This document shows positions 1 through 64,000 of a stretch of 64,000 nt of DNA, piece by piece. Source of the stretch: Corynebacterium frankenforstense DSM 45800 (lineage in GTDB: Bacteria; Actinomycetota; Actinomycetes; Mycobacteriales; Mycobacteriaceae); assembly GCF_001941485.1 (NCBI RefSeq), contig NZ_CP009247.1, forward strand, positions 682,001 through 746,000. Direction: 5' to 3'. The notes under the pieces are model-generated. The model saw only the letters and a list, made by a program, of their open reading frames with translations. It was not told the DNA's origin and searched no databases. A program made the position numbers and the translations under genes. Position 1 is the stretch's first letter. Each line of letters begins with the position of its first letter.

Positions 1-460
1 GGGTCGGGGTCGCCGTGCTCGGGGTCGGCTCGGCGACGGTGCCGACGGGGCCGCTCTGCGGCGCGCGCGTCGGCTCCTCGACGTTGGTCGGGCGGTAGTA
101 GCGCGTCGGGACGGCGGCCTGGGCGCCCCGGTCCGGGGAGACCGCGTGCGGGGGCAGCAGCGGGTCGTTGGTCGGGGCGACGGGCTGGTGCTCGGCCTCG
201 GCGTGGGCGGTCTGGCCGCCCTCGGTGTCGGCGCCGGACTCGGCCTCGGTGGGCTCGTCCTCGTCGCGCACCTCTTCGCTGGCGGCGGTCAGGTGCCCGT
301 TGGTGGTGTCGTAGCCGGATTCGGCGGAGCTGTTGGAGAACGGCGTGTTGAACTGCCAGACGAGCAGGCCGACGGCCAAGGCGGCGACGATGCCCAGTCC
401 GATGAAGGTGATCACCTTCTTCGTCTCGCCTCTCACAGACGCACCACTTTCGCTTCCCAT
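1..460 (-). CDS. Single-pass membrane protein with Ala/Glu/Pro-rich extracytoplasmic region (3' end outside window)
   Basis: The gene starts at the ATG at 460 (minus strand), 5 nt after a GGAG ribosome site, and runs off the left edge; 153 codons are visible. A short charged N-terminus ending RGETKK is followed by one hydrophobic segment at about residues 16-35. After that the chain is low-complexity (Glu, Ala, Thr, Pro) with the repeated motif RYYRPTN-VEEPT near the edge. This looks like an anchored protein with a long disordered wall-spanning or extracellular part. No catalytic domain is visible and I do not recognise the family. It is divergent from the DUF4259 gene and faces the palindrome at 539-560. 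Confidence 0.7.
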   Translation of the reverse strand, partial: MGSESGASVRGETKKVITFIGLGIVAALAVGLLVWQFNTPFSNSSAESGYDTTNGHLTAASEEVRDEDEPTEAESGADTEGGQTAHAEAEHQPVAPTNDPLLPPHAVSPDRGAQAAVPTRYYRPTNVEEPTRAPQSGPVGTVAEPTPSTATPT

Positions 461-538
461 TGTCTCCAGGTATAACGGGCCTTGTACAGGGCCTCGAGCT
501 CCCCGGCGGCGGTGCGCCGCCGGACGCTCCGGGTTCTC

Positions 539-560
539 TTGTGACCGCCTAAGGTCACAA
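539..560. promoter_or_regulatory. Perfect inverted repeat between divergent genes, operator candidate
   Basis: TTGTGACC and GGTCACAA are perfect 8-bp arms separated by 6 bp, in the 196-bp gap between the minus-strand membrane gene (start 460) and DUF4259 (start 657). A possible -10 for the plus gene (TATGCT) lies at 610-615. The arms resemble GlxR/CRP half sites (TGTGA/TCACA), but the spacing is 10 bp between TGTGA and TCACA instead of 6, so another dimeric regulator is more likely. Confidence 0.5.
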
Positions 561-656
561 CGTGGTAACGAACATATCAGAAATCGCCGTCGGGGCAAGG
601 GGTAGACGCTATGCTTGCGCCTCCCCGGCGGGCATCGACCGGAGAGGTGGGGCCCC

Positions 657-1007
657 ATGGGTGCCTGGGACGTGAAGATTCTCGGAGACGACGTCAACGA
701 GGAGTTCCTCGATGAGCTGAACGACCTCGACGACGACGAGGTCGTGGAGGCCGTCCGGGACGCCTGCGTGCTCGCGGGGTCCGAGGAGGCCTCCGAGGAG
801 GAGATCATCAACGGCCGGGCCGCGGCCACGGTCGCCGCCATCTGGGCCGGCGCGCCGTTCTCGGCCGGGGCGATCGCCGACGAGCACCCCTTCATCCGCC
901 GCCTGATCGGCACCGACTCCGAGGAGCTCTCCGAGGCCGCCGGTGCGGTGCTCGAGGCCGCCGAGGTCGAGGAGGACCTCGAGGTCTACCTCGAGGCGCT
1001 CAGCTGA
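657..1007 (+). CDS. DUF4259 domain protein
   Basis: A 116-residue acidic cytoplasmic protein that begins MGAWDVKILGDD, the hallmark N-terminus of the DUF4259 family (MGxWDxxxxxND). A GGAGAGG ribosome site at 640-646 precedes the ATG at 657, and upstream in-frame codons lack such a site. The rest is helical and Glu/Asp-rich, with the family's central pattern of small helices. No catalytic residues are known to me for this family. It is followed by a GC-rich tandem repeat and then ahcY, and is probably transcribed on its own. Confidence 0.8.
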   Translation: MGAWDVKILGDDVNEEFLDELNDLDDDEVVEAVRDACVLAGSEEASEEEIINGRAAATVAAIWAGAPFSAGAIADEHPFIRRLIGTDSEELSEAAGAVLEAAEVEEDLEVYLEALS

Positions 1008-1021
1008 TCCGCTGACCCTCC

Positions 1022-1102
1022 GGCCGCGCGGCGCACCGACCGGCAGCGACGGCCGCGCGGCGCACCGACCGGCAGCGACGGCCGCGCGGCGCACCGACCG
1101 GC
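1022..1102. repeat. 29-bp tandem repeat, 2.8 copies
   Basis: The unit beginning GGCCGCGCGGCGCACCGACC is present at 1022-1050 and 1051-1079 (identical) and truncated at 1080-1102. It lies just after the DUF4259 stop and upstream of ahcY. Exact identity of the two full copies suggests recent slippage. No coding role is evident. A possible ahcY -10 (TATGGT) lies at 1189-1194. Confidence 0.85.
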
Positions 1103-1244
1103 CGCGCCGGCCGCCGATCCGCCACGGCGGCGGCGCGTCGACGGACGCCGCCGCACGCCGGGCACGGGCGGGCGACCGGGGGCGGGGTTATGGTTGGGGG
1201 AAGCCTGAACACCCCGAACGAATCCCGAGGAGTTGAACCGCCTG

Positions 1245-2684
<1,440 letters not shown>

Positions 2685-2706
2685 TCCCGCGGAGGAGACC
2701 GGGCAG

Positions 2707-3369
2707 ATGCTGATCGCAGTCGAGGGCCTCGACGGGGCCGGCAAGAACACGCTCGTGCGCGGGCTGGTCGAGGCCACCGGCGCGGACGTGCTCGCCTTCC
2801 CCCGCTACGGGGAGTCCGTGCACGCCCAGCTGGCCGCCGAGGCCCTGCACGGGCGGATGGGGGACCTGACCGACTCCGCCTACGCGATGGCCACGCTGTT
2901 CGCGCTGGACCGCCACGGCGCCCTCGACCGGCTCCGCGCGGCGTCGGGGCACCCCGCCGCCGGCACCGCCCCGACCGCGACCGCCGCCGGCACCGCCCCG
3001 GCCGCGACCGCCGCCGGCGGCGTGCTCATCTGCGACCGCTACGTCGCCTCCAACGCCGCCTACTCCTGGGCGCGCACCGGCGACGAGGCGGTGGTCGACT
3101 GGGTCGAGGACCTCGAGTTCTCCCGCCTCGGCCTGCCGCGGCCGGACCTGACCGTCCTGCTGGACACCGACCCGGCCACCGCCGCCGAGCGGGCCCGCGG
3201 CCGGGAGGCCGCCGACGCCTCGCGCACCCGGGACCGCTATGAGCGCGACTCCGGGTTGCAGGAGCGCACGTGGCAGGCCTACCTGCGCCTCGCCGATCGC
3301 CGGTGGGGCGGGCCCTGGCTGGTAACGTCGGATCCGGCGAAGATCCTCGCCGCCGCGGGCCTGGGCTGA
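2707..3369 (+). CDS. tmk: Thymidylate kinase (dTMP kinase)
   Basis: 220 residues. It phosphorylates dTMP to dTDP with ATP for DNA precursor synthesis. The P-loop GLDGAGKNT lies at residues 7-15 and the DRY nucleotide motif (ICDRYVASNAAYSWA) near residue 109; an Arg-rich lid follows. The GGAGGAGA ribosome site ends 9 nt before the ATG. Residues about 82-104, just before the DRY strand, are an Ala/Thr/Pro/Gly insertion encoded by a 27-bp tandem repeat. Other thymidylate kinases have a short loop there, so this insertion is likely a surface excursion. It lies between ahcY and mtrA, the usual actinobacterial order. Confidence 0.93.
   Translation: MLIAVEGLDGAGKNTLVRGLVEATGADVLAFPRYGESVHAQLAAEALHGRMGDLTDSAYAMATLFALDRHGALDRLRAASGHPAAGTAPTATAAGTAPAATAAGGVLICDRYVASNAAYSWARTGDEAVVDWVEDLEFSRLGLPRPDLTVLLDTDPATAAERARGREAADASRTRDRYERDSGLQERTWQAYLRLADRRWGGPWLVTSDPAKILAAAGLG
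2956..3018 (+). repeat. In-frame 27-bp tandem repeat inside tmk
   Basis: Units beginning GCCGCCGGCACCGCCCCG lie at 2956-2982 and 2983-3009, with a partial third to 3018. Each unit adds nine residues (AAGTAPxAT), so copy-number change keeps the tmk frame. The two full units differ at one base. Confidence 0.85.
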
Positions 3370-3481
3370 CCGAGCGCCCGGCGGCGCGGACCATCAGCGC
3401 AAACACAGACTTATCCGCGCGCCGCACCGGAGGGCCCGTCACGGCCCGCCGGCGGCCCCAGACAGCAGGGAGTGGCTCACC

Positions 3482-4162
3482 GTGCCGAAGATCCTCGTCG
3501 TCGATGACGACCCGGCCATCTCCGAGATGCTCACGCTCGTGCTCGAGGGCGAGGGTTTCGACCCCGTGGCCGTCATGGACGGCTCCGAGGCCGTGCCCGC
3601 CTTCGAGCGTGAGGACCCGGACCTGATCCTGCTCGACCTGATGCTCCCGGGCATCAACGGCATCGACATCTGCCGGGCGATCCGCGAGACCTCGACCGTG
3701 CCGATCGTCATGCTCACCGCGAAGACGGACACCGTCGACGTGGTCCTCGGGCTCGAGTCCGGCGCGGACGACTACATCACCAAGCCGTTCAAGCCGCAGG
3801 AGCTCGTCGCCCGCATCCGCGCGCGCCTGCGCCGCAGCGACGACCACCCCTCCGAGTCCATCGAGGTCGGCGACCTGGTCATCGACGTCCCGCGCCACAC
3901 CGTGCGCCGCGGCGAGCAGGAGATCAACCTGACCCCGCTCGAGTTCGACCTGCTCGTCGAGATGGCGCGGCGTCCCACCGAGGTCTTCTCGCGTGAGGAG
4001 CTGCTGGAGAAGGTCTGGGGCTACCGCCACGCCTCGGACACCCGCCTGGTCAACGTGCACGTCCAGCGGCTGCGCTCGAAGATCGAGAAGGACCCGGAGA
4101 ACCCGCAGATCGTGCTGACCGTGCGGGGCGTGGGCTACAAGACCGGCGGCGTGGGGGAGTAG
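3482..4162 (+). CDS. mtrA: Response regulator MtrA
   Basis: 226 residues, OmpR/PhoB class. The receiver domain (1-120) carries the acidic pocket VDDD, phospho-acceptor Asp52 (LLDLMLPG), Thr79 and the switch Lys101 (YITKPF). The winged-helix domain (130-222) has the recognition region NVHVQRLRSKIE and the GVGYKT wing. Translation starts at GTG 3482, 9 nt after AGGGAG. In corynebacteria MtrA controls osmoprotection and cell-wall genes; here it is followed after 6 bp by its kinase gene mtrB, so the two are co-expressed. Confidence 0.97.
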   Translation: MPKILVVDDDPAISEMLTLVLEGEGFDPVAVMDGSEAVPAFEREDPDLILLDLMLPGINGIDICRAIRETSTVPIVMLTAKTDTVDVVLGLESGADDYITKPFKPQELVARIRARLRRSDDHPSESIEVGDLVIDVPRHTVRRGEQEINLTPLEFDLLVEMARRPTEVFSREELLEKVWGYRHASDTRLVNVHVQRLRSKIEKDPENPQIVLTVRGVGYKTGGVGE

Positions 4163-4168
4163 CGCCTC

Positions 4169-6013
4169 TTGCGGGAGAAACTCGCCTCCCTGCGCGCCAC
4201 GGTCGCCGAGTCGTGGCGCACCTCGCTGCAGGTCCGCGTCATCGGCTCCATCGTGGTCGCCACGACCGTGGTGATGATCGTGCTCGGTCTGTCCATGGTC
4301 TCCGTGGTCACCCAGCAGCTGGTCGACGCGAAGATCGACACGGCCAACTCGGACATCGACCGCGCCCGCCTCGCCGTCGAGGAGCAGATCTCGGCCACCG
4401 GCGCGAGCAGCTCGGTGCAGTCGCGGCTGAACTCCGCGCGCGCCGCGCTGACCAACCGCGCCTCCCAGGACGAGCCGGCCGCCCTCTACGAACCGGTGCT
4501 GCTCGTGGCCAACCAGGACGGCACCGTGACGACCTCCCCGGAGGGCTACCGGATCCCGGAACGGCTGCGCTACTACGTCGACCAGAACCAGATCTCCTAC
4601 CAGTTCACCGAGGTCAACCGCTCCGACGGCTCGACCTACTCGGCCCTGGTCATCGGCACGCCCACCGACGCCGACATCCCGGGCCTGCAGGTCTACCTGG
4701 TGATGAGCATGGAGAACGACCAGGAGACGATGGCGCTGATGCGCGGGCTGATCTCCGCGGCCGCCGTGGTGCTCATCGTCCTGCTCGTCGGCATCGCCTG
4801 GCTGCTCGCCCAGCAGGTGATCACCCCGGTCCGCTCGGCCAGCCGCATCGCCGAGCGTCTGGCCGCCGGCCACCTGCGCGAGCGCATGTCGGTCGAGGGC
4901 GAGGACGAGATGGCCCGCCTGGCCATGAGCTTCAACTCCATGGCCGAGTCGCTGTCGAAGCAGATCCGCCAGCTCAAGGAGTACGGCGACCTGCAGCGCC
5001 AGTTCACCTCGGACGTCTCCCACGAGCTGCGCACCCCGTTGACCACCGTGCGCATGGCCGCGGACATGATCGCCATGCACAACGACGAGTTCAACCCGGC
5101 GACCAAGCGCGCCTCCGAGCTTTTGACCGGCGAGCTCGACCGCTTCGAGGACCTGCTCTCCGACCTGCTGGAGATCTCGCGCCACGACGCCGGCGTGGCC
5201 GACCTCAACGAGTCGCTCTTCGACATCCGCATGAGCGTCGACGAGGCCGTCCGCCAGGTCGAGCCCATCGCCGAGCAGGTCGGCACCGAGATCCGCCTGC
5301 TCGGCCCCGCCGAGCCGATCCGCGTCACGGGCGACTCGCGCCGCGTCGAGCGCATCCTGCGCAACCTGCTGGCCAACGCCGTGGACCACTCCGAGTCCCA
5401 GCCGGTCGAGGTCGACTGGGCCGCCAACGACGAGGCGCTCGCGGTCACCGTCACCGACCACGGTGTGGGCCTGAAGGAGGGCCAGGAGGAGCTGGTGTTC
5501 AACCGCTTCTGGCGCGCGGACCCCTCGCGCGTGCGCCACTCGGGCGGCACCGGCCTCGGCCTGGCCATCGCCCAGGAGGACGCCCACCTGCACGGCGGGC
5601 ACATCGACGCCGCCGGCACCGAGGGCGTGGGCTCCCAGTTCCGCCTCGTGCTGCCGCTGACCCCGCTGGCCGAGTACACCGAGGACCCGCTGCCGCTCAT
5701 CGCCCCCGGCTCCTGCGGGCGGCCCGCCGAAGAGATTGACGACGCCGCGTCGGGCACCGTCGCGGTCGCCGCGCCGTCGGGCGCGCAGGCGCCGGCGGCG
5801 CCCGCGCCGGAAACGCCGGATACGCCGGATATGCCGGAGGCTCCGGAAGCGCCGGCGCCCACCGCCGAGGAGCGCGCCGAGCGCACCGTGGACCCGGAGC
5901 GGGACACGCCCGCCTCCGCCGGGCGAGACGCCCAGCGGGGCGCCGCCGCCCCGGGCGAAACGGAACCGGAGACGCCGGCGGGCGGGGCGTCGGAAAGCAA
6001 CGAGGAGGACTGA
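4169..6013 (+). CDS. mtrB: Sensor histidine kinase MtrB
   Basis: 614 residues. TM1 is at about 24-46 and TM2 at about 192-215, with an extracytoplasmic sensor between them. HAMP follows (216-270), then HisKA with phospho-acceptor His285 (VSHELRTPL) and the HATPase domain with the N, G1 (DHGVGL) and G2 (GTGLGLAI) boxes, to about 505. The remaining ~105 residues are a disordered Ala/Pro/Glu tail much longer than the catalytic core needs. The start is the TTG at 4169, 10 nt after GGGGAG. The stop TGA is directly followed by the lpqB GTG, so MtrB and LpqB are translationally coupled. Two copies of the dispersed 12-bp motif (5734, 5987) fall in the tail. Confidence 0.95.
   Translation: MREKLASLRATVAESWRTSLQVRVIGSIVVATTVVMIVLGLSMVSVVTQQLVDAKIDTANSDIDRARLAVEEQISATGASSSVQSRLNSARAALTNRASQDEPAALYEPVLLVANQDGTVTTSPEGYRIPERLRYYVDQNQISYQFTEVNRSDGSTYSALVIGTPTDADIPGLQVYLVMSMENDQETMALMRGLISAAAVVLIVLLVGIAWLLAQQVITPVRSASRIAERLAAGHLRERMSVEGEDEMARLAMSFNSMAESLSKQIRQLKEYGDLQRQFTSDVSHELRTPLTTVRMAADMIAMHNDEFNPATKRASELLTGELDRFEDLLSDLLEISRHDAGVADLNESLFDIRMSVDEAVRQVEPIAEQVGTEIRLLGPAEPIRVTGDSRRVERILRNLLANAVDHSESQPVEVDWAANDEALAVTVTDHGVGLKEGQEELVFNRFWRADPSRVRHSGGTGLGLAIAQEDAHLHGGHIDAAGTEGVGSQFRLVLPLTPLAEYTEDPLPLIAPGSCGRPAEEIDDAASGTVAVAAPSGAQAPAAPAPETPDTPDMPEAPEAPAPTAEERAERTVDPERDTPASAGRDAQRGAAAPGETEPETPAGGASESNEED
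5971..5998 (+). repeat. Stem-loop plus dispersed motif copy in the mtrB tail
   Basis: GACGCC (5971-5976) and GGCGTC (5986-5991) form an inverted repeat whose right arm runs into the motif GCGTCGGAAAGC (5987-5998). It uses the GAA codon, although this genome strongly prefers GAG. Confidence 0.55.
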
Positions 6014-7741
6014 GTGCGAAACCGCCGAACCCGACTGCGCGCCGCTGTGGCCGTGGTGACCTGCGCGGGCATGCTCGCCTCGTGCAGCTCGCTGCCGCGC
6101 AACTCCGAGCCGAACGCGCTGCGCCCCTTCGCGCCCAACGAGCGCACCGAACCGGACCTGGGCCCCACCCCGGACCAGGAGCCGGACCTGCTGCTGCGCG
6201 AGTTCTACACCGCCGCCGCGCGCCCGACGCAGGACTACCAGGCCGCGCGCGGCTACCTGGCCGGCGGCATCTCCCAGCGCTGGACCCCGCAGGAGTCCAC
6301 GCTGGTGGTCGACCGCATCGACATCAACACCCAGGCCGGCGCCAACGCCGACGAGCGCACCTTCGACGTGCGCGGCACCGTCATCGGCCGGCTCGACTCC
6401 GACGGTGCCTACAGCCCGGACAACGGCACCTACGAGGCCAGCGTGACGCTGCGCCGCCAGGACGACGGCCAGTGGCGCATCACCGCGCTGCCCGACGGCG
6501 TGGTCTTCGAACGCACCGAGCTGCGCAACAACTACGAGCCGCACCGCATCTTCTTCTTCGACCCCGCCGGGCGCGTGCTCGTCGGCGACCGCCGTTGGGT
6601 CTACTCCGGCGAGCGCGCGCAGGACGCCGCGCTGATCAACCTGCTCGTGCAGGGCCCGGCCGCCGGCCTGGAGCCCGGCGTGCGCCACGACCTGCCCGAG
6701 GAGGCCAGCTTCCTCGGCACCGAGGACGGCGTCTACCGCTTCGCCGGCATGGGCTCGATGAGCCCGGAGCAGCGCATCGCCTTCGCCGCCCAGCTCGTCT
6801 GGACCCTGGCCGAGGCCGACATCCCCGGCCCGTACACCATCGAGGCCGACGGCGCCCCGCTGGCCGAGGGCTACCGCGAGCTGACCACCGACGACTTCGC
6901 CGCCTTCAACCCGGAGACCGGCTCTGCGGCCGTCGCCCCGCTCTACGCGCTCTCTGACGGCAACCTGCTGAAGGTCTCCGGCGCCGGCGCCGACCCCGTG
7001 CCCGGCGAGCTGGGCACGGCCGGGGACATCGCCTCGGCCGACGTCTCCGTCGACGACGTCGCGGCCGTGGTGCGCCGCCGCGGCAACATCAACGAGCTGT
7101 GGATGGGCGGCACCGAGAACGGGCTGACCCGCCAGCTGAGCGGCCAGACGCTGACCCGGCCGACCATCGAGCCCGAGGCCGCCGGCGCCTGGACGGTCGT
7201 CGACGGCCACGACGTGGTGCGCCTGGTGCGCTCCAACTCCACCGGCGCGGTCGCGCGCACCTCCGTCCGCATCGACGGCCTCGACGACACCGAGAGCGCC
7301 GACGAGGAGATCTCCGTGCTGCAGCTGTCGCGCACCGGCGTGCGTGTGGCCATGATCGTCGACGGCCACGTCTACCTCGGCGTCGTCGCGCAGCGCCCCA
7401 ACGGCGAGCGCAGCGTGGTCAACGTCACCGAGATCGCCGCGCAGCTCGACGGAACGGCCGTCTCGCTCGACTGGCAGGCCGACGGCTCGCTGGTGGTGGG
7501 CACCTCCTCGGCCGAGTCGCCGCTGTGGCGCGTCGAGCAGGACGGTTCCTCGCTGGTCTCGCTGCCCTCCGGCAACGTCACCGCGCCCGTGGTGGCCGTC
7601 GCCTCCGGGCAGAACACGCTCTACCTCACCGACGCCCTGGCCATCCGCCAGCTGCCCGCCAACGGCACCTCCGACAGCGCCTTCTGGCGCGAGGTGCCCG
7701 GCCTGCAGGGCGTGCGCTCCGCCCCGGTCGTCGCGCACTGA
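6014..7741 (+). CDS. lpqB: Lipoprotein LpqB, partner of MtrAB
   Basis: 575 residues. The signal peptide ends in the lipobox LASC, with Cys24 as the lipidation site, so the protein is anchored on the outer face of the membrane. It has a GerMN-type domain (about 200-320: LVQGPAAGLEPGVR, EADIPGPYTIEADG) followed by a beta-propeller-like C-terminal region. In mycobacteria LpqB binds the extracellular part of MtrB and tunes MtrA phosphorylation; the same role is inferred here from synteny. The GTG start immediately follows the mtrB stop. Two hairpins follow the gene (7750-7767 and 7774-7797). Confidence 0.93.
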   Translation: MRNRRTRLRAAVAVVTCAGMLASCSSLPRNSEPNALRPFAPNERTEPDLGPTPDQEPDLLLREFYTAAARPTQDYQAARGYLAGGISQRWTPQESTLVVDRIDINTQAGANADERTFDVRGTVIGRLDSDGAYSPDNGTYEASVTLRRQDDGQWRITALPDGVVFERTELRNNYEPHRIFFFDPAGRVLVGDRRWVYSGERAQDAALINLLVQGPAAGLEPGVRHDLPEEASFLGTEDGVYRFAGMGSMSPEQRIAFAAQLVWTLAEADIPGPYTIEADGAPLAEGYRELTTDDFAAFNPETGSAAVAPLYALSDGNLLKVSGAGADPVPGELGTAGDIASADVSVDDVAAVVRRRGNINELWMGGTENGLTRQLSGQTLTRPTIEPEAAGAWTVVDGHDVVRLVRSNSTGAVARTSVRIDGLDDTESADEEISVLQLSRTGVRVAMIVDGHVYLGVVAQRPNGERSVVNVTEIAAQLDGTAVSLDWQADGSLVVGTSSAESPLWRVEQDGSSLVSLPSGNVTAPVVAVASGQNTLYLTDALAIRQLPANGTSDSAFWREVPGLQGVRSAPVVAH

Positions 7742-7773
7742 CGCCCCGGCTGCGGTAGATTCCGCAGGCGAGG

Positions 7774-7797
7774 GGCGGCGGGCCCACGCCCGCCGCC
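7774..7797 (+). terminator. GC-rich hairpin after lpqB
   Basis: GGCGGCGGGC and GCCCGCCGCC form a perfect 10-bp stem with loop CCAC. A smaller hairpin (CTGCGG, 6-nt loop, CCGCAG) sits just upstream at 7750-7767. There is no U-tract, so this may be a weak terminator or a processing/stability structure in the lpqB-comF transcript. Confidence 0.5.
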
Positions 7798-7879
7798 GGG
7801 GGACTGCGCGGGCCGGCACCCGCCCGGGGCCGGTGGACCGGTGCCCGCCCGGGGCCGCCCACGGGGAGAGGGGGAGTGC

Positions 7880-8497
7880 TTGCTGCCGGAACTGGAGCTG
7901 CTGCTGCCGCGGCGCTGCGCCGGCTGCGGCGCGCCGGGCGAGGTGCTCTGCGCGCGCTGCCGCACCGAACTGGCCGCCCCGCCCCACCGGGTCTCGCCGC
8001 GGGTGGAACCCGGGGTGCCGGTGTGGGCGCTCGGGCCCTACTCGGAGACGCGCCGCTCGGTGATCCTGGCGATGAAGGAGCGCGGCGACCGCACCGTGCG
8101 CCGCTGGGTCGGTGCGGTGCTCGCCGCCGCGGTGGCGACCCTGACCGCCCGCGGCGAGGTCGGTGAGCACCCCGTGCTGGTGCCCGCGCCCACGGCCGCG
8201 CGCTCGGCCCGCCTGCGCGGCGGGGACCCGGTCGCCGACGCCTGCCGCGCCACGGGGCTGCCCACCGCCGCGGTGCTCGTCCACGCCCGCGGGGTGCGCG
8301 ACTCGGTGGGCCTGTCCCCGGCGGCGCGCCGGGCGAACCTCGCCGGGCGGGTGCGCCTGCGCGGGCCGGTCCCGGCAGGCGAGCTGGTGCTCGTCGACGA
8401 CGTGGTGACCACCGGGGCCACGCTCGCGGCGGCCTGCGCGAAGCTCACCGTCGCCGGGGCGCACGTGCGCGGTGCGCTCGCCTTCGCGGCGGCGTAG
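7880..8497 (+). CDS. ComF family phosphoribosyltransferase-like protein
   Basis: 205 residues. The N-terminal zinc finger has Cys13/Cys16 and Cys24/Cys27 (CAGCG, CARC). A type I phosphoribosyltransferase fold follows with the PRPP-binding motif LVLVDDVVTTGAT at about 170-183. ComF proteins act at the cytoplasmic side of DNA uptake in competent bacteria, but members are also common in non-competent actinobacteria, where their role is unknown. The TTG at 7880 is preferred because a GGGGAGAGGGGGAG run lies just before it and the product then starts at the conserved Leu-rich LPELELLLP. The next gene is hpf, as in mycobacteria. Confidence 0.85.
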   Translation: MLPELELLLPRRCAGCGAPGEVLCARCRTELAAPPHRVSPRVEPGVPVWALGPYSETRRSVILAMKERGDRTVRRWVGAVLAAAVATLTARGEVGEHPVLVPAPTAARSARLRGGDPVADACRATGLPTAAVLVHARGVRDSVGLSPAARRANLAGRVRLRGPVPAGELVLVDDVVTTGATLAAACAKLTVAGAHVRGALAFAAA

Positions 8498-8692
8498 GCG
8501 ACGCCGGGTGCACCGGGGTGGACCGGGGGCCACCCTCCGTAGGGGGTAGTCGGGCCCCGGGGATGTGTGAATGTGTCCGCATCGGTCCTGGACGGGGCCG
8601 TGGTGGGGGAGGGGGCCCGGACACTGTTGCGCGCGTCAAAGGTAGCATGGGAGGTGACCTACAGTCCCGCCTATTCTGAGGGAGGAAAGCAG

Positions 8693-9370
8693 ATGTCGAA
8701 CTCTGCTGACAGCGCCGAGAACACCACCGAGGCTCTCGGCCCCGACGCCCAGGTGACCATCACCGGGCGCAACGTAGAGGTGCCCGAGCACTTCGCGGAA
8801 CGGGTCAACTCCAAGCTCGCCAAGATCGAGCGTCTCGATCCCACCCTGACTTTCTTCCACGTTGAGCTGCAGTACGAGCCCAACCCGCGGCGGGAAGCCG
8901 AGTGCGATCGCATCCAGATCACGGCGACCGGTAAGGGCCACATCGCCCGCGCCGAGGCCAAGGAGGACAGCTTCTACGCGGCCCTGGAGACCGCCCTGGC
9001 GAAGATGGAGCGCTCCCTGCGCAAGGTCAAGGCGCGTCGCTCCATCGCCCAGTCGGGCCACCGCGCCCCGAAGGGCACCGGTCAGATCGCGGCCGACCTC
9101 GTCGCCGAGGCGAACAAGGCCAAGCAGCAGCAGGGCAAGTACGACGTCGACCCGTACGCCGACGAGGTCGAGGAGATCCTGCCCGGCCGCGTGGTGCGCA
9201 CCAAGGAGCACCCGGCCAACCCGATGACCGTCGACGACGCGCTCAGTGAGATGGAGCTCGTCGGCCACGACTTCTTCCTCTTCGTCAACTCCGAGGACAA
9301 CCGGCCGTCCGTGGTGTACCGCCGCCACGCCTTCGACTACGGCCTGATCACCCTCACCGAGGAGGAGTGA
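8693..9370 (+). CDS. hpf: Long-form ribosome hibernation-promoting factor
   Basis: 225 residues. The N-terminal S30AE/YfiA domain (about 18-120, GRNVEVPEHFAERVNSKLAKIERL) binds the 30S subunit at the tRNA and mRNA sites. The C-terminal domain (about 165-225, MTVDDALSEMELVGHDFFLF...VVYRRHAFDYGLI) is the dimerisation module of long HPFs that forms 100S ribosomes. The ATG at 8693 follows GGGAGGAAA by 7 nt; earlier in-frame codons have no ribosome site and would add a non-conserved extension. It is induced in stationary phase or stress in relatives; no clear promoter could be assigned in the 195-bp upstream gap. Confidence 0.93.
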   Translation: MSNSADSAENTTEALGPDAQVTITGRNVEVPEHFAERVNSKLAKIERLDPTLTFFHVELQYEPNPRREAECDRIQITATGKGHIARAEAKEDSFYAALETALAKMERSLRKVKARRSIAQSGHRAPKGTGQIAADLVAEANKAKQQQGKYDVDPYADEVEEILPGRVVRTKEHPANPMTVDDALSEMELVGHDFFLFVNSEDNRPSVVYRRHAFDYGLITLTEEE

Positions 9371-9781
9371 GTCACCCGGCGCGGTGACACCGGGCGGCGC
9401 CCCGCGGCGCCCGCCGGCACCGCGCCGTGGCCCCACCGGCCGGGGCCCGCCCACCCGGGCGGGTCCCGGCCTTCGTGCGTCCGTACCCCGCCGCGGGCAC
9501 GGCACGCGCCCGACCGCACCCGTCCGCGGGCGCGGCGCCCGCACCCGGCCGCACCCCGCCTGCGCCCCGCCGACGCCGCCCCGGCCGCACCCGGCCGGCA
9601 CGCGCGACGCGTGCGGCGTCGTTAATCTCATGGTCACCGTGCATGAAACCCACAGCCGCCCGTTGTGTGCGCGGGCGGGGCAGCCGTTAGACTCGGCGGA
9701 CGCGGAAGGGCTCGCGCCGCCGCGTGCGTACAATGTTGGGACGCACAACGGAAGATTCCATGTAGCGAAGGACCTGTAGAC
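9371..9781. other. 411-bp non-coding region between hpf and secA
   Basis: It holds a small inverted repeat right after hpf (GTCACC, 6-nt loop, GGTGAC, 9371-9388), a very GC-rich stretch (9400-9600), one copy of the dispersed motif at 9616-9627 with a flanking GACGC/GCGTC inverted repeat (9606-9620), and the likely secA promoter. Open frames here have no ribosome sites and look like composition artefacts. Confidence 0.7.
9729..9734 (+). promoter_or_regulatory. Probable -10 of the secA promoter
   Basis: TACAAT at 9729-9734 matches the SigA -10 consensus and lies 48 bp upstream of the secA GTG. No good -35 is visible at 16-18 bp, which is common in corynebacterial promoters. Confidence 0.5.
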
Positions 9782-12388
<2,607 letters not shown>

Positions 12389-12432
12389 CCTCGACGGGCC
12401 CTCGACCGCGCCCGGCCGTGCCCGTCCGGGTG

Positions 12433-13122
12433 TCAGCCGACGCGCAACACGTCGAGGCGCCCACCGTCGAGGCAGGCGACGAAGGCGTGCACACGCCCGT
12501 CGACGCGGCAGGAGCCGAAGACCTCCACGCGCCCGTCGATTTCCGACGCCCCCGCACCCCGCCCGGGTGCGGGGGCGTCGCCGTCTTCGCGGCCCGGCGT
12601 GCGCGCGTTGGTGCGCCCGTGGCCGGGCGCGGGTGCCGGGCGCAGGTGCAGCGAGAGGACGCGCACCTCCGTGGCGGCGCGGGGTGCGGTGGGCCAGGCG
12701 GCGGCTGCGCCCGGTCCGGTACGGTCCACGCCGGCGCGTCCCGTGCGGCGGGCGGCGGCGCGTTCGGCGCGGCGGGCGGCGGCGTGCAGGCGCACCTGGC
12801 GGCCGTAGGCGGCCGATTCCAGGGCCCGCGGCCCGCACACCCCGAAGATGACGTGCAGGGCGCGGGTGACGCGTGCCAGGGCCAGGCGGCGCGGGGCGGT
12901 GGGCCCCGGTCTGCCGCGCACGGCCTTCGGCCGGTGCCGCCCCGAGGAGCCGGGCCCGCCCCGGTCCCCGTCGGGGGAGCGGCCGCCGTCGGGAGGGTGG
13001 ACCCCGTCGGTCTCGCGGGCGGCGCGGGGCCCGGGTGGCCGGGGCGGGGCCGCTTGCGGGTCGAGCATCATGAGCACGGCGGTGCCCGGCAGGGGCACCA
13101 GCGCGCCGGTGTCGGCGGACAT
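12433..13122 (-). CDS. DUF6459 / Rv3235-family protein
   Basis: 229 residues, convergent with secA and 44 bp from its stop. Conserved blocks are the helix ALARVTRALHVIFGVCGPRALESAAYG and the C-terminal strand-rich segment VEVFGSCRVDGRVHAFVACLDG; the segments between are Arg/Pro/Gly-rich and probably disordered. The function is unknown, but homologues sit next to secA in many actinobacteria. The ATG at 13122 follows GAGGAG by about 10 nt. The linker before the last domain contains a 15-bp perfect hairpin fused to one copy of the dispersed motif (12538-12579). Confidence 0.8.
   Translation of the reverse strand: MSADTGALVPLPGTAVLMMLDPQAAPPRPPGPRAARETDGVHPPDGGRSPDGDRGGPGSSGRHRPKAVRGRPGPTAPRRLALARVTRALHVIFGVCGPRALESAAYGRQVRLHAAARRAERAAARRTGRAGVDRTGPGAAAAWPTAPRAATEVRVLSLHLRPAPAPGHGRTNARTPGREDGDAPAPGRGAGASEIDGRVEVFGSCRVDGRVHAFVACLDGGRLDVLRVG
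12538..12579 (-). repeat. Stem-loop plus dispersed motif, inside the DUF6459 gene
   Basis: Arms GACGCCCCCGCACCC (12545-12559) and GGGTGCGGGGGCGTC (12565-12579) pair perfectly over 15 bp with a 5-nt loop. On the minus strand the stem runs straight into the motif tail, giving GCGTCGGAAATC at 12549-12538. It lies about 150-190 bp beyond the secA stop and could also terminate secA transcription. Confidence 0.65.
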
Positions 13123-13259
13123 GGTGGTCTGTCTCCTCGTCGCGCGGGCGACCCGGGCGGCGGGGCGGGGGTGGGCTGGGTATCATTGTGACACGAAAAG
13201 CGGCCGGGCGCGCGACGCCGGCGGCCGGCGAGACCACCACCGGAAGGGGTTGTGAGAGC

Positions 13260-13670
13260 GTGCGAGGACTGATCGTCGACTACGTGGGCGTGCTGGACGG
13301 CGACGAGGAGGAGCAGCGTCGCTGGCGCAACCTCTTCGCCGCGGCGCGGGCCAACGGGGTGGCCACCGCCATCCTGTCCAACGACCCGGGCGGCCAGGGC
13401 GCCGAGCCGATCCGCGAGTGGGAGTACCGCGGGATCGTCGACGCGGTGCTGCTCTCCGGGGAGATCGGCGTGGGCAAGCCCGCCGAGGAGGCCTTCCAGG
13501 CCGCCGCCGACGCCCTCGAGCTGCCGATGCAGGACTGCGTCTTCGTCGACGACTCCATCGTCAACGTGCGCGCCGCCGTCGAGTCCGGCCTGGTCGGCGT
13601 GATGTACCAGACCTTCGACCGGGCCGTCGTGGAGATCACCGGCCTGTTCGACATCGACGGCGAGTTCTAG
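13260..13670 (+). CDS. Small HAD-superfamily protein
   Basis: 136 residues with the HAD core: motif I LIVDYVGVLDG, motif II AILSND, motif III Lys in GVGKPAEEAF, motif IV CVFVDDSIVNV. Motif I has the nucleophile Asp, but the usual acid/base Asp two residues later is Val, so ordinary phosphatase chemistry is doubtful. The cap domain is minimal. GTG 13260 is chosen because GGAAGGGG at 13242-13249 precedes it by 10 nt and the product then starts at the first strand. A -10-like TATCAT lies at about 13179-13184. It is followed after 7 bp by the DUF6912 gene. Confidence 0.75.
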   Translation: MRGLIVDYVGVLDGDEEEQRRWRNLFAAARANGVATAILSNDPGGQGAEPIREWEYRGIVDAVLLSGEIGVGKPAEEAFQAAADALELPMQDCVFVDDSIVNVRAAVESGLVGVMYQTFDRAVVEITGLFDIDGEF

Positions 13671-13677
13671 GTAACCG

Positions 13678-14184
13678 ATGCGCGTCTACCTGCCCGCGAC
13701 CTTCAACTCCCTGACCGAACTCAACGAGTCCGGCGTCATCCACGCCCGCAGCGGCTGGGCCTTCGCCGTCACCGACGCCCTGCGCGAGTTCTACACCTCG
13801 GGCGACGAGGAGGAGCTCTCCGACGTCGCCTTCGACCAGGCCGCGCTGGCCAGCCTGCGGCTGCTCGCCGTCGGCGACGTGGAGAAGTTCCCGCACCGCC
13901 GCGTGGTGGTCTCGGCCGACGTCGACGACGCCCACGTCACCCCGGTGCCGGACAACGGCGAGTCCGTGGTGCGCCTCGAGCCGGCCGCGGTCGAGCTCGA
14001 CGACGTCGCCGCCATCCACGTCGACGTGCCGGACGCCGAGGAGGCCACCGCGAAGGCGGTGACCGCCATCGACGCCGCCGACCTCGGCGACGAGGACGCG
14101 GAGCTGACCGTGGGCGACGCCCAGGACAACTGGCTCGCCTTCTACGACCCCTCCGAGCTGCCGGTCCTCATCGAGCTGCTCTAG
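13678..14184 (+). CDS. DUF6912 family protein
   Basis: 168 residues, acidic, cytoplasmic. It begins MRVYLPATFNSLTELNESG and contains GWAFAVTDALREFY, features of a family conserved in corynebacteria and relatives next to the HAD gene. No catalytic motif can be named. The start is 7 bp after the HAD stop with a weak ribosome site, suggesting translational coupling. It is convergent with rsgA, whose stop is 8 bp away; no terminator hairpin is visible between them. Confidence 0.75.
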   Translation: MRVYLPATFNSLTELNESGVIHARSGWAFAVTDALREFYTSGDEEELSDVAFDQAALASLRLLAVGDVEKFPHRRVVVSADVDDAHVTPVPDNGESVVRLEPAAVELDDVAAIHVDVPDAEEATAKAVTAIDAADLGDEDAELTVGDAQDNWLAFYDPSELPVLIELL

Positions 14185-14192
14185 CCCGCGCA

Positions 14193-15206
14193 TCACTCCC
14201 AGTCGACGTTGGAGTGCAGCGCCTCCAGTAGCCGGCGCACGGCCGCCACGCGGCGCGCGCCCGCCCCGGTCAGCTCGTCGAGGGCACACTCCGGGTCGGC
14301 CGGCGGGCCCAGGTGCGTGCAGCCGCGCGGGCAGTCCTCCGCGGCGGCCGCGAGGTCCTCGAAGGCCGCGATGACGTCGTCGGGGGAGACGTGCGCCAGG
14401 CCGAAGGAGCGGATGCCGGGGGTGTCGATGATCCATCCGCCGCCGGTCTCGCGCGGCAGGCGCAGCGCGACCGACTGGGTGGAGGTGTGCTGGCCCTTGC
14501 CCACCCCGGAGACCTCCCCGGTGGCGCGGTCGGCCTCGGGCACCAGCCGGTTGACCAGCGTTGACTTGCCCACCCCGGAGTGGCCGATCAGGGCGGAGAC
14601 CCGACCGGAGATCCGCTCGAGCAGCGGGTCGAGGGGGTCCTCGACGCCGCAGACGACCACGGGCACGTCCAGGTCCGCGAACTCCGCGGCGAACACGCTC
14701 GGGTCGGCCAGATCCGACTTGGTCAGCACGATCACCGGCTCGATGCCGCCGACGAAGGCGGCGACCAGGGAGCGCTCCACGAACCCGGAGCGCGGCGGGG
14801 GATCGGCCACCGCGGAGACGATGAGCAGCAGCTCCGCGTTGGCGACCACGGTGCGCTCGTAGGAGTCGGTGTCGTCGGCGGTGCGCCGCAGCACGCTGGT
14901 CCGCTCGTCGAGCTTGACGATGCGCGCCAGGGTGCCCTCCCGCCCGGAGGTGTCGCCGACCACGCCGACGCGGTCGCCGACCTCGACGGGGGTGCGCCCC
15001 AGTTCGCGGGCGCGCATGCACACCACGCGCACGGGGTCGTCGGCGTCGCGGTCCCGGTCGAGCACCACGCCCCAGCGGCCGCGGTCCTTGGTGACCACCA
15101 TGCCGAAGAGGGCGTCCTTGTGCGCGGGCCGCTTCTTCGTGCGCGGACGCGACCCCTTGCCGGGCCGCACGTGCACGTCGGACTCGTCGTAGTGGCGCCT
15201 AGGCAC
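14193..15206 (-). CDS. rsgA: Ribosome small-subunit biogenesis GTPase RsgA
   Basis: 337 residues. An N-terminal OB-fold (about 30-110) precedes a circularly permuted GTPase with G4 (LTKSD) before G1 (GHSGVGKS) and G3 (DTPG), and a C-terminal zinc site (CPRGCTH...C). RsgA helps late 30S maturation and releases RbfA. The start ATG (15206) lies inside the 3' end of aroA (8-bp overlap), so translation is coupled to aroA, a pairing usual in actinobacteria. Confidence 0.95.
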
Positions 15207-16533
15207 GGCACCCCTCGTCGACCATCGTCTGCCACATCATCTGGAAGCCGGGCAGGGTCTTGGCGGTGGTCTGCACGTCCTCGACCTCGACGCCGTGGAC
15301 GCGCAGGCCGAGCACTGCGCCGGCGGTGGCCATGCGGTGGTCGGCGTACGAGCGCCAGACCCCGCCGTGCAGGAACGCCGGGCGGATGAGCAGGCCGTCG
15401 TCGAGCTCGCTGCAGTCGCCGCCGAGCCGGTTGATCTCGGTGCTCAGCGCGGTCAGCCGGTCGGTCTCGTGGCCGCGCAGGTGCGCGATGCCGGTCAGGC
15501 GGCTCTCGGACTGGGCCAGGGCCGCCAGCGCCGCCACGGTGGGGGCCAGCTCGCCGAAGTCGGACATGTCGAGCTCGATGCCCTTCAGGTGCCCGCCGGC
15601 CGGGCCGGTGACCTCGAGGTCGTGCGGGTGCGGCCCGCCGGACTCGCTGGGCACCAGCTCGACCGTGCAGCCCATGGCCTCGAGCACGCCGCGGACGGCG
15701 TCGCCGGCCTGGGTGGTCCGCTCCGGCCAGTCGAAGACGCGCACGGTGCCGCCGGTGACGGCCGCCGCCGAGAGGAACGGTGCGGCGTTGGACAGGTCCG
15801 GCTCGACGGCCCAGCGCCGCCCGGCGATGGGGCCGGGGTGCACGCGCCAGGTCTGCGCGTCCTCGTCGACGTCGACGAGCACGCCCGCGGTGCGCAGCAT
15901 GTCGACGGTCATCTCGATGTGCGGCACCGAGGGCAGCCGCCCGCCCTCGTGGCGGACGGTGACGCCCTCCTCGAAGCAGGCGCCGGCCAGCAGCAGCCCG
16001 GAGACGAACTGCGAGGAGCCGGAGGCGTCGACGGTGACCTCGCCGCCGCGGGCTGCGCCGCCGCGCACCGTGCACGGCAGGGCGTCGCCGTGGACCTCCA
16101 CGCCGAGGTCGCGCAGGGCGTCGAGGATCGTGCCCATCGGGCGGCGGCGCGCCTGGGCGTCGCCGTCGAAGACTACGGAGGCGCCCTCCGGGGTCAGCGC
16201 GGCGATCGGGGGCACGAAGCGCATCACCGTGCCGGCCAGGCCGCACTCGACGGTGCCGCCGCGCAGCGGACCGGGGTCGACGTTCACCGTCGTCGAGGCG
16301 GTGCCGTGACCGGGCTCGTCGGAGTGGATCCGCGCGCCGATGGCGCGCAGGGCCTCGGCCATCAGGTGGGTGTCGCGGGAGTGCAGGGCGCCGGCGATCT
16401 CCGAGGGGCCGGAGGCGAGGGCGGACAGCACGAGCGCCCGGTTCGTGATGGACTTCGAACCGGGTACATGTTGGCGCCAGCGGACCGGGCCGCGGGCGGC
16501 GGGGGCGGGCCAGGGCGGGACATTTTTACTCAC
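15199..16533 (-). CDS. aroA: 3-phosphoshikimate 1-carboxyvinyltransferase (EPSP synthase)
   Basis: 444 residues. It joins shikimate-3-phosphate and PEP in the sixth shikimate step toward aromatic amino acids. Visible motifs are [16 protein letters not shown] near the N-terminus, the AGTVMRF block (equivalent to NAGTxxR), and the C-terminal [12 protein letters not shown]. The GTG at 16533 lies 6 nt after a TATTAT hexamer on the minus strand, so the transcript is probably leaderless. It overlaps rsgA by 8 bp at its 3' end and is separated by only 18 bp from the divergent SRAP gene. Confidence 0.95.
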
Positions 16534-16538
16534 ACCCC

Positions 16539-16546
16539 CATAATAG
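16539..16546. promoter_or_regulatory. Overlapping divergent -10 elements for aroA and the SRAP gene
   Basis: On the minus strand TATTAT (16545-16540) is followed by 6 nt and the aroA GTG. On the plus strand CATAAT (16539-16544) or TAATAG (16541-16546) precedes the SRAP ATG at 16552 by 5-7 nt. The 18-bp spacer thus appears to hold two back-to-back -10 boxes, each giving a leaderless mRNA. Confidence 0.6.
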
Positions 16547-16551
16547 AGAGC

Positions 16552-17226
16552 ATGTGCGGAAGGTTCGTCCTGTTCACCACCGGGGAGCGCCTCCTCGACG
16601 CCGTCGGCACCCTGCCGGGCGTCACCGAGGTGCGTGCGCCGCGCGACACCCCGCCGGCGCGCTACAACATCGCCCCGACCCAGATCGCCCCCGTCGTCCG
16701 CCTCGGCGGCGAGGCCCACTCCGAGGCGCTGGTGGAGCCGGCGCGCTGGGGCCTGCTGCCGCACTGGAAGCGCGACGAGAAGGGCCCGACCCTGTTCAAC
16801 GCCCGCTCCGAGACCGTCGCCGAGAAGCCCTCCTTCCGCGACGCCTTCGCCAAGCGCCGCTGCGTGATCCCCATGGACGGCTACTACGAGTGGCACGAGA
16901 AGGTGCCGCACTTCATCAGCCGCGACGACGGCGGGCTGCTGTGGGCCGCCGGGCTGTGGGACACCGGCCTGGACCAGCTGTCCTGCACCATCGTGACCAC
17001 CGCCTCCGCCGAGCCGTTGGAGTGGCTGCACGACCGCATGCCGTTGCTTCTCGACGCTGCGTCCGCCGCCGCCTGGTGCACCGGCTCGGCCGGGTCCGCC
17101 ACGGAGATGCTGGCGCCTGCGGCGCCCACGCTGCGCGCGCACCTCGGCGCCCGCCCGGTGCGACGCGACGTCGGCAATGTGGCCAACGACTTTCCCGGGC
17201 TCCTCGACACCGTCGGGGCGGAGTAG
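16552..17226 (+). CDS. SRAP domain protein (HMCES/YedK family)
   Basis: 224 residues. Cys2 of MCGRF is the family nucleophile that forms a thiazolidine DNA-protein crosslink with abasic sites in single-stranded DNA, shielding them during replication. Other SRAP hallmarks are [37 protein letters not shown] (catalytic Glu) and the LHDRMP histidine. It is divergent from aroA with overlapping promoters. One dispersed-motif copy (17168-17179) lies in the C-terminal codons. Confidence 0.93.
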
Positions 17227-17287
17227 CGGTACCCGGGCCTAGAATGGTTCCCCGACCCCGACCGTGGAAAGGACGGTGGCCCGGCAG

Positions 17288-17929
17288 ATGGCGGACAGTG
17301 ACGTCGAGGACGACACGCGGCTGCGCGAGCGCTTCGAGAGCGAGGCGCTGCCGTTGCTCGACCAGCTCTACGGCGGTGCGCTGAAGATGACGCGCAACCC
17401 GGCCGACGCGGAGGACCTGGTCCAGGAGACCTACATGAAGGCCTTCCAGGCCTTCGGATCCTTCAGACCGGGCACCAACCTCAAGGCGTGGCTGTACCGG
17501 ATCATGACCAACGCCTACATCAACACCTACCGCAAGAAGCAGCGGCGTCCGCAGCAGACCTCGGCCGACGAGATGACCGACCACCAGCTGTACACGACCT
17601 CCTCGCACGACTCCTCCGGGCTGGAGTCCGCGGAGGTCGCGGCGCTGAAGAACATCCCGGACCAGGAGATCGTCGACGCGCTGAACTCGCTGTCGGACGA
17701 CTACCGCATGGTCGTCTACTACGCCGACGTCGAGGGGCTGGCCTACAAGGAGATCGCGGAGATCATGGGCTCCCCGCTCGGCACGGTGATGAGCCGGCTG
17801 CACCGGGGAAGAAAACAGCTGCGCGGTTTGTTGAAGGGGGTGGCACACGAGCACGGCATCGGGCTCGACCACCCCGACATGGCCGAGCCGGCGCACAACC
17901 GCACGAAGACGAAGAAGCAGGAGGCGTGA
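17288..17929 (+). CDS. sigH: ECF RNA polymerase sigma factor SigH
   Basis: 213 residues. Region 2 ([34 protein letters not shown]) and region 4 ([36 protein letters not shown]) are near-identical to SigH of the heat and disulfide-stress regulon in corynebacteria and mycobacteria. The ATG at 17288 gives the usual N-terminus; GTG codons at 17264 and 17276 are alternatives. The only ribosome-site-like run (GGAAAGGA, 17266-17273) does not fit any start well. A TAGAAT -10 lies at 17240-17245. The next gene, 3 bp downstream, encodes its anti-sigma factor. Confidence 0.93.
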
Positions 17930-17932
17930 GCG

Positions 17933-18214
17933 ATGACGTCCGGACACGACGTGCACGGCGAAGGGTGCACCTGTGACTGTGACAGCGTCGAGCGCAAGCT
18001 CGCCGCACTCCTCGACGACGAGCTGACCGCCGCCGAGTGCGCGCAGCTGCGCGCGGAGATCACCGCGTGCCCCGAGTGCGCGGCGGGGCTCGAGCTCGAG
18101 GAGGCGCTGCGCAAGCTGCTGCGGACCTGCTGCGGGGCGGACCACGCGCCGAGCCGGCTGCGCGAGCGGGTGACCTACCAGCTGCGCGTCACCACGGTGC
18201 GGCGGTTCAACTAG
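17933..18214 (+). CDS. rshA: Anti-sigma factor RshA-like (ZAS family)
   Basis: 93 residues. Partner of SigH by position (3 bp apart, GGAGG site inside the sigH end) and by sequence: an N-terminal Cys cluster (GCTCDCD), the central LLDDELTAAECAQLRAEITACPECAAGLELEEALRKLL split over the helical core, and the conserved CC near the C-terminus. In ZAS proteins HxxxCxxC binds zinc and oxidation releases the sigma factor. Here the His position is Glu (EITACPEC), so zinc may be held by other ligands such as the N-terminal cysteines. Confidence 0.88.
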   Translation: MTSGHDVHGEGCTCDCDSVERKLAALLDDELTAAECAQLRAEITACPECAAGLELEEALRKLLRTCCGADHAPSRLRERVTYQLRVTTVRRFN

Positions 18215-18284
18215 CTGCGACGGCCGCGCCGCGGCGCGGCTTTGCAGCCCATCCGATAAAAGCGGAACCACCCGGCAAGACGAA

Positions 18285-18321
18285 GGCGCGGCCGGGATCC
18301 TCTGGGGATCCCGGCCGCGCC
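18285..18321. terminator. Bidirectional terminator between rshA and the bL37 gene
   Basis: GGCGCGGCCGGGATCC (18285-18300) and GGATCCCGGCCGCGCC (18306-18321) form a perfect 16-bp stem with a 5-nt loop. It lies between two convergent genes. There is only a weak T-rich stretch after it. Confidence 0.8.
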
Positions 18322-18362
18322 ACCTTCGACTTCGCTCCGCCTAGCGGGGGCGGTCGATCAAG

Positions 18363-18437
18363 CTAGCAGTTGGGCCGCTTGCCGTGGTTCGACTTCTTCT
18401 TGCGGCGGTCCTTGCGCTTGCGTCCGCGCTTGCTCAT
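18363..18437 (-). CDS. 50S ribosomal protein bL37
   Basis: A 24-residue, extremely basic peptide (MSKRGRKRKDRRKKKSNHG then KRPNC) with ribosome site AAGGAAGG 7 nt before the ATG at 18437. It matches actinobacterial bL37, a small subunit seen in mycobacterial 50S structures whose sequence there ends NHGKRPNA. The location beside sigH/rshA and whiB1 also fits the actinobacterial arrangement. The gene is easily missed because of its length. Confidence 0.9.
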   Translation of the reverse strand: MSKRGRKRKDRRKKKSNHGKRPNC

Positions 18438-18560
18438 GGGGCACCTTCCTTGCTGGGCGGTTGGGTTTCTTTGTCGCTCACACTGTAGTGCCGGCGGACG
18501 CGACCGCGGTAATCGGGGTCGGCCGCTCAGGCGGCTCCGGGTGAGGGGAGCGGGTGCGTC

Positions 18561-18818
18561 CTAGACGGCGACGCGGGTGCGGCGGCCGCGCTTGTTGCGG
18601 CGCTTGAGCGCGCGGCGCTCCTCCTCGGACAGGCCGCCCCACACGCCGGCGTCCTGGCCGGTCTCCAGGGCCCAGGCCAGGCACTGGGAGGTGACGGGGC
18701 AGCGGTTGCAGACGAGCTTCGCCTTGGCGATCTGGGCCAGGGCGGGCCCGGAGTTGCCCACGGGGAAGAACAGTTCGGGGTCCTCGTCGCGGCAGACGGC
18801 CTTGTGACGCCAATCCAT
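18561..18818 (-). CDS. whcE: WhiB-family iron-sulfur transcription factor (WhcE / WhiB1)
   Basis: 85 residues with the four cluster-binding cysteines C9, C37, C40 and C46, the GVWGG turn (58-62), and a basic C-terminal tail (RRALKRRNKRGRRTR) that contacts DNA. WhiB proteins bind a 4Fe-4S cluster and act with the primary sigma factor. In Corynebacterium glutamicum the homologue next to sigH is WhcE, linked to oxidative and heat stress; the same assignment is inferred here from position. AAGGAG precedes the ATG by 11 nt. Confidence 0.92.
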   Translation of the reverse strand: MDWRHKAVCRDEDPELFFPVGNSGPALAQIAKAKLVCNRCPVTSQCLAWALETGQDAGVWGGLSEEERRALKRRNKRGRRTRVAV

Positions 18819-19088
18819 TTCGGGTCAGTCTCCTTAGGAAGTCTCGGGGTTAAGAAAATGCAGTGGGAAACGATCGGTGAACGGGACTGGGCGCACCAGA
18901 GACACATCCCCGCCCGCTCGCGGGGATGCGCATCATGTCCAAGCTTTCGGGCGAGTGCGTGCGGGGCAGGACTGCGCGGGGAACGGACCCCCGGCTCACT
19001 CCGCAACGGTTCACTCGGCGTTAACCCGCTGGCGCTTCCGGGTTAAGGGCCGGTTTTCCAACCGGTTGCTTTTGCTGATTGTTGATCA

Positions 19089-19117
19089 TTGCACGGTCAC
19101 ACACTCTTGGCTAGAGT
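19089..19117 (+). promoter_or_regulatory. SigA-type promoter
   Basis: TTGCAC (19089-19094), a 17-bp spacer and TAGAGT (19112-19117). It would start a transcript about 200 nt ahead of the gene at 19328, directly at the edge of the GlxR-like site. Confidence 0.45.
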
Positions 19118-19128
19118 TACACCGAAAA

Positions 19129-19144
19129 TGTGCCAGAAGTCACA
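19129..19144. promoter_or_regulatory. GlxR/CRP-like binding site
   Basis: TGTG-N8-CACA (TGTGCCAGAAGTCACA) fits the 16-bp cAMP-receptor type consensus TGTGANNTANNTCACA with few mismatches. It lies just downstream of the TTGCAC-N17-TAGAGT promoter, a position that would repress it. The M. tuberculosis whiB1 promoter is also CRP-controlled, which makes this site plausible. Confidence 0.5.
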
Positions 19145-19327
19145 GGCGAAATTTGGCTTTCGGCACGATCGGGGGCGAAACCGGGCCTGAAAATAGACTG
19201 AGGGGACCCTTAGTAAAACGGTTGGCCAGCGGAAACCGTCCGGCCCGACTGAGTACACGGGCCGCGGCCGCGTCAAATTGCCCCCGTCCCGGTCGCCCGG
19301 GAGGCCCCGCCCGATAGGATCAGGGCC

Positions 19328-19831
19328 GTGAACAAGACCAGCCCCAGCCCGAAAAGAGCACCCGCCGCGACCCCGGCCCGCGCGGGCGGGCGCGCCCCCG
19401 TGCCCGCCACCGTGCGCTACGCCGGGATCATCGCCTGCGTGCAGGCCGTGGCCGGCATCGCCTACGCCGTCCTGCTGCTCGCCCGGCAGGTCCTCGGCGA
19501 GCGCGGCGCCGACATCGTCAGCGAGCCCGGCGGCAACGCCGGCTGGGTCGCCACCGGCACCGCCGTCTTCCTGCTGATCGTCTTCGGCGGCGTCTTCGCC
19601 GGCGGTCTCGGGCTGGCCCGCGGCACCCACCGCTGGGGGCGTGGCCCGGTGATCATCCTGCAGATCATCTTCCTGCCGATCTCCTTCAGCATGTTCGGCG
19701 CCGGTGCCTGGCCTCTCGGCGTGGTCACCCTGGTCAGCGCCTTGGCCATCCTGGTCCTGCTGTTCAGCCCGGCCGCCGTGCACTGGGCCGCCGCGGCCTT
19801 CGACACCGCCGGCCCCGAGCAGCGCCGCTGA
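19328..19831 (+). CDS. Four-TM integral membrane protein (Rv3217c-like by position)
   Basis: 167 residues. A basic N-terminus (KTSPSPKRAP) is followed by hydrophobic segments at about 31-53, 76-97, 107-124 and 128-145, so it is a small polytopic membrane protein. No catalytic or transport motif is recognisable. The GTG start at 19328 is 7 nt after a TAGGAT hexamer (19315-19320), consistent with a leaderless transcript. It sits between whiB1 and the Rv3212-like gene, as the Rv3217c gene does in mycobacteria; the function is unknown. Confidence 0.75.
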   Translation: MNKTSPSPKRAPAATPARAGGRAPVPATVRYAGIIACVQAVAGIAYAVLLLARQVLGERGADIVSEPGGNAGWVATGTAVFLLIVFGGVFAGGLGLARGTHRWGRGPVIILQIIFLPISFSMFGAGAWPLGVVTLVSALAILVLLFSPAAVHWAAAAFDTAGPEQRR

Positions 19832-19858
19832 CGGTGCGCGCCCGCGGCGAGGGACGCG

Positions 19859-19914
19859 ACGTCGTCAATTGAACGGGAGACCCCCGCACACCCGGGAACG
19901 GGTGCGCGGGGGTC
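19859..19914. terminator. Dispersed motif followed by a bidirectional terminator hairpin
   Basis: ACGTCGTCAATT (19859-19870) is a copy of the dispersed motif. The hairpin GACCCCCGCACACCCG (19879-19894), loop GGAA, CGGGTGCGCGGGGGTC (19899-19914) has 15 of 16 pairs and separates two convergent genes. Confidence 0.75.
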
Positions 19915-19932
19915 ATCGCGCTGCGGGGGGCT

Positions 19933-21213
19933 TCAGAGCACGCGCAGGGCGGCCAGCTCGTCGCCGCGGCGCTCGATGACGCGGTCGCCGGCCAGGGCCA
20001 GGTCCACCTCGCCGGTGTAGCCTGCCCGGTCGACGGGGATGGTGTGCTCGACCTTCCCGGTGTCCCAGTCGGCCACGGCCAGGCCCTCGGCGGTGGGGTA
20101 GACCAGGCGGCCGCCGACGGCCACGCCGGTGCCCGTGGCGTCCTCGATCACGTGGGCGACCTCGAGGTTGTCCGGGTGCATCAGGTAGAGGCGCTCGCCG
20201 TCGAACCAGCTCATGTGGTGCGGCAGATCCGCGGTTTGCGGCAGGAAGAGGCCCTCCGGTGCGCGGTCATCGGCGGCGGCCCCGGTGTCGCCGGCCGCGT
20301 CGATCGCGGGGGCCGCGGCGACGTCGCGGGAGAGCCGCTCGGTGCCCTCCCTGGAGAAGCTGCGCAGGCGCGGGGTGGGACCGGGCTCGAAGACGGCCGC
20401 GCCGTCCTGGCCGACGGCCACCAGGCGCGAGCCCGCGGTGAGCGCGACCTCGCCGGCCATCTCCGGGGCGCGCGAGTCCTCCGGGGTGGTCGCCTGGAAG
20501 CGCAGCCAGGTGTGCCCGGGGTCGTCGGGGCAGTCCTCGGTGACGGCGAGCAGCTCGGTGCGGGTGAGCGCGGAGTTGATCGCGCACTCCTCGTGGGGCT
20601 GCTGGTCCGGCTCCTGCTTGGCGGGCACGTCGCCGTACTCGACGGTGCGCACCAGGTCCGAGCGCCACAGCTCGACGCGCTCGGGGGAGGCGATGCCGAC
20701 CCGGCTGTTGGAGGCCACCGAGGCGACCTTCTCGGGCGCCGGGGCCGAGCGGGTCGCCGAGTAGGAGCCGTCGGCGGCGTCGAGGGAGACGGCGTCGCCG
20801 CAGCCGGCGTCGGCGGCGGGGTCGCGGAAGACGAGCACGGCCGTGGCCCACGCCGCACCGGCGGCGCACAGCTCACGGTCGGCGCGGGTGTAGGACCACA
20901 GCTGTGTGCCGTCGGGGGCCAGGCCGCGGGCGCCGTGCTCGCCGGGCACCACGGTCACGCCCTCGATGACGATCGGGCGGCCGGCGCCGGCGAGGCTGAG
21001 CGCGGGCTCGGACCAGTCGGCCTCGACGGCGGTGGGGGCGGAGGCGGGCTCGGCGGGGATCGCGGCGGTGCCCTCGGCGACGGTGTGGTCGACCTCGCGC
21101 ACCGGGGCCGTGGCGACCACGCCGAGCACCGCCGCCACCGCGACGACGGCGATGACGGCGGTGGCGATCAGGTCACCGCGGGTGCGCCGCAGCGGCGCGC
21201 CGGCCCCGCTCAA
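19933..21213 (-). CDS. Membrane-anchored beta-propeller-like protein (Rv3212 family)
   Basis: 426 residues. One N-terminal TM segment (about 14-35, LIATAVIAVVAVAAVLGVVATA) anchors a large extracytoplasmic domain with repeated strand patterns (GTQLWSYTRADRELC, ...GYTGEVDLALAGDRVIERRGDELAALRVL) typical of PQQ/WD-type propellers. Paired cysteines suggest disulfides. The function is unknown; the family is conserved beside the DEAD-box helicase in actinobacteria. The TTG start overlaps the helicase stop by 4 nt (TTGA), so it is translated by coupling. Confidence 0.8.
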   Translation of the reverse strand: MSGAGAPLRRTRGDLIATAVIAVVAVAAVLGVVATAPVREVDHTVAEGTAAIPAEPASAPTAVEADWSEPALSLAGAGRPIVIEGVTVVPGEHGARGLAPDGTQLWSYTRADRELCAAGAAWATAVLVFRDPAADAGCGDAVSLDAADGSYSATRSAPAPEKVASVASNSRVGIASPERVELWRSDLVRTVEYGDVPAKQEPDQQPHEECAINSALTRTELLAVTEDCPDDPGHTWLRFQATTPEDSRAPEMAGEVALTAGSRLVAVGQDGAAVFEPGPTPRLRSFSREGTERLSRDVAAAPAIDAAGDTGAAADDRAPEGLFLPQTADLPHHMSWFDGERLYLMHPDNLEVAHVIEDATGTGVAVGGRLVYPTAEGLAVADWDTGKVEHTIPVDRAGYTGEVDLALAGDRVIERRGDELAALRVL

Positions 21214-22616
21214 CGGCGGTTCTTTCCGCGCCCGCGCCCGCGCTCGTCGCGCCGGCGTCCGCGGCCCCGGTCGCCGTGCCGGTCACCGCGCCCGCCGCGC
21301 GCGCGGCCGCCGTGGCCACGGCCGCTGTGGCCGCGACCGTGGTCGCCACGGCCGCCGCGGTCCTCACCGGGGGCGGGCAGCCCGAAGACGCGGCGCGCCG
21401 GGCCCACGCGGTCGGGGGCGTCGTCGGGGATGTCCAGGGCCTCGCCCAGCTCCGGGGAGGTGGAGAACCAGCGCGGCGGCTCGGCCATGTCGAGGCCGAC
21501 CTCGTCGTTGATCGCGGACCACTTCGCGGCCTCGTCGTAGCCGATCAGCGTCACCGCGGTGCCGGAGTGGCCGGCGCGGCCGGTGCGGCCGATGCGGTGG
21601 ATGTAGGTCATCGGGTCGTCGGGGGTCTGGTAGTTGATCACGTGGGTCACGTCGTCGACGTCGATGCCGCGGGCGGCGACGTCGGTGGCCACGAGGATCT
21701 CCACGGTGCCGTCGCGGAAGGCGTTCAGCGACTTCTCGCGGGCACCCTGGCCCAGGTCACCGTGCACCGAGGCGACGGTGAAGCCGCGGCCGGCGAGGTC
21801 CTCGGCCACCCGGGCCGCGGTGCGCTTGGTGCGGGTGAAGATGATGGTGCGCCCGCGCCCGTCGGACTGCAGGATCCGGGCCAGCACCGCCGGCTTGTCC
21901 ATGCGGTGCGACAGGAAGGCGACCTGCCGGGTCGAGGCGTGGGTCAGCCCCGACTCGGTGGCCTCGGCGCGGATGTGCACCGGGCGGTTCATGAAGCTGC
22001 GCGCCAGCGCCAGGATCGGCCCCGGCATCGTCGCGGAGAACAGCATCGTCTGGTGCTGGTGGGTCAGGGTGGCCAGGATCTTCTCGATGTCGGGCAAAAA
22101 GCCCAGGTCGAGCATCTCGTCGGCCTCGTCGAGGACGAGCACCGCCACGCGGTCGAGGCGCAGCTCGCCGCGCTGGTGCAGGTCCAGCAGGCGGCCCGGG
22201 GTGCCGACGACGACGTCCACACCGGCGTGCAGCGCGTCGATCTGCTCCTCGTAGGGGCGTCCGCCGTAGATGGTGGTCACGCGCACCGGCAGGTTCTCCG
22301 CGGCCGTGGTCAGGTCGTCGCCGACCTGGTCGGCCAGCTCGCGGGTCGGGGCGACCACCAGGGCGCGCGGGGTGCCGTCGAGCTCCTCGACGTCGGCGGA
22401 GTCGAAGACGCGGTCGAGCAGCGGCACGCCGTAGCCGAGCGTCTTGCCCATGCCGGTGCGCGCCTGGCCGATCAGGTCGCGGCCGTCGAGCGCGATCGGC
22501 AGCGTGAGCTCCTGGATGGCGAAGGTGCGGGTGATCCCGGCGGCCATGAGGGCCTCGGTGATCTCGGCGGCGACGCCGAGTTCGGCGAATGTGGGACTGG
22601 TACTGACGGCAGACAC
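21210..22616 (-). CDS. DEAD-box ATP-dependent RNA helicase (RhlE-like)
   Basis: 468 residues. Helicase motifs are complete: Q motif (FAIQELTLPIAL), I ARTGMGKT, Ia PTRELADQV, Ib TPGRLLD, II DEAD, III SAT, V ATDVAARGID, VI HRIGRTGRAG. Residues about 410-468 form an RGG/Arg-Gly-His-rich tail that binds RNA in this class. It probably remodels ribosome precursors or mRNA for decay. The GTG start (22616) lies 6 nt after TAGTAT on the minus strand (leaderless). It is divergent from DUF3107 and overlaps the Rv3212-like gene by 4 nt. Confidence 0.93.
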   Translation of the reverse strand: MSAVSTSPTFAELGVAAEITEALMAAGITRTFAIQELTLPIALDGRDLIGQARTGMGKTLGYGVPLLDRVFDSADVEELDGTPRALVVAPTRELADQVGDDLTTAAENLPVRVTTIYGGRPYEEQIDALHAGVDVVVGTPGRLLDLHQRGELRLDRVAVLVLDEADEMLDLGFLPDIEKILATLTHQHQTMLFSATMPGPILALARSFMNRPVHIRAEATESGLTHASTRQVAFLSHRMDKPAVLARILQSDGRGRTIIFTRTKRTAARVAEDLAGRGFTVASVHGDLGQGAREKSLNAFRDGTVEILVATDVAARGIDVDDVTHVINYQTPDDPMTYIHRIGRTGRAGHSGTAVTLIGYDEAAKWSAINDEVGLDMAEPPRWFSTSPELGEALDIPDDAPDRVGPARRVFGLPAPGEDRGGRGDHGRGHSGRGHGGRARGGRGDRHGDRGRGRRRDERGRGRGKNRR

Positions 22617-22622
22617 ACCTAG

Positions 22623-22646
22623 ATACTATCGGGCGCGGGCTATGAT
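22623..22646. promoter_or_regulatory. Divergent -10 elements, DEAD-box helicase and DUF3107
   Basis: TAGTAT on the minus strand (22628-22623) is 6 nt from the helicase GTG. TATGAT on the plus strand (22641-22646) is 7 nt from the ATG at 22654. Both fit leaderless starts. Confidence 0.55.
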
Positions 22647-22752
22647 GGGCCCCATGCCTCGACCCGGGGCCCGGCCGTGCGACGGGCGGGCCCTTTCCAG
22701 GGTGGGGAGCACGAACCCCGAGACCAAGGAAAGCGAGCTCTGTTTCAGCAGC

Positions 22753-22980
22753 ATGGAACTCAAGATCGGCTTCAAGGACACTCCGCGTGAACTCGTGATC
22801 GACGCCAAGGGCGACGCCGGGGCCGTCTCCGGCGAGGTGCGCTCGGCCCTCGAGCGCGGCGAGGGGATCCTGGAGCTGGAGGACCAGCGCGGCCAGCGCT
22901 ACCTCCTCCGCGTCTCCGAGGTCGCCTACGCCGCCGTCGGCGCGGACACCCCGCGCACCGTCGGCTTCGCCGGGGCCTGA
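22753..22980 (+). CDS. DUF3107 family protein
   Basis: 75 residues from the ATG at 22753, beginning MELKIGFKDTPRELVIDAKG, which aligns with the start of the DUF3107 family (for example MEVKIGITDSPREL in mycobacteria). A compact alpha/beta protein with the signature GQRYLLRVSEVAYAAVG; function unknown. The ribosome site is poor (AAGGAAAG 18 nt upstream). An in-frame ATG at 22654 directly behind a good -10 would give a 108-residue form with a non-conserved 33-residue extension. Confidence 0.78.
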   Translation: MELKIGFKDTPRELVIDAKGDAGAVSGEVRSALERGEGILELEDQRGQRYLLRVSEVAYAAVGADTPRTVGFAGA

Positions 22981-23072
22981 CCCCGCCCACCGGCGTCGCC
23001 CCTCACGGGCCCTGAAGGCCCCGGGCGCGCGCCGGACACACCCCGCCCACTTCCTCGACCCCTGGTTGGCTG

Positions 23073-23933
23073 ATGTCTCACGAACCCTGGTACGTCCGCT
23101 TCGCGCGGTCCTTCGGCTGGCGCGCCTACGCCATCCCGGTCCTCGCCGTGATCACCGTGTGGGTGCTCATCGACGTCTTCACCGGGTCCGGCATGCCCAA
23201 CTCCGACGAGACCCCGGACCAGGCCGCCGAGTCCTCCACCCTGGAGACCGGCCCGAACCCGGCCGACCAGCCCGACCCGCACATCGCCGCCGACGAGCTG
23301 CCGGCCGGCGGGCCCTACGCCACGGAGAGCACCGGTGAATACCGCCTGATCGGCAAGCCGGGCGCCGAGGCCGGCCAGGGCACCGAGAAGACGGTGCGCT
23401 ACGTCATCGAGGTCGAGAAGGGCGTGGACACCTCGTCGACGGGCGGCGACGACGCCCTGGCGCACATGATCGACGCCACCCTGACCAACCCGGCCGGGTG
23501 GACCCACGACGAGCGCTTCCGCTTCGAGCACGTCGGCCCCGACGACGACCCGAACATGCGCATCCAGCTGACCAGCGTGGGCACGACCCACGAGACCTGC
23601 GGCCACGACCTGGCCATGGAGACCAGCTGCTTCTACAGCGACGGCAATCGCCTGGTCATCAACGAGGCCCGTTGGGTGCGCGGTGCGACGCCCTTCAAGG
23701 GCGACATCGGCTCCTACCGCCAGTACCTGATCAACCACGAGGTCGGCCACGGCATCGGCTTCGCCGCCCACCAGCCCTGCGGCGGTGACGGCGAGCTGGC
23801 CCCGGTGATGATGCAGCAGACCCTGAGCCTGAACAACGCCGAGCTGCACTCCTTCGACCCGGAGGAGGTCTACCCGGACGTCGACGAGACCTGCCGCTAC
23901 AACCCGTGGCCCTACCCGAAGGTGCAGCCGTGA
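23073..23933 (+). CDS. DUF3152 membrane-anchored putative metalloprotease
   Basis: 286 residues. One TM segment at about 19-36 (IPVLAVITVWVLIDVF), then a Pro/Glu/Asp linker and an extracellular DUF3152 domain. The zinc motif HEVGHGIGFAAH (His222, Glu223, His226, His232) matches HExxHxxGxxxH of metzincin-like proteases. Four cysteines around ETCGHDLAMETSC and elsewhere could form disulfides. A cell-envelope protease is inferred; substrates are unknown. The ATG at 23073 has only a weak ribosome site. The stop overlaps the next gene's GTG by 4 nt. Confidence 0.85.
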   Translation: MSHEPWYVRFARSFGWRAYAIPVLAVITVWVLIDVFTGSGMPNSDETPDQAAESSTLETGPNPADQPDPHIAADELPAGGPYATESTGEYRLIGKPGAEAGQGTEKTVRYVIEVEKGVDTSSTGGDDALAHMIDATLTNPAGWTHDERFRFEHVGPDDDPNMRIQLTSVGTTHETCGHDLAMETSCFYSDGNRLVINEARWVRGATPFKGDIGSYRQYLINHEVGHGIGFAAHQPCGGDGELAPVMMQQTLSLNNAELHSFDPEEVYPDVDETCRYNPWPYPKVQP

Positions 23934-24886
23934 CGCCGCGCAACGACCCCGGCCGGGACGGCACGGTCCACGACATCTCCGAGGCGCGCGGCGCCCGGCG
24001 GACCGACGCAGAGATTGACGACGCCCGCGATGCGGGCGCGGACCAGGTCCCCGCGGCGGCTGCGGCGGGGGTGCCCGCCCACGTGGCGGCGGCCTTCCAG
24101 GCCGACGACCGGCAGCCCGCCGTGCCGCTGGGCGCGGCCTGGGACAACGGCTGGCGTCTGGGCACCGTCGCGCTCTCGCGCGCCGTCGGTCCGCACACCA
24201 CCTGGTCGGCGCGGGTACGCGAACGCGTGGAGGTCGACGGGCTGCGCGTGGTGCGTCCGGTGCGCGCCACCGACGGCCGCTTCCTCGCCGCCGGCTGGCG
24301 GGCCAGTCAGTTCGTCGAGGGGGAGCCGGGCGCGCGCGTCGACGAGACGGCCGCGGCCGCCCTGCGCCTCGAGGCCGCGCTCGTCGCGGGCCTCGACGAC
24401 GGCCTGCCGCTGCCCGAGTCGGACCCCGAGGACGTCTTCTGCGCCGCCGACCGCGCGGCCTGGTCGACCCACGAGCCGCGGGTGCTCGCCGGCGTCGAGG
24501 ACGGCCTGCACCGCGACCTGCTGCTCAAGCTGCGCGCCGCGATGGGGCCCCTGGCGGGCCCGGCGGTGCCCTGCCACGCGGACATGCTGGCCACCACCGT
24601 CTACGCGCCGGGCAACCCGCCGGCGCTGACCGACCTGGTCGGCGTGATGCACCCGCGCGGCTACACCGCCGCGCAGGTCATCGTCGACGGCCTGCTCGCC
24701 GGCGCGGTCGACGCCGGGGTGATCGCCCGCTTCCGCCACGTGCCGGATCTCCACCAGCTGTTGGTGCGCGCCGCGGCCTACCGCGTGTGGGTGCACGTGC
24801 TGCTCAGCAGACCCGAGCCCGCCGCCTCCGCGGCCCTGGCGGAGGTCGTCGATCTGCTCCTGTCGCGCCCGGGTGGCACGCTGTGA
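23930..24886 (+). CDS. TIGR02569 family protein
   Basis: 318 residues; the GTG at 23930 overlaps the DUF3152 stop (GTGA). The recognisable core is PAHVAAAFQ, WDNGWRLGTVALSR, a protein-kinase-like aminoglycoside-phosphotransferase-style lobe (CHADMLATTVY, LTDLVGVMHPRGYTAAQVIVDG), and a helical C-terminus. The family is actinobacteria-specific and uncharacterised; the HADML and D-V-x-H blocks resemble a degenerate APH fold, so catalytic activity is uncertain. It lies immediately upstream of adnA, as in mycobacteria. A dispersed-motif copy with a GCCCGC-GAT-GCGGGC hairpin (24013-24037) sits in the variable N-terminus. Confidence 0.75.
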   Translation: MTPRNDPGRDGTVHDISEARGARRTDAEIDDARDAGADQVPAAAAAGVPAHVAAAFQADDRQPAVPLGAAWDNGWRLGTVALSRAVGPHTTWSARVRERVEVDGLRVVRPVRATDGRFLAAGWRASQFVEGEPGARVDETAAAALRLEAALVAGLDDGLPLPESDPEDVFCAADRAAWSTHEPRVLAGVEDGLHRDLLLKLRAAMGPLAGPAVPCHADMLATTVYAPGNPPALTDLVGVMHPRGYTAAQVIVDGLLAGAVDAGVIARFRHVPDLHQLLVRAAAYRVWVHVLLSRPEPAASAALAEVVDLLLSRPGGTL

Positions 24887-24889
24887 GGC

Positions 24890-27800
24890 ATGAGCGAACC
24901 CACTGACTTCTCCACGCCGCGCGTGCGGCTGGTGCGCCGCGCGGCCGCGGACGCCCCGCGCGACTGGTCGCACCTGGCGCACGGCCTGCCGGAGTCGGGC
25001 CTGTGGCGGGTCACCGGCTCGGCCGGCTCCGGGGTGACCAGCCTGCTGGTGGACACCGCGTTGCAGCGCCTCGACGCCGGCGCCGACCCCGCGGGCGTGC
25101 TCGTGATCACCGCCGCCAAGGACGCCGCCGCCCGGGTGCGCGACATGATCGGCCGGCGCCTCGTCGACCGCCCCGGCACCCCGTACGTCTCCGACGCCAC
25201 CCTGGTGCGCCCCGTGCACTCGGTGGCCTTTGCGCTGCTGCGCGCCGGCGTCGACGAGGAGATCCGCCTGATCACCGGCGCCGAGCAGGACGCCGTCATC
25301 CGCGAGCTGCTCATGGGCCAGGCCGAGGACGGCACGGGCGCGTGGCCCGAGGACCTGCGCCCGGCGCTGACCTACCTCGGCTTCGCCCGCCAGCTGCGCG
25401 ACTTCCTGCTGCGCGCCGCCGAGCGTGGCCTCGGCGAGGAGGACCTCGAGGCGCTCGGCGCACGCCACGGCCGCCCCGCCTGGACCGGGGCCGGGGACTT
25501 CCTGCGCGAGTACCGCCGCACCATGAACCTGGCCGGCACGCGCCGGCTCAGCGCCTCGGAGCTGGTCGCCCAGGCGCTGAAACTGGTCACCGAGCGCCCG
25601 GAGGTCATCGAGCGCGCCGGGCTGCACACGGTGCTCGTCGACGACGCCCAGCACCTCGACCCGCGCTCCTGCGACCTGGTGGGCCTCCTGCTCGAGCACG
25701 CCCGGGCGACCCCTGGCGGGCTCGGCGTGCTCGCCGGCGACCCGCGCCAGTCGATCTTCCGCTTCCGCGGCGCCTCCCCGGCCTTCCTGGCCGACACCGC
25801 CGTGGACCACGCCCTCGAACTGCCGGGGACCCGCCGGCGCCCGGAGACGCACTTCCTGGTCGCGGACACCGCGGCCACGGAGAACGCCGTGCTCGCCGAC
25901 ACCGTGCGCCGTGCCCACCTGATCGATCGCGTGGACTGGAACGAGATCGCCGTGGTGGTCCGCCAGGCCGGCCAGATCGAGCCGGTGCGCCGCGTGCTGC
26001 TCGCCGCCGGGGTACCGGTGCACATCAGCGCCACCGACCTCGTGCTCGCCGAGCAACCCATCGTCGCCGGCATGATCCTCGGCGTGCGCGCGCTCTCCGA
26101 GGAGCTGACCCCCGGCGAGCTGCACGAGCTGGTGCTCGGCCCCGTCGGCGGCGCGGACCCGGTCACCCTGCGCCGCCTGCTGCGCGGGCTGCGCCGCTTC
26201 GACATGGACACCCGCGCCGTCGACACGCTCGCCCGCCTGATCGACCCGACGACCGCCCCGGACGAGGAGGAGACGGCGCGGCTCTCCGAGGTGCTCACCG
26301 AACGCGAGCTGGCCGTGCTCGGGCGCATCCGCGACGTCCTCGTCGCCGGACACGCCGCGCTCGAGTCCCACGGCTCGGTCGAGGAGGTGCTCTGGGCGCT
26401 GTGGCAGGCCACGGGCCTGGCTGAGCACCTCTCCGCGGTCGCGCTGCGCGGCGGGGCCGCCGGCTCCCAGGCGGACCGCGACCTGGACGCGATGATGGCC
26501 CTCTTCGACGCCGCCGGCGACTTCGTCGAGCGCCGCCCGACGGCGGGCGTCGAGTCCTTCGTGCGCCACGTCGCCGAGCAGGAGCTGCCCACCGGCGTGC
26601 GCGACCGGCGCGCGGACACCCCGCAGGCCGTGCAGGTGCTCACCGCGCACGCCACGGCCGGGCGCGAGTGGCGCCGGGTCGTGGTCACCGGGGTGCAGGA
26701 CGACCGCTGGCCGGCCCTCGGCGAGACCGGCTCGCTGTTCGAGCAGGAGGAGTTCGTCGACCTGGTCGACCGGGGCGTCGACCCGGACCTGCCGGTCGAC
26801 CCGGAGGCGCCCGCCGGACGCAGCGAGAAGCTCGCCGAGGAGCGCCGGCTCTTCCGCGAGGTCGCCATGACACGTGCCACGGAGCGGCTGACGGTCACGG
26901 CCGTCGACGCCCCGGACGCCGACGAGCCGACCGAGCCCAGCCGGTTCCTCGGGGAGTACGCCCGGGAGAGCGACGGGGCCGTGCGCGTCGAGCGCGTCTC
27001 GCGGCCGCTCGCCGGGGAGCCGGTCGCCCGGGACTCAAGTGATGCCGGCGCCGGTGCCGCAGACGCCGGTGCCGCCGGCGCGGCTGATGCGGGGGCCGCC
27101 CCTGCGTCGGACGACGCGGAGGCCGGAGCCGCCGGGGACGACTCGGCGGCCGGGGTCGCCGAGGGCGGCGGGCGCTTCGCCGTGCTCTCCGTGCCGGACC
27201 TCGTCGCCGAGCTGCGCCGCGCCGTCTGCGACCCGCAGGCCGCGGAGCCGCGGCGCCGCCAGGCCGCCCGCCAGCTGGCACGCCTGGCCGAGGCCGGGGT
27301 CCCCGGCGCCGACCCGGAGCGCTGGTGGTCCGCCCGCGAGCCCAGCGACACCCGCGAGCTGGTGGCCCCCGGACCGGTCAACCTCTCGCCCTCGCAGATC
27401 GAGAAGCTCGCCGAGTGCCCGCTGCGCGCCGGGCTCGAGCGCCTCGTCGAGGGCACCGAGACCGCCCCGCAGCTGACCCGCGGTTCCCTGGTGCACGCCT
27501 TCGCCGAGGCCGTCGCCCGCGGCGTCGATGCCGCCGAGGCACGCCGTGTGGTCACCGAGGCCTTCGAGGACACCCTCGCGGTGCCCTCCTGGGCCCGGGA
27601 GAACGCGCTGGCGGACTGGGGGCGCCTGCTCGACCGCACGGCCTCCTGGATCGCCGGGCGTGACGCCCGCTTCGACCTGGTCGGCGTCGAGACCGAGGTG
27701 GAGGTGCCGGTGGCCGAGGACGTGGTCATCCGCGGGCGCATCGACCGCCTCGAGTGCGAGCGCGACAGCGGCGAGCACTTCGTCGTCGACCTCAAGACCG

Positions 27801-28177
27801 GCCGCAACGCGGTCTCGAAGAAGGACGCCGAGGAGCAGGACCAGCTGCGCGCCTACCAGCTCGCGCTCTCCCGCGGGCGCGTCGTCCCCGCCCCGGACGA
27901 CCCCGCAGCCGCGCGCGTGGGCGCGGGTGAGCCGCACCCGGCGATCGGCGGCGCCGTGCTCGTCTTCCCGGGAACGGACACCAAGAGCGTGGCCACCCGC
28001 GAGCAGTCCGCCAAGTCCGCCGAGGAGCTCGAGGCCTTCGCCGCCGAGCTGCCGGCCCTGGCGGAGGCCCGCCGCGGGCCGCGCCTGGCCGCCCACCTCA
28101 ACCCGCACTGTTCGACCTGCCGGCTGGCCCCGGTCTGCCCGGCCCAGCCGCGGGGGAGGAGCGTCACCGATGCCTGA
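24890..28177 (+). CDS. adnA: AdnA-like subunit of the AdnAB helicase-nuclease
   Basis: 1095 residues. UvrD/Rep-type motor plus C-terminal AddB-like nuclease. The P-loop is degenerate (GSAGSGVTS, no Lys) and Walker B is VLVDDAQHLD, so this motor is probably vestigial. GDPRQSIFRFRGA is retained. The nuclease has GRIDRLE and VVDLKTG (PD-(D/E)XK), and an iron-sulfur cluster is predicted from Cys near 843 (AECPLRAG) and CSTCRLAPVC near 1073. The AdnAB pair resects double-strand breaks in actinobacteria lacking RecBCD. The stop overlaps the adnB start by 8 nt. Confidence 0.92.
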   Translation: MSEPTDFSTPRVRLVRRAAADAPRDWSHLAHGLPESGLWRVTGSAGSGVTSLLVDTALQRLDAGADPAGVLVITAAKDAAARVRDMIGRRLVDRPGTPYVSDATLVRPVHSVAFALLRAGVDEEIRLITGAEQDAVIRELLMGQAEDGTGAWPEDLRPALTYLGFARQLRDFLLRAAERGLGEEDLEALGARHGRPAWTGAGDFLREYRRTMNLAGTRRLSASELVAQALKLVTERPEVIERAGLHTVLVDDAQHLDPRSCDLVGLLLEHARATPGGLGVLAGDPRQSIFRFRGASPAFLADTAVDHALELPGTRRRPETHFLVADTAATENAVLADTVRRAHLIDRVDWNEIAVVVRQAGQIEPVRRVLLAAGVPVHISATDLVLAEQPIVAGMILGVRALSEELTPGELHELVLGPVGGADPVTLRRLLRGLRRFDMDTRAVDTLARLIDPTTAPDEEETARLSEVLTERELAVLGRIRDVLVAGHAALESHGSVEEVLWALWQATGLAEHLSAVALRGGAAGSQADRDLDAMMALFDAAGDFVERRPTAGVESFVRHVAEQELPTGVRDRRADTPQAVQVLTAHATAGREWRRVVVTGVQDDRWPALGETGSLFEQEEFVDLVDRGVDPDLPVDPEAPAGRSEKLAEERRLFREVAMTRATERLTVTAVDAPDADEPTEPSRFLGEYARESDGAVRVERVSRPLAGEPVARDSSDAGAGAADAGAAGAADAGAAPASDDAEAGAAGDDSAAGVAEGGGRFAVLSVPDLVAELRRAVCDPQAAEPRRRQAARQLARLAEAGVPGADPERWWSAREPSDTRELVAPGPVNLSPSQIEKLAECPLRAGLERLVEGTETAPQLTRGSLVHAFAEAVARGVDAAEARRVVTEAFEDTLAVPSWARENALADWGRLLDRTASWIAGRDARFDLVGVETEVEVPVAEDVVIRGRIDRLECERDSGEHFVVDLKTGRNAVSKKDAEEQDQLRAYQLALSRGRVVPAPDDPAAARVGAGEPHPAIGGAVLVFPGTDTKSVATREQSAKSAEELEAFAAELPALAEARRGPRLAAHLNPHCSTCRLAPVCPAQPRGRSVTDA

Positions 28178-31100
28178 GTCCAGCACGCAGAACCGGATCA
28201 GCCCGAAGACCCTGGCCGCCCTGCTCGGCCAGCCCTCGCCCACGCCCCAGCAGGCCGCGGTGACCGGCGCGGGCCCCGGCCCGCTGCTCGTCGTCGCCGG
28301 CGCCGGTGCGGGCAAGACGGCCACCATGGCCGCCCGTGTCGTCTGGCTGGTGGCCAACGGCCTGGCCGAACCCGACCAGGTCCTCGGCCTGACCTTCACC
28401 CGCAAGGCCGCCCAGCAGCTCGGCCACAAGATCCGCGGCCAGCTCGCCGAGCTCGCCGGCAGCCCCCGGTTGCGCGAGGTCGACCCGAGCGGGAGGCTCG
28501 CCGACCGGCTGGCCGACGCTGCGCCCACGGCCAGCACCTACGACTCTTTCGCGGGTTCCATCATCCGCGAGTTCGGGCTCCTGCTGCCGGTCGAGCCGAC
28601 CGCGCGCATCATCGGCAAGACGGAATTGTTCACGATCGCCTCGCAGCTCGTCGAGGACTACACCGGGGTGCTCGAGACGACGGTGAGCACCGGTGAGGTC
28701 GTCGAGCGCGTGCTCGCCCTCAACGCCGAGATGGACAACCACCAGGCGGACCCGGAGGACGTCGCGGACGAGGCGCGCGCCTTCATCGCCAACGTCACCG
28801 ACCTGCCCAAGGCCCCGCGCCAGCGCGACGCGTTGAACAAGGACATGCAGAAGTGGGTCGACGCCCAGCGCATGCGCATCGACTTGCTGCCGCTGGTGAC
28901 CGCACTGCGCGCCGAGCTGCGCGAGCGCTCGCTGACGACCTTCCCGCAGCAGATGAGCCAGGCGGCGCGCCTGGCGGCCACCCGCCCGAAGGTCCGCGCC
29001 GCGTTGCGCCGCCGCTACCGGGTGGTCATGCTCGACGAGTACCAGGACACCTCGCACTCCCAGCGCGTGCTGCTGCGCTCCCTCTTCGGCGCCGACCCGG
29101 CCGCGGAGCCCGCCCAGGCGCCCGTTCCCGTCACAGGCCCGGCCGATGCCCCAGTCGCGGGTCCGGACGCCACCGCGCCCGACGCCTCCTCGCCGGCCCC
29201 GGCCCCGCAGGCCCCGGCGCTGACCGTCGACGCCGTCGGCGACCCGATGCAGGCCATCTACGGCTGGCGCGGCGCGACCGCCGCCAACCTGCTGGCCTTC
29301 CGCGAGGACTTCCCCGAGGGCACCCGGCCCGCCCCGAAGGCCGAGCTGACCGTCAGCTTCCGCAACCCCGCCCGCGTGCTCGCCGCCGCCAACGCCGTCT
29401 CCGACAGCGTGCTCGGCTCCGCCGAGGCCACCGAGCGCCCCGTCGCCCCGCTCGAGCCCTTCGGCGACGAGCCCGGCGGGGTGTCCCTGGGCTGGTACGA
29501 GACGATCGCCGAGGAGCGCGCCGCCGTCGCGGAGAAGCTCGCCGCGCACTACCGCGCCGCAGCCGACGCCAGCGAGCGGTTCACCGGCGCGGTGCTCGTG
29601 CGCAAGAACGCCCAGGCCGCGCCCATCGCCGCCGAGCTGGAGGCGCGCGGGGTGCCCGTGGAGATCGTCGGCGTGGGCGGGCTTCTCGACGTCCCGGAGG
29701 TCGCCGACGTCGTCGCCGTGGCGACGATGCTGGTGCGCCCCGAGGACAACGCCGCGGCCCTGCGCGTGCTCTCCGGGCCGATGGTCGGGCTCTCCGTCAA
29801 GGACCTGCAGGCCCTCGACGGCCGCGCCCGCCAGCTGGCGCGGCGCTCCCGGCCGGCCCCGGCGGGGGAGGAGTCCACGGAGACCGCCGGGACCCCGGAC
29901 GTCACTGGTACCTCGGACGCCGGCGGGACCGGTACCTCGGACGTCGCCGCGGCCGCCACCGGGGACTCCACGACGCCTGCCTCGAGCGCGGCCTGGGCCG
30001 ACCTGCTCGCCGAGATCGACGAGGCGCTGCCCCCGGACGCCGAGCAGGTCGTCGGCCTGGCCGACGCCGTCGCCGACCTCGGCGAGGGCGCGGGGCTCAG
30101 CGAGGAGGGCGCCCGGCGGCTCGCCCGGCTCTCCGCCACCCTGCGCGCCCTGCGCACCCGCTCGCTGGGCAAGCCCCTGCCGGAGCTCTTCGCCGACATC
30201 GAGTCCGCCACCGGGGTGCGCACCGAGGCGCTCGCCCGCGAGGACCCGGGTGCCGACGGCGCGCCGGGCACCGCCCACCTCGACCGGCTCGGCGCGGAGG
30301 TCGCCGCCTTCGCCGCCGTGCCCGGGGCCACCCTGCCCCGCCTGCTGGACTACTTCCGGCTCGCCCGCGACCACGAGGCCGGCCTGGCGCCGGGCGAGGT
30401 CTCCGTGCGCGCCGACCGCGTCCAGATCCTCACCGTGCACAAGGCTAAGGGACTGGAGTGGCGCCACGTCGCCGTGGTGCACGCCGACGACCGCACGTGG
30501 AAGGCGACCCCGGAGACCTTCCTGACCCGCCCGCACACCCTGCCCCCGGAGCTGCGCGGCGACGCCGACGAGACCGTCCAGTTCGCCCCGGACGCCGAGA
30601 ACCGCAAGGAGTTCGAGACCGGCGCGAAGGCCTTCATCGAGGAGGTGCGCGCCACCGAGGCCCAGGAGGCGACCCGCCTGTTCTACGTCGCGGTCACCCG
30701 CGCCGAGCGCACGCTGACGGTCACCGGCTCCGCGCTCAACGACACCGCGAGCAGGCCCGCGGCCGCCTACGGGATGCTCGAGCTGCTCGCCGGGCACGCC
30801 CCCGACGCCGTCGAGACCTGGTTCGACCCGGCCGCGGAACCCGCCGGGGACACCGACGGCACCGCTGCAGACACCGACGGCGCCGCCGCAGCCACCGGGG
30901 ACGCCGCCGCGGCGCAGGCCGCGGCGAACCGCACCACGGCGACGCAGGAGGCGACGCCGGGCGACGGGACGTCGGCAAGCGAGGCCCCGGCGCTCTTCCC
31001 GGCCGTCGACGCCGACGCCGCCGTGCGCGCCGGCGCCGAGCAGGTGCGCGCCGCCCGCGGGGAGCTGCCCGCGGCCGCCGACGACGAGCTGTCGACCCAG

Positions 31101-31763
31101 TGGGAGGCCGACGCCACCGCGCTGATCGAGGAGCGACGGGCACTCGACGCCCCCGACGTCGAGGTGGAGCTCTCCGGGAGGCTGACCGCCAGCGACCTGG
31201 TCAACCTGGGGCGCGACCCGGACGCCTTCGCCCGGCGCCAGCGTCGGCCGGTGCCGTTCAAGCCGAACTCGTACGCCAAGCGCGGCACCGCCTTCCACTC
31301 CTGGCTCGAGGAACGCTTCGGCGGCCAGAGCCTGATCGACGAGGACCAGCTGCCGGGCCTCGGCGAGGAGGAGGTCGCCCCGGCGGAGCTGGCCCACCTC
31401 AAGGAGCGCTTCCTCGAGAGCGCCTGGGCCGAGCGCACTCCGCAGCTCGTCGAGCACCCCTTCGAGCTCGCGGTCGGCGGCTCGGTGGTGCGCGGGCGCA
31501 TGGACGCCGTCTTCCGCGACCCCGAGGGCGGCTGGATCATCGTCGACTGGAAGACCGGCGCGCCGCCGCGCGGGGCGGACCTGCGCGCCGCCGCCGTGCA
31601 GCTGGCCGTCTACCGGGAGGCCTTCCGCGAGCTGCTGGCCGCCCGCGGGCGCGGCGACGAGCCGGTGCGCGCGGCCTTCCACTACGTCGCCGCCGGCTAC
31701 ACGCTGGAGCCGGCGGACCTGCCCGGGCGCGCCGAACTGGAGGCCCTCCTCGACGTCGACTGA
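28170..31763 (+). CDS. adnB: AdnB-like subunit of the AdnAB helicase-nuclease
   Basis: 1197 residues; ATG 28170 lies 8 nt after GGGGGAGGAG and inside the end of adnA. The motor is intact: Walker A GAGAGKTATM near 45-52, LTFTRKAA, Walker B MLDEYQDTS near 290, GDPMQAIYGWRG, LTVHKAKGLEW, LFYVAVTRAERTL. The C-terminal nuclease has RGRMDAVF and IVDWKTG near 1110-1130, without the Cys cluster of AdnA. Three long Ala/Thr/Pro/Asp-rich inserts (about 310-350, 570-605, 890-950) separate the motifs and look like disordered linkers; one holds a dispersed-motif copy (30969). Confidence 0.93.
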   Translation: MPESSTQNRISPKTLAALLGQPSPTPQQAAVTGAGPGPLLVVAGAGAGKTATMAARVVWLVANGLAEPDQVLGLTFTRKAAQQLGHKIRGQLAELAGSPRLREVDPSGRLADRLADAAPTASTYDSFAGSIIREFGLLLPVEPTARIIGKTELFTIASQLVEDYTGVLETTVSTGEVVERVLALNAEMDNHQADPEDVADEARAFIANVTDLPKAPRQRDALNKDMQKWVDAQRMRIDLLPLVTALRAELRERSLTTFPQQMSQAARLAATRPKVRAALRRRYRVVMLDEYQDTSHSQRVLLRSLFGADPAAEPAQAPVPVTGPADAPVAGPDATAPDASSPAPAPQAPALTVDAVGDPMQAIYGWRGATAANLLAFREDFPEGTRPAPKAELTVSFRNPARVLAAANAVSDSVLGSAEATERPVAPLEPFGDEPGGVSLGWYETIAEERAAVAEKLAAHYRAAADASERFTGAVLVRKNAQAAPIAAELEARGVPVEIVGVGGLLDVPEVADVVAVATMLVRPEDNAAALRVLSGPMVGLSVKDLQALDGRARQLARRSRPAPAGEESTETAGTPDVTGTSDAGGTGTSDVAAAATGDSTTPASSAAWADLLAEIDEALPPDAEQVVGLADAVADLGEGAGLSEEGARRLARLSATLRALRTRSLGKPLPELFADIESATGVRTEALAREDPGADGAPGTAHLDRLGAEVAAFAAVPGATLPRLLDYFRLARDHEAGLAPGEVSVRADRVQILTVHKAKGLEWRHVAVVHADDRTWKATPETFLTRPHTLPPELRGDADETVQFAPDAENRKEFETGAKAFIEEVRATEAQEATRLFYVAVTRAERTLTVTGSALNDTASRPAAAYGMLELLAGHAPDAVETWFDPAAEPAGDTDGTAADTDGAAAATGDAAAAQAAANRTTATQEATPGDGTSASEAPALFPAVDADAAVRAGAEQVRAARGELPAAADDELSTQWEADATALIEERRALDAPDVEVELSGRLTASDLVNLGRDPDAFARRQRRPVPFKPNSYAKRGTAFHSWLEERFGGQSLIDEDQLPGLGEEEVAPAELAHLKERFLESAWAERTPQLVEHPFELAVGGSVVRGRMDAVFRDPEGGWIIVDWKTGAPPRGADLRAAAVQLAVYREAFRELLAARGRGDEPVRAAFHYVAAGYTLEPADLPGRAELEALLDVD

Positions 31764-31859
31764 GCCGCCGGCCGCCGGCGCCCCGGTGGCGGCCCGCCCG
31801 TCACGGGCGCGGACTAGGGTGTGGGGGACAGACCAACAGGACCGGACCATGCGAGGCCC

Positions 31860-31895
31860 GCGCGCCGCCCCGGAGACGACCCCGGGGCGGCGCGC
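31860..31895 (+). promoter_or_regulatory. Strong hairpin in the 5' leader of the K+ channel gene
   Basis: GCGCGCCGCCCCGG (31860-31873) and CCGGGGCGGCGCGC (31882-31895) form a perfect 14-bp stem with an 8-nt loop, ending 13 nt before the AAGGAG ribosome site of the channel gene. A TAGGGT -10 candidate lies at 31815-31820. It could end the adnB transcript or control translation of the channel. Confidence 0.6.
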
Positions 31896-31918
31896 GGCGC
31901 CGAGCGGCAAGGAGCAAC

Positions 31919-33001
31919 GTGGCCAAGAGGTTGCGCGAGCGGCTGCGCTCGGACGGGGAGCTCTCCGAGCTGCCCGTGCACTCCCTTCTGGGTGTCATCA
32001 CCGTGCCCGACGCGGAGCGCAAGAACCCCAGCCCGTGGGCGCTGATCACCCGGCGCATGCTCTACGCGCTCATCCTGATCTGCCTGGTCGCACTGGTCGT
32101 CTGGCTGGACTCGGACGGCTACTCCGAGGACCTGACCTTCATCGACGCGCTGTACTACTCGGCCGTCTCCCTGTCGACCACCGGCTACGGCGACATCACC
32201 CCGGTGACCGAGTCCGCCCGCCTGGTCAACATCGTCTTCATCACCCCCATGCGGATCGCCTTCCTGATCCTCCTGGTCGGCACCACCCTGTCGGTGCTCA
32301 CGGAGGAGTCGCGGCGGTCGCTGAAGATCCAACGCTGGAGGAACCGCGTGCGCAACCACACCATCGTCATCGGCTACGGCACCAAGGGCCGCTCCGCCGT
32401 GGCCGCGCTGCTCGCCGACGGCCTGCCCGCCTCGCAGATCGTGGTCATCGACACCGACCGCCAGGCGCTGGCCCGCGCCGAGCACCGCGGCCTGGTCACC
32501 GTCCACGGCTCGGCCACCAAGTCCGACGTGCTCAAGATCGCCGGCGTCACCCGGGCGCGCGCCGTCGTCGTCGCCCCGAACCTCGACGACACGGCCGTGC
32601 TGGTCACCCTGTCCGTGCGCGAGATGGCGCCCTCGGCGATGATCGTCGCCAGCGTGCGCGAGAGCGAGAACCAGCACCTGCTCGAGCAGTCCGGCGCCGA
32701 CTCGGTGGTCATCTCCTCTGAGACCGCCGGGCGCATGCTCGGCCTGGCCACCGTGACCCCCTCGGTCGTGGAGATGATGGAGGACCTGCTCAGCCCCGAC
32801 GAGGGCTTCTCGGTGGCCGAGCGCCCCGTCGCCGAGGACGAGGTGGGCGCGAGCCCCCGCAACCTCGCCGACATCGTGCTCGGTGTGGTGCGCTCCGGGG
32901 AGCTCTACCGCATCGACTCGCCCGAGGCGGACAGCGTGGAGCCCGGCGACCGCCTGCTCTACGTGCGCCGCGTGACCGGAGAGGACACCGCCGCCCAGTG
33001 A
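31919..33001 (+). CDS. Potassium channel with RCK/TrkA-N domain
   Basis: 360 residues. Two TM helices (about 43-61 and 94-112) flank a pore loop with the K+ selectivity filter TTGYGDITP. An RCK_N domain follows from about 125 (HTIVIGYGTKGRSAV, Rossmann-type), then a TrkA-C-like region to the C-terminus (ELYRIDSPEADSVEPGDRLLYV). The topology matches MthK-type channels gated by ligands at the RCK ring. The GTG at 31919 follows AAGGAG by 4 nt. The stop overlaps nudC by 4 nt, and the arrangement matches Rv3200c-nudC in mycobacteria. Confidence 0.92.
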   Translation: MAKRLRERLRSDGELSELPVHSLLGVITVPDAERKNPSPWALITRRMLYALILICLVALVVWLDSDGYSEDLTFIDALYYSAVSLSTTGYGDITPVTESARLVNIVFITPMRIAFLILLVGTTLSVLTEESRRSLKIQRWRNRVRNHTIVIGYGTKGRSAVAALLADGLPASQIVVIDTDRQALARAEHRGLVTVHGSATKSDVLKIAGVTRARAVVVAPNLDDTAVLVTLSVREMAPSAMIVASVRESENQHLLEQSGADSVVISSETAGRMLGLATVTPSVVEMMEDLLSPDEGFSVAERPVAEDEVGASPRNLADIVLGVVRSGELYRIDSPEADSVEPGDRLLYVRRVTGEDTAAQ

Positions 33002-33774
33002 TCGTCTACCTGCCCGTCGACCCCGACGGCCGCTTCCCGGTGGCCGCCGGCAGACCCGTCTACTTCACCGCCCCCGAGGTCGTCGACCACCACCGCGCCG
33101 GCTGGCTCGCCGCCGGCGTGCGCCCCGGCGAGGTCGTCGCCTTCCGCGCCGACGCCGACGCGGTCGCCGCGGAGATGACCCGCCCCGGCGTGAGCGCCGG
33201 CACCGCGCGCTCCTTCGCCGCCGACCCCGTCGTCGGCCGCGCCCTGGCTCTGCTGCGCAACCGCGAGCGCGTCCGCTTCGACCCGCTCGACGGCTCCGAG
33301 CTGACCTACGCCGACCCCGAGGGCCGCGTGGGCACCGGGGCCGGCGGCCACGAGGTCTTCCCGCGCATCAGCCCCGCCGTCATCGGCGCGGTCATCCACA
33401 CCGGCGCGGACGGGGAGCCGGCGGTGCTCGTCGCCCAGAACCGGCTCCGGCCCGGCTACCACTCGCTGATCGCCGGCTACGTCGAGGCCGGCGAGACCCT
33501 CGAGGCCGCCTTCGCCCGCGAGGTCCACGAGGAGACCGGCCGGCGCGTGCGCGACGTGCGCTACTGGGGCTCGCAGCCCTGGCCCGTCTCCGGCTCCCTG
33601 ATGGTCGGCATGGTCGCCCACACCGACGACCGCGAGGCCGTGGCCGCCGGCGACGGCGAGGTCTTCGACGTCCGGTGGGCCACCCGCGCACAGCTGGGCG
33701 AGCTGACCCTGCCCGCCCCCGGCTCCATCGCGCTGCGCATGCTCGACGCCTTCGCCGCCGGGGAGCTGGCATGA
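32998..33774 (+). CDS. nudC: NUDIX hydrolase NudC-like (NAD(H) pyrophosphatase)
   Basis: 258 residues. The Nudix box GYVEAGETLEAAFAREVHEETG is complete (written here as its parts GYVEAGETLE and REVHEETG), and the NudC-specific SQPWP motif follows (SQPWPVSGSLM; most family members have SQPWPFPxS). Family members cleave NADH and can remove NAD caps from RNA. The zinc ribbon that normally lies between the N-terminal and Nudix domains has no cysteines here (RVGTGAGGHEVFPR). The GTG overlaps the channel stop and the stop overlaps uvrD2 (ATGA), so the three genes form one operon. Confidence 0.88.
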   Translation: MIVYLPVDPDGRFPVAAGRPVYFTAPEVVDHHRAGWLAAGVRPGEVVAFRADADAVAAEMTRPGVSAGTARSFAADPVVGRALALLRNRERVRFDPLDGSELTYADPEGRVGTGAGGHEVFPRISPAVIGAVIHTGADGEPAVLVAQNRLRPGYHSLIAGYVEAGETLEAAFAREVHEETGRRVRDVRYWGSQPWPVSGSLMVGMVAHTDDREAVAAGDGEVFDVRWATRAQLGELTLPAPGSIALRMLDAFAAGELA

Positions 33775-35846
33775 CGATCGACCTCTCCGCCCTGGACGAG
33801 GACCAGCGCGTCGCCGCGACCGCCCCGCGCGGGCCCGTGTGCATCCTCGCCGGCGCCGGCACCGGCAAGACCCGCACGATCACCTACCGCATCGCCCACC
33901 TCATCGACTCCGGCTTCGTCAGCCCCACCCGCGTGCTGGCCGTGACCTTCACCCAGCGCGCCGCCGGCGAGATGCGCGACCGCCTGGCCACCATGGGCGT
34001 CGGCGGGGTGCAGGCGCGCACCTTCCACGCCGCTGCGCTGCGCCAGTTGCGCTACTTCTGGCCCCAGGTCGCCGGCGAGCTGCCCTGGAAGCTGATCGAC
34101 AACAAGTTCCCGCTGATGGGCCGCGCCGCCCGCGCGGTCGGCCTGCAGACGACCACCGAGACGGTGCGCGACCTGCTCGGCGAGATCGAGTGGGCTAAGT
34201 CCTGCCTGCTGACCCCGGACGCCTACGCCGAGGAGATCGAGGGCTCCGACCGCACCCCGCCGGCGCCGGCGAAGAAGGTCGCCGAGGTCTACCGCCGCTA
34301 CGAGGAGATGAAGAACCGCCCCGACGGCATGCTGCTCGACTTCGAGGACCTGCTGCTCCACACCGCCGCCGCCCTGGAGAACTCCGCGGCGGTGGCCGAG
34401 GAGTTCCGCGAGCAGTACCGCAGCTTCGTCGTCGACGAGTACCAGGACGTCACCCCGCTGCAGCAGCGGGTGCTCAAGGCCTGGCTCGGCGACCGCGACG
34501 ACCTGACCGTGGTCGGCGACGCGAACCAGACGATCTACTCGTTCACCGGCGCCAGCCCCGACTACCTGCTGAACTTCTCCCGGGACTACCCCGAGGCCAC
34601 GGTGGTCAAGCTGCAGCGCGACTACCGCTCCACCCCGCAGGTGGTGGACCTGGCCAACACGGTCATCTCCCGGGCCCACGGCCGGATGGCCGGCACCCGC
34701 CTGGAGCTGCGCGGCATGCGCGAGCCCGGCCCCGAGCCGGAGTTCCACGAGTACCCCGACGAGCCCACCGAGGCCCGCGAGGTCGCCGGCCAGATCCTGA
34801 CGCTGCTCGACCGCGGGGTGCCCGCCTCCGAGATCGCGGTGCTCTACCGCGTCAACGCCCAGTCCGCCGAGTTCGAGCAGGCGCTCTCCGACGCCGGCAT
34901 CGTCTACCAGGTCCGCGGCGGGGAGGGTTTCTTCCAGCGCCCGGAGATCCGCCAGGCGGTCACGGCCCTGGTGCGCGCGGCCAACTCGGACGCCGCCGCC
35001 CAGCTCGACGCCGTGCCGCTGGGCCAGGCGGTGCGCCACGTGCTCGCCCCGCTGGGCCTGACGCCCACCGAGCCCGCCGGCGCGCAGGCCCGCGAGCGCT
35101 GGCAGCTGCTGGGGGCACTCGCGGACCTGGCCGACCAGCTGGCCGCCACCGACCCGGAGCTGAAGTTCCCCGGCCTGCTCGCCGAGCTGCGCCGGCGTGC
35201 CGAGTCCCGCCAGCCCCCGACGGTGGAGGGGGTGACCCTGGCCAGCCTGCACGCGGCCAAGGGCCTGGAGTGGGACGCGGTCTTCCTGGTCGGCCTGGTG
35301 GAGAAGACCCTGCCGATCAGCCACGCGATCAAGGCCGGCGACCACCAGATCGAGGAGGAGCGCCGCCTGTTCTACGTCGGCATCACGCGTGCGCGCGAGC
35401 ACCTGCACCTGTCCTGGGCGCAGGCCCGCCAGGAAGGCGGGCGCGCCTCGCGCAAGCGCACCCGCTTCCTCGACGGGGTGCTGCCGGAGACCGCCGACTC
35501 CGCTCCGGCGGGACGCTCCCGCAAGGGCTCGCGACCGCACCGCTGCCGGGTTTGCGGCCGCCCGCTGCACACGAGCACCGAGAAGGTGCTCGGCCGCCAC
35601 GAGGAGTGCCCCTCCGACATGGACGACGCCGTCTTCGAGGGCCTGCGCGAGTGGCGCTCCGCCCAGGCCCGCGAGCACGACGTGCCGGCCTACATCATCT
35701 TCACCGACGCCACCCTGATCGCCATCGCCGAGGCGATGCCGCGCACCGTCACCGAGCTGCTGGACATCTCCGGTGTGGGCCCGGTCAAGGTGCAGCGCTT
35801 CGGGGAAGACCTGCTGAGCGTGATCGCCGGATACGACCGGAACTGA
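33771..35846 (+). CDS. uvrD2: ATP-dependent DNA helicase UvrD2
   Basis: 691 residues. SF1A motor: Walker A AGAGTGKTRT near 28-35, DEYQDVT near 222, GDANQTIYSF, SLHAAKGLEW, LFYVGITRARE. The C-terminal part is diagnostic of UvrD2: a Cys-rich zinc module HRCRVCGRPLHTSTEKVLG followed by HEECP (about 590-612), then an HRDC domain (about 620-688, PAYIIFTDATLIAIAEAMP). In mycobacteria the zinc module is needed for unwinding and the gene is essential. The ATG overlaps the nudC stop. The last 62 bp overlap the convergent ThiF-like gene. Confidence 0.94.
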   Translation: MTIDLSALDEDQRVAATAPRGPVCILAGAGTGKTRTITYRIAHLIDSGFVSPTRVLAVTFTQRAAGEMRDRLATMGVGGVQARTFHAAALRQLRYFWPQVAGELPWKLIDNKFPLMGRAARAVGLQTTTETVRDLLGEIEWAKSCLLTPDAYAEEIEGSDRTPPAPAKKVAEVYRRYEEMKNRPDGMLLDFEDLLLHTAAALENSAAVAEEFREQYRSFVVDEYQDVTPLQQRVLKAWLGDRDDLTVVGDANQTIYSFTGASPDYLLNFSRDYPEATVVKLQRDYRSTPQVVDLANTVISRAHGRMAGTRLELRGMREPGPEPEFHEYPDEPTEAREVAGQILTLLDRGVPASEIAVLYRVNAQSAEFEQALSDAGIVYQVRGGEGFFQRPEIRQAVTALVRAANSDAAAQLDAVPLGQAVRHVLAPLGLTPTEPAGAQARERWQLLGALADLADQLAATDPELKFPGLLAELRRRAESRQPPTVEGVTLASLHAAKGLEWDAVFLVGLVEKTLPISHAIKAGDHQIEEERRLFYVGITRAREHLHLSWAQARQEGGRASRKRTRFLDGVLPETADSAPAGRSRKGSRPHRCRVCGRPLHTSTEKVLGRHEECPSDMDDAVFEGLREWRSAQAREHDVPAYIIFTDATLIAIAEAMPRTVTELLDISGVGPVKVQRFGEDLLSVIAGYDRN

Positions 35847-36777
35847 CCGCCCAGCACACCGGGCAGCGCCGGTGCCGCGGCCACACGGCCGTCTCCGGTG
35901 CGAGCCCGGGACGCACGCGTGCGAACTCACCGGGTGCGGTCCCCGCGACGTGCGTGCCCTCCCGCTTGCCGACGCCCGCGCCTGCCGCACCGTGTGCGTG
36001 CGCGTCGGCGCCTGCCGCACCGTGCGGGTGAGCACCCGTGCCGGCGGCGCCGGGCGCCACGGCGTCAGCCAACGACAGCGCCACGCGCGCGGCGTGCGCC
36101 GCGGTGGCGGCGGCCAGTACCGCATCGGGGTGGGGCGGGCCCGTCGGAAACTGGGCCACCACCTGCGCCCAGCGCGGGTCCCGCCCGGCGCGGTGCAGGT
36201 CGACGCACAACGGGCACGGGCCCTCGCCGTCGATGTGGGCGGGGCCGACCCAGCCGCAGTCGTCGACGAGCGCGACCGGCAGGAAGGTCGGCGCCTCGCG
36301 GATCAGCGCCGGGGCGAGCGCACGGGCGTGGGCGAGCCGGTCGACGGCGAGCACGGGCACCTCGGGGGCGGCGGGTGCCGCGGCCAAGTAGGCGGTGTCT
36401 GACTCACCGCGCAGGGGCCGACGCACCTGCGCCCCGGCGGCGGCGAGGAGCCCCGCTGTCGCCTCGGCGAGGTTGCCGCGGCCGAGCACCACCACCGTCG
36501 GCCGGCGGCGTGGCACGGCGACGAGCAGGCCGCGGGCGAGCATGTCGTCGACGAGGGCGGCGGCCGCGGGCTCGGCCAACCCGGCCGCGGCGAGCCGCTC
36601 GACGGCCTCGGCGGGGGAGTGCGGCTCGTGGAGGGCGAGCACGGCGGTGACCGCGGCGGCCGGGCGGGGCACCTCGGCGATCCCGGCCGAGCGCGCGTCG
36701 AGGCCGAACTGCACGCGGCGGCGGTCGCGCACGAAGGCGTGCGCGGTGGGCGCGAGGCGCAGCACGGCGGGCGTCAC
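35785..36777 (-). CDS. ThiF-like / TOMM leader-binding protein homologue (Rv3196-like)
   Basis: 330 residues. After a winged-helix-like N-terminus comes VVVLGRGNLAEATAGLLAAAG, a Rossmann-type E1-like motif, then VDDCGWVGPAHIDGEGPCPLCVD and LHRAGRDPRWAQVVAQ, the signature of the cyclodehydratase ThiF-like subunit in which CPLC pairs with a later CPVC as a zinc site. The family helps bind precursor peptides for azoline formation, but no YcaO gene or precursor is nearby. The GTG at 36777 follows AAGGGGGA. A Gly/Ala/His-rich insert (AHPHGAAGADAHAHGAAG) precedes the second CxxC. The 3' end overlaps uvrD2 by 62 bp. Confidence 0.7.
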   Translation of the reverse strand: MTPAVLRLAPTAHAFVRDRRRVQFGLDARSAGIAEVPRPAAAVTAVLALHEPHSPAEAVERLAAAGLAEPAAAALVDDMLARGLLVAVPRRRPTVVVLGRGNLAEATAGLLAAAGAQVRRPLRGESDTAYLAAAPAAPEVPVLAVDRLAHARALAPALIREAPTFLPVALVDDCGWVGPAHIDGEGPCPLCVDLHRAGRDPRWAQVVAQFPTGPPHPDAVLAAATAAHAARVALSLADAVAPGAAGTGAHPHGAAGADAHAHGAAGAGVGKREGTHVAGTAPGEFARVRPGLAPETAVWPRHRRCPVCWAVSSGRIRRSRSAGLPRSAAP

Positions 36778-36842
36778 GGATCCCCCTTCCCCCGAAGGAC
36801 GTGTCTTCAGGCGCCATTGCAGCACAGGTATCGTGGGCTGTC

Positions 36843-37370
36843 ATGTCGAGTCAGCCCGAGGTGCGCGTGATCCGTTCGGCGCGGCGCCGCCGCACCGTGC
36901 AGGCGCGGTGGCGCGACGGCGTGGTCGAGGTGCGCGTGCCCGCGGCCATGACGCCGGCCGAGGAGGCCGAGGCCGTCGAGGGCATCGTGGCGAAGTTGCG
37001 GCGGCGTTCCGGTTCGGCGCCGCTTTCCGACGCCGCGTTGGCCGCCCGTGCGGACCGGCTCAACGAGGCACACCTGGAGGGCCGCGCCCGGTACAGCTCG
37101 GTGCGGTGGGTGAGCAACCAGAACACGCGCTGGGGCTCGTGCACCCAGGCGACGGGGGCGGTGCGCATCAGCGACCGGCTGCGGCAGGTGCCGGACTACG
37201 TGCTCGACGCGGTGCTCGTTCACGAGCTGGCGCACACCTTCGTGCCCGGCGGGCACACCGCGCAGTTCCACGAGTGGGCCGACCGGGCGCCGCACCTGGA
37301 GCGGGCCCGCGGTTTCCTCGAGGCCTACCAGCGCTTCGGCCCGGGTACCGCGGCCGGCGCGGGGGAGTAG
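36843..37370 (+). CDS. YgjP/WLM-type M48-like metallopeptidase (DUF45)
   Basis: 175 residues. The zinc motif VLVHELAHTFVPGGHTAQFHEWADR (given in parts: HELAH, then GGHTAQFHEW) and the preceding SVRWVSNQNTRWGSC are hallmarks of the YgjP/DUF45 family; WGSC is its most conserved block. Probably a soluble peptidase; substrates are unknown. ATG 36843 lies 8 nt after a TATCGT hexamer (36829-36834), so a leaderless or very short leader is likely. It is divergent from the ThiF-like gene. A dispersed-motif copy (37022-37033) lies in the non-conserved segment PLSDAALA. Confidence 0.82.
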   Translation: MSSQPEVRVIRSARRRRTVQARWRDGVVEVRVPAAMTPAEEAEAVEGIVAKLRRRSGSAPLSDAALAARADRLNEAHLEGRARYSSVRWVSNQNTRWGSCTQATGAVRISDRLRQVPDYVLDAVLVHELAHTFVPGGHTAQFHEWADRAPHLERARGFLEAYQRFGPGTAAGAGE

Positions 37371-37387
37371 GGCCCGGGACACACGAA

Positions 37388-37415
37388 AGCGGCACCGCGT
37401 CGTCGCGGTGCCGCT
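37388..37415. terminator. Bidirectional terminator hairpin
   Basis: AGCGGCACCGCG (37388-37399), loop TCGT, CGCGGTGCCGCT (37404-37415): a perfect 12-bp stem between convergent genes, flanked by AAA on the left and TCTCACTT on the right. Confidence 0.8.
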
Positions 37416-37465
37416 CTCACTTCGGCGGACCGCCGGGAGGATTCTCCGGCGGGCTGTCCGGCGGA

Positions 37466-38968
37466 CTACTCGGCGGGCTTGTCGCCCTTGCCATCCGCGC
37501 CGTCCGCACCGTCGCCGTTGTCGCTCTTGCCGTTCGAGTCGTCCTCGTCGGCGCCGTCACCGTCGGAGGTGTTCCCGTCGGCGTCGGCCTCGCCGCGGTT
37601 CTTCTCCTCCTCCTCTGCCAGCCGGCGCTCGAGCTCCTCGATCTCGCTGATCGGGTCGAAGCCCTCGGCGCCGCTGTCGTCGAGCAGGCCGTCGATGAAC
37701 TCCGCGGAGTTGTCCAGGTCCTCGGCCGTCGGCAGGAAGTCGGGGTGGTTCCACACGGCGTCGCGGCGCTCGACGCCCACGGCGACCTCCGCGCGGCGCC
37801 ACAGCTCCATGGCCTCGGAGACCTTCGGCGCGCCGAACTCGATGCCGACGACCTTGGCGAAGGCCTTCTCCGCCGAGCCACCGGTGGCCCGGCGGCGGCG
37901 CCACGCCTCGTTCATCGCGGCCGTCGAGGGGATGCGCTCGCCCATGGCGTTGGTGACCACCTGCTCGACCCAGCCCTCGACCAGGGCCAGCAGCGTCTCC
38001 AGCCGCGAGACCGCCGCGGCGTTGCGCGAGCTGATGCGCGGGGAGAGGTCCATGTTCTGCAGCTGCTGCATGGCCTCCTGGATGGCCTGCGGGTCGCCGG
38101 ACTCCAGGTTCAGCCCGCGGGCGGCCTCCTCGATGTGGGAGGTGTCGATGACCAGGCCGGCGGCGTACTCCTCGACGGAGGAGACCAGCCGCTCGACCAG
38201 CCAGGGCACGTGGCGGAAGAGGCGCTGGCGGGCGGCCTCGCGCGCGGCGATGTAGACGAGCACCTCCTGGGCGGGCACGTCCAGGTCGGCGGCGATGGCG
38301 TGGATGTTGCCCGGCAGCAGCGCGGTGGTGCCCTCCGGTGCGACGGGCAGGCCGAGGTCCGAGCCGGTCAGCGCCTGGCCGGCGAGCTCGCCGAGGGCGT
38401 GGCCGAGCTGCATGCCGAAGTTCATCCCGGACATCTGCTGCATCATCTGCGCCATCGGCCCGATCATCTGGCGGGCCTCCTCGGGCAGGGACTCCAGCTG
38501 GGCCTCGTTCATGTGCTCGGCGACCGGGGTGACCATGCGCTTCCACATCGGCAGGGTGCCCTCGAGCCAGTTCTCGGGCGTCCACGCCACGGGGCGGGAA
38601 CCGGAGGCCGGGAGCGTCGTGGCGTCGTCAAGCCACAGCTCGGCCAGCCGCACGGACTCCTCGACGGCCGTGGTGTCCTGCTCGCGCACGCCGCCGGACT
38701 TGCCGGTCAGCTCCTGGCGGGCGATGCGCATGGCCATCTCGTAGTTGACGGGGCCGGCGCCCTCCGGCGAGTTCATCGACGAGCCCATCCCGGAGAGCAT
38801 CTGCCCGAACTGGTTGAGGATGTCGCCTAAACCGCCCGCACCGGCGCCGCCCGCCCCGGCGCCGGGGAAGAAGGCGCCGAAGGGGTTCTGGTCGCCGCGC
38901 TTGTCGCGGTCGTTGTCGTCGTCATCGTCGTTGTTGCCGAAGGTAAAACCGAATCCGCCTGAAGTCAT
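37466..38968 (-). CDS. DUF2342 zinc-dependent metalloprotease-like protein (Rv3195 family)
   Basis: 500 residues. The N-terminus is Gly/Asn/Asp-rich (FGFTFGNNDDDDDN). The central helical domain carries the family blocks PVNYEMAMRIARQEL, AELWLDDATTLP, ENWLEGTLPMWKRMV, LGHALGELAGQALTGSDLGLP, EVLVYIAAREAARQRLFRHVPWL and LALVEGWVEQVV. The family (TIGR03624) has a weak zincin-like fold; its activity is unproven. The C-terminal ~90 residues are an acidic Asp/Gly/Asn-rich tail. The start ATG has little ribosome-site signal. The gene is divergent from ylbL, as in mycobacteria. Confidence 0.85.
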   Translation of the reverse strand: MTSGGFGFTFGNNDDDDDNDRDKRGDQNPFGAFFPGAGAGGAGAGGLGDILNQFGQMLSGMGSSMNSPEGAGPVNYEMAMRIARQELTGKSGGVREQDTTAVEESVRLAELWLDDATTLPASGSRPVAWTPENWLEGTLPMWKRMVTPVAEHMNEAQLESLPEEARQMIGPMAQMMQQMSGMNFGMQLGHALGELAGQALTGSDLGLPVAPEGTTALLPGNIHAIAADLDVPAQEVLVYIAAREAARQRLFRHVPWLVERLVSSVEEYAAGLVIDTSHIEEAARGLNLESGDPQAIQEAMQQLQNMDLSPRISSRNAAAVSRLETLLALVEGWVEQVVTNAMGERIPSTAAMNEAWRRRRATGGSAEKAFAKVVGIEFGAPKVSEAMELWRRAEVAVGVERRDAVWNHPDFLPTAEDLDNSAEFIDGLLDDSGAEGFDPISEIEELERRLAEEEEKNRGEADADGNTSDGDGADEDDSNGKSDNGDGADGADGKGDKPAE

Positions 38969-39051
38969 GCCTCCAAACTACCGGCAGGCCGGGACGGCGA
39001 CCACGGTCCCGGCAACGCTGTCAGCGAACACGCCCCTGTAGCGTGGTGGGG

Positions 39052-40104
39052 GTGAATCGCCGCCTTCGAACCGTCGTCTGGGGCGCCGTGCCCGTCGTGG
39101 CACTGGCCGCCCTGGTCTCGCTGGACCATGTCCCGGGCACCGACTACTCGCTGACCGTGCCCTACGTCGCGGAGGGCCCCGGGCCCAGCTTCGACACCCT
39201 CGGCGAGGTCGACGGCGAGGAGGTCATCGCCCTCGAGGGCGTCGAGGAGGAGGACACCGGCGGCCAGCTCAACATGACCACCGTCGCGGTGCGCTCGCAG
39301 CTCACCCTCGCCCAGGCGCTGGGCCGCTGGCTGTTCAGCGACGACACGCTGGTGCCCGCCGAGCAGGTCTTCCCCTCGGACATGACGCGCGAGGAGATCG
39401 ACCGCTCCAACCAGGTGGCCTTCTCCTCCTCCGAGGCCGCGGCCACCACCGCCGCGCTGACGCATCTGGACCGCCCCCTGGTCGTGGAGGTCGCCGGCGT
39501 GCTCGACGACACCTCGGCCTCCGGCGTGGTCGAGGAGGGCGACCGGCTGCTCGCCGTCGACGGGAAGAAGGTGGAGCGCCCCGGCGCGGTGCGCGACGCG
39601 GTGCTGGAGCACGAACCCGGCGACGAGGTCACCCTGACGCTCTCGCGCGGCGGGGAGGAGCGCGAGGAGACGATCACCCTCGGCGAGAGCCCCGAGGACC
39701 CCGAGCGCCCGCTGCTGGGCGTGCTGATGGGCGCGGCCTCGGCCGACGGCATCCAGGTCGACTACAACCTGCAGGACATCGGCGGCCCGAGCGCGGGCAT
39801 GATCTTCTCGCTGGCCGTCATCGACAAGCTGACCCCGGGCGCGCTGACCGGCGGGCACTTCGTGGCCGGCACCGGCACCATCGACGAGGACGGCTCCGTC
39901 GGCGAGATCGGCGGCATCGAGCACAAGGTGCGTGCCGCCCGCGACCTGGGCGCCGAGCTCTTCCTCGCGCCCGCGGGCAACTGCTCCGCGCTGGCCGGCC
40001 AGGACACCGGCGACATGACGGTGGCCAAGGTCGCCGACCTGGACGACGCGATCGACGCGATGGACGACTTCGCCGCCGGCCGCGAGGTCACCACCTGCGA
40101 CTGA
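39052..40104 (+). CDS. YlbL family Lon-like protease with PDZ domain
   Basis: 350 residues. An N-terminal TM segment (about 9-27) is followed by an extracytoplasmic region, a PDZ domain (about 140-215, VVEEGDRLLAVDGKKVERPGAV), and a Lon-type proteolytic domain with the Ser-Lys dyad Ser247 (GGPSAGM) and Lys292 (GIEHKVRAA). It is likely a membrane-tethered quality-control protease. GTG 39052 lies 7 nt after TAGCGT (39039-39044), so the transcript is probably leaderless; the GTG at 39043 overlaps that -10 and is less likely. Confidence 0.9.
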   Translation: MNRRLRTVVWGAVPVVALAALVSLDHVPGTDYSLTVPYVAEGPGPSFDTLGEVDGEEVIALEGVEEEDTGGQLNMTTVAVRSQLTLAQALGRWLFSDDTLVPAEQVFPSDMTREEIDRSNQVAFSSSEAAATTAALTHLDRPLVVEVAGVLDDTSASGVVEEGDRLLAVDGKKVERPGAVRDAVLEHEPGDEVTLTLSRGGEEREETITLGESPEDPERPLLGVLMGAASADGIQVDYNLQDIGGPSAGMIFSLAVIDKLTPGALTGGHFVAGTGTIDEDGSVGEIGGIEHKVRAARDLGAELFLAPAGNCSALAGQDTGDMTVAKVADLDDAIDAMDDFAAGREVTTCD

Positions 40105-40115
40105 CGCCGCGGGGC

Positions 40116-40838
40116 CTACCTGCGCGCGGCGGTGGCCGACTCGCTCGGCTCGCTGCTCGACGCCGCGCCGGTCTCGGACCCGCGGTCGTCGCCGCGGTCG
40201 CGCTCGCTCGGCTCGCGGTCACCGGAGCGGTCGGGGTGCTCCGGGGCGGTCCAGTCCTCCGGCGGCTCGGCCAGGCCGAGCTCGTAGATGCGGTCCTCGG
40301 GGTCGATCTGGTCGGTCGAGGCCATCTGCTGGACCACGAGGCCGCGCTCGTTGTCCACCACGGTCAGGATCGCGGTGTTGCCCAGCGTGGACCAGCCGAC
40401 GACGCGGTCCTTCTTGTCCTCGACCACGCGCGAGCTGCGCAGCTCGGTGAGCACCTGGGTCGTCGAGGCGGCCTTCGACTCCGAGGCGAAGAACTGGAAC
40501 TGGCCGACCTCGCTGCCCGAGCACTCCACGGAGTCCTCCAGCCCGTTGGGCGTGCAAGAGTCGAACTGGTCGAACAGCTCGTCGGGCACCAGGCCGGAGA
40601 ACCGCTCACGGGTCTTGGCCAGCTCGCGCTCCTCCTCGCTGGCGGTGGTGCTCGCGCTGCTCGACTCGGAGGTGTCCGTGGTCTCCTCGGGCACGCTTTC
40701 CGACGTCGCGCTGGTCTCCGTGGCCGGTTCCGGCTCGGCGTCGTCGGTGCCGCACGCGGTGAGCGTGAGCGTCAGCGCGGCCGCGGCCGCCAGAGGCAGG
40801 CCTCGGCGGACGAGGCGGAGGCGGGCGTTAGCGGTCAC
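40116..40838 (-). CDS. Secreted lipoprotein of unknown function
   Basis: 240 residues. The signal peptide ends in the lipobox LTAC (Cys29), followed by a Ser/Thr/Glu-rich linker and a globular part with two cysteines (DSCTPNGLEDSVECSG) that may form a disulfide, then a highly charged C-terminal tail (RSGDREPSERDRGDDR). I do not recognise the domain. It is convergent with the YlbL gene (11 bp apart) with no clear terminator between. The PPA1309 gene lies upstream on the same strand. A dispersed-motif copy (40695-40706) falls in the linker. Confidence 0.75.
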   Translation of the reverse strand: MTANARLRLVRRGLPLAAAAALTLTLTACGTDDAEPEPATETSATSESVPEETTDTSESSSASTTASEEERELAKTRERFSGLVPDELFDQFDSCTPNGLEDSVECSGSEVGQFQFFASESKAASTTQVLTELRSSRVVEDKKDRVVGWSTLGNTAILTVVDNERGLVVQQMASTDQIDPEDRIYELGLAEPPEDWTAPEHPDRSGDREPSERDRGDDRGSETGAASSSEPSESATAARR

Positions 40839-40927
40839 GGCGGGACACCTTTCTTCGGCCGGGGGTTTTACGCCCGTCCATCGTAACCGCAGGCGGGCAC
40901 ACGGGGGTCCTGAGGGCTCTCCCGGTG

Positions 40928-41458
40928 CTAGCCCTCGCCGAAGGTCGGGTCCTGCTCGAGGCCCTGGCGCAGCAGCGCGATGACCCCGGGGGCCACGCCG
41001 GGCCCGCCGCGCAGGTCGATCTCGTCCTCGGCGAAGGGGCCGCGCTCCTCGAGCTCGGCCTCGGTGGGGCGGCGCTGCAGCAGGGTCAGCTCCGCGCCCG
41101 AGCGCAGCACCCCGGAGAAGAGGCGCGCGCGGTAGGTCTCGGACTCCGCGCCGGCCGAGGAGTCGCGGAAGACGATCTCCTGGGCGAGCACCGCGCCGGC
41201 GACCTCGCCGGGCCAGGCGATGCGGCCGAGGTAGTCGAGCAGCTCACCGGAGCCGGGCGTGATGCCCTCGGGCAGGCCCTCCTGGACGACCAGGGTCAGC
41301 GGGTCCTCCTCGACGTCGGCGACCTGGTCCGCCAGCAGCCGGGAGGGCACCAGCCCGAACAGCGTCGGCTGCGCGTCCCAGCCCTCCGCGTGGACGAAGT
41401 CGACGGCCTCGAGCATCGCGCGGTTGAGCGCCTGGTGGCTCTGTGCGGGATCGTTCAC
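40928..41458 (-). CDS. PPA1309 family protein
   Basis: 176 residues from the GTG at 41458. The family block HQALNRAMLEAVDFVHAEGWDAQPTLFGLVPS is at the N-terminus, followed by QEGLPEGI, RIAWPGEVAGAVLAQEIVF and RLFSGVLRSGAELTLLQ. A soluble alpha/beta protein found throughout actinobacteria next to the UPF0182 gene; function unknown. An open frame continues upstream but has a low-complexity Arg/Ala composition and is non-conserved, so the GTG is preferred. It is divergent from UPF0182. Confidence 0.82.
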   Translation of the reverse strand: MNDPAQSHQALNRAMLEAVDFVHAEGWDAQPTLFGLVPSRLLADQVADVEEDPLTLVVQEGLPEGITPGSGELLDYLGRIAWPGEVAGAVLAQEIVFRDSSAGAESETYRARLFSGVLRSGAELTLLQRRPTEAELEERGPFAEDEIDLRGGPGVAPGVIALLRQGLEQDPTFGEG

Positions 41459-41786
41459 TTCTTCTGTGCCTTCCTCTCGGTTCTCGCTCCCCGTGTCTCT
41501 GCCCCATATTGTGCCCCGGGCGCGGCCGGCACCGGGGCGCGGGCGCCACGCGCCGCGCCGCACACGCCGGCGACGGCGGGCGGCGCGGCGTCGGAAAGCG
41601 ACGCACCACGCACCACACGCCGCACACGCCGGCGGTCGGGGCAGTGGCGCACGGCGTCGGAAAGCGAGCTGAACGGGACGGTGCATTTGGCTTGGAGTCC
41701 CGTTAAATTCGTATGGTGGAACGTACACCCGTCTGCGGGCGGGAAGTACCGCTTGTTACCGCCAACGCAACACTTGAGGAGACGTC
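41459..41786. other. 328-bp divergent spacer with imperfect direct repeats
   Basis: No supported gene. Two imperfect direct repeats of about 62-67 bp carry GCCGCACACGCCGGCG (41557-41572, 41619-41634) and each ends in an exact copy of GCGTCGGAAAGC (41588-41599, 41654-41665). A lower-GC stretch (41685-41785) probably holds the UPF0182 promoter, though no clear -35/-10 pair could be fixed. Confidence 0.75.
41552..41665 (+). repeat. Two stem-loop plus motif units in tandem
   Basis: Unit 1: arms GCCGCGCCGC (41552-41561) and GCGGCGCGGC (41580-41589) lead into the motif at 41588-41599. Unit 2: arms ACGCCG (41626-41631) and CGGCGT (41652-41657) lead into the motif at 41654-41665. Both face the UPF0182 gene. 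Confidence 0.65.
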
Positions 41787-44786
41787 TTGGCGAACGGATT
41801 AAGGACCCCCGCCGCCCCGATGCGGCGCCCGAACAAGGCGATCAGCACCACCATCGCGGTGATCGCCGTGCTGGTGATCCTGGCCCCGGTGCTCATCGGG
41901 GTCTACACCGACTGGCTCTGGTTCGGGGAGGTGGACTTCAGGGGCGTGTTCACCAAGGTCGTGGTCGTGCGCATCATCCTCTTCGTGGTGTTCGCGCTGC
42001 TCGCCGGGGCGATCGCCTTCGCCGCGGGCTTCTTGACCTGGCGCAACCGGCCCCGGGAACTCGGTGACACCGACCTGAACTCGCCGGTGCACCAGTACCG
42101 CATGGTCATCGAGCGCTCCGTGCGCCTGCTGCTGATCGGCGTGCCGGTCATCGTCGGGCTGTTCGCCGGCGTCTTCGGCCAGTCGACCTGGCGGACCGTG
42201 ATGATGTTCCTCAACCGGCAGGACTTCGGCTCCGCGGACGCGCAGTTCGGCAAGGACCTCGGCTTCTACGCCTTCCAGCTGCCGTTCCTGGAGCTCGTCG
42301 CCTCGTCGCTGTCGACGATCCTCATCGTCGCCTTCCTCATCGCGCTGGTGGGCTACTACCTGCTCGGCGGCATCCGCGTGGGCAACCAGGCCACCGGCGT
42401 GCGCGGCACCGTCAGCCGGCCGGCGCGCATCCAGCTGATGGTCACCGCCGGGCTGTGGATGCTGGTCAAGGTCTTCCAGTACTGGCTCGACCGCTTCGGC
42501 CTGCTGATCAACGAGAACCAGACCTTCACCGGCGCCAGCTACACCGACGTGCACGCCCAGCTGCCGGCCAAGATCATCCTGATGGTCATCGGCCTGGTCG
42601 TCGCCTTCGCCTTCTTCTCCGCCGTGGTGCTCAAGGACCTGCGCGTGCCGGCCCTGGCCACCGTGCTCATGGTCGTCTCCGCGCTCGTTGTCGGCGCCGC
42701 CTGGCCGCTGATGCTGGAGCGCTTCTCGGTCAACCCGAACCGCCAGCAGAAGGAGGCCGAGTTCATCGCCCGCAACATCGAGGCGACGCGCGAGGCCTAC
42801 GGGCTGACCGACGACAAGGTCACCTACCTGGACAACTGGGGCGCGGACGGCGCGAGCAACGAGAAGGTCGCCAACGACGAGGAGACCATCTCCAACATCC
42901 GCCTGCTGGACCCGGAGATCCTCTCGCCGACGTTCACCCAGCAACAGCAGCTGCGCAACTTCTACGGCTTCCCGGACACCCTGGCGGTGGACCGCTACGA
43001 GGTCGACGGCGAGACCCGCGACTTCGTGGTCGCCGCCCGTGAGCTCGACCCGAACGCGCTGCGCGAGAACCAGCAGGACTGGATCAACCGCCACACCGTC
43101 TACACCCACGGCAACGGCTTCATCGCCGCGCCGGGCAACCAGGTCGACGAGGTCGCCCGCGACGTCGGCTCCACCCGCGGCGGCTACCCCGTCTACACGG
43201 TCTCGGACCTGCAGAGCAACGAGGTCGCCCGCGAGAAGGAGGCCACCGAGGAGCTCGGCATCAAGGTCGACCAGCCGCGCATCTACTTCGGCCCGGTCAT
43301 CGCCTCGGCCAACGACGGCGCGGACTACGCGATCGTCGGCGCCGACACCGAGGAGCCCGTCGAGTACGACACGGACAACTCGAGCTACACCTACACCGGC
43401 TCGGGCGGCGTGGGCATCGGCAACTGGATCAACCGCCTGGCCTTCGCCGGCAAGTACCAGGAGATGAACCTGATCCTGTCCGACCGCGTCGGCGGGGACT
43501 CCAAGATCATCTTCGACCGCGACCCGCGCACCCGCGTGGAGAAGGTCGCCCCCTGGCTGACCACGGACTCCAAGACCTACCCGGCCGTCGTCGACGGGCG
43601 CGTGAAGTGGATCGTGGACGGCTACACCACGCTGGACTCGCTGCCGTACTCGACGCAGACCTCGCTGCAGGGTGCGACCGAGGACGCGCTGAACCCGGAC
43701 GGCACCAGCCAGCGCCTGGTCTACGACGAGGTCGGCTACATCCGTAACTCGGTCAAGGCCACCGTCGACGCCTACGACGGCACCGTGGAGCTCTACGAGT
43801 TCGACTCCGAGGACCCGGTGCTCAAGGCCTGGGAGGGCATCTTCCCGGACACCGTCAAGCCGAAGAGCGAGATCTCCGACGAGCTGCGCGAGCACCTGCG
43901 CTACCCGGAGGACCTCTTCAAGGTCCAGCGTGAGCTGCTCACCCGCTACCACGTCGACGACCCGACGGTGTTCTTCACCAACGACGCGTTCTGGTCCGTG
44001 CCCGGCGACCCGACGGCCGCCGAGGAGAACCAGAGCCTGGCCCAGCCGCCGTACTACGTCACCGCGCGCGACCCGCGCGACGAGAACGGCGAGGCGTCCT
44101 TCCAGCTGATCACCCCGTTCCGCGGCCTGAACCGTGAGTTCCTCTCCGCGCACATGACGGTGACCTCGGACCCCGACAACTACGGCGAGATCACCGTGCG
44201 CGTGCTGCCGACGAACACGCAGACGCAGGGCCCGAAGCAGGCGCAGGACACGATGATGTCCTCCGACGAGATCGCCCGTGACCGCACGCTGTGGCAGAAC
44301 ACCACGGACCTGCACAACGGCAACCTGCTGACCCTGCCGGTCGGCGGCGGCGAGATCCTCTACGTCGAGCCGGTCTACTCGCAGCGCAAGGGCCAGGAGT
44401 CCGCGTTCCCGAAGCTGCTGCGCGTGCTGGTCTCCTACAAGGGCCAGGTCGGCTACGCGCCGACGATCTCCGAGGCGCTGCAGCAGGTCGGCATCAACCC
44501 GAAGGCCGCCCAGGACATCACCGAGATCGAGGGTGACGGCGACGGCGAGGCCGGCGGCGACGCCGAGGACCAGAAGTCCGGCGAGGCCGACAAGGACACC
44601 GAGGAGACGACCGGCCCGTCCGCGCCGGCCGGCGGCTCGGGTGCCGAGGGCGACGCCATCCAGCGCATCAACGACGCCCTCAACGGCCTGGAGAAGGCCC
44701 GGGGCGGCTCCCACGAGGAGTACGGCAAGGCTCTCGACGAGCTGGACAAGGCGGTGGAGGCCTACCGCCAGGCCGAGGGCAACTAG
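41787..44786 (+). CDS. UPF0182 family large membrane protein
   Basis: 999 residues. Seven hydrophobic segments lie in the first ~290 residues (for example 19-41, 57-80, 110-130, 165-195, 214-232, 258-280, 285-302). A ~600-residue extracytoplasmic domain follows (RQQKEAEFIARNIEATREAYGL, FYGFPDTLAVDRY, YVTARDPRDENG), then an acidic low-complexity tail from about 910. The family is widespread in actinobacteria (Rv3193c) and uncharacterised. The start is a TTG at 41787, 5 nt after AGGAG; the ATG at 41820 has no ribosome site. Confidence 0.9.
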   Translation: MANGLRTPAAPMRRPNKAISTTIAVIAVLVILAPVLIGVYTDWLWFGEVDFRGVFTKVVVVRIILFVVFALLAGAIAFAAGFLTWRNRPRELGDTDLNSPVHQYRMVIERSVRLLLIGVPVIVGLFAGVFGQSTWRTVMMFLNRQDFGSADAQFGKDLGFYAFQLPFLELVASSLSTILIVAFLIALVGYYLLGGIRVGNQATGVRGTVSRPARIQLMVTAGLWMLVKVFQYWLDRFGLLINENQTFTGASYTDVHAQLPAKIILMVIGLVVAFAFFSAVVLKDLRVPALATVLMVVSALVVGAAWPLMLERFSVNPNRQQKEAEFIARNIEATREAYGLTDDKVTYLDNWGADGASNEKVANDEETISNIRLLDPEILSPTFTQQQQLRNFYGFPDTLAVDRYEVDGETRDFVVAARELDPNALRENQQDWINRHTVYTHGNGFIAAPGNQVDEVARDVGSTRGGYPVYTVSDLQSNEVAREKEATEELGIKVDQPRIYFGPVIASANDGADYAIVGADTEEPVEYDTDNSSYTYTGSGGVGIGNWINRLAFAGKYQEMNLILSDRVGGDSKIIFDRDPRTRVEKVAPWLTTDSKTYPAVVDGRVKWIVDGYTTLDSLPYSTQTSLQGATEDALNPDGTSQRLVYDEVGYIRNSVKATVDAYDGTVELYEFDSEDPVLKAWEGIFPDTVKPKSEISDELREHLRYPEDLFKVQRELLTRYHVDDPTVFFTNDAFWSVPGDPTAAEENQSLAQPPYYVTARDPRDENGEASFQLITPFRGLNREFLSAHMTVTSDPDNYGEITVRVLPTNTQTQGPKQAQDTMMSSDEIARDRTLWQNTTDLHNGNLLTLPVGGGEILYVEPVYSQRKGQESAFPKLLRVLVSYKGQVGYAPTISEALQQVGINPKAAQDITEIEGDGDGEAGGDAEDQKSGEADKDTEETTGPSAPAGGSGAEGDAIQRINDALNGLEKARGGSHEEYGKALDELDKAVEAYRQAEGN

Positions 44787-44789
44787 CCC

Positions 44790-44842
44790 GCTTGCCGACG
44801 TCGCGCCCCACGGCGACCGCGCCCGCGGTCACCGTGGGGCGC
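44790..44842 (+). terminator. Dispersed motif abutting the UPF0182 terminator hairpin
   Basis: GCTTGCCGACGT (44790-44801, minus-oriented motif) is followed at once by a long stem, GCGCCCCACGG...CCGTGGGGCGC (44803-44813 with 44832-44842), with an inner GACCGC/GCGGTC stem. TTCGTGTG follows. It is 4 bp after the UPF0182 stop. Confidence 0.8.
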
Positions 44843-44988
44843 TTCGTGTGCGTGCCGCGCTCCGTGTGCGTGCGGGTGCCGGGTGCCGGGAGCCGGGAGC
44901 CCGGCGGGGTCCGTGCGGGGGCTTTCGCGTGAGAAGTGGCGCACGTGTGTCTCTTTGTGGCGTCGTTTTCACGGGCTGCGCAGGGGAT

Positions 44989-45017
44989 TTGGACTGTGGC
45001 GGGGTTCTGGTTAAAGT
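44989..45017 (+). promoter_or_regulatory. tRNA-fMet promoter
   Basis: TTGGAC (44989-44994), a 17-bp spacer and TAAAGT (45012-45017). Transcription would begin around 45024, inside the repeated GTATCCG block and about 40 nt ahead of the mature tRNA. Confidence 0.7.
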
Positions 45018-45019
45018 AT

Positions 45020-45058
45020 GTATCCGTTGCCGCAAGGCACGGTATCCGGAACGGATAC
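45020..45058. repeat. GTATCCG repeats in the tRNA-fMet leader
   Basis: GTATCCGTT (45020-45028), GTATCCG (45042-45048) and its inverse CGGATAC (45052-45058). The last two form a 7-bp palindrome with a 3-nt centre, and the outer pair forms a 9-bp inverted repeat. They lie between the -10 and the mature tRNA and could be pre-tRNA structure or an operator. Confidence 0.6.
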
Positions 45059-45062
45059 GTGA

Positions 45063-45139
45063 CGCGGGGTGGAGCAGCTCGGTAGCTCGCTGGGCTCATA
45101 ACCCAGAGGTCGTAGGTTCGAATCCTGCCCCCGCTACCA
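45063..45139 (+). tRNA. Initiator tRNA-fMet (CAT)
   Basis: 77 nt including an encoded CCA. The acceptor stem CGCGGGG pairs with CCCCGC except for the first base, a C1 x U72 mismatch that marks initiator tRNAs. The anticodon loop is CTCATAA with anticodon CAT, preceded by the GGG/CCC pairs of the initiator anticodon stem. The T loop is GTTCGAATC. A terminator hairpin follows 5 nt later. Confidence 0.97.
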
Positions 45140-45143
45140 CTTG

Positions 45144-45182
45144 AAGCGCCGGCCGCAAGCGAGAAGCTTGTGGTCGGCGCTT
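45144..45182 (+). terminator. tRNA-fMet terminator
   Basis: AAGCGCCGGCCGCAAGC (45144-45160), loop GAGAA, GCTTGTGGTCGGCGCTT (45166-45182), 17-bp arms with one G-T wobble or mismatch, followed by TGTCTG. Confidence 0.8.
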
Positions 45183-45267
45183 TGTCTGTGCCCGGGGTGG
45201 GGTGTTCGGTCGTCAGGTCGGGGGAGCACACGGACGGGGCCGGGCTGCCGCCCCATTCGCTCGCTTG

Positions 45268-45618
45268 TCACCTGGCCTGGCCGGGGACCCCGGTGACCAT
45301 CGGCACGGTGGGGAAAGGGGTGTCCTCCGGGGTGGGGGTGGTCTCGCCGTCGTAGAGCCGGACCTCCCTGTCCTCCCGCTCAGCGTTCTTGGTCTCCCAG
45401 GAGTCGCCCGCCAGTCCGAACACGAAACCGAAGATCGAGAGCACCAGTGCTAACGGGAGCCAGGCGATGCACAGGGAGATTCCCCTGAACAGCGGCCCGA
45501 TCACCGCGCCTTGACGGATGACCGAGAACAGGGTGAACACTCCGATTGCGATGAATCCCCAGGTGATGAAGTTGAATGAGCCGGCACCGTCGGTGAGGAA
45601 GTTCGTTCCGGTGATCAT
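45268..45618 (-). CDS. Small membrane protein, unknown
   Basis: 116 residues. Two hydrophobic stretches, about 18-36 (FITWGFIAIGVFTLFSVI) and 46-70 (GISLCIAWLPLALVLSIFGFVFGLAG), then a charged cytoplasmic or external tail rich in Glu, Thr and Pro. AGGGAGA lies before the ATG at 45618. The lower G+C and codon usage differ from the flanking core genes, consistent with acquired DNA beside the tRNA. I do not recognise the family. The upstream same-strand gene is 45719-46015, with a hairpin between them. Confidence 0.65.
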   Translation of the reverse strand: MITGTNFLTDGAGSFNFITWGFIAIGVFTLFSVIRQGAVIGPLFRGISLCIAWLPLALVLSIFGFVFGLAGDSWETKNAEREDREVRLYDGETTPTPEDTPFPTVPMVTGVPGQAR

Positions 45619-45675
45619 GTCGTCTCCCTGATTGTCGTGACGAGGAAATCTTGCGTCGATGAGTTGGGACTGATT

Positions 45676-45712
45676 CCGGGGCAGATCCGCGGCTACAGCG
45701 GTTCCGCCCCGG
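45676..45712 (-). terminator. Hairpin between two small hypothetical genes
   Basis: CCGGGGC (45676-45682) and GCCCCGG (45706-45712) enclose a nested CCGC/GCGG stem. It lies just after the stop of the 45719-46015 gene on the minus strand. Confidence 0.5.
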
Positions 45713-45718
45713 GTGCTG

Positions 45719-46015
45719 CTATGCCTCCAGGTCGTTCTCGATGATCGTCTGGGTCAGTGGATCGAGCCACTGATCTTTGATCTCGTCGTCCGCCATCTGC
45801 CTGGCTGTCAGCAGAATCTTCCTGCGCTCCAGTGCCGGCACCATCCGCCGGTTGTTCGCCTGCTGCCACCGCTTCTCCAGCATGATGGTGTTATCCAGCC
45901 AGTAGTCCTCCCACTGCTCGGTCATCTGTTCGTATATCTGGTCGAGTTCCTCGTCACTGACGTCGACTCCCGCCGCGTCGTAGGCCTTTCTCATGGTCTC
46001 CTTCATCAGGATCAT
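45719..46015 (-). CDS. Small acidic hypothetical protein
   Basis: 98 residues from the ATG at 46015: an all-helical, charged soluble protein (KETMRKAYDAAG, SDEELDQIYEQMTEQWEDYWLD, ERRKILLTARQMADDEIKDQWLD). It has no cysteines, no TM segment and no motif I can assign. An open frame continues upstream, but the ATG has a modest AGGA site and earlier codons look non-coding. Codon usage is more relaxed than in neighbouring core genes, suggesting transfer. It could equally be one half of a two-gene unit with the membrane protein downstream. Confidence 0.6.
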   Translation of the reverse strand: MILMKETMRKAYDAAGVDVSDEELDQIYEQMTEQWEDYWLDNTIMLEKRWQQANNRRMVPALERRKILLTARQMADDEIKDQWLDPLTQTIIENDLEA

Positions 46016-46267
46016 CGTGTCGTCCTCACGGTTCGGTGGTCGGGGTCGAGTCCTCTCGCTGCACCAATGCGCCTGTCCTCGACCCGGCCGGGCTGCGCAG
46101 CGGTCCGCCGTAGCGAATCCCACGGCGTGGGTCAATCACGTTAACGGAGGGGCGTGACAAGAGGGTGGGGGTTCTTCCCTGGACGGCCGTGCACCGTTGA
46201 TCAGGTCCGGTAGCGTTCACCGGTGAGCACCGGAAAACGATGACGGTCACAGCCGCGGTGCCGGACT

Positions 46268-46642
46268 GTGTCGGGCGGTGCCGCCGGCAACCTGCCCCAG
46301 GTCGACTACGCCTTCGCCGACGCGACCGACACAGTCTGCGGCACGGTCGACGGGGCGAAGGTGACGGCATACGGGCCTACCTCGTGCGGGTTCGCCATGG
46401 CCGTCGGTCAACAGGCCCTGGTCCCGGGGACCTGGGGGCCGGGTGTCGCCCCGGACCCGACTGTGACCCGCCCGTGGGGAGCCACGACGGTCACCGCCAC
46501 CGGCCCGGCGACCGGCGAGACCTACGCCCTGGACTGCAGCTCCGGCACCGCGCACAACGCGGTCGGGTGTAAAGGCGGAAATGGTGCGAACGTCATCTTC
46601 GAGAAGAACACCTACGGCGGGCTGATGTACCTGCTGCGCTGA
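46268..46642 (+). pseudogene. Truncated copy of the 48085 lipoprotein gene (copy 1)
   Basis: The 124-codon frame matches the C-terminal domain of the intact lipoprotein at 48085 (GNLPQxDxAxADATDT-CGTVDG, CGFAMAV, PGTWxPGVxPDPTVT, GGNGAxVxF, LLYLRR/LMYLLR). The signal peptide, lipobox and Gly/Ser linker are missing. The sequence before 46274 matches the 5' leader of the intact copy (TCGGGCGGTG), so about 380 bp were lost between two GGCGG-type microhomologies. The only start is a GTG in former leader DNA with no ribosome site, so it is judged non-functional. Confidence 0.75.
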
Positions 46643-46752
46643 CGGCGGCTCGCGCCGGCCCGGGACCAGCACTCCTGCCGGAGCCACAGAAATCGCGGAG
46701 TCGGAAGGTGAACTAGCCGCGGCGAGGGCATCCAGCTTGGTAAAACCAGTTC

Positions 46753-47853
46753 ATGGATACTAGTGAACCCGAACTCACCACTTCGGCGCCGCAGCACGTT
46801 CCCGCGCCCCGGTACTCGCTTTCGACGAAGGCGTCGGCGAGGGCGGGCTGGGCGCTGACGTCACTGCCGCCCGCGATCCTCCGCCTCCTCGGCACCCGGA
46901 TCAACTCCTCCGGGGACGAGTTGGACGGGGACGTGGCGGCGTCGCTGAGAGCACTCGAGATCATCCACGGCAAGGACTTCGCCGACCTGCCGGTGGGTGA
47001 GGGGCGCGCGATGATCGACGAGGAGGCCTACCTCGGAGCCGGGAAGACGATGGACGTCGGCAGCGTCGTTGCACAGACGATCGGAGGAGTTCCCGTGCGC
47101 CAGTACCGGCCACGCGGGTTCGAGTCCACCGACCGCGTGCTGCCGGCCGTCGTGTACCTGCACGGCGGCGGATGGGTCCTGGGGTCGCTGGATTCCCACG
47201 ACAGCACCTGTCGCTGGTTGTGCAACCGCGCGGGGGTGTCGGTGATCTCCGTGGATTACCGGCTGGCCCCGGAGGCTCCCTTCCCCGCCGGTCTGGAGGA
47301 TGCCGCCACCGTGCTGCGCGCCGCGATGACCACGGAGGCGGTACCAGGCGTGGATCCACAGCGCGTGGTGATCGCGGGGGACTCGGCGGGCGGCAATCTG
47401 TCTGCCGCCGTGTGCCTCAAGTTCAAGCAGGAGGGACTGCCGCAGCCGCTGCTCCAGATGCTTTTCGTGCCCGCGACGAACCTCGCGGAGTTCTCCACCG
47501 ACAGCCACCGGGAATTCGCCGACGGGCTGTTCCTCACGCGCAAACAGATGGAGTGGTACCGCAACCACTACGTCGGATCGGCGGAGGCTGCCGCCGACCC
47601 TCTGGTGTCGCCGTTGCTCGCGGAGGATGTCTCGGGCGTTGCCCCCGCCTATGTGGCCGTGGCCGGGTTCGACCCACTGCGCGATGAGGGCGAGGCCTAC
47701 GCCGAAAAACTCGAGGCCGCCGGGGTGCCTGTGACCTGCCGGCGCCACCGTGGACTCGTCCATCCGTTCGTGAACTCGACCGGCGTGTGGCGCAACGCAC
47801 GAGCGGCCCTCGACGACGCCGTCGAGGCGGTGAAGGCTGCCGTCGCAGGATAG
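46753..47853 (+). CDS. Alpha/beta hydrolase, hormone-sensitive-lipase family esterase
   Basis: 366 residues. Oxyanion motif HGGGW, catalytic Ser in GDSAGGN, Asp in GFDPLRDEG and His in GLVHPF form the canonical triad of HSL-type (LipH/LipU) carboxylesterases. The N-terminal ~90 residues form a helical cap. No signal peptide is seen, so the enzyme is cytosolic and probably hydrolyses short-chain or aromatic esters. The ATG at 46753 has no good ribosome site; TAAAAC 6 nt before it may be a -10 for a leaderless mRNA. It is inserted between two copies of the lipoprotein gene, within the accessory patch. Confidence 0.88.
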   Translation: MDTSEPELTTSAPQHVPAPRYSLSTKASARAGWALTSLPPAILRLLGTRINSSGDELDGDVAASLRALEIIHGKDFADLPVGEGRAMIDEEAYLGAGKTMDVGSVVAQTIGGVPVRQYRPRGFESTDRVLPAVVYLHGGGWVLGSLDSHDSTCRWLCNRAGVSVISVDYRLAPEAPFPAGLEDAATVLRAAMTTEAVPGVDPQRVVIAGDSAGGNLSAAVCLKFKQEGLPQPLLQMLFVPATNLAEFSTDSHREFADGLFLTRKQMEWYRNHYVGSAEAAADPLVSPLLAEDVSGVAPAYVAVAGFDPLRDEGEAYAEKLEAAGVPVTCRRHRGLVHPFVNSTGVWRNARAALDDAVEAVKAAVAG

Positions 47854-47998
47854 GAGTGCACGACGGGCTGATGTGCGTGCCTGCCCGTGGGTTCCGCCTG
47901 TCTCTGGGGCGGGGTCAGGCGACGGAGTGCCCGGTGCCGTCGGGGGAGTATTCCCCAGACGGCGTGGTGCCGCTGGGCAGGTCCGGTAGCGTGCTTTC

Positions 47999-48058
47999 GT
48001 GAGCCCCGGGAGAGAGGACGGTCACAGCCGGGGATCGCCGGACTGTGTCGGGCGGTGA
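47999..48058 (+). other. Possible 19-codon leader ORF upstream of the lipoprotein gene
   Basis: GTG at 47999 lies 6 nt after TAGCGT (47987-47992), which is the leaderless spacing. It opens a short frame (MSPGREDGHSRGSPDCVGR) that ends at 48058, 26 bp before the lipoprotein ATG. The truncated copy at 46211 has the same TAGCGT box and a GTG at the same distance, but its frame ends after six codons. Coding is unproven. Confidence 0.35.
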
Positions 48059-48084
48059 CCACCGATAACCGGAAGGGCGAGACG

Positions 48085-48804
48085 ATGCGCAACCACTTCT
48101 CCAGGAAGTCCGGTGCGGCCGCGGCCGCGGGCCTTCTGGCGGTCAGTCTGGTGGCCTGCGGCGGTGACTCCGAGGACGCCGGCGCCGTGGGTGACGGTGC
48201 CGCCGACAGTGCCTCCGAAGGCGCGGAAGCTTCTGGGACGGACGGCGCGCAGGGGAGCACCGGCGGCGCAGACTCCGGCGCTTCGGGGACGAACAAGAAG
48301 GACGCCGACAAGGACAAGGGCGGTCAGGGCGGCAAGGGGCCGAAGCCGACGCGGGCGGCAGATGCTCAGTCGGGCGGTAGCGGTCCCGGGGCACATGGCG
48401 GCTCCGGCGGCGCCGGTCACTCAGGTGGCTCCGGCGGCGCCGCAGGCAACCTGCCCCAGGCCGACAACGCTTCCGCCGATGCGACGGACACGCTCTGCGG
48501 CACGGTCGACGGTGTGGACGTCACGGCCGCGAACCGCCAGACCACGTGTGGCTTTGCGATGGCCGTGGCCCGGCAGGCTCTGATCCCGGGCACCTGGGAT
48601 CCGGGCGTACCCCCGGACCCGACGGTGACTCCGCCCGCGGCACAGACCACAGTGACTGCGACGAGCCCCGCGACCGGCGAGGCTTACACCATGGAATGCG
48701 CCGTGGGCACTGCCGCAGGGAGCGGAGTGTGCAGCGGCGGCAACGGCGCACTCGTCGGCTTTGACAAATTCGGTAATGGGAGCCTGCTATACCTCCGCCG
48801 TTGA
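48085..48804 (+). CDS. Secreted lipoprotein with four-cysteine C-terminal domain (copy 2, intact)
   Basis: 239 residues. Signal peptide with lipobox LVAC (Cys25), a ~100-residue Gly/Ser/Ala/Lys linker (TNKKDADKDKGG, GGSGGAGHSGGSGGA), then a ~105-residue domain with four cysteines (DTLCGTV, TTCGFAM, MECAVG, GVCSGG) that probably form two disulfides. I do not recognise the domain. The ribosome site GGAAGGG lies 7 nt before the ATG at 48085. Paralogous fragments flank it at 46268-46642 and 48838-49011, which points to local duplication and decay of this surface-protein gene. Confidence 0.8.
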   Translation: MRNHFSRKSGAAAAAGLLAVSLVACGGDSEDAGAVGDGAADSASEGAEASGTDGAQGSTGGADSGASGTNKKDADKDKGGQGGKGPKPTRAADAQSGGSGPGAHGGSGGAGHSGGSGGAAGNLPQADNASADATDTLCGTVDGVDVTAANRQTTCGFAMAVARQALIPGTWDPGVPPDPTVTPPAAQTTVTATSPATGEAYTMECAVGTAAGSGVCSGGNGALVGFDKFGNGSLLYLRR

Positions 48805-48837
48805 CATCAGGTTCCGACGCAATCAGGTGCGGTCGCA

Positions 48838-49011
48838 GATAGCGGGGCCGACGACGGCTCGGACTCCGCCGAGGGGTCGGGCAGCGAGAAGAATCGGGAG
48901 AGTGGTGGTCCTCGGCCCACGCGGGCCGCGGACTGCCGGGAGAGCGGCAATGGCGCCATGGTCACCTTCGAGAAGAACACCTACGGCGGCCTGATGTACC
49001 TGCTGCGCTGA
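48838..49011 (+). pseudogene. Fragment of the lipoprotein family (copy 3)
   Basis: The frame reads a linker-like stretch (DSGADDGSDSAEGSGSEK) and PRPTRAAD, matching the linker of copy 2, then jumps to GNGAMVTFEKNTYGGLMYLLR, which matches the extreme C-terminus of copy 1. The start, signal peptide and most of the four-cysteine domain are absent. The 3' flank after the stop resembles that of copy 1. A shorter 3'-end remnant may lie at about 47861-47890. Confidence 0.75.
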
Positions 49012-49055
49012 CGGCCGCCCGCGCCGGCCGCGGGACCACCACATATCCTGGAGCC

Positions 49056-50201
49056 ATGACGACCTCGCGCTCCGGCGCCGACGGCGCCGTGGCACGCGCC
49101 GTCGGCAAGCGGCCGCAGATCCTGCCGTTCCGCCGCGAGGACCTGGTGGACACCCCCACCGACGAGGAGTACGCGGAGATCATCCGCGGCCACCGGTGGC
49201 TCGGCGGGGAGTCCTGGAAGCTGGTGCTGCGCCGTGTGACGCGCGAGTTCTTCGCCCGCGCGATGATGGACAAGGGCGCGCTGCTGACCTTCTTCTCCCT
49301 GCTCACCTTCGCGCCCACCGTCGTCGGTGCCTACTCGATAGCGACGCTGCTGCTGGCCAACGACACCGCCGCCACCAACAGGCTGATCACCCAGCTCATC
49401 CGCGACTACGTCCCGCCCGAGGCCGAGGAGACCGCGACCGACATCATCCTCGAGATCGTCCAGCAGGCGGGCGACCACGTCTGGGTGCTCGTGGTCAGTA
49501 TCCTCGTCGCCCTGTTCTCCTCCTCGGCCTACGTGCGGGCCTTCGCCCGCAACGCCAACGCGATCTACGGCCGCGAGGAGGGCCGCCACCCGGTGCGCAC
49601 CGTGCTGGCGATGTGGGCGCTGACCTTCGTGGTGGTCCTGGGCGCGGTGCTGCTGGCGGCGAGTCTGCTGCTCAACGAGATCGTCGTGCGTGACGTCTTC
49701 GAGCCCGTCGCCGAGCCGTTGGGCCTCGAGACCGCGGTCGAGTGGCTGGCCGGCGCCGTCATGCCGGTGTGGCGGTGGGTGCGCCTGCCCGTCGCCGTGC
49801 TGCTGGGCATGGTGCTCGTCGCGCTGCTCTACAACTTCACGCCCAACGTGCGCTACCCGCGGTTCCGCTGGCTGAGTGTGGGCACCGTGGTCGCGGTGCT
49901 CGGCGGCGTGCTCGTCTACGTCGGGCTGACGGCCTACCTGCGTGTGTTCACCCGCATGTCCCTGCTCAGCGCCGTCGGCGCGGTGGTGGCCTTCCTCATC
50001 GCCCTGTGGATCTACAACATCGTGCTCATGGTGGGCCTGAGTCTCGACGCCGAGGTCGCCCGCGCCCGGGAGCTCGAGGCCGGCCTGGACTCGGAGGCGG
50101 TGATCCGCGTGCCACCCCGCGGGGAATCGGCGGCGCGGCGCCAACGCGACGTCGGCAAGGAACTGCGCGCGGCCGGCGAGGCCATCGGCCCGGAGGAGTA
50201 G
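49056..50201 (+). CDS. YihY/BrkB family inner membrane protein
   Basis: 381 residues with a six-TM YihY core (for example FFSLLTFAPTVVGAYSIATLLL, WVLVVSILVALFSSSAYVRAFARNANAIYG, LAMWALTFVVVLGAVLLAASLLL, LPVAVLLGMVLVALLYNFTPN split by loops). The block SSSAYVRAFARNANAIY and the LLYNFTPN turn are family hallmarks. The function is unknown; it was once wrongly linked to RNase BN. The ATG is 6 nt after TATCCT (49044-49049), so the mRNA is likely leaderless. Dispersed-motif copies sit in both hydrophilic ends (49099, 50149), the first preceded by an 8-bp perfect stem. Confidence 0.9.
   Translation: MTTSRSGADGAVARAVGKRPQILPFRREDLVDTPTDEEYAEIIRGHRWLGGESWKLVLRRVTREFFARAMMDKGALLTFFSLLTFAPTVVGAYSIATLLLANDTAATNRLITQLIRDYVPPEAEETATDIILEIVQQAGDHVWVLVVSILVALFSSSAYVRAFARNANAIYGREEGRHPVRTVLAMWALTFVVVLGAVLLAASLLLNEIVVRDVFEPVAEPLGLETAVEWLAGAVMPVWRWVRLPVAVLLGMVLVALLYNFTPNVRYPRFRWLSVGTVVAVLGGVLVYVGLTAYLRVFTRMSLLSAVGAVVAFLIALWIYNIVLMVGLSLDAEVARARELEAGLDSEAVIRVPPRGESAARRQRDVGKELRAAGEAIGPEE
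49080..49110 (+). repeat. Stem-loop plus dispersed motif in the 5' codons of the YihY gene
   Basis: GACGGCGC (49080-49087) and GCGCCGTC (49096-49103) pair perfectly; the right arm continues into CCGTCGGCAAGC (49099-49110). This encodes part of the non-conserved N-terminus. Confidence 0.6.
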
Positions 50202-50210
50202 CGCGCCGGG

Positions 50211-51482
50211 TCAGACGCCGGCCGGCTGCGGCTCCCGGTGCGGGGTCGGTTGCTTGACCGGGACGAGCAGCAGCGCGCCGGCGGCGAGCACCACGGCGAT
50301 GCCCACGATGCCGAGACGGTCGCCGCCGATGGCGGTGAAGACCATGAACATCAGCGGCGCCAGCCAACTGACCGCACGCCCCGTCGTGGCATAGAGACCG
50401 AAGATCTCGCCGGAGTGCCGCTCATCGGTGAGCCTGGCCAGGAACGCGCGCGACGAGGACTGCGCCGGGCCGACGAAGAGGCACAGCAGCAGCCCGAAGA
50501 TCCAGAAGACCGTCGGGCCGTCACCGATCAGCAGCACGGCGGCGACGACGATCATCGCCAGCAGCGAGCCCATGATCACCGGCTTCGGGCCCACCCGGTC
50601 GTCGAGCCAGCCGCCGGCGGCCGCGCCCGCGGCGGCCACGACGTTGGCGGCCACCCCGAAGATCAGCACGTCACCGGAGGAGAGCCCGTAGACGGCGACG
50701 GCGAGGATCGCGCCGTAGGTGAACACGCCCGCCAGGCCGTCGCGGAAGACCGCGGAGGCGATGAAGAAGTACGCGGTGTTGCGCTCGTGGCCCCACAGCC
50801 GCTTCAGCGTCGTCCACAGCTTGCGGTAGGAGCCCGCCCAGCTCAGCCTCTCGCCGGTGGCCGGGGCCTTCGGGGCGAGGAGGAACAGCGGGACTGCGGA
50901 GGCGAGGAACCAGGCCGCGGCGAAGAGCGCGACCAGGCGGATGTTCAGCCCGCCGTCGGTGGGCAGGCCGAAGACCCCGCCCTCGCCGGAGACGAAGAGC
51001 ACGAAGCACACCAGCAGCACCACGATCCCGCCGACGTAGCCGAGTGCCCAGCCGATGCCCGAGATGCGGCCGACGGTGGCGCGGGTGGCGATCTGGTTGA
51101 GCATCGCGAAGTAGTTGACCTCGGCGAACTCGAAGGTGATCGAGGCGACCGCCATGACGGTGATGCCCACCCAGAACCACACCGGGGCGTCGTTGCGCAC
51201 CAAAAAGAGGCAGGCCATGAGGGCGATGGTGACCAGCGTCCAGACCACCAGGGAGCGGCGGCGGGTGCCGTGGGCGTCGGCACGCTGGCCCATCACCGGG
51301 GCCACGAGCGCGATCGCCGCGCCGGCGACGGCCAGGGCGATGCTGTAGTAGAACGACGGGGTCTGCCCGGCGTCGATCTGGGTGCCCACCGAGTCGGTCA
51401 GGTAGACCGAGAAGATGAAGGTCACCAGCACCGCGTTGAACGCGGCCGAGCCGAAGTCCCAGAACACCCACGCGGTTTTCAT
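50211..51482 (-). CDS. MFS transporter, UMF1/Atg22-like
   Basis: 423 residues, about 12 TM segments. The N-terminus WVFWDFGSAAFNAVLVTFIFSVYL and the loop GQRADAHGTRRR are typical of the UMF1 (Atg22-like) branch of the major facilitator superfamily, as are GWALGYVGG and GPAQSSSRAFLARL. The substrate is unknown; some relatives export amino acids or other small metabolites. The ATG at 51482 is 6 nt after TATGCT on the minus strand, so the transcript is probably leaderless; GGAGG is 13 nt away. It is convergent with YihY (9 bp apart), so the two share any terminator. Confidence 0.87.
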   Translation of the reverse strand: MKTAWVFWDFGSAAFNAVLVTFIFSVYLTDSVGTQIDAGQTPSFYYSIALAVAGAAIALVAPVMGQRADAHGTRRRSLVVWTLVTIALMACLFLVRNDAPVWFWVGITVMAVASITFEFAEVNYFAMLNQIATRATVGRISGIGWALGYVGGIVVLLVCFVLFVSGEGGVFGLPTDGGLNIRLVALFAAAWFLASAVPLFLLAPKAPATGERLSWAGSYRKLWTTLKRLWGHERNTAYFFIASAVFRDGLAGVFTYGAILAVAVYGLSSGDVLIFGVAANVVAAAGAAAGGWLDDRVGPKPVIMGSLLAMIVVAAVLLIGDGPTVFWIFGLLLCLFVGPAQSSSRAFLARLTDERHSGEIFGLYATTGRAVSWLAPLMFMVFTAIGGDRLGIVGIAVVLAAGALLLVPVKQPTPHREPQPAGV

Positions 51483-51588
51483 ACCCGAAGCATAACCTCC
51501 GCAGGATCGGGGTGCCCGGCTCGCGGGCTGGGGAGCGGACCGGCGGAAAGATAGGCTGATCCCACAGCGATCGGAAGGAGACCCCGGC

Positions 51589-52818
51589 GTGAGAATCGAC
51601 GAGGCCGCGGTCCTCGAGGCGGCCGAGACGGGTGCGACCGATGTGGCGGACCTGCTCGAGCGGGCCGCACGCGGCGGCACCCCGCTGTATGACCCGCGGA
51701 CCTGCCGGGCGACCTTCCTCTGGCGGGCGCGCCCCGAGGTGCAGGCGGTCCACCTGCGCGTCAACCGCGTCACCGAGAAGGACGACTTCGAGCGCGGGTT
51801 GATGCGCCGGGTCGGTCAGACCGGCTGGTGGATCCGGACCCTCGAGCTGGCGCCGACGCTGCGCGCCTCCTACGGGTTCGTCGAGTACACCGACCCCGCC
51901 GAGGCGAGGCCGCTCATCCCGGGCGAGGGAATGCCGCCGGTCCTCGCCGACCCGCACGGCGCCGGCCCCGTCATCCCGTATGAGCCGGTGGCGCCCGCAG
52001 CGTCGGCCGGTCGGCCGGGTGCCCGTCCCGCGGTGCGCACCGGACATTCCGTCTTCTCCGGTCCGCTCGCACCCGCGGCCCCGGAGTGGGACGGTCCGGT
52101 CCCGTCCACCCCGGCCACGCACCACCCGGAGGCGGTGCACCCGGCGGCGACCACCGGGGCGTCGGCAATCGAACCCGACGGCGAGATCGCCGGGGTGCCG
52201 CTCTTCCGCCACCACCCGGGCAGCCGGCCCGAGGCGCGGCTGCTCCTCTTCGACGCCGAGGACTGGTTCCTGCGCCTCGACCTGCCGCGCGCCCTGGCCG
52301 TGGCGGGCCTGGACGTCGAGGTGATCGGCGTCGGCCACCGCGACCGGGAGACCCGCATGCGCACGCTGCGCGGCAACACGGACTTCCTCACCGCCGTGCT
52401 CGACGCGACGGTCGCCGACAAGGACCCCGCCGTGCCCCTCATCGTCGCCGGCCAGTCGCTCGGCGGGCTCTCCGCGCTGCTGGCGCTACTCGAACGCCCC
52501 GGTGCGGTCGACGCGGTGATCGCGCAGTCGCCGTCGGTGTGGTGGTGGCCCGGTCGGGCCTGCAGCCCGCGCGACCTCGACGCCCACCGCGTCGACTGGC
52601 TGGCCGCCCGCTTCACCGCCGCCGAACCGCAGACCGCACGGGTGGTGCTCGGCGTGGGCACCAGGGAGGGGCTGATGCTGCCCAAGACGCACACCCTCGC
52701 GCACGTCATGGCGGCGCGCGGCTGGGACGCGCGGGTGCGTGTCTGGGACGGCGGCCACGACCTGGCATGCTGGCGCCACGACCTCATCGACGCGCTGCTG
52801 GAGGTGCTCGACCAATGA
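51589..52818 (+). CDS. Enterochelin/siderophore esterase-like protein (Fes/IroD family)
   Basis: 409 residues. An N-terminal beta-sandwich (TFLWRARPEVQAVHLRVNRVT, the Fes N-domain) precedes a Pro/Ala-rich linker and an alpha/beta hydrolase domain with Ser290 (GQSLGG), SPSVWWWPG and the His of WDGGHDLACWR. Fes enzymes hydrolyse imported ferric triscatecholate siderophores in the cytosol to free the iron. The GTG at 51589 follows AAGGAG by 8 nt. TAGGCT at 51552-51557 may be a -10 or a weak DtxR half site. It overlaps the asparaginase gene by 4 nt. Confidence 0.87.
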   Translation: MRIDEAAVLEAAETGATDVADLLERAARGGTPLYDPRTCRATFLWRARPEVQAVHLRVNRVTEKDDFERGLMRRVGQTGWWIRTLELAPTLRASYGFVEYTDPAEARPLIPGEGMPPVLADPHGAGPVIPYEPVAPAASAGRPGARPAVRTGHSVFSGPLAPAAPEWDGPVPSTPATHHPEAVHPAATTGASAIEPDGEIAGVPLFRHHPGSRPEARLLLFDAEDWFLRLDLPRALAVAGLDVEVIGVGHRDRETRMRTLRGNTDFLTAVLDATVADKDPAVPLIVAGQSLGGLSALLALLERPGAVDAVIAQSPSVWWWPGRACSPRDLDAHRVDWLAARFTAAEPQTARVVLGVGTREGLMLPKTHTLAHVMAARGWDARVRVWDGGHDLACWRHDLIDALLEVLDQ

Positions 52819-53777
52819 CCGGGACACATTCCGCGACCCCGCCCGGCCCGGGCGGACGCCGCGTGGTCGTGCTGACCACCGGCGGGACCATCGCCTGCAC
52901 CCACGACGCCGCCGGAGCCCTCGTGCCCACCGTCTCCGGGCCCCAGCTCGTCGCGTCGGTGCGCGAGCGCGTGCCCGCCGGCGTCACACTCGACGTGCGC
53001 CAGGTCGCCGAGCTCGACTCCTCGTCGATGACGCTGGCCGAGACCGACGCGGTGCTCGCCGCCGTGGCCGAGGCCCTGGCCGGGGACGCCGCCGGGGTGG
53101 TGGTCACCCACGGCACCGACTCGATGGAGGAGACCGCCGTGGCCGTCGACGCCTTCCTCGCCGACGCCCGCCCGGTCGTCCTCACCGGCGCGATGCGCCC
53201 CTTCGACGACCCGGACCCGGACGGGCCGGCCAACCTGGCCGATGCCGTCACGGCCGCCGCCGATCCGGCCAACCGCTCGCGCGGGGCGTTCATCAGCTTC
53301 GGCGGCGAGCTGATCGCGGCCCGCGGCGCATACAAGCGCCACACCGAGGCCGCCGCCGGCTTCGCCACCAACGCCCCGGCCGGTGCGCCCCGACCCGCGG
53401 CCCTCGCGCCGGCCCCGCTCGCCGGTGTCGACGTGCGCACCGTCGCCGCCTACCCCGGCGCCCCGCGTGTCCTCATCGACGCCGCCGTGGCCGACGGCGC
53501 CCGCGGCGTCGTGGTCGAGGGCATGGGCGCCGGCAACGTCGGCACGGATCTGGCCGCCGGCATCACGGACGCGGTCGGGCGCGGCGTGGCCGTCGTGCTG
53601 ACCACCCGCGTGCCCGCCGGCCCGGTCGCTGGCGTCTACGGCGGCGCCGGGGGAGCGGCCACGCTCTTCGCCGCCGGGGTGCTCTCCTCCGGGTTCTTCC
53701 GCGCAGGTCAGGCCCGCATCCTGCTCGCGGTGGCGCTGGCCACCGGCACGGACCCGGCGGTGCTGCTGGCCCCGTAG
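52815..53777 (+). CDS. L-asparaginase
   Basis: 320 residues. The two active-site threonine motifs are TTGGTIACTH (Thr25) and THGTDSMEETA near residue 98, and GGAGGAATLFAAGV lies toward the C-terminus. The enzyme converts asparagine to aspartate and ammonia. No signal peptide is visible, which suggests the cytoplasmic form. The ATG overlaps the stop of the Fes-like gene (ATGA), so the two are translated together, although a metabolic link is not obvious. A noncoding gap of 187 bp follows before the protease gene. Confidence 0.9.
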   Translation: MTGTHSATPPGPGGRRVVVLTTGGTIACTHDAAGALVPTVSGPQLVASVRERVPAGVTLDVRQVAELDSSSMTLAETDAVLAAVAEALAGDAAGVVVTHGTDSMEETAVAVDAFLADARPVVLTGAMRPFDDPDPDGPANLADAVTAAADPANRSRGAFISFGGELIAARGAYKRHTEAAAGFATNAPAGAPRPAALAPAPLAGVDVRTVAAYPGAPRVLIDAAVADGARGVVVEGMGAGNVGTDLAAGITDAVGRGVAVVLTTRVPAGPVAGVYGGAGGAATLFAAGVLSSGFFRAGQARILLAVALATGTDPAVLLAP

Positions 53778-53964
53778 TGCCCGGGCGGCGCCGCCCTCGC
53801 CCGGCCCCTTCGGGGGTGGCTGGGGGAGCGCCTGATAACGATCCGGCCACACCGGCGCCGCCGCGCGACCTACCGCACCGGAGCGTCACGCGGCGGTGGC
53901 ACTATGAGGTCAGTCAGAAAAATTTCCGGGGCCACCCAGCCCCGTTTCAGCCAGGAGTGTGCCC

Positions 53965-55128
53965 ATGCGTCCCGCCGTCCGTGCCCTGTCCGCCGCCACC
54001 GCGGCCCTGATCACCGTCGGGGGCCTGCTCCCCACCGCGCAGGCCGCGGAGCAGCCGGGCGCGGTCGAGCAGGCACGGACCGCCCTCGCCGAGCGCGGCG
54101 TTGCCACCGCGCCCCTGGACCCGGCCGTGGCGGCCGCGGTGGACGGTGCCGTCGCCGACGCGCAGGCCGCCGGCGAGCAGGCCACCGCCGGTTTTGACGC
54201 CGCCGCCTCCGATGCGCAGGCCGCCGGCGAGCAGGCACGCGGCGCGATTGACGACGCCGCGGCGGGCGCCGTGGCAGGTATCTCCGACGCCGCCGCGGAC
54301 GCCGGTTTCCCCGGGGTGCCCGCCCCGGGCCTGGCCTACGAGCTGATCCCGGACCCGCACGGCGAGGGCCCGAACTACCACTGGTCCAACGACCCGGTCG
54401 ACCAGGTGCTCGCCGGCAAGCTCCCCGGCTCCGGGCCGGTGCTGCACCGCGCGCCGGGCAGCTACTTCGACGCCGCCCCGGTCCCGCCGGAGGCCGTCGC
54501 CGCGGCGGAGCGCGGCCACGCGCTGATGGGCGCGGGCACCCCGATCTACGTCGGCGACGACTCGATGTGCACCCTGACGGCGGTGGGCACCGACGCGCAG
54601 GGCCGCAAGGTCGGCCTGACCGCCGGGCACTGCGGCGAGGTCGGCGAGCCCGTCTACTCCGCCGACGCGCGGGGCGTGGGCGCGGCCGGCACCGTGGTCG
54701 CCAAGGACCCCGAGTACGACTACGCCGTCGTCGAGCTCGGCTCGAACGCCGAGCTGACCGACAACTACGGCGGGGTCAAGGTCAACGGTGTCGGCGGCAT
54801 GAGCGCGGGCCCGGGCACCCAGCTGTGCAAGCAGGGCGTGGCCACCGGCTACACCTGCGGGATGACCTGGTACGCCCAGCCCGGCTTCGCGATCACCCAG
54901 GTCTGCGCCGGCGCTGGCGACTCCGGCGCCCCGGTGCTCCAGGACGGCCGCGTGGTCGGCTCGGTGACCGGCGGGATGCTGCCCTTCTACGAGATCTCCT
55001 GCCGCACCCCGCTGCAGGGCCCGCTGTTCATGCCGACGCTGGTCAGCCCGATCGCCCCGGCCGTCGACTCGCTCAACCGCACCGACGCCTCGCGCCCCGG
55101 CGCCGGCTTCACCGCCTACCGCCGTTAG
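53965..55128 (+). CDS. Secreted trypsin-like serine protease
   Basis: 387 residues. The signal peptide is residues 1-27 (cleavage after AQA). A helical Ala-rich pro-region contains the duplicated segment DAQAAGEQ (54157-54180, 54208-54231). The chymotrypsin-fold domain starts near 190: His in GLTAGHC, Asp in YDYAVVEL and Ser in GDSGAPV complete the triad, and paired cysteines flank them. It is likely exported and activated by removal of the pro-region. CAGGAG lies 8 nt before the ATG at 53965. It is convergent with hisN. Confidence 0.88.
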   Translation: MRPAVRALSAATAALITVGGLLPTAQAAEQPGAVEQARTALAERGVATAPLDPAVAAAVDGAVADAQAAGEQATAGFDAAASDAQAAGEQARGAIDDAAAGAVAGISDAAADAGFPGVPAPGLAYELIPDPHGEGPNYHWSNDPVDQVLAGKLPGSGPVLHRAPGSYFDAAPVPPEAVAAAERGHALMGAGTPIYVGDDSMCTLTAVGTDAQGRKVGLTAGHCGEVGEPVYSADARGVGAAGTVVAKDPEYDYAVVELGSNAELTDNYGGVKVNGVGGMSAGPGTQLCKQGVATGYTCGMTWYAQPGFAITQVCAGAGDSGAPVLQDGRVVGSVTGGMLPFYEISCRTPLQGPLFMPTLVSPIAPAVDSLNRTDASRPGAGFTAYRR

Positions 55129-55138
55129 GGAACGGCGC

Positions 55139-55930
55139 CTAGCTAGCCGTGCCCAGGGCGTCGAGCGCGTCGCGGTGCAGCAGGCCGTTGGAGGCCAGCG
55201 CGTCGCCGCCGTGCGGACCGGCGGTGCCGTCGAGGGCGGTGAAGGTGCCGCCGGCCTCGGTGACCACGACGCTGAGCGCGGCGAGGTCCCACAGGGAGAC
55301 CTCCGGCTCGGCGGCGAGGTCGACCGCGCCCTCGGCGACCAGGCAGTAGCTGAAGAAGTCGCCGTAGCCGCGCAGGCGCCAGACCTCGTCGGTCAGCGCG
55401 ACGAACTTCTCGCGCAGGCCGCGCTCGTGCCAGCCGCTGAGCGAGGAGAATGAAAGAGAGGCGTCCGTCAGCGACTCGACGCCCGAGACCGCAAGGCGCT
55501 TCGGGGAGCCAGCGTTGACGCTGCGCCACGCGCCGGAGCCGGCCGAGGCGTACCAGCGGCGCACCAGCGCGGGGGCGGAGACGACGCCGACGACCGGCTC
55601 GCCGTCCTCGAGCAGCGCGATGAGCGTGGCCCACACGGGCACGCCGCGCACGTAGTTCTTCGTGCCGTCGATCGGGTCGATCACCCACTGGCGGCCGGTC
55701 ATCTCCGGGGTGCCGCCGAACTCCTCGCCGAGCAGCGCGTCGGCCGGCCGCGCCTCGGTCAGCCGCTCGCGCAGCGCCTCCTCGCAGGCCAGGTCGGCGT
55801 CGGAGACCGGGGTCATGTCGGGCTTGGACTTCACCGACAGGTCCGCGGCCTCGAACCGCTCCAGGGTGATGCCGTCGGCCAGGTCCGCAAGCTCGAGGGC
55901 CAGGGCGAGATCGTCTGCGTAACTGCTCAT
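55139..55930 (-). CDS. hisN: Histidinol-phosphatase, IMPase-type
   Basis: 263 residues. It has the inositol-monophosphatase fold with Glu-Glu of [28 protein letters not shown] (metal-binding Asp cluster) and [17 protein letters not shown] at the C-terminal metal site. In C. glutamicum the ortholog encoded here, near prfB, performs the histidinol-phosphate dephosphorylation of histidine synthesis; this is inferred by sequence and position. On the minus strand TAGAAT lies 8 nt before the ATG at 55930, with CGGGAG in between. It follows the second IMPase gene at 25 bp and is probably co-transcribed. Confidence 0.87.
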
Positions 55931-55955
55931 GACTCCCGATTCTAGGTGCCCGGGG

Positions 55956-56876
55956 TCACCGCGCGCCGCGCAGCAGCTCCTCGATCTCATCGACGACGCG
56001 CCGGTTGCCCGCGACGGACCAGACCACGCCGCCGGCCTCGACCTGGCGGGCGGCCCCGCCCACGCCCTCGACGAGGGCCTTGCCCGGCAGCCAGTCCCAG
56101 GCCGGGACCGAGTGCTGTAGCCAGGCACCCACGCGACCCTCGGCCACCCCGGCCAGGTCCACGGAACCGGCGCCCAGCATCCGCAGGGTGGCCGGCGCAC
56201 CGGCCACGGACAGCCAGACGTCGCGCACCGCGGCGTCGGCAAGCCAGGTCGGGTGGATGTAGGTCGCCAGGCTCAGCTCGGCGAGCGGGCGCTCCTCGAG
56301 GCGCGCCAGCGGCTTTCCGTCGCGCACGGGGGCGGTGTCCGGGCCACCGAACCAGGTGTAGCCCATCGCCGGGCGGTGCACTGCACCGAGGATGAGGCGC
56401 TCGGGCTCGTCGGCCGGTCCCTCGACCAGGGCGAGCGCGGAGCAGTAGTAGTCCGATCCGGAGGTGAAGTTGTAGGTGCCGTCGACCGGGTCGATCACCC
56501 AGGTCCGCCCGCTGGTGCCCGTGCGGCTGGCGCCCTCCTCGCCGAGCACGCCGTCTTCGGGGCGCAGCTTCGCCAGTACGCCGGAGACCAGGCGCTCGGC
56601 GGCCCGGTCGGCGTCGGTGACCACGTCGGAGACCGAGGTCTTTCGCTCGGTGGTCACGCCCTGCTCGCGCATGCGCCAGGCCAGGCGTCCCGCATTGAAG
56701 ACCAGGGTCTGGGCCAGGCGCCCGTCGGAGTCGCCGTCGTGGGCGACGGCGAAGGTCGAGACCAGGGCGTCGACCATCTCGGACATGGAGTGCGCGGGGG
56801 AGCCGGCCTGGCCGGCGCCGTTGTCGGAGGGGGTTTCGTGCGAGCTCGTCGGGGACGTGGAAGTCATGCCAGTCAT
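55956..56876 (-). CDS. Inositol monophosphatase family protein
   Basis: 306 residues. The IMPase motifs are [35 protein letters not shown] and the C-terminal [18 protein letters not shown]. It is a second phosphatase of this fold beside hisN; the substrate may be inositol phosphate or another phosphate ester, and redundancy with HisN is possible. About 45 N-terminal residues are Ser/Thr-rich and non-conserved. Two ATGs compete: 56876 (annotated) and 56867, which lies 7 nt after a CACAAT hexamer and may be the true leaderless start. It is divergent from prfB. Confidence 0.85.
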
Positions 56877-56937
56877 TGTGCCGTCGCGCGTGCCGCCTGT
56901 ACACCGGGCGGGGGAGGGCCGGTGGGCGCCCGGGCGC

Positions 56938-56943
56938 TAAGAT
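56938..56943 (+). promoter_or_regulatory. prfB -10 element (leaderless)
   Basis: TAAGAT at 56938-56943 is 7 nt before the prfB ATG at 56951, so transcription should start at or next to the A of the start codon. No ribosome site is present. Confidence 0.6.
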
Positions 56944-56950
56944 CGTCGCC

Positions 56951-58063
56951 ATGCGACCGGATACCTCACAAGCCCTGCAGGACCTCGAGTCCCGCATGAC
57001 CACCATCGAGAAGGTCATGGACCCCGAGGAGCTGTCCTCCCGGGAACGCGAGCTCGAGGCCCAGGCCGCCGACCCGAGCCTGTGGGACGACCCGGACCAC
57101 GCCCAGCAGGTCACCTCGGAGCTCTCGAGCGTGCAGGCCAAGTTGCGCCGGCTGCGCGAGCTGCGCTCCCGGTTGGAGGACCTGCCGGTGATGTACGAGC
57201 TCGCCGAGGAGGAGGGCGAGGGCACCGAGCCGGCCGACGAGGAGCTGGCCCAGGTCGCCGACGCCGTCGACTCCCTCGAGGTCAAGACGATGCTGTCGGG
57301 CCAGTACGACGAGCGCGAGGCCCTGATCAACATCCGCTCCGGCGCCGGCGGCGTCGACGCGGCGGACTGGGCCGAGATGCTGATGCGCATGTACACCCGC
57401 TGGGCGGAGTCGCACGGCCACAAGGTCGACGTCTATGACATCTCCTACGCGGAGGAGGCCGGCATCAAGTCGACGACCTTCGTCATCCACGGCGAGTACA
57501 TGTACGGTCACCTCTCCGTCGAGCAGGGCGCGCACCGCCTGGTGCGCATCAGCCCCTTCGACAACCAGGGCCGCCGCCAGACCTCCTTCGCCGAGGTCGA
57601 GGTGCTGCCCGTCGTCGAGCAGACCGACCACATCGACGTGCCGGACTCCGAGGTCCGCGTGGACGTCTACCGCTCCTCGGGCCCGGGCGGCCAGTCGGTC
57701 AACACCACCGACTCGGCGGTGCGCCTGACCCACATCCCGACCGGCCTGGTGGTCAGCTGCCAGAACGAGAAGTCGCAGATCCAGAACAAGGCCTCCGCCA
57801 TGCGCGTGCTGCAGGCCAAGCTGCTCGAGCGCAAGCGTCAGGAGGAGCGCGCCGAGCTCGACGCCCTGGGCGCCGGCGGCAACGCCTCCTGGGGCAACCA
57901 GATGCGCTCCTACGTGTTGCACCCGTACCAGATGGTCAAGGACCTGCGCACCAACTACGAGGTCGGCGACCCGCAGAAGGTGCTCGACGGCGACATCGAC
58001 GGCTTCCTGGACGCCGGCATCCGCTGGCGCATGGCCGAGCAGCAGGCCGCCGACGAGAACTGA
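56951..58063 (+). CDS. prfB: Peptide chain release factor 2
   Basis: 370 residues. The tripeptide anticodon SPF ([12 protein letters not shown]) recognises UGA/UAA and GGQ ([18 protein letters not shown]) triggers peptide release. The frame is continuous from [25 protein letters not shown]; there is no internal UGA with a CTTTGA-like slip site, so the programmed frameshift known in many bacteria is absent, as is typical for actinobacteria. It is followed by ftsE-ftsX-smpB in the conserved order. Confidence 0.97.
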
Positions 58064-58068
58064 TGACG

Positions 58069-58147
58069 TTGCAACATATGTAACAACTGTTAACTCACGT
58101 ATATTCTGGGCACTGCTGTCACATCTGTGAGGCGTGTTCGCTAGAGT
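58069..58147 (+). promoter_or_regulatory. AT-rich ftsEX promoter region
   Basis: An unusually AT-rich 80-bp island in this GC-rich genome. It holds TTGCAA (58069-58074), GTAACAACTGTTAAC (58080-58094), a TATATT hexamer (58100-58105), a TCACA-TC-TGTGA palindrome and TAGAGT (58142-58147), which sits 8 nt before the ftsE GTG. Two start points are likely. Confidence 0.5.
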
Positions 58148-58155
58148 CGGTCGTT

Positions 58156-58845
58156 GTGATCACGTTCGACAACGTCACCAAGGTGTACCCGACCTCGACG
58201 CGCCCCGCCCTCAACAACGTCTCCATCGAGATCGACAAGGGCGAGTTCGTCTTCCTCATCGGACCGTCCGGCTCGGGCAAGTCGACCTTCCTGCAGCTGA
58301 TGATCCGCGAGGAGAACGTCAGCTCCGGCGACATCTACCTGGGCGACTTCCACGTCAACAAGCTGCGCGGCAAGCAGGTCAACCAGCTGCGCCGCCGCAT
58401 CGGCTACGTCTTCCAGGACTTCCGCCTGCTGCCCAAGCTCAACGTCTACGACAACGTGAAGTTCGCGCTCGAGGTCATCGGGACCCGCCGCGAACGGATC
58501 GACAAGGCGGTCCCGGAGATTCTCGAGATGGTCGGCCTGGCCGCCAAGTCGACCCGCATGCCCGGCGAGCTCTCCGGCGGTGAGCAGCAGCGCGTCGCCA
58601 TCGCCAGGGCCTTCGTCAACCGCCCCCTGGTGCTGCTGGCCGACGAGCCGACGGGCAACCTCGACCCGGAGACCTCCGACGAGATCCTGACCCTGCTCTC
58701 GCAGATCAACCGCACCGGCACCACCGTCGTCATGTCCACCCACAACGCCCGCGCGGTCAACGACATGCGCCGCCGCGTCATCGAGCTGCACCTCGGCGAC
58801 CTGGTGCGCGACGACGAGCACGGCGTCTACGGCACGGTCAACTGA
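58156..58845 (+). CDS. ftsE: Cell-division ABC transporter ATP-binding protein FtsE
   Basis: 229 residues. ABC ATPase motifs: Walker [11 protein letters not shown]-loop VFQDFRLL, signature LSGGEQQR, Walker [14 protein letters not shown]-loop STHNA. With FtsX it forms the divisome-associated complex that activates peptidoglycan hydrolases (RipC in mycobacteria). GTG 58156 follows TAGAGT closely, so the leader is absent or 1-2 nt. ftsX begins 33 bp downstream with its own AAGGAG. Confidence 0.97.
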
Positions 58846-58878
58846 CCGGCCCGGCTGAGAACTAAGGAGCATCCAGAC

Positions 58879-59781
58879 GTGAAATTCGGATACGTCCTGC
58901 GCGAGGCCGTCAAGGGCCTGGGCCGCAACGTCACCATGACCGTCGCCCTGATCATCACCACGGCGATCTCGCTGGCCCTGCTGGCCACCGGCTTCCTGGT
59001 CACCGGCATGACCTCCGACACCAAGGAGATCTACCTCGACCGCGTCGAGGTCATGGTCCAGTTCGACGACGAGATCTCTGGGCAGGACACCGACTGCTCG
59101 AGCGAGGCCTGCCGTGCGGTCTTCGAGGAGCTCGAGGGCGCCGACGGCGTCGACGAGGTGACCTTCCGCTCGCGCGAGCAGTCCTATCAGCGCTTCGTCG
59201 AGGTCTTCGGCGAGTCCGACCCGCGGCTGGTGGAGGAGACCTCCCCGGACGCGCTGCCGGCCGCCGTGCACGTGCGCCTGGCCGATCCGCTGGACACCAC
59301 CCCGCTCGACCCGGTCCGCGACATGGACCACGTCGCCGAGGTCGTCGACCAGGTCGACGACCTGCGCGGGGCCACCGACAACCTCGACGCCGTGCGCAAC
59401 GCGACCTTCCTGCTGGCCGCGATCCAGGCCGTCGCGGCGATCTTCCTGATCGCCAACATGGTCCAGATCGCCGCCTACAACCGCCGCGACGAGATGTCCA
59501 TCATGCGCATGGTCGGCGCCTCGCGCTGGTACACCCAGGCGCCCTTCGTCCTCGAGGCCGTCTTCGCCACGATCATCGGCGCGGCCCTGGCCACCGGCGG
59601 GTTGCTGCTGGGCAAGGGCCTGGTCATCGACAAGGCGCTGCGCGGCCTCTACGAGGCCCAGCTGATCGCCCCGGTGACCACGGCCGACATCTGGCTGGTC
59701 ATGCCGGTCGTCGCCGTCGTCGGCATCCTCTTCGCCGCACTGACCGCGCAGGTCACGCTGCGCGCCTACGTGCGCAAGTAG
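58879..59781 (+). CDS. ftsX: Cell-division protein FtsX
   Basis: 300 residues, four TM segments: about 21-43, 178-200, 228-250 and 268-290. The large extracellular loop (about 45-170) contains a Cys pair (DTDCSSEAC) and recruits cell-wall hydrolases. The cytoplasmic N-terminus MKFGYVLREAVKGLGRNVTMTVA is characteristic of actinobacterial FtsX. The GTG start follows AAGGAG by 9 nt. A terminator hairpin after the gene separates it from smpB. Confidence 0.96.
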   Translation: MKFGYVLREAVKGLGRNVTMTVALIITTAISLALLATGFLVTGMTSDTKEIYLDRVEVMVQFDDEISGQDTDCSSEACRAVFEELEGADGVDEVTFRSREQSYQRFVEVFGESDPRLVEETSPDALPAAVHVRLADPLDTTPLDPVRDMDHVAEVVDQVDDLRGATDNLDAVRNATFLLAAIQAVAAIFLIANMVQIAAYNRRDEMSIMRMVGASRWYTQAPFVLEAVFATIIGAALATGGLLLGKGLVIDKALRGLYEAQLIAPVTTADIWLVMPVVAVVGILFAALTAQVTLRAYVRK

Positions 59782-59801
59782 CGGAGGGTGCGGCGCACGC
59801 G

Positions 59802-59838
59802 GCATCGGAAATCGGGCGCGGGGTCCACCCCGCGCCCG
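59802..59838 (+). terminator. Dispersed motif abutting the ftsX terminator hairpin
   Basis: GCATCGGAAATC (59802-59813) is followed directly by CGGGCGCGGGG (59813-59823), loop TCCA, CCCCGCGCCCG (59828-59838), a perfect 11-bp stem with TT after it. TAGACT at 59845-59850 may be the smpB -10. Confidence 0.75.
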
Positions 59839-59861
59839 TTCGCGTAGACTGGGACGCCGTT

Positions 59862-60359
59862 ATGGGCAATAAAAAGAAGAAGTCGTCGAAGGCCGGCCCC
59901 GGGGTCATCGCGACCAACCGGCGCGCCCGCCACGACTACAACATCCTCGAGACGTACGAGGCCGGCGTGCAGCTCGTCGGCACCGAGATCAAGTCGCTGC
60001 GCGAGGGCAAGGCCTCCCTGGTGGAGGCCTTCGCCACCGTCGACGACGGCCAGGTGTGGCTGCGCCAGCTGCACATCCCCGAGTACTCCATGGGCTCCTG
60101 GACCAACCACTCGCCGCGGCGCACCCGCAAGCTGCTGCTGCACCGCCGCGAGATCGACTCGATCGAGGGTAAGGTCCGCGACGGGCGCCGCACGCTGGTA
60201 CCGCTGCGGCTCTACCTGAAGAACGGCCTGGTCAAGGTCGAGCTCGGCCTGGCCGAAGGCAAACAGGACTACGACAAGCGCCAGGCGATCCGCCGGCGCA
60301 CCGAGGAGCGCGAGATCACGCGCGAGCTCGGCCGCAAGGTGAAGGGAATGACGGCATGA
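59862..60359 (+). CDS. smpB: SsrA-binding protein SmpB
   Basis: 165 residues. It binds the tRNA-like domain of tmRNA and delivers it to stalled ribosomes. Conserved blocks are NRRARHDYNILETYEAGVQLVGTEIKSLREG, HIPEYSMGSWTNHSPRRTRKLLLH and the C-terminal RRTEEREITRELGRKVKG. The ATG at 59862 probably has a leader of only a few nucleotides. Its RNA partner is encoded about 2.4 kb downstream at 62805. The stop overlaps the DUF488 gene by 4 nt. Confidence 0.97.
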   Translation: MGNKKKKSSKAGPGVIATNRRARHDYNILETYEAGVQLVGTEIKSLREGKASLVEAFATVDDGQVWLRQLHIPEYSMGSWTNHSPRRTRKLLLHRREIDSIEGKVRDGRRTLVPLRLYLKNGLVKVELGLAEGKQDYDKRQAIRRRTEEREITRELGRKVKGMTA

Positions 60360-60745
60360 CGGTTCATGTGGTGAAGGTCCACGACCTGCTCGACGGCTCG
60401 GCCGAGGCGCCGGGCACCACGGTCCTGGTCGACCGGATCTGGCCGCGCGGGGTGGCCAAGGAGGACCTCGGCCACGACGAGTGGCTCAAGGCCGCCGCGC
60501 CCTCGAAGGGGCTGCGCACCTGGTTCGACCACGACCCGGAGAAGTTCGAGGAGTTCACCCGCCGCTACCGTGCCGAGCTCGACGCGGCGTGCACGGACAC
60601 CGAGACGCAGGACGACGCCCGCAAAGACGTGGCGAAGCTGCTGAAGCTGGCCGGTTCCGGCGACGTGAGCCTGCTGTACGCGGCCCACGACCGCGAGCAC
60701 AACCACGCGGTCGTGCTCGCGGACTGGATCCGCGACCACGCCTAG
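60356..60745 (+). CDS. DUF488 (YeaO-like) family protein
   Basis: 129 residues. The family motif VDRIWPRGVAKEDLGHDEWLKAAAPS is intact, followed by LRTWFDHDPEKFEEFTRRYRAEL and VSLLYAAHDREHNHAVVLADWI. Many members are small cytoplasmic proteins of unknown activity; the conserved Arg, Trp and Asp residues suggest a DNA- or nucleotide-linked enzyme, but this is not established. The start overlaps smpB (ATGA). Its TAG stop shares the CTAG tetranucleotide with the stop of the convergent abgT-like gene. Confidence 0.87.
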   Translation: MTVHVVKVHDLLDGSAEAPGTTVLVDRIWPRGVAKEDLGHDEWLKAAAPSKGLRTWFDHDPEKFEEFTRRYRAELDAACTDTETQDDARKDVAKLLKLAGSGDVSLLYAAHDREHNHAVVLADWIRDHA

Positions 60746-62454
60746 CCGGCCGGGTACTCCATCGGGGTGCCGGGGCCGAGCGGCAGGCCGGTGTAGTACC
60801 AGGCCAGGAAGAACAGGAACCAGCCGACCATCATGGTGATCGCGTAGGGCAGTGAGAGGCTCATCAGGGTGCCCAGGCCGGCCTTGCGGTAGTACTTCTG
60901 CAGGAACATCAGGGCCAGGGCGAAGTAGGGGCTCATCGGGGTGATGATGTTCGCCGGGGAATCGCCGATGCGGTAGAGCATCTGGGTGACCTCGGGGGCG
61001 ATGCCGACGAGCATGAACATCGGCACCACCACCGGCGCCATGAGCGCCCACTGCGCCGAGCCGGAGGTGATCAGCAGGTTGATGCCCGCGACCAGGAGCA
61101 CGAACAGCGCGAAGAGCAGCGGCTTGGGCATGTCGATGGCCGTCAGGGCCTCGGAGCCCTTGATGGCGGTCCACTGACCGAGGTTCGACCACTCGAAGTA
61201 GGCCAGGAACTGCGAGACCGCGAAGAAGAGCACCATCATCGGCACCAGGGTCTCCAGGCCCTTGGCCATGAAGCGCGGCACGTCGCCGCCGGAGGTGATC
61301 GAGCGGGTCACCAGCCCGTAGACGAGGCCGGCCGCGAAGAACATCACGCCGATCACGGCGCCGATGTCGGCGATCAGCACCGAGTCCATCGCGGAGTTGT
61401 CCGCGCCGAGGAACGGCGAGCCGGGGATGAACAGCAGCGCGAAGTAGGCCGCGAGCATCGCCAGGATGAACAGGCCGGTGACCTTCAGCCCGCGGATCTC
61501 CTCGGCGGCCAGCTTGAGGCCCTCGTCGTCCGGGGTGTCGATGTGCTCCGGGGTGGTGAAGCTGGCGGCGTCGTCGTCGACGTGGTCGTGGTTGACCAGG
61601 TCGCGCGCCTTGTCGTTGATGAACAGCTCGGTCACGGCGGTGATCAGGAGCGCGAGCACGATCGCCGAGGGGATGACGAAGAAGTAGTTCGCCAGCGGGG
61701 AGACCTTGTAGGCCTCGTCGACGAAGCTCGCCGCCGAGGTCGAGATGCCGGCCAGCAGCAGGTCGGTGATGTTCAGCAGCAGCGAGGCGTTGAATCCGCC
61801 CGAGGAGGAGGCGAAGGCGACCATCGCGCCGACGATGGGGGAGCGGCCCACGGCGCTGAAGGCGGCCGCGCCCAGCGGGATCATGATCACGTAGACCGCG
61901 TCGGAGGCGATCGAGCCGGTCACCGCGGTCAGCGCGACGACGAAGGTGAGCACCATCGGGTGGCGCACCCGGCCGACGGCCCCGCGCATGGCGGCGCCGA
62001 GCAGGCCGGAGTGCTCGGCGACGGCGATGCCGAGCATCACGATGAGGATGACGCCCAGCGGCGGGAAGGTGATGAAGTTCTCCACGGCCTCCGAGACCAT
62101 CTTCTGCAGCCCCTCCGCGGAGAGCAGGTTGGTCACCTCGACGGTCTCGCCGTCGGAGGGGTTCTCGGCGCGCATGCCGATCTTGTGGCCGATCCACGAG
62201 CTGACCAGCACGACCGCGGAGAGGATGACGAAGAGCCAGAACGGGTCGGGCAGCTTGTTGCCCACGCGCTCGACCAGTCCGAGGAAGCCGCCGGGGCGGT
62301 GCTCGTCGTCCTCGTGGTGTTCCTCGCCTGCGGCGCGGCGTTCCTCGTCGCGCTCGATCTCCGCGGCGTCCTTCAGCTCGCCGTCCTTCAGCTCGCCGTC
62401 CTTCAGGTCGGCGTCGCCGCGGCGGCCGTTCTTGTCTACGGGGTGTGCCGGCAT
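60742..62454 (-). CDS. AbgT family transporter (p-aminobenzoyl-glutamate/antimetabolite type)
   Basis: 570 residues with about 11-13 TM segments. AbgT hallmarks include NKLPDPFWLFVILSAVVLVSS, TAVTGSIASDAVYVIMIPLGAAAF, SSSGGFNASLLLNITD, NLLITSGSAQWALMAPVVVPM and GDSPANIITPMSPYFALAL. Family members import p-aminobenzoyl-glutamate or export sulfonamides using ion gradients; which applies here is unknown. The hydrophilic N-terminus contains a 15-bp-encoded tandem (LKDGE twice, then LKDAA). GAGGAGC precedes the ATG at 62454. Confidence 0.92.
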   Translation of the reverse strand: MPAHPVDKNGRRGDADLKDGELKDGELKDAAEIERDEERRAAGEEHHEDDEHRPGGFLGLVERVGNKLPDPFWLFVILSAVVLVSSWIGHKIGMRAENPSDGETVEVTNLLSAEGLQKMVSEAVENFITFPPLGVILIVMLGIAVAEHSGLLGAAMRGAVGRVRHPMVLTFVVALTAVTGSIASDAVYVIMIPLGAAAFSAVGRSPIVGAMVAFASSSGGFNASLLLNITDLLLAGISTSAASFVDEAYKVSPLANYFFVIPSAIVLALLITAVTELFINDKARDLVNHDHVDDDAASFTTPEHIDTPDDEGLKLAAEEIRGLKVTGLFILAMLAAYFALLFIPGSPFLGADNSAMDSVLIADIGAVIGVMFFAAGLVYGLVTRSITSGGDVPRFMAKGLETLVPMMVLFFAVSQFLAYFEWSNLGQWTAIKGSEALTAIDMPKPLLFALFVLLVAGINLLITSGSAQWALMAPVVVPMFMLVGIAPEVTQMLYRIGDSPANIITPMSPYFALALMFLQKYYRKAGLGTLMSLSLPYAITMMVGWFLFFLAWYYTGLPLGPGTPMEYPAG

Positions 62455-62804
62455 GGGCGCTCCTCACGGTGGGCACGGCGGGCGCCGTCCCCGGGTCGGG
62501 GTCAGTCGTCTCAGGTCGGTGATGGACACCTCGGGCGGACATCCCCGGGGTGGCGTCGGAGGCACCGCCGCGCGGGTGTGTCGGCAGCCACAATATCGCC
62601 CGACGGGTGCGCGCGGGGGAAAAGGGGTCGAAACCCCAGGCGGCGGCCATCCGTGCGGGGGTGGGGTGCGATTGCCGACGTCCCGTCGGGTCCGCGTGCG
62701 CCGTCCCCGTGCGGCCGGGCGGTGCTTGCGGTCGGCGGCCGGGTGGGCGTACAGTTGAATCTCCTGTGGAAGGTGGCACACCTCCCGTCCACAGGCTTCG
62801 ATGA
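62455..62804. other. 350-bp spacer between the AbgT gene and tmRNA
   Basis: No gene is supported. It contains a dispersed-motif copy (62670-62681, minus orientation) that forms CCGACG-TCC-CGTCGG (62675-62689), the tmRNA promoter (62726-62755), and a hairpin in the tmRNA precursor leader (CTGTGGA/TCCACAG around 62764-62794). Confidence 0.7.
62726..62755 (+). promoter_or_regulatory. tmRNA promoter
   Basis: TTGCGG (62726-62731), an 18-bp spacer and TACAGT (62750-62755). It predicts a start near 62762 and a ~43-nt precursor leader that is removed during tmRNA maturation. Confidence 0.6.
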
Positions 62805-63178
62805 GGGGCTGATTATTGGTTTCGACTTCGTCGATTGAGCCAGGGGAAGCGTGCCGGTGCAGGCTGGAGACCACCGTAAGCGTCGCAGCAACCTGATAAG
62901 CGCCGAGAACACTCAGCGCGACTACGCCCTCGCTGCCTAAAGCGAGCGCGTGTCTGTCAGCCCGGATACGTCCCTGATCCGGAGTCTGGCATCGACTAAG
63001 GGACTTGCCGCCGGGTCGCGTCAGCGGGGCCCGGCGGGACTTCCACCGCTGACTGGGCCCGTCATCCGGACGTGTTCGCCTGATCCGGAGGGCCGAGCAG
63101 AGACTCCGCGCGAACTGCGCACGGAGAAGCCCTGGCGAGGTGGCGAAGGACCCGGGTTCGAGTCCCGGCAGCTCCACC
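62805..63178 (+). ncRNA. ssrA: Transfer-messenger RNA (tmRNA)
   Basis: About 374 nt. The 5' end GGGGCTG (62805-62811) pairs with CAGCTCC (63169-63175) as the tRNA-like acceptor, and GGGTTCGAGTCCC is the T-arm. The tag reading frame GCC GAG AAC ACT ... GCT GCC TAA (62902-62940) encodes AENTQRDYALAA, typical of actinobacteria. Only CC of the CCA tail is encoded (the next base is G). It rescues stalled ribosomes together with SmpB (59862). Confidence 0.96.
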
Positions 63179-63181
63179 GCG

Positions 63182-63212
63182 GAAGCCCCCGGCCGTTTCG
63201 GCCGGGGGCTTC
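63182..63212 (+). terminator. tmRNA terminator
   Basis: GAAGCCCCCGGCC (63182-63194), loop GTTTC, GGCCGGGGGCTTC (63200-63212), a perfect 13-bp stem starting 4 nt after the tmRNA 3' end. Confidence 0.88.
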
Positions 63213-63410
63213 GTTCATGTCCGCGAGCCCGTCGGCGCATCCGCTGCGCCGCACGGCGGGTGGCGGCGCACCGCACCCGTGGTGAACTCCCGACTCGATT
63301 CGAGTTAACGCGAAGTAAAGATATTCGGACAGGGGGTAGGGGTCGGGGGTGGTGATCTGATCACTGACACTGTGGCTGACCGGGATTTTTGGAGGTTACC
63401 GTCAAGTAGT

Positions 63411-63429
63411 TGGGGTTAGCCTGGCCAAA
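63411..63429 (+). promoter_or_regulatory. DtxR-like iron box
   Basis: TGGGGTTAGCCTGGCCAAA contains the core GGTTAGCCT and the CC of the DtxR/IdeR consensus (TTAGGTTAGCCTAACCTAA), differing in the right half. It lies 120 bp ahead of a siderophore-binding lipoprotein gene, where iron-dependent repression would be expected. Confidence 0.6.
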
Positions 63430-63548
63430 GTTGCACAGCTCGGTTATCGTCTCCGGACAGAAGGTTACCGTAGCCTTAGCTACGGCAGATTGCCCTTCCG
63501 GCCTGCGCTTTCCGGCAGGCCCGAGAACCACCTCAGGAAGAGAGACAG

Positions 63549-64000
63549 ATGGCCAAGATCCGCCACACCCTGACCGCCCTCGTCGCCGGCGCCGCGCTCG
63601 TGCTGACCGGCTGCTCCAGCGACGGTGAGGGCTCCGGCTCCTCCACCTCCGCCGCCGCGGACGGCTCCGCCACCGAGAGCACCGCCGCCGAGTCGGTGAC
63701 CGTGGAGGACAACGAGGGTGAGAAGACCATCGAGAAGCCGATCGAGAGCGTCGCCGTCCTGGACAACCGCTCCTTCGAGATCCTCGACCAGTGGGACGTG
63801 CCGATCACCGTCGCCGCCCGCAAGCTGGTGCCGTCCACCCTTCCGGACCTGAAGAACGACGAGAGCATCCTCGACGTCGGAAACCACAAGGAGCCCGACC
63901 TGGAGCAGATCGTCGCGGGTGACCCGCAGCTGATCGTCTCCGGCCAGCGCTTCCAGAAGTACGACGAGCAGATCGAGCAGATGAACCCCCAGGCCACCCT
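63549..64000 (+). CDS. Iron-siderophore ABC transporter substrate-binding lipoprotein (FecB/FepB type, 3' end outside window)
   Basis: 150 codons are visible. The signal peptide ends in the lipobox LTGC (Cys22), followed by a Ser/Ala-rich linker and the start of a class III periplasmic-binding-protein domain (VTVEDNEGEKTIEKPIESVAVLDNRSFEILDQWDV... in pieces: IEKPIESVAVLDN, EPDLEQIVAGDPQLIVSGQRF). DLEQIVAGDPQLIV is the usual helix-strand of ferric-siderophore binders. AGGAAG lies 8 nt before the ATG. Together with the DtxR-like box and the Fes-like esterase at 51589 it suggests catecholate-type iron acquisition. A motif copy lies at 63874-63885. Confidence 0.88.
   Translation, partial: MAKIRHTLTALVAGAALVLTGCSSDGEGSGSSTSAAADGSATESTAAESVTVEDNEGEKTIEKPIESVAVLDNRSFEILDQWDVPITVAARKLVPSTLPDLKNDESILDVGNHKEPDLEQIVAGDPQLIVSGQRFQKYDEQIEQMNPQAT

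Follow-up and report, generated by a model that had tools for sequence, protein, structure and literature searches.

The window analysed here, a 64-kb stretch of the Corynebacterium frankenforstense DSM 45800 chromosome, carries many copies of a short dispersed word that is real and goes beyond the effects of protein sequence and codon usage. We think it probable, at roughly 0.6, that this word is a putative self tag similar to a DNA uptake sequence, which would be read by a Tad-pilus/ComEA-ComEC uptake system; this reading is drawn from sequence comparison. All 24 of the 12-mers listed in the initial annotation were confirmed at their positions and orientations, 18 as exact fits to RCGTCGKNAANC and six (17168, 19859, 36141, 49099, 50149 and 59802) off by one or two positions. 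Dinucleotide shuffles of the window contain a mean of 0.78 and a maximum of 3 matches to RCGTCGKNAANC versus the 18 observed, so the earlier hand estimate of well under one copy expected by chance was about right, and the refined core CGTCGKMAAKC is present 17 times versus a shuffle mean of 0.30.

The copy GCGTCGTCAATC lies within genes at 5734..5745, 24013..24024 and 54246..54257, each time on the minus strand, and GCGTCGGAAAGC lies at the 3' end of a gene at 5987..5998 (+), within a gene at 37022..37033 (−), and as a pair 66 bp apart in intergenic DNA at 41588..41599 (+, between divergent genes) and 41654..41665 (+). Similarly, ACGTCGGCAAGC occurs in a gene at 30969..30980 (+) and between convergent genes at 44790..44801 (−), and GCGTCGGCAAGC occurs in genes at 35964..35975 (−) and 56233..56244 (+). 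Further motif copies are located in genes at 12538..12549 (−; GCGTCGGAAATC), 38622..38633 (+; GCGTCGTCAAGC), 40695..40706 (−; ACGTCGGAAAGC) and 52159..52170 (+; GCGTCGGCAATC) and between divergent genes at 62670..62681 (−; ACGTCGGCAATC), and two that match RCGTCGKNAANC and fall outside the refined core are GCGTCGTTAATC at 9616..9627 (+, intergenic) and ACGTCGGAAACC at 63874..63885 (+, in a gene). The inexact 12-mers are the variants ACGTCGGCAATG at 17168..17179 (+, in a gene), ACGTCGTCAATT at 19859..19870 (+, intergenic, flanked by convergent genes), ACGTCGGCAAGG at 50149..50160 (+, in a gene) and GCATCGGAAATC at 59802..59813 (+, intergenic, with the CATCG spelling), the weak variant CCGTCGGAAACT at 36141..36152 (+, in a gene), and CCGTCGGCAAGC at 49099..49110 (+, in a gene), a core copy that is counted under the refined core. 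By our own gene calls seven of the 24 are intergenic, as had been claimed.

Genome-wide (2.60 Mb), CGTCGKNAANC occurs 743 times, balanced between the strands (366 forward and 377 reverse), versus 23 copies of the reversed pattern, and the motif density is about one per 3.5 kb. Gene placement and codon shuffles were determined in a sample of 864 kb (33% of the genome, 41 stretches), and copies were found in all 41 stretches. The 733 sampled genes contain 140 coding copies, far above the codon-shuffled controls that the initial annotation had proposed as a refuting test (means of 12.2 for a global synonymous shuffle and 16.8 for a within-gene shuffle). In the same 864 kb the density is 0.67 per kb in intergenic DNA versus 0.19 in genes, 3.6 times higher; all intergenic classes are enriched (divergent 0.78, convergent 0.65, and co-directional 0.78 and 0.46 per kb), and a preference for gene ends is absent. 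Strong conservation covers the core CGTCGKMAAKC, about five bases upstream (the preferred 5' flank is CGCG-R) and one base downstream; weaker preferences of at most 0.5 bit are seen farther upstream at −10, −13 and −17, and no longer homologous copy was found around the core. Motif pairs closer than 55 bp are absent from the sample of this genome, and close pairs in any orientation are not enriched in the samples of other genomes, which speaks against close inverted pairs of the terminator type. Between two genomes that are 77% identical 9 of 11 aligned sites are retained, and between two that are 82% identical 7 of 15 are; in both genome pairs retention exceeds the prediction from sequence identity. 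The proposal that the word is a DNA-level signal is thus supported by the codon shuffles, the intergenic enrichment, the occurrence on both strands and the aligned-site retention. The accompanying remark that copies lie in different reading frames needs correcting, as frame use within genes is not free: 84 of 88 antisense copies share a single frame and, among sense copies, 53 of 54 fall into two. A second frequent word, CACCCCGGAG, is located mainly within genes and appears to be codon-driven.

Most of the Corynebacterium genomes examined contain about a hundred to a thousand motif copies each, and in 185 of 242 one of three spellings is found 80 times or more. The spelling CGTCGKMAAKC reaches at least 80 copies in 167 of the 242, CATCGNMAAGC reaches at least 200 in 14 (373–887 copies each, alongside 7–124 of CGTCGKMAAKC), and a single genome has 750 copies of CGCGRCGTCAWY versus 17 and 29 of the other two. 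The spellings are largely exclusive; 14 genomes hold at least 80 copies of both CGTCGKMAAKC and CATCGNMAAGC, and in 13 of these the counts are unequal by at least 2.3-fold, the near-equal case being G052 (118 and 114). Relatives can differ sharply: G001 has 43 CGTCG and 771 CATCG copies and G219 has 460 and 72, and their TadA proteins are 87% identical. In 25 other actinobacteria the first two spellings together are at most 3.3-fold above control. Of the 242 Corynebacterium genomes, 55 have fewer than 60 copies of each spelling. Low-count genomes, of which the first sampling comprised eight, do not all simply lack a motif, as 14 use CATCGNMAAGC and one uses CGCGRCGTCAWY. Candidate words in G007, G018, G028 and G049 (for example, GGCGTCG) were weak and were not accepted; word refinement hit codon structure in G007, G028, G049 and G206 and remained weak in G018, and no alternative spelling was seen in sampling of G131, G029, G232 and G043.

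Among the options offered by the initial annotation, an uptake-like sequence fits best because of these species dialects, from which we infer a role in uptake. A surface DNA receptor, most likely a part of the Tad (Flp) pilus, would prefer extracellular DNA with the cell's own spelling; the bound DNA would be pulled across the cell envelope, handed via ComEA and ComEC into the cell, and then recombine. Such biased uptake and recombination could multiply copies and keep them genome-wide (molecular drive), and a shift in receptor specificity would lead to replacement of the spelling and hence to dialects. No report of natural transformation or of an uptake sequence in Corynebacterium was among the matches listed in our literature search, and in the accessible portion of a 2025 paper the only families named with uptake signals are the Neisseriaceae and Pasteurellaceae (PMC12616744).

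The Corynebacterium motif resembles the DUS of Neisseriaceae, whose receptor is the minor pilin ComP, in being short, in its very many copies in genes and permissive intergenic DNA, and in having dialects with a common core, which in Neisseriaceae number several, are conserved within species and track phylogeny, according to the part of that study available to us (PMC3630211). It differs in its sequence, in its host, a high-G+C Gram-positive genus, in the lack of enrichment of close pairs (terminators), which are common in the DUS case, and in the pilus genes that accompany it, which are of the Tad and not the type IVa kind; in Corynebacterium both uptake and a receptor are putative. The CGTC common to the Neisseria DUS word and the Corynebacterium motif is, we presume, coincidence. 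The Pasteurellaceae USS, for which the accessible text gives the minor-pilin receptor (PpdA/ComN) as a prediction, is likewise a highly enriched short word with dialects and a less conserved extension, 17 positions when extended there and a one-sided flank here (PMC12616744). Sequence, lineage and pilus type are different. The USS flank is A+T-rich, whereas that of the Corynebacterium motif is G+C-patterned. We know of no dispersed motif in Micrococcus luteus. The Tad/Flp-based transformation of that actinobacterium is comparable in that both genomes carry tad genes together with orthologues of comEA and comEC, and M. luteus has two tad clusters, versus one TadA-type ATPase above cut-off in the Corynebacterium genome; the term "uptake sequence" is absent from the M. 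luteus paper (PMC4322843). Like Chi, KOPS and HIP1 the motif is a short word at high copy number, but it is neither polar nor palindromic. Chi and KOPS are polar, and HIP1 is a palindrome.

The genome studied encodes a Tad locus as well as comEA-comEC. Motif absence is not accounted for by which of these genes a genome has, because ComEC and the Rv3654c-family minor pilin, each present in 241 of 242 genomes, are also found in motif-lacking ones; neither can be the reason for motif presence. TadA scores differ (median minus log10 E values of 44.6 in motif-lacking versus 52.2 in motif-bearing genomes; Mann-Whitney p 2e-15), and ComEC scores do not (p 0.17). Diverged TadA (minus log10 E below 47, a cut-off picked after viewing the scores) is found in 35 of 54 motif-lacking versus 8 of 179 motif-bearing genomes, an association uncorrected for descent. 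The other 19 of the 54 have a normal TadA score, and no clear alternative spelling was seen in the five of these sampled (G206, G131, G029, G232 and G043). Only gappy, unconvincing residue columns of three small pilins separate the dialects, and this test is weak because the alignments contain wrong-frame rows (several for TadE and TadF, including the TadE of the window's own genome); similarly, the TadA tree is only a rough guide because its G237, G049 and G007 rows are short fragments. In M. luteus natural transformation requires the tad genes, and a single fused tadBC does not imply loss of competence, since the transformable M. luteus carries one in its tad-2 cluster, as described in the part of the report accessible to us (PMC4322843).

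Several other explanations of the word were considered. Sites for a chromosome-organising or replication-associated protein (a nucleoid-associated, SMC-loading or segregation factor), several hundred per chromosome, are in our view unlikely. The even spread (dispersion index 0.79 in the sample, an index without a significance value), the intergenic preference, the aligned-site retention and the presence of the motif in most of the genus agree with such sites, but replication polarity, the strand-bias check suggested by the initial annotation, was not seen (104 sampled copies with and 107 against replication in the 864 kb, with ter taken as half the contig), the 55 low-count genomes also count against them, and a spelling swap between relatives such as G001 and G219 would be hard for a protein that keeps about 700 sites. 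It is less probable still that the word marks hotspots of recombination, of the Chi kind or another, for an end-processing machine of the AdnAB type. One copy per 3.5 kb is a Chi-like density, and the window contains what we take, from the initial gene naming, to be adnB, but Chi-type and KOPS-type motifs follow replication orientation in the best studied species, so the observed orientations disfavour a segregation or recombination mark of either type, and dialect replacement also speaks against it. An epigenetic self mark, recognised by a modification or restriction system, would suit a short, partly degenerate word, and enzyme specificity could underlie species-specific spelling; we nonetheless consider it very improbable, as it gives no reason for the strong enrichment, intergenic preference or aligned-site retention, and restriction sites are usually avoided in genomes. 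We give little credence to the idea that the copies are relics of a mobile repeat or belong to a family of elements involved in transcription, such as terminators or promoters: there are many near-identical copies on both strands, but strong conservation stops about five bases upstream of the core with weak preferences to about −17, gene ends are not preferred and close pairs are not enriched, and the sharp core, the lack of longer homology and the site retention disfavour a decaying repeat in particular. Finally, a genome of 72% G+C has many words rich in CG, but an artefact of composition or codon usage is hardly credible and is refuted by the controls, as shuffles, permuted and reversed patterns and codon shuffles all give far too few copies and the G+C ranges of sampled genomes with different spellings overlap (59–72% for CGTCG, 56–65% for CATCG and CGCGRCGTCA).

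Returning to the uptake tag, we put at about even chances the wider proposal, made from the genome comparisons, that Corynebacterium has genus-wide sequence-specific natural transformation with at least three uptake-sequence dialects, whose reader would be a component of a Tad pilus that would span the mycomembrane. If true, uptake sequences would be known from a third family and for the first time from a Gram-positive lineage, in which the same solution would have arisen independently; such convergent evolution with a different pilus would offer a new setting for asking why tags spread. Many species of a large human-associated, animal and industrial genus would be predicted to be competent for DNA uptake, and the species-specific tag would show which species can swap genes and which DNA suits genetic work. 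Should the motif prove to have no role in uptake, one would still have to explain why most species of so well studied a genus carry dialect-forming sites by the hundred.

All 24 near-identical 12-mers that the initial annotation had listed in the window lie at the positions and in the orientations it gave, and the pattern RCGTCGKNAANC fits 18 copies in this 72% G+C DNA where 100 dinucleotide shuffles average 0.78. The genome is a single contig of 2,604,152 bases, whose first genes we take, from their protein starts, to be dnaA, dnaN, recF and gyrB; CGTCGKNAANC occurs 366 times on its forward and 377 times on its reverse strand, and the same pattern reversed, used as control, occurs 12 and 11 times. 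The more detailed measurements were made on an 864-kb sample, 33% of the genome, made up of the window and 40 other stretches of 20 kb each. With both strands pooled, the nine most over-represented 10-mers in it are all spellings of the motif, and among 8-mers and 9-mers codon-like words rank high too.

The core, CGTCGKMAAKC, has 211 copies in this sample. Its positions 1, 2, 4, 5, 7 and 10 are rarely altered (1 to 19 copies in all with a single departure there), position 3 departs in 39 copies, and positions 6, 8, 9 and 11 vary more (37, 202, 35 and 67 copies, respectively). Upstream stand CGCG and then R, with weaker preferences out to about 17 bases. The pair at core positions 6–7 is GA, GC or TC, with TA in 1 of the 211 copies, unlike other genomes of the genus, where TA is common.

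Gene calls made for this analysis (755 genes) cover 88% of the sample. By these calls the intergenic 103 kb hold 69 copies and the genic 761 kb hold 142, where 60 permuted patterns average 0.2 and 4.2 (maxima 1 and 40), respectively. Across 733 coding sequences the motif occurs 54 times in sense and 86 times in antisense orientation, while 40 global synonymous-codon shuffles give means of 10.3 and 1.9 and 40 within-gene shuffles give 12.4 and 4.5; the motif thus exceeds its codon-shuffled controls, as its first description as a DNA-level signal had implied, and its enrichment is not a coding effect. Few frames are used within genes, one of them holding 84 of the 88 antisense genic copies, which probably accounts for the rare ATT and CTT codons noted earlier at these sites. 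Another word, CACCCCGGAG, occurs 63 times in the same sample (5.3 expected), 60 of them within genes, and its abundance is probably codon-driven; its copies in the window are at 1535, 14502, 14571 and 41108 on the + strand and 20479, 25027, 45325, 55703 and 61546 on the − strand. Rfam models place a tRNA gene at 45063–45136 and the tmRNA gene at 62805–63179 of the window.

Motif copies show no polarity: 104 run with replication and 107 against it, taking the contig start as origin and half its length as terminus. Intergenic densities, which rest on 67 of the 69 intergenic copies, are, per kb, 0.78 for divergent neighbours, 0.65 for convergent ones, and 0.78 and 0.46 in the two co-directional classes. 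From one 20-kb stretch to the next the copy number varies with a dispersion index of 0.79, nominally a little more even than a Poisson spread. No two copies lie less than 55 bp apart in the own-genome sample, and such pairs are not enriched in the samples from other genomes. Close pairs in the own-genome sample cluster at 57–73 bp (8 pairs, one at 41588–41665 of the window and seven elsewhere; 1.3 expected for 55–80 bp, a bin picked after the data were seen), and this clustering was not seen in the samples of other species.

Across 242 Corynebacterium genomes CGTCGKMAAKC ranges from 4 to 1119 copies and its reversed control from 1 to 31. Eight low-count genomes were sampled at 100 kb each for unsupervised word counts, and three of them gave a clear alternative spelling, CATCG..AAGC in G106 and G027 and CGCGRCGTCAT in G012. 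When all 242 genomes are counted, CATCGNMAAGC reaches 373 to 887 copies in 14 of them and stays between 8 and 143 in the others, and CGCGRCGTCAWY stands at 750 copies in G012 and no higher than 42 in any other genome. Taking genomes with 80 or more copies of any spelling as motif-bearing, a class that takes in four genomes (G028, G032, G156 and G185) with just 98 to 143 CATCG copies, 185 of the 242 genomes bear the motif, 55 have fewer than 60 of each spelling, and two lie between. Exclusiveness of spellings is not absolute; both of the first two reach at least 80 copies in 14 genomes, in 13 of which they are unequal by at least 2.3-fold, and in G052 they are about equal (118 and 114). Genomes G001 (CATCG) and G219 (CGTCG) are close, with identities over aligned parts of 87% for TadA, 77% for ComEC and 72% for ComEA, and at both the Tad and the comEC locus their spellings are opposite, each genome having two copies of its own spelling and none of the other. 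Two further words recur in single genomes: a long one around GGAGTATACCAGGGGATTTTTGTGTC, possibly a repeat array, dominates the word counts of G029 (stretches L241–L245), with 12–14 occurrences in 100 kb, and CACTCCCGGAA has 7 copies in 120 kb of G005 (L116–L120 and L144).

In five of seven named Corynebacterium genomes, C. urinipleomorphum (493 against 46) among them, the joint pattern CRTCGNMAAKC is 9 to 15 times its reversed control; the counts fall below this range in C. variabile (94 against 52) and in a C. urealyticum assembly (71 against 28). For this pattern, 25 other actinobacterial genomes (16 Rhodococcus, Nocardia, mycobacteria, Gordonia and Tsukamurella, five Pseudonocardiaceae and four others) give 0.4 to 3.3 times the control.

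Site conservation was read in two pairs of Tad loci, a sample of two loci: G194, 77% identical to G005 there, keeps CGTCGNNAAGC at 9 of 11 alignable G005 sites, against a naive expectation of 0.77 to the ninth power, or about 0.10, and G237, 82% identical to G055, keeps it by manual reading at 7 of 15 G055 sites, one with an indel, against a naive 0.17. These counts indicate that sites are both kept and turned over.

In the window genome comEA adjoins comEC, near a gene that is presumably holA. Its Tad locus encodes Ssd/CpaE-like, TadA, two T2SSF-type (one below the Pfam cut-off), DUF4244 (with a Flp-type GLSTIEY site), TadE-like (below the NCBIfam cut-off) and Rv3654c-family TadE-like proteins. 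The best four named matches to this TadA come from Corynebacterium, which, with the occurrence of the motif in named genomes of that genus, places the window genome there. ComEC is found in 241 of the 242 genomes, the Rv3654c-family protein in 241 (232 over its cut-off) and TadA over its cut-off in 235. Median TadA scores (minus log10 E) are 44.6 in motif-lacking and 52.2 in motif-bearing genomes. Scores below 47, a value set after the scores were seen, belong to 35 of the 54 genomes compared that lack the motif and to 8 of the 179 that bear it; nine genomes stay outside this comparison, two because they fall between the classes and seven for want of a usable TadA hit. ComEC scores show no difference between the classes (p 0.17). 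Among 20 Tad loci compared, G055 yielded a single long call, G069 went unparsed and G206 gave an unreliable result. Five from motif-lacking genomes (G007, G018, G049, G065 and G213; L137, L139, L141, L149 and L151) show a single gene of 349–393 residues where 12 motif-bearing loci show two. This gene is of T2SSF size, family models having been applied to the Tad genes of the window genome and to three G007 genes only, and in four of the five loci the predicted TadE-like protein seems to begin at its mature end, without a prepilin-type leader. Reading the single-gene locus as loss of competence is disfavoured, since M. luteus, which can be transformed, carries a fused tadBC within the tad-2 cluster (PMC4322843). 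On a rough 27-row TadA tree the motif-lacking label changes three times and C. variabile groups with G065; the links between Tad and the motif are correlations that shared descent could give.

Searches on Corynebacterium and Actinobacteria in open-licence literature, outside which lie most subscription papers and all preprints, brought up among the matches listed neither an uptake sequence nor natural transformation described for Corynebacterium, and a survey of spaced motifs, in the text available, gives nothing but CRISPR-related patterns for three Corynebacterium species (PMC5217627). An uptake sequence would account for the abundance without polarity, the placement where tolerated, the retention of sites and the replacement of one spelling by another. 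The last is the strongest point in its favour, since a protein that binds the chromosome from within the cell would presumably need several hundred sites to change together. Biased uptake with recombination, by contrast, may rewrite sites as a population process, and dialects of uptake sequences have been described (PMC3630211). Our guess for the receptor, on the model of ComP and of PpdA (PMC12616744), is a Tad minor pilin, and DNA uptake would be the putative function of the motif in these corynebacteria.
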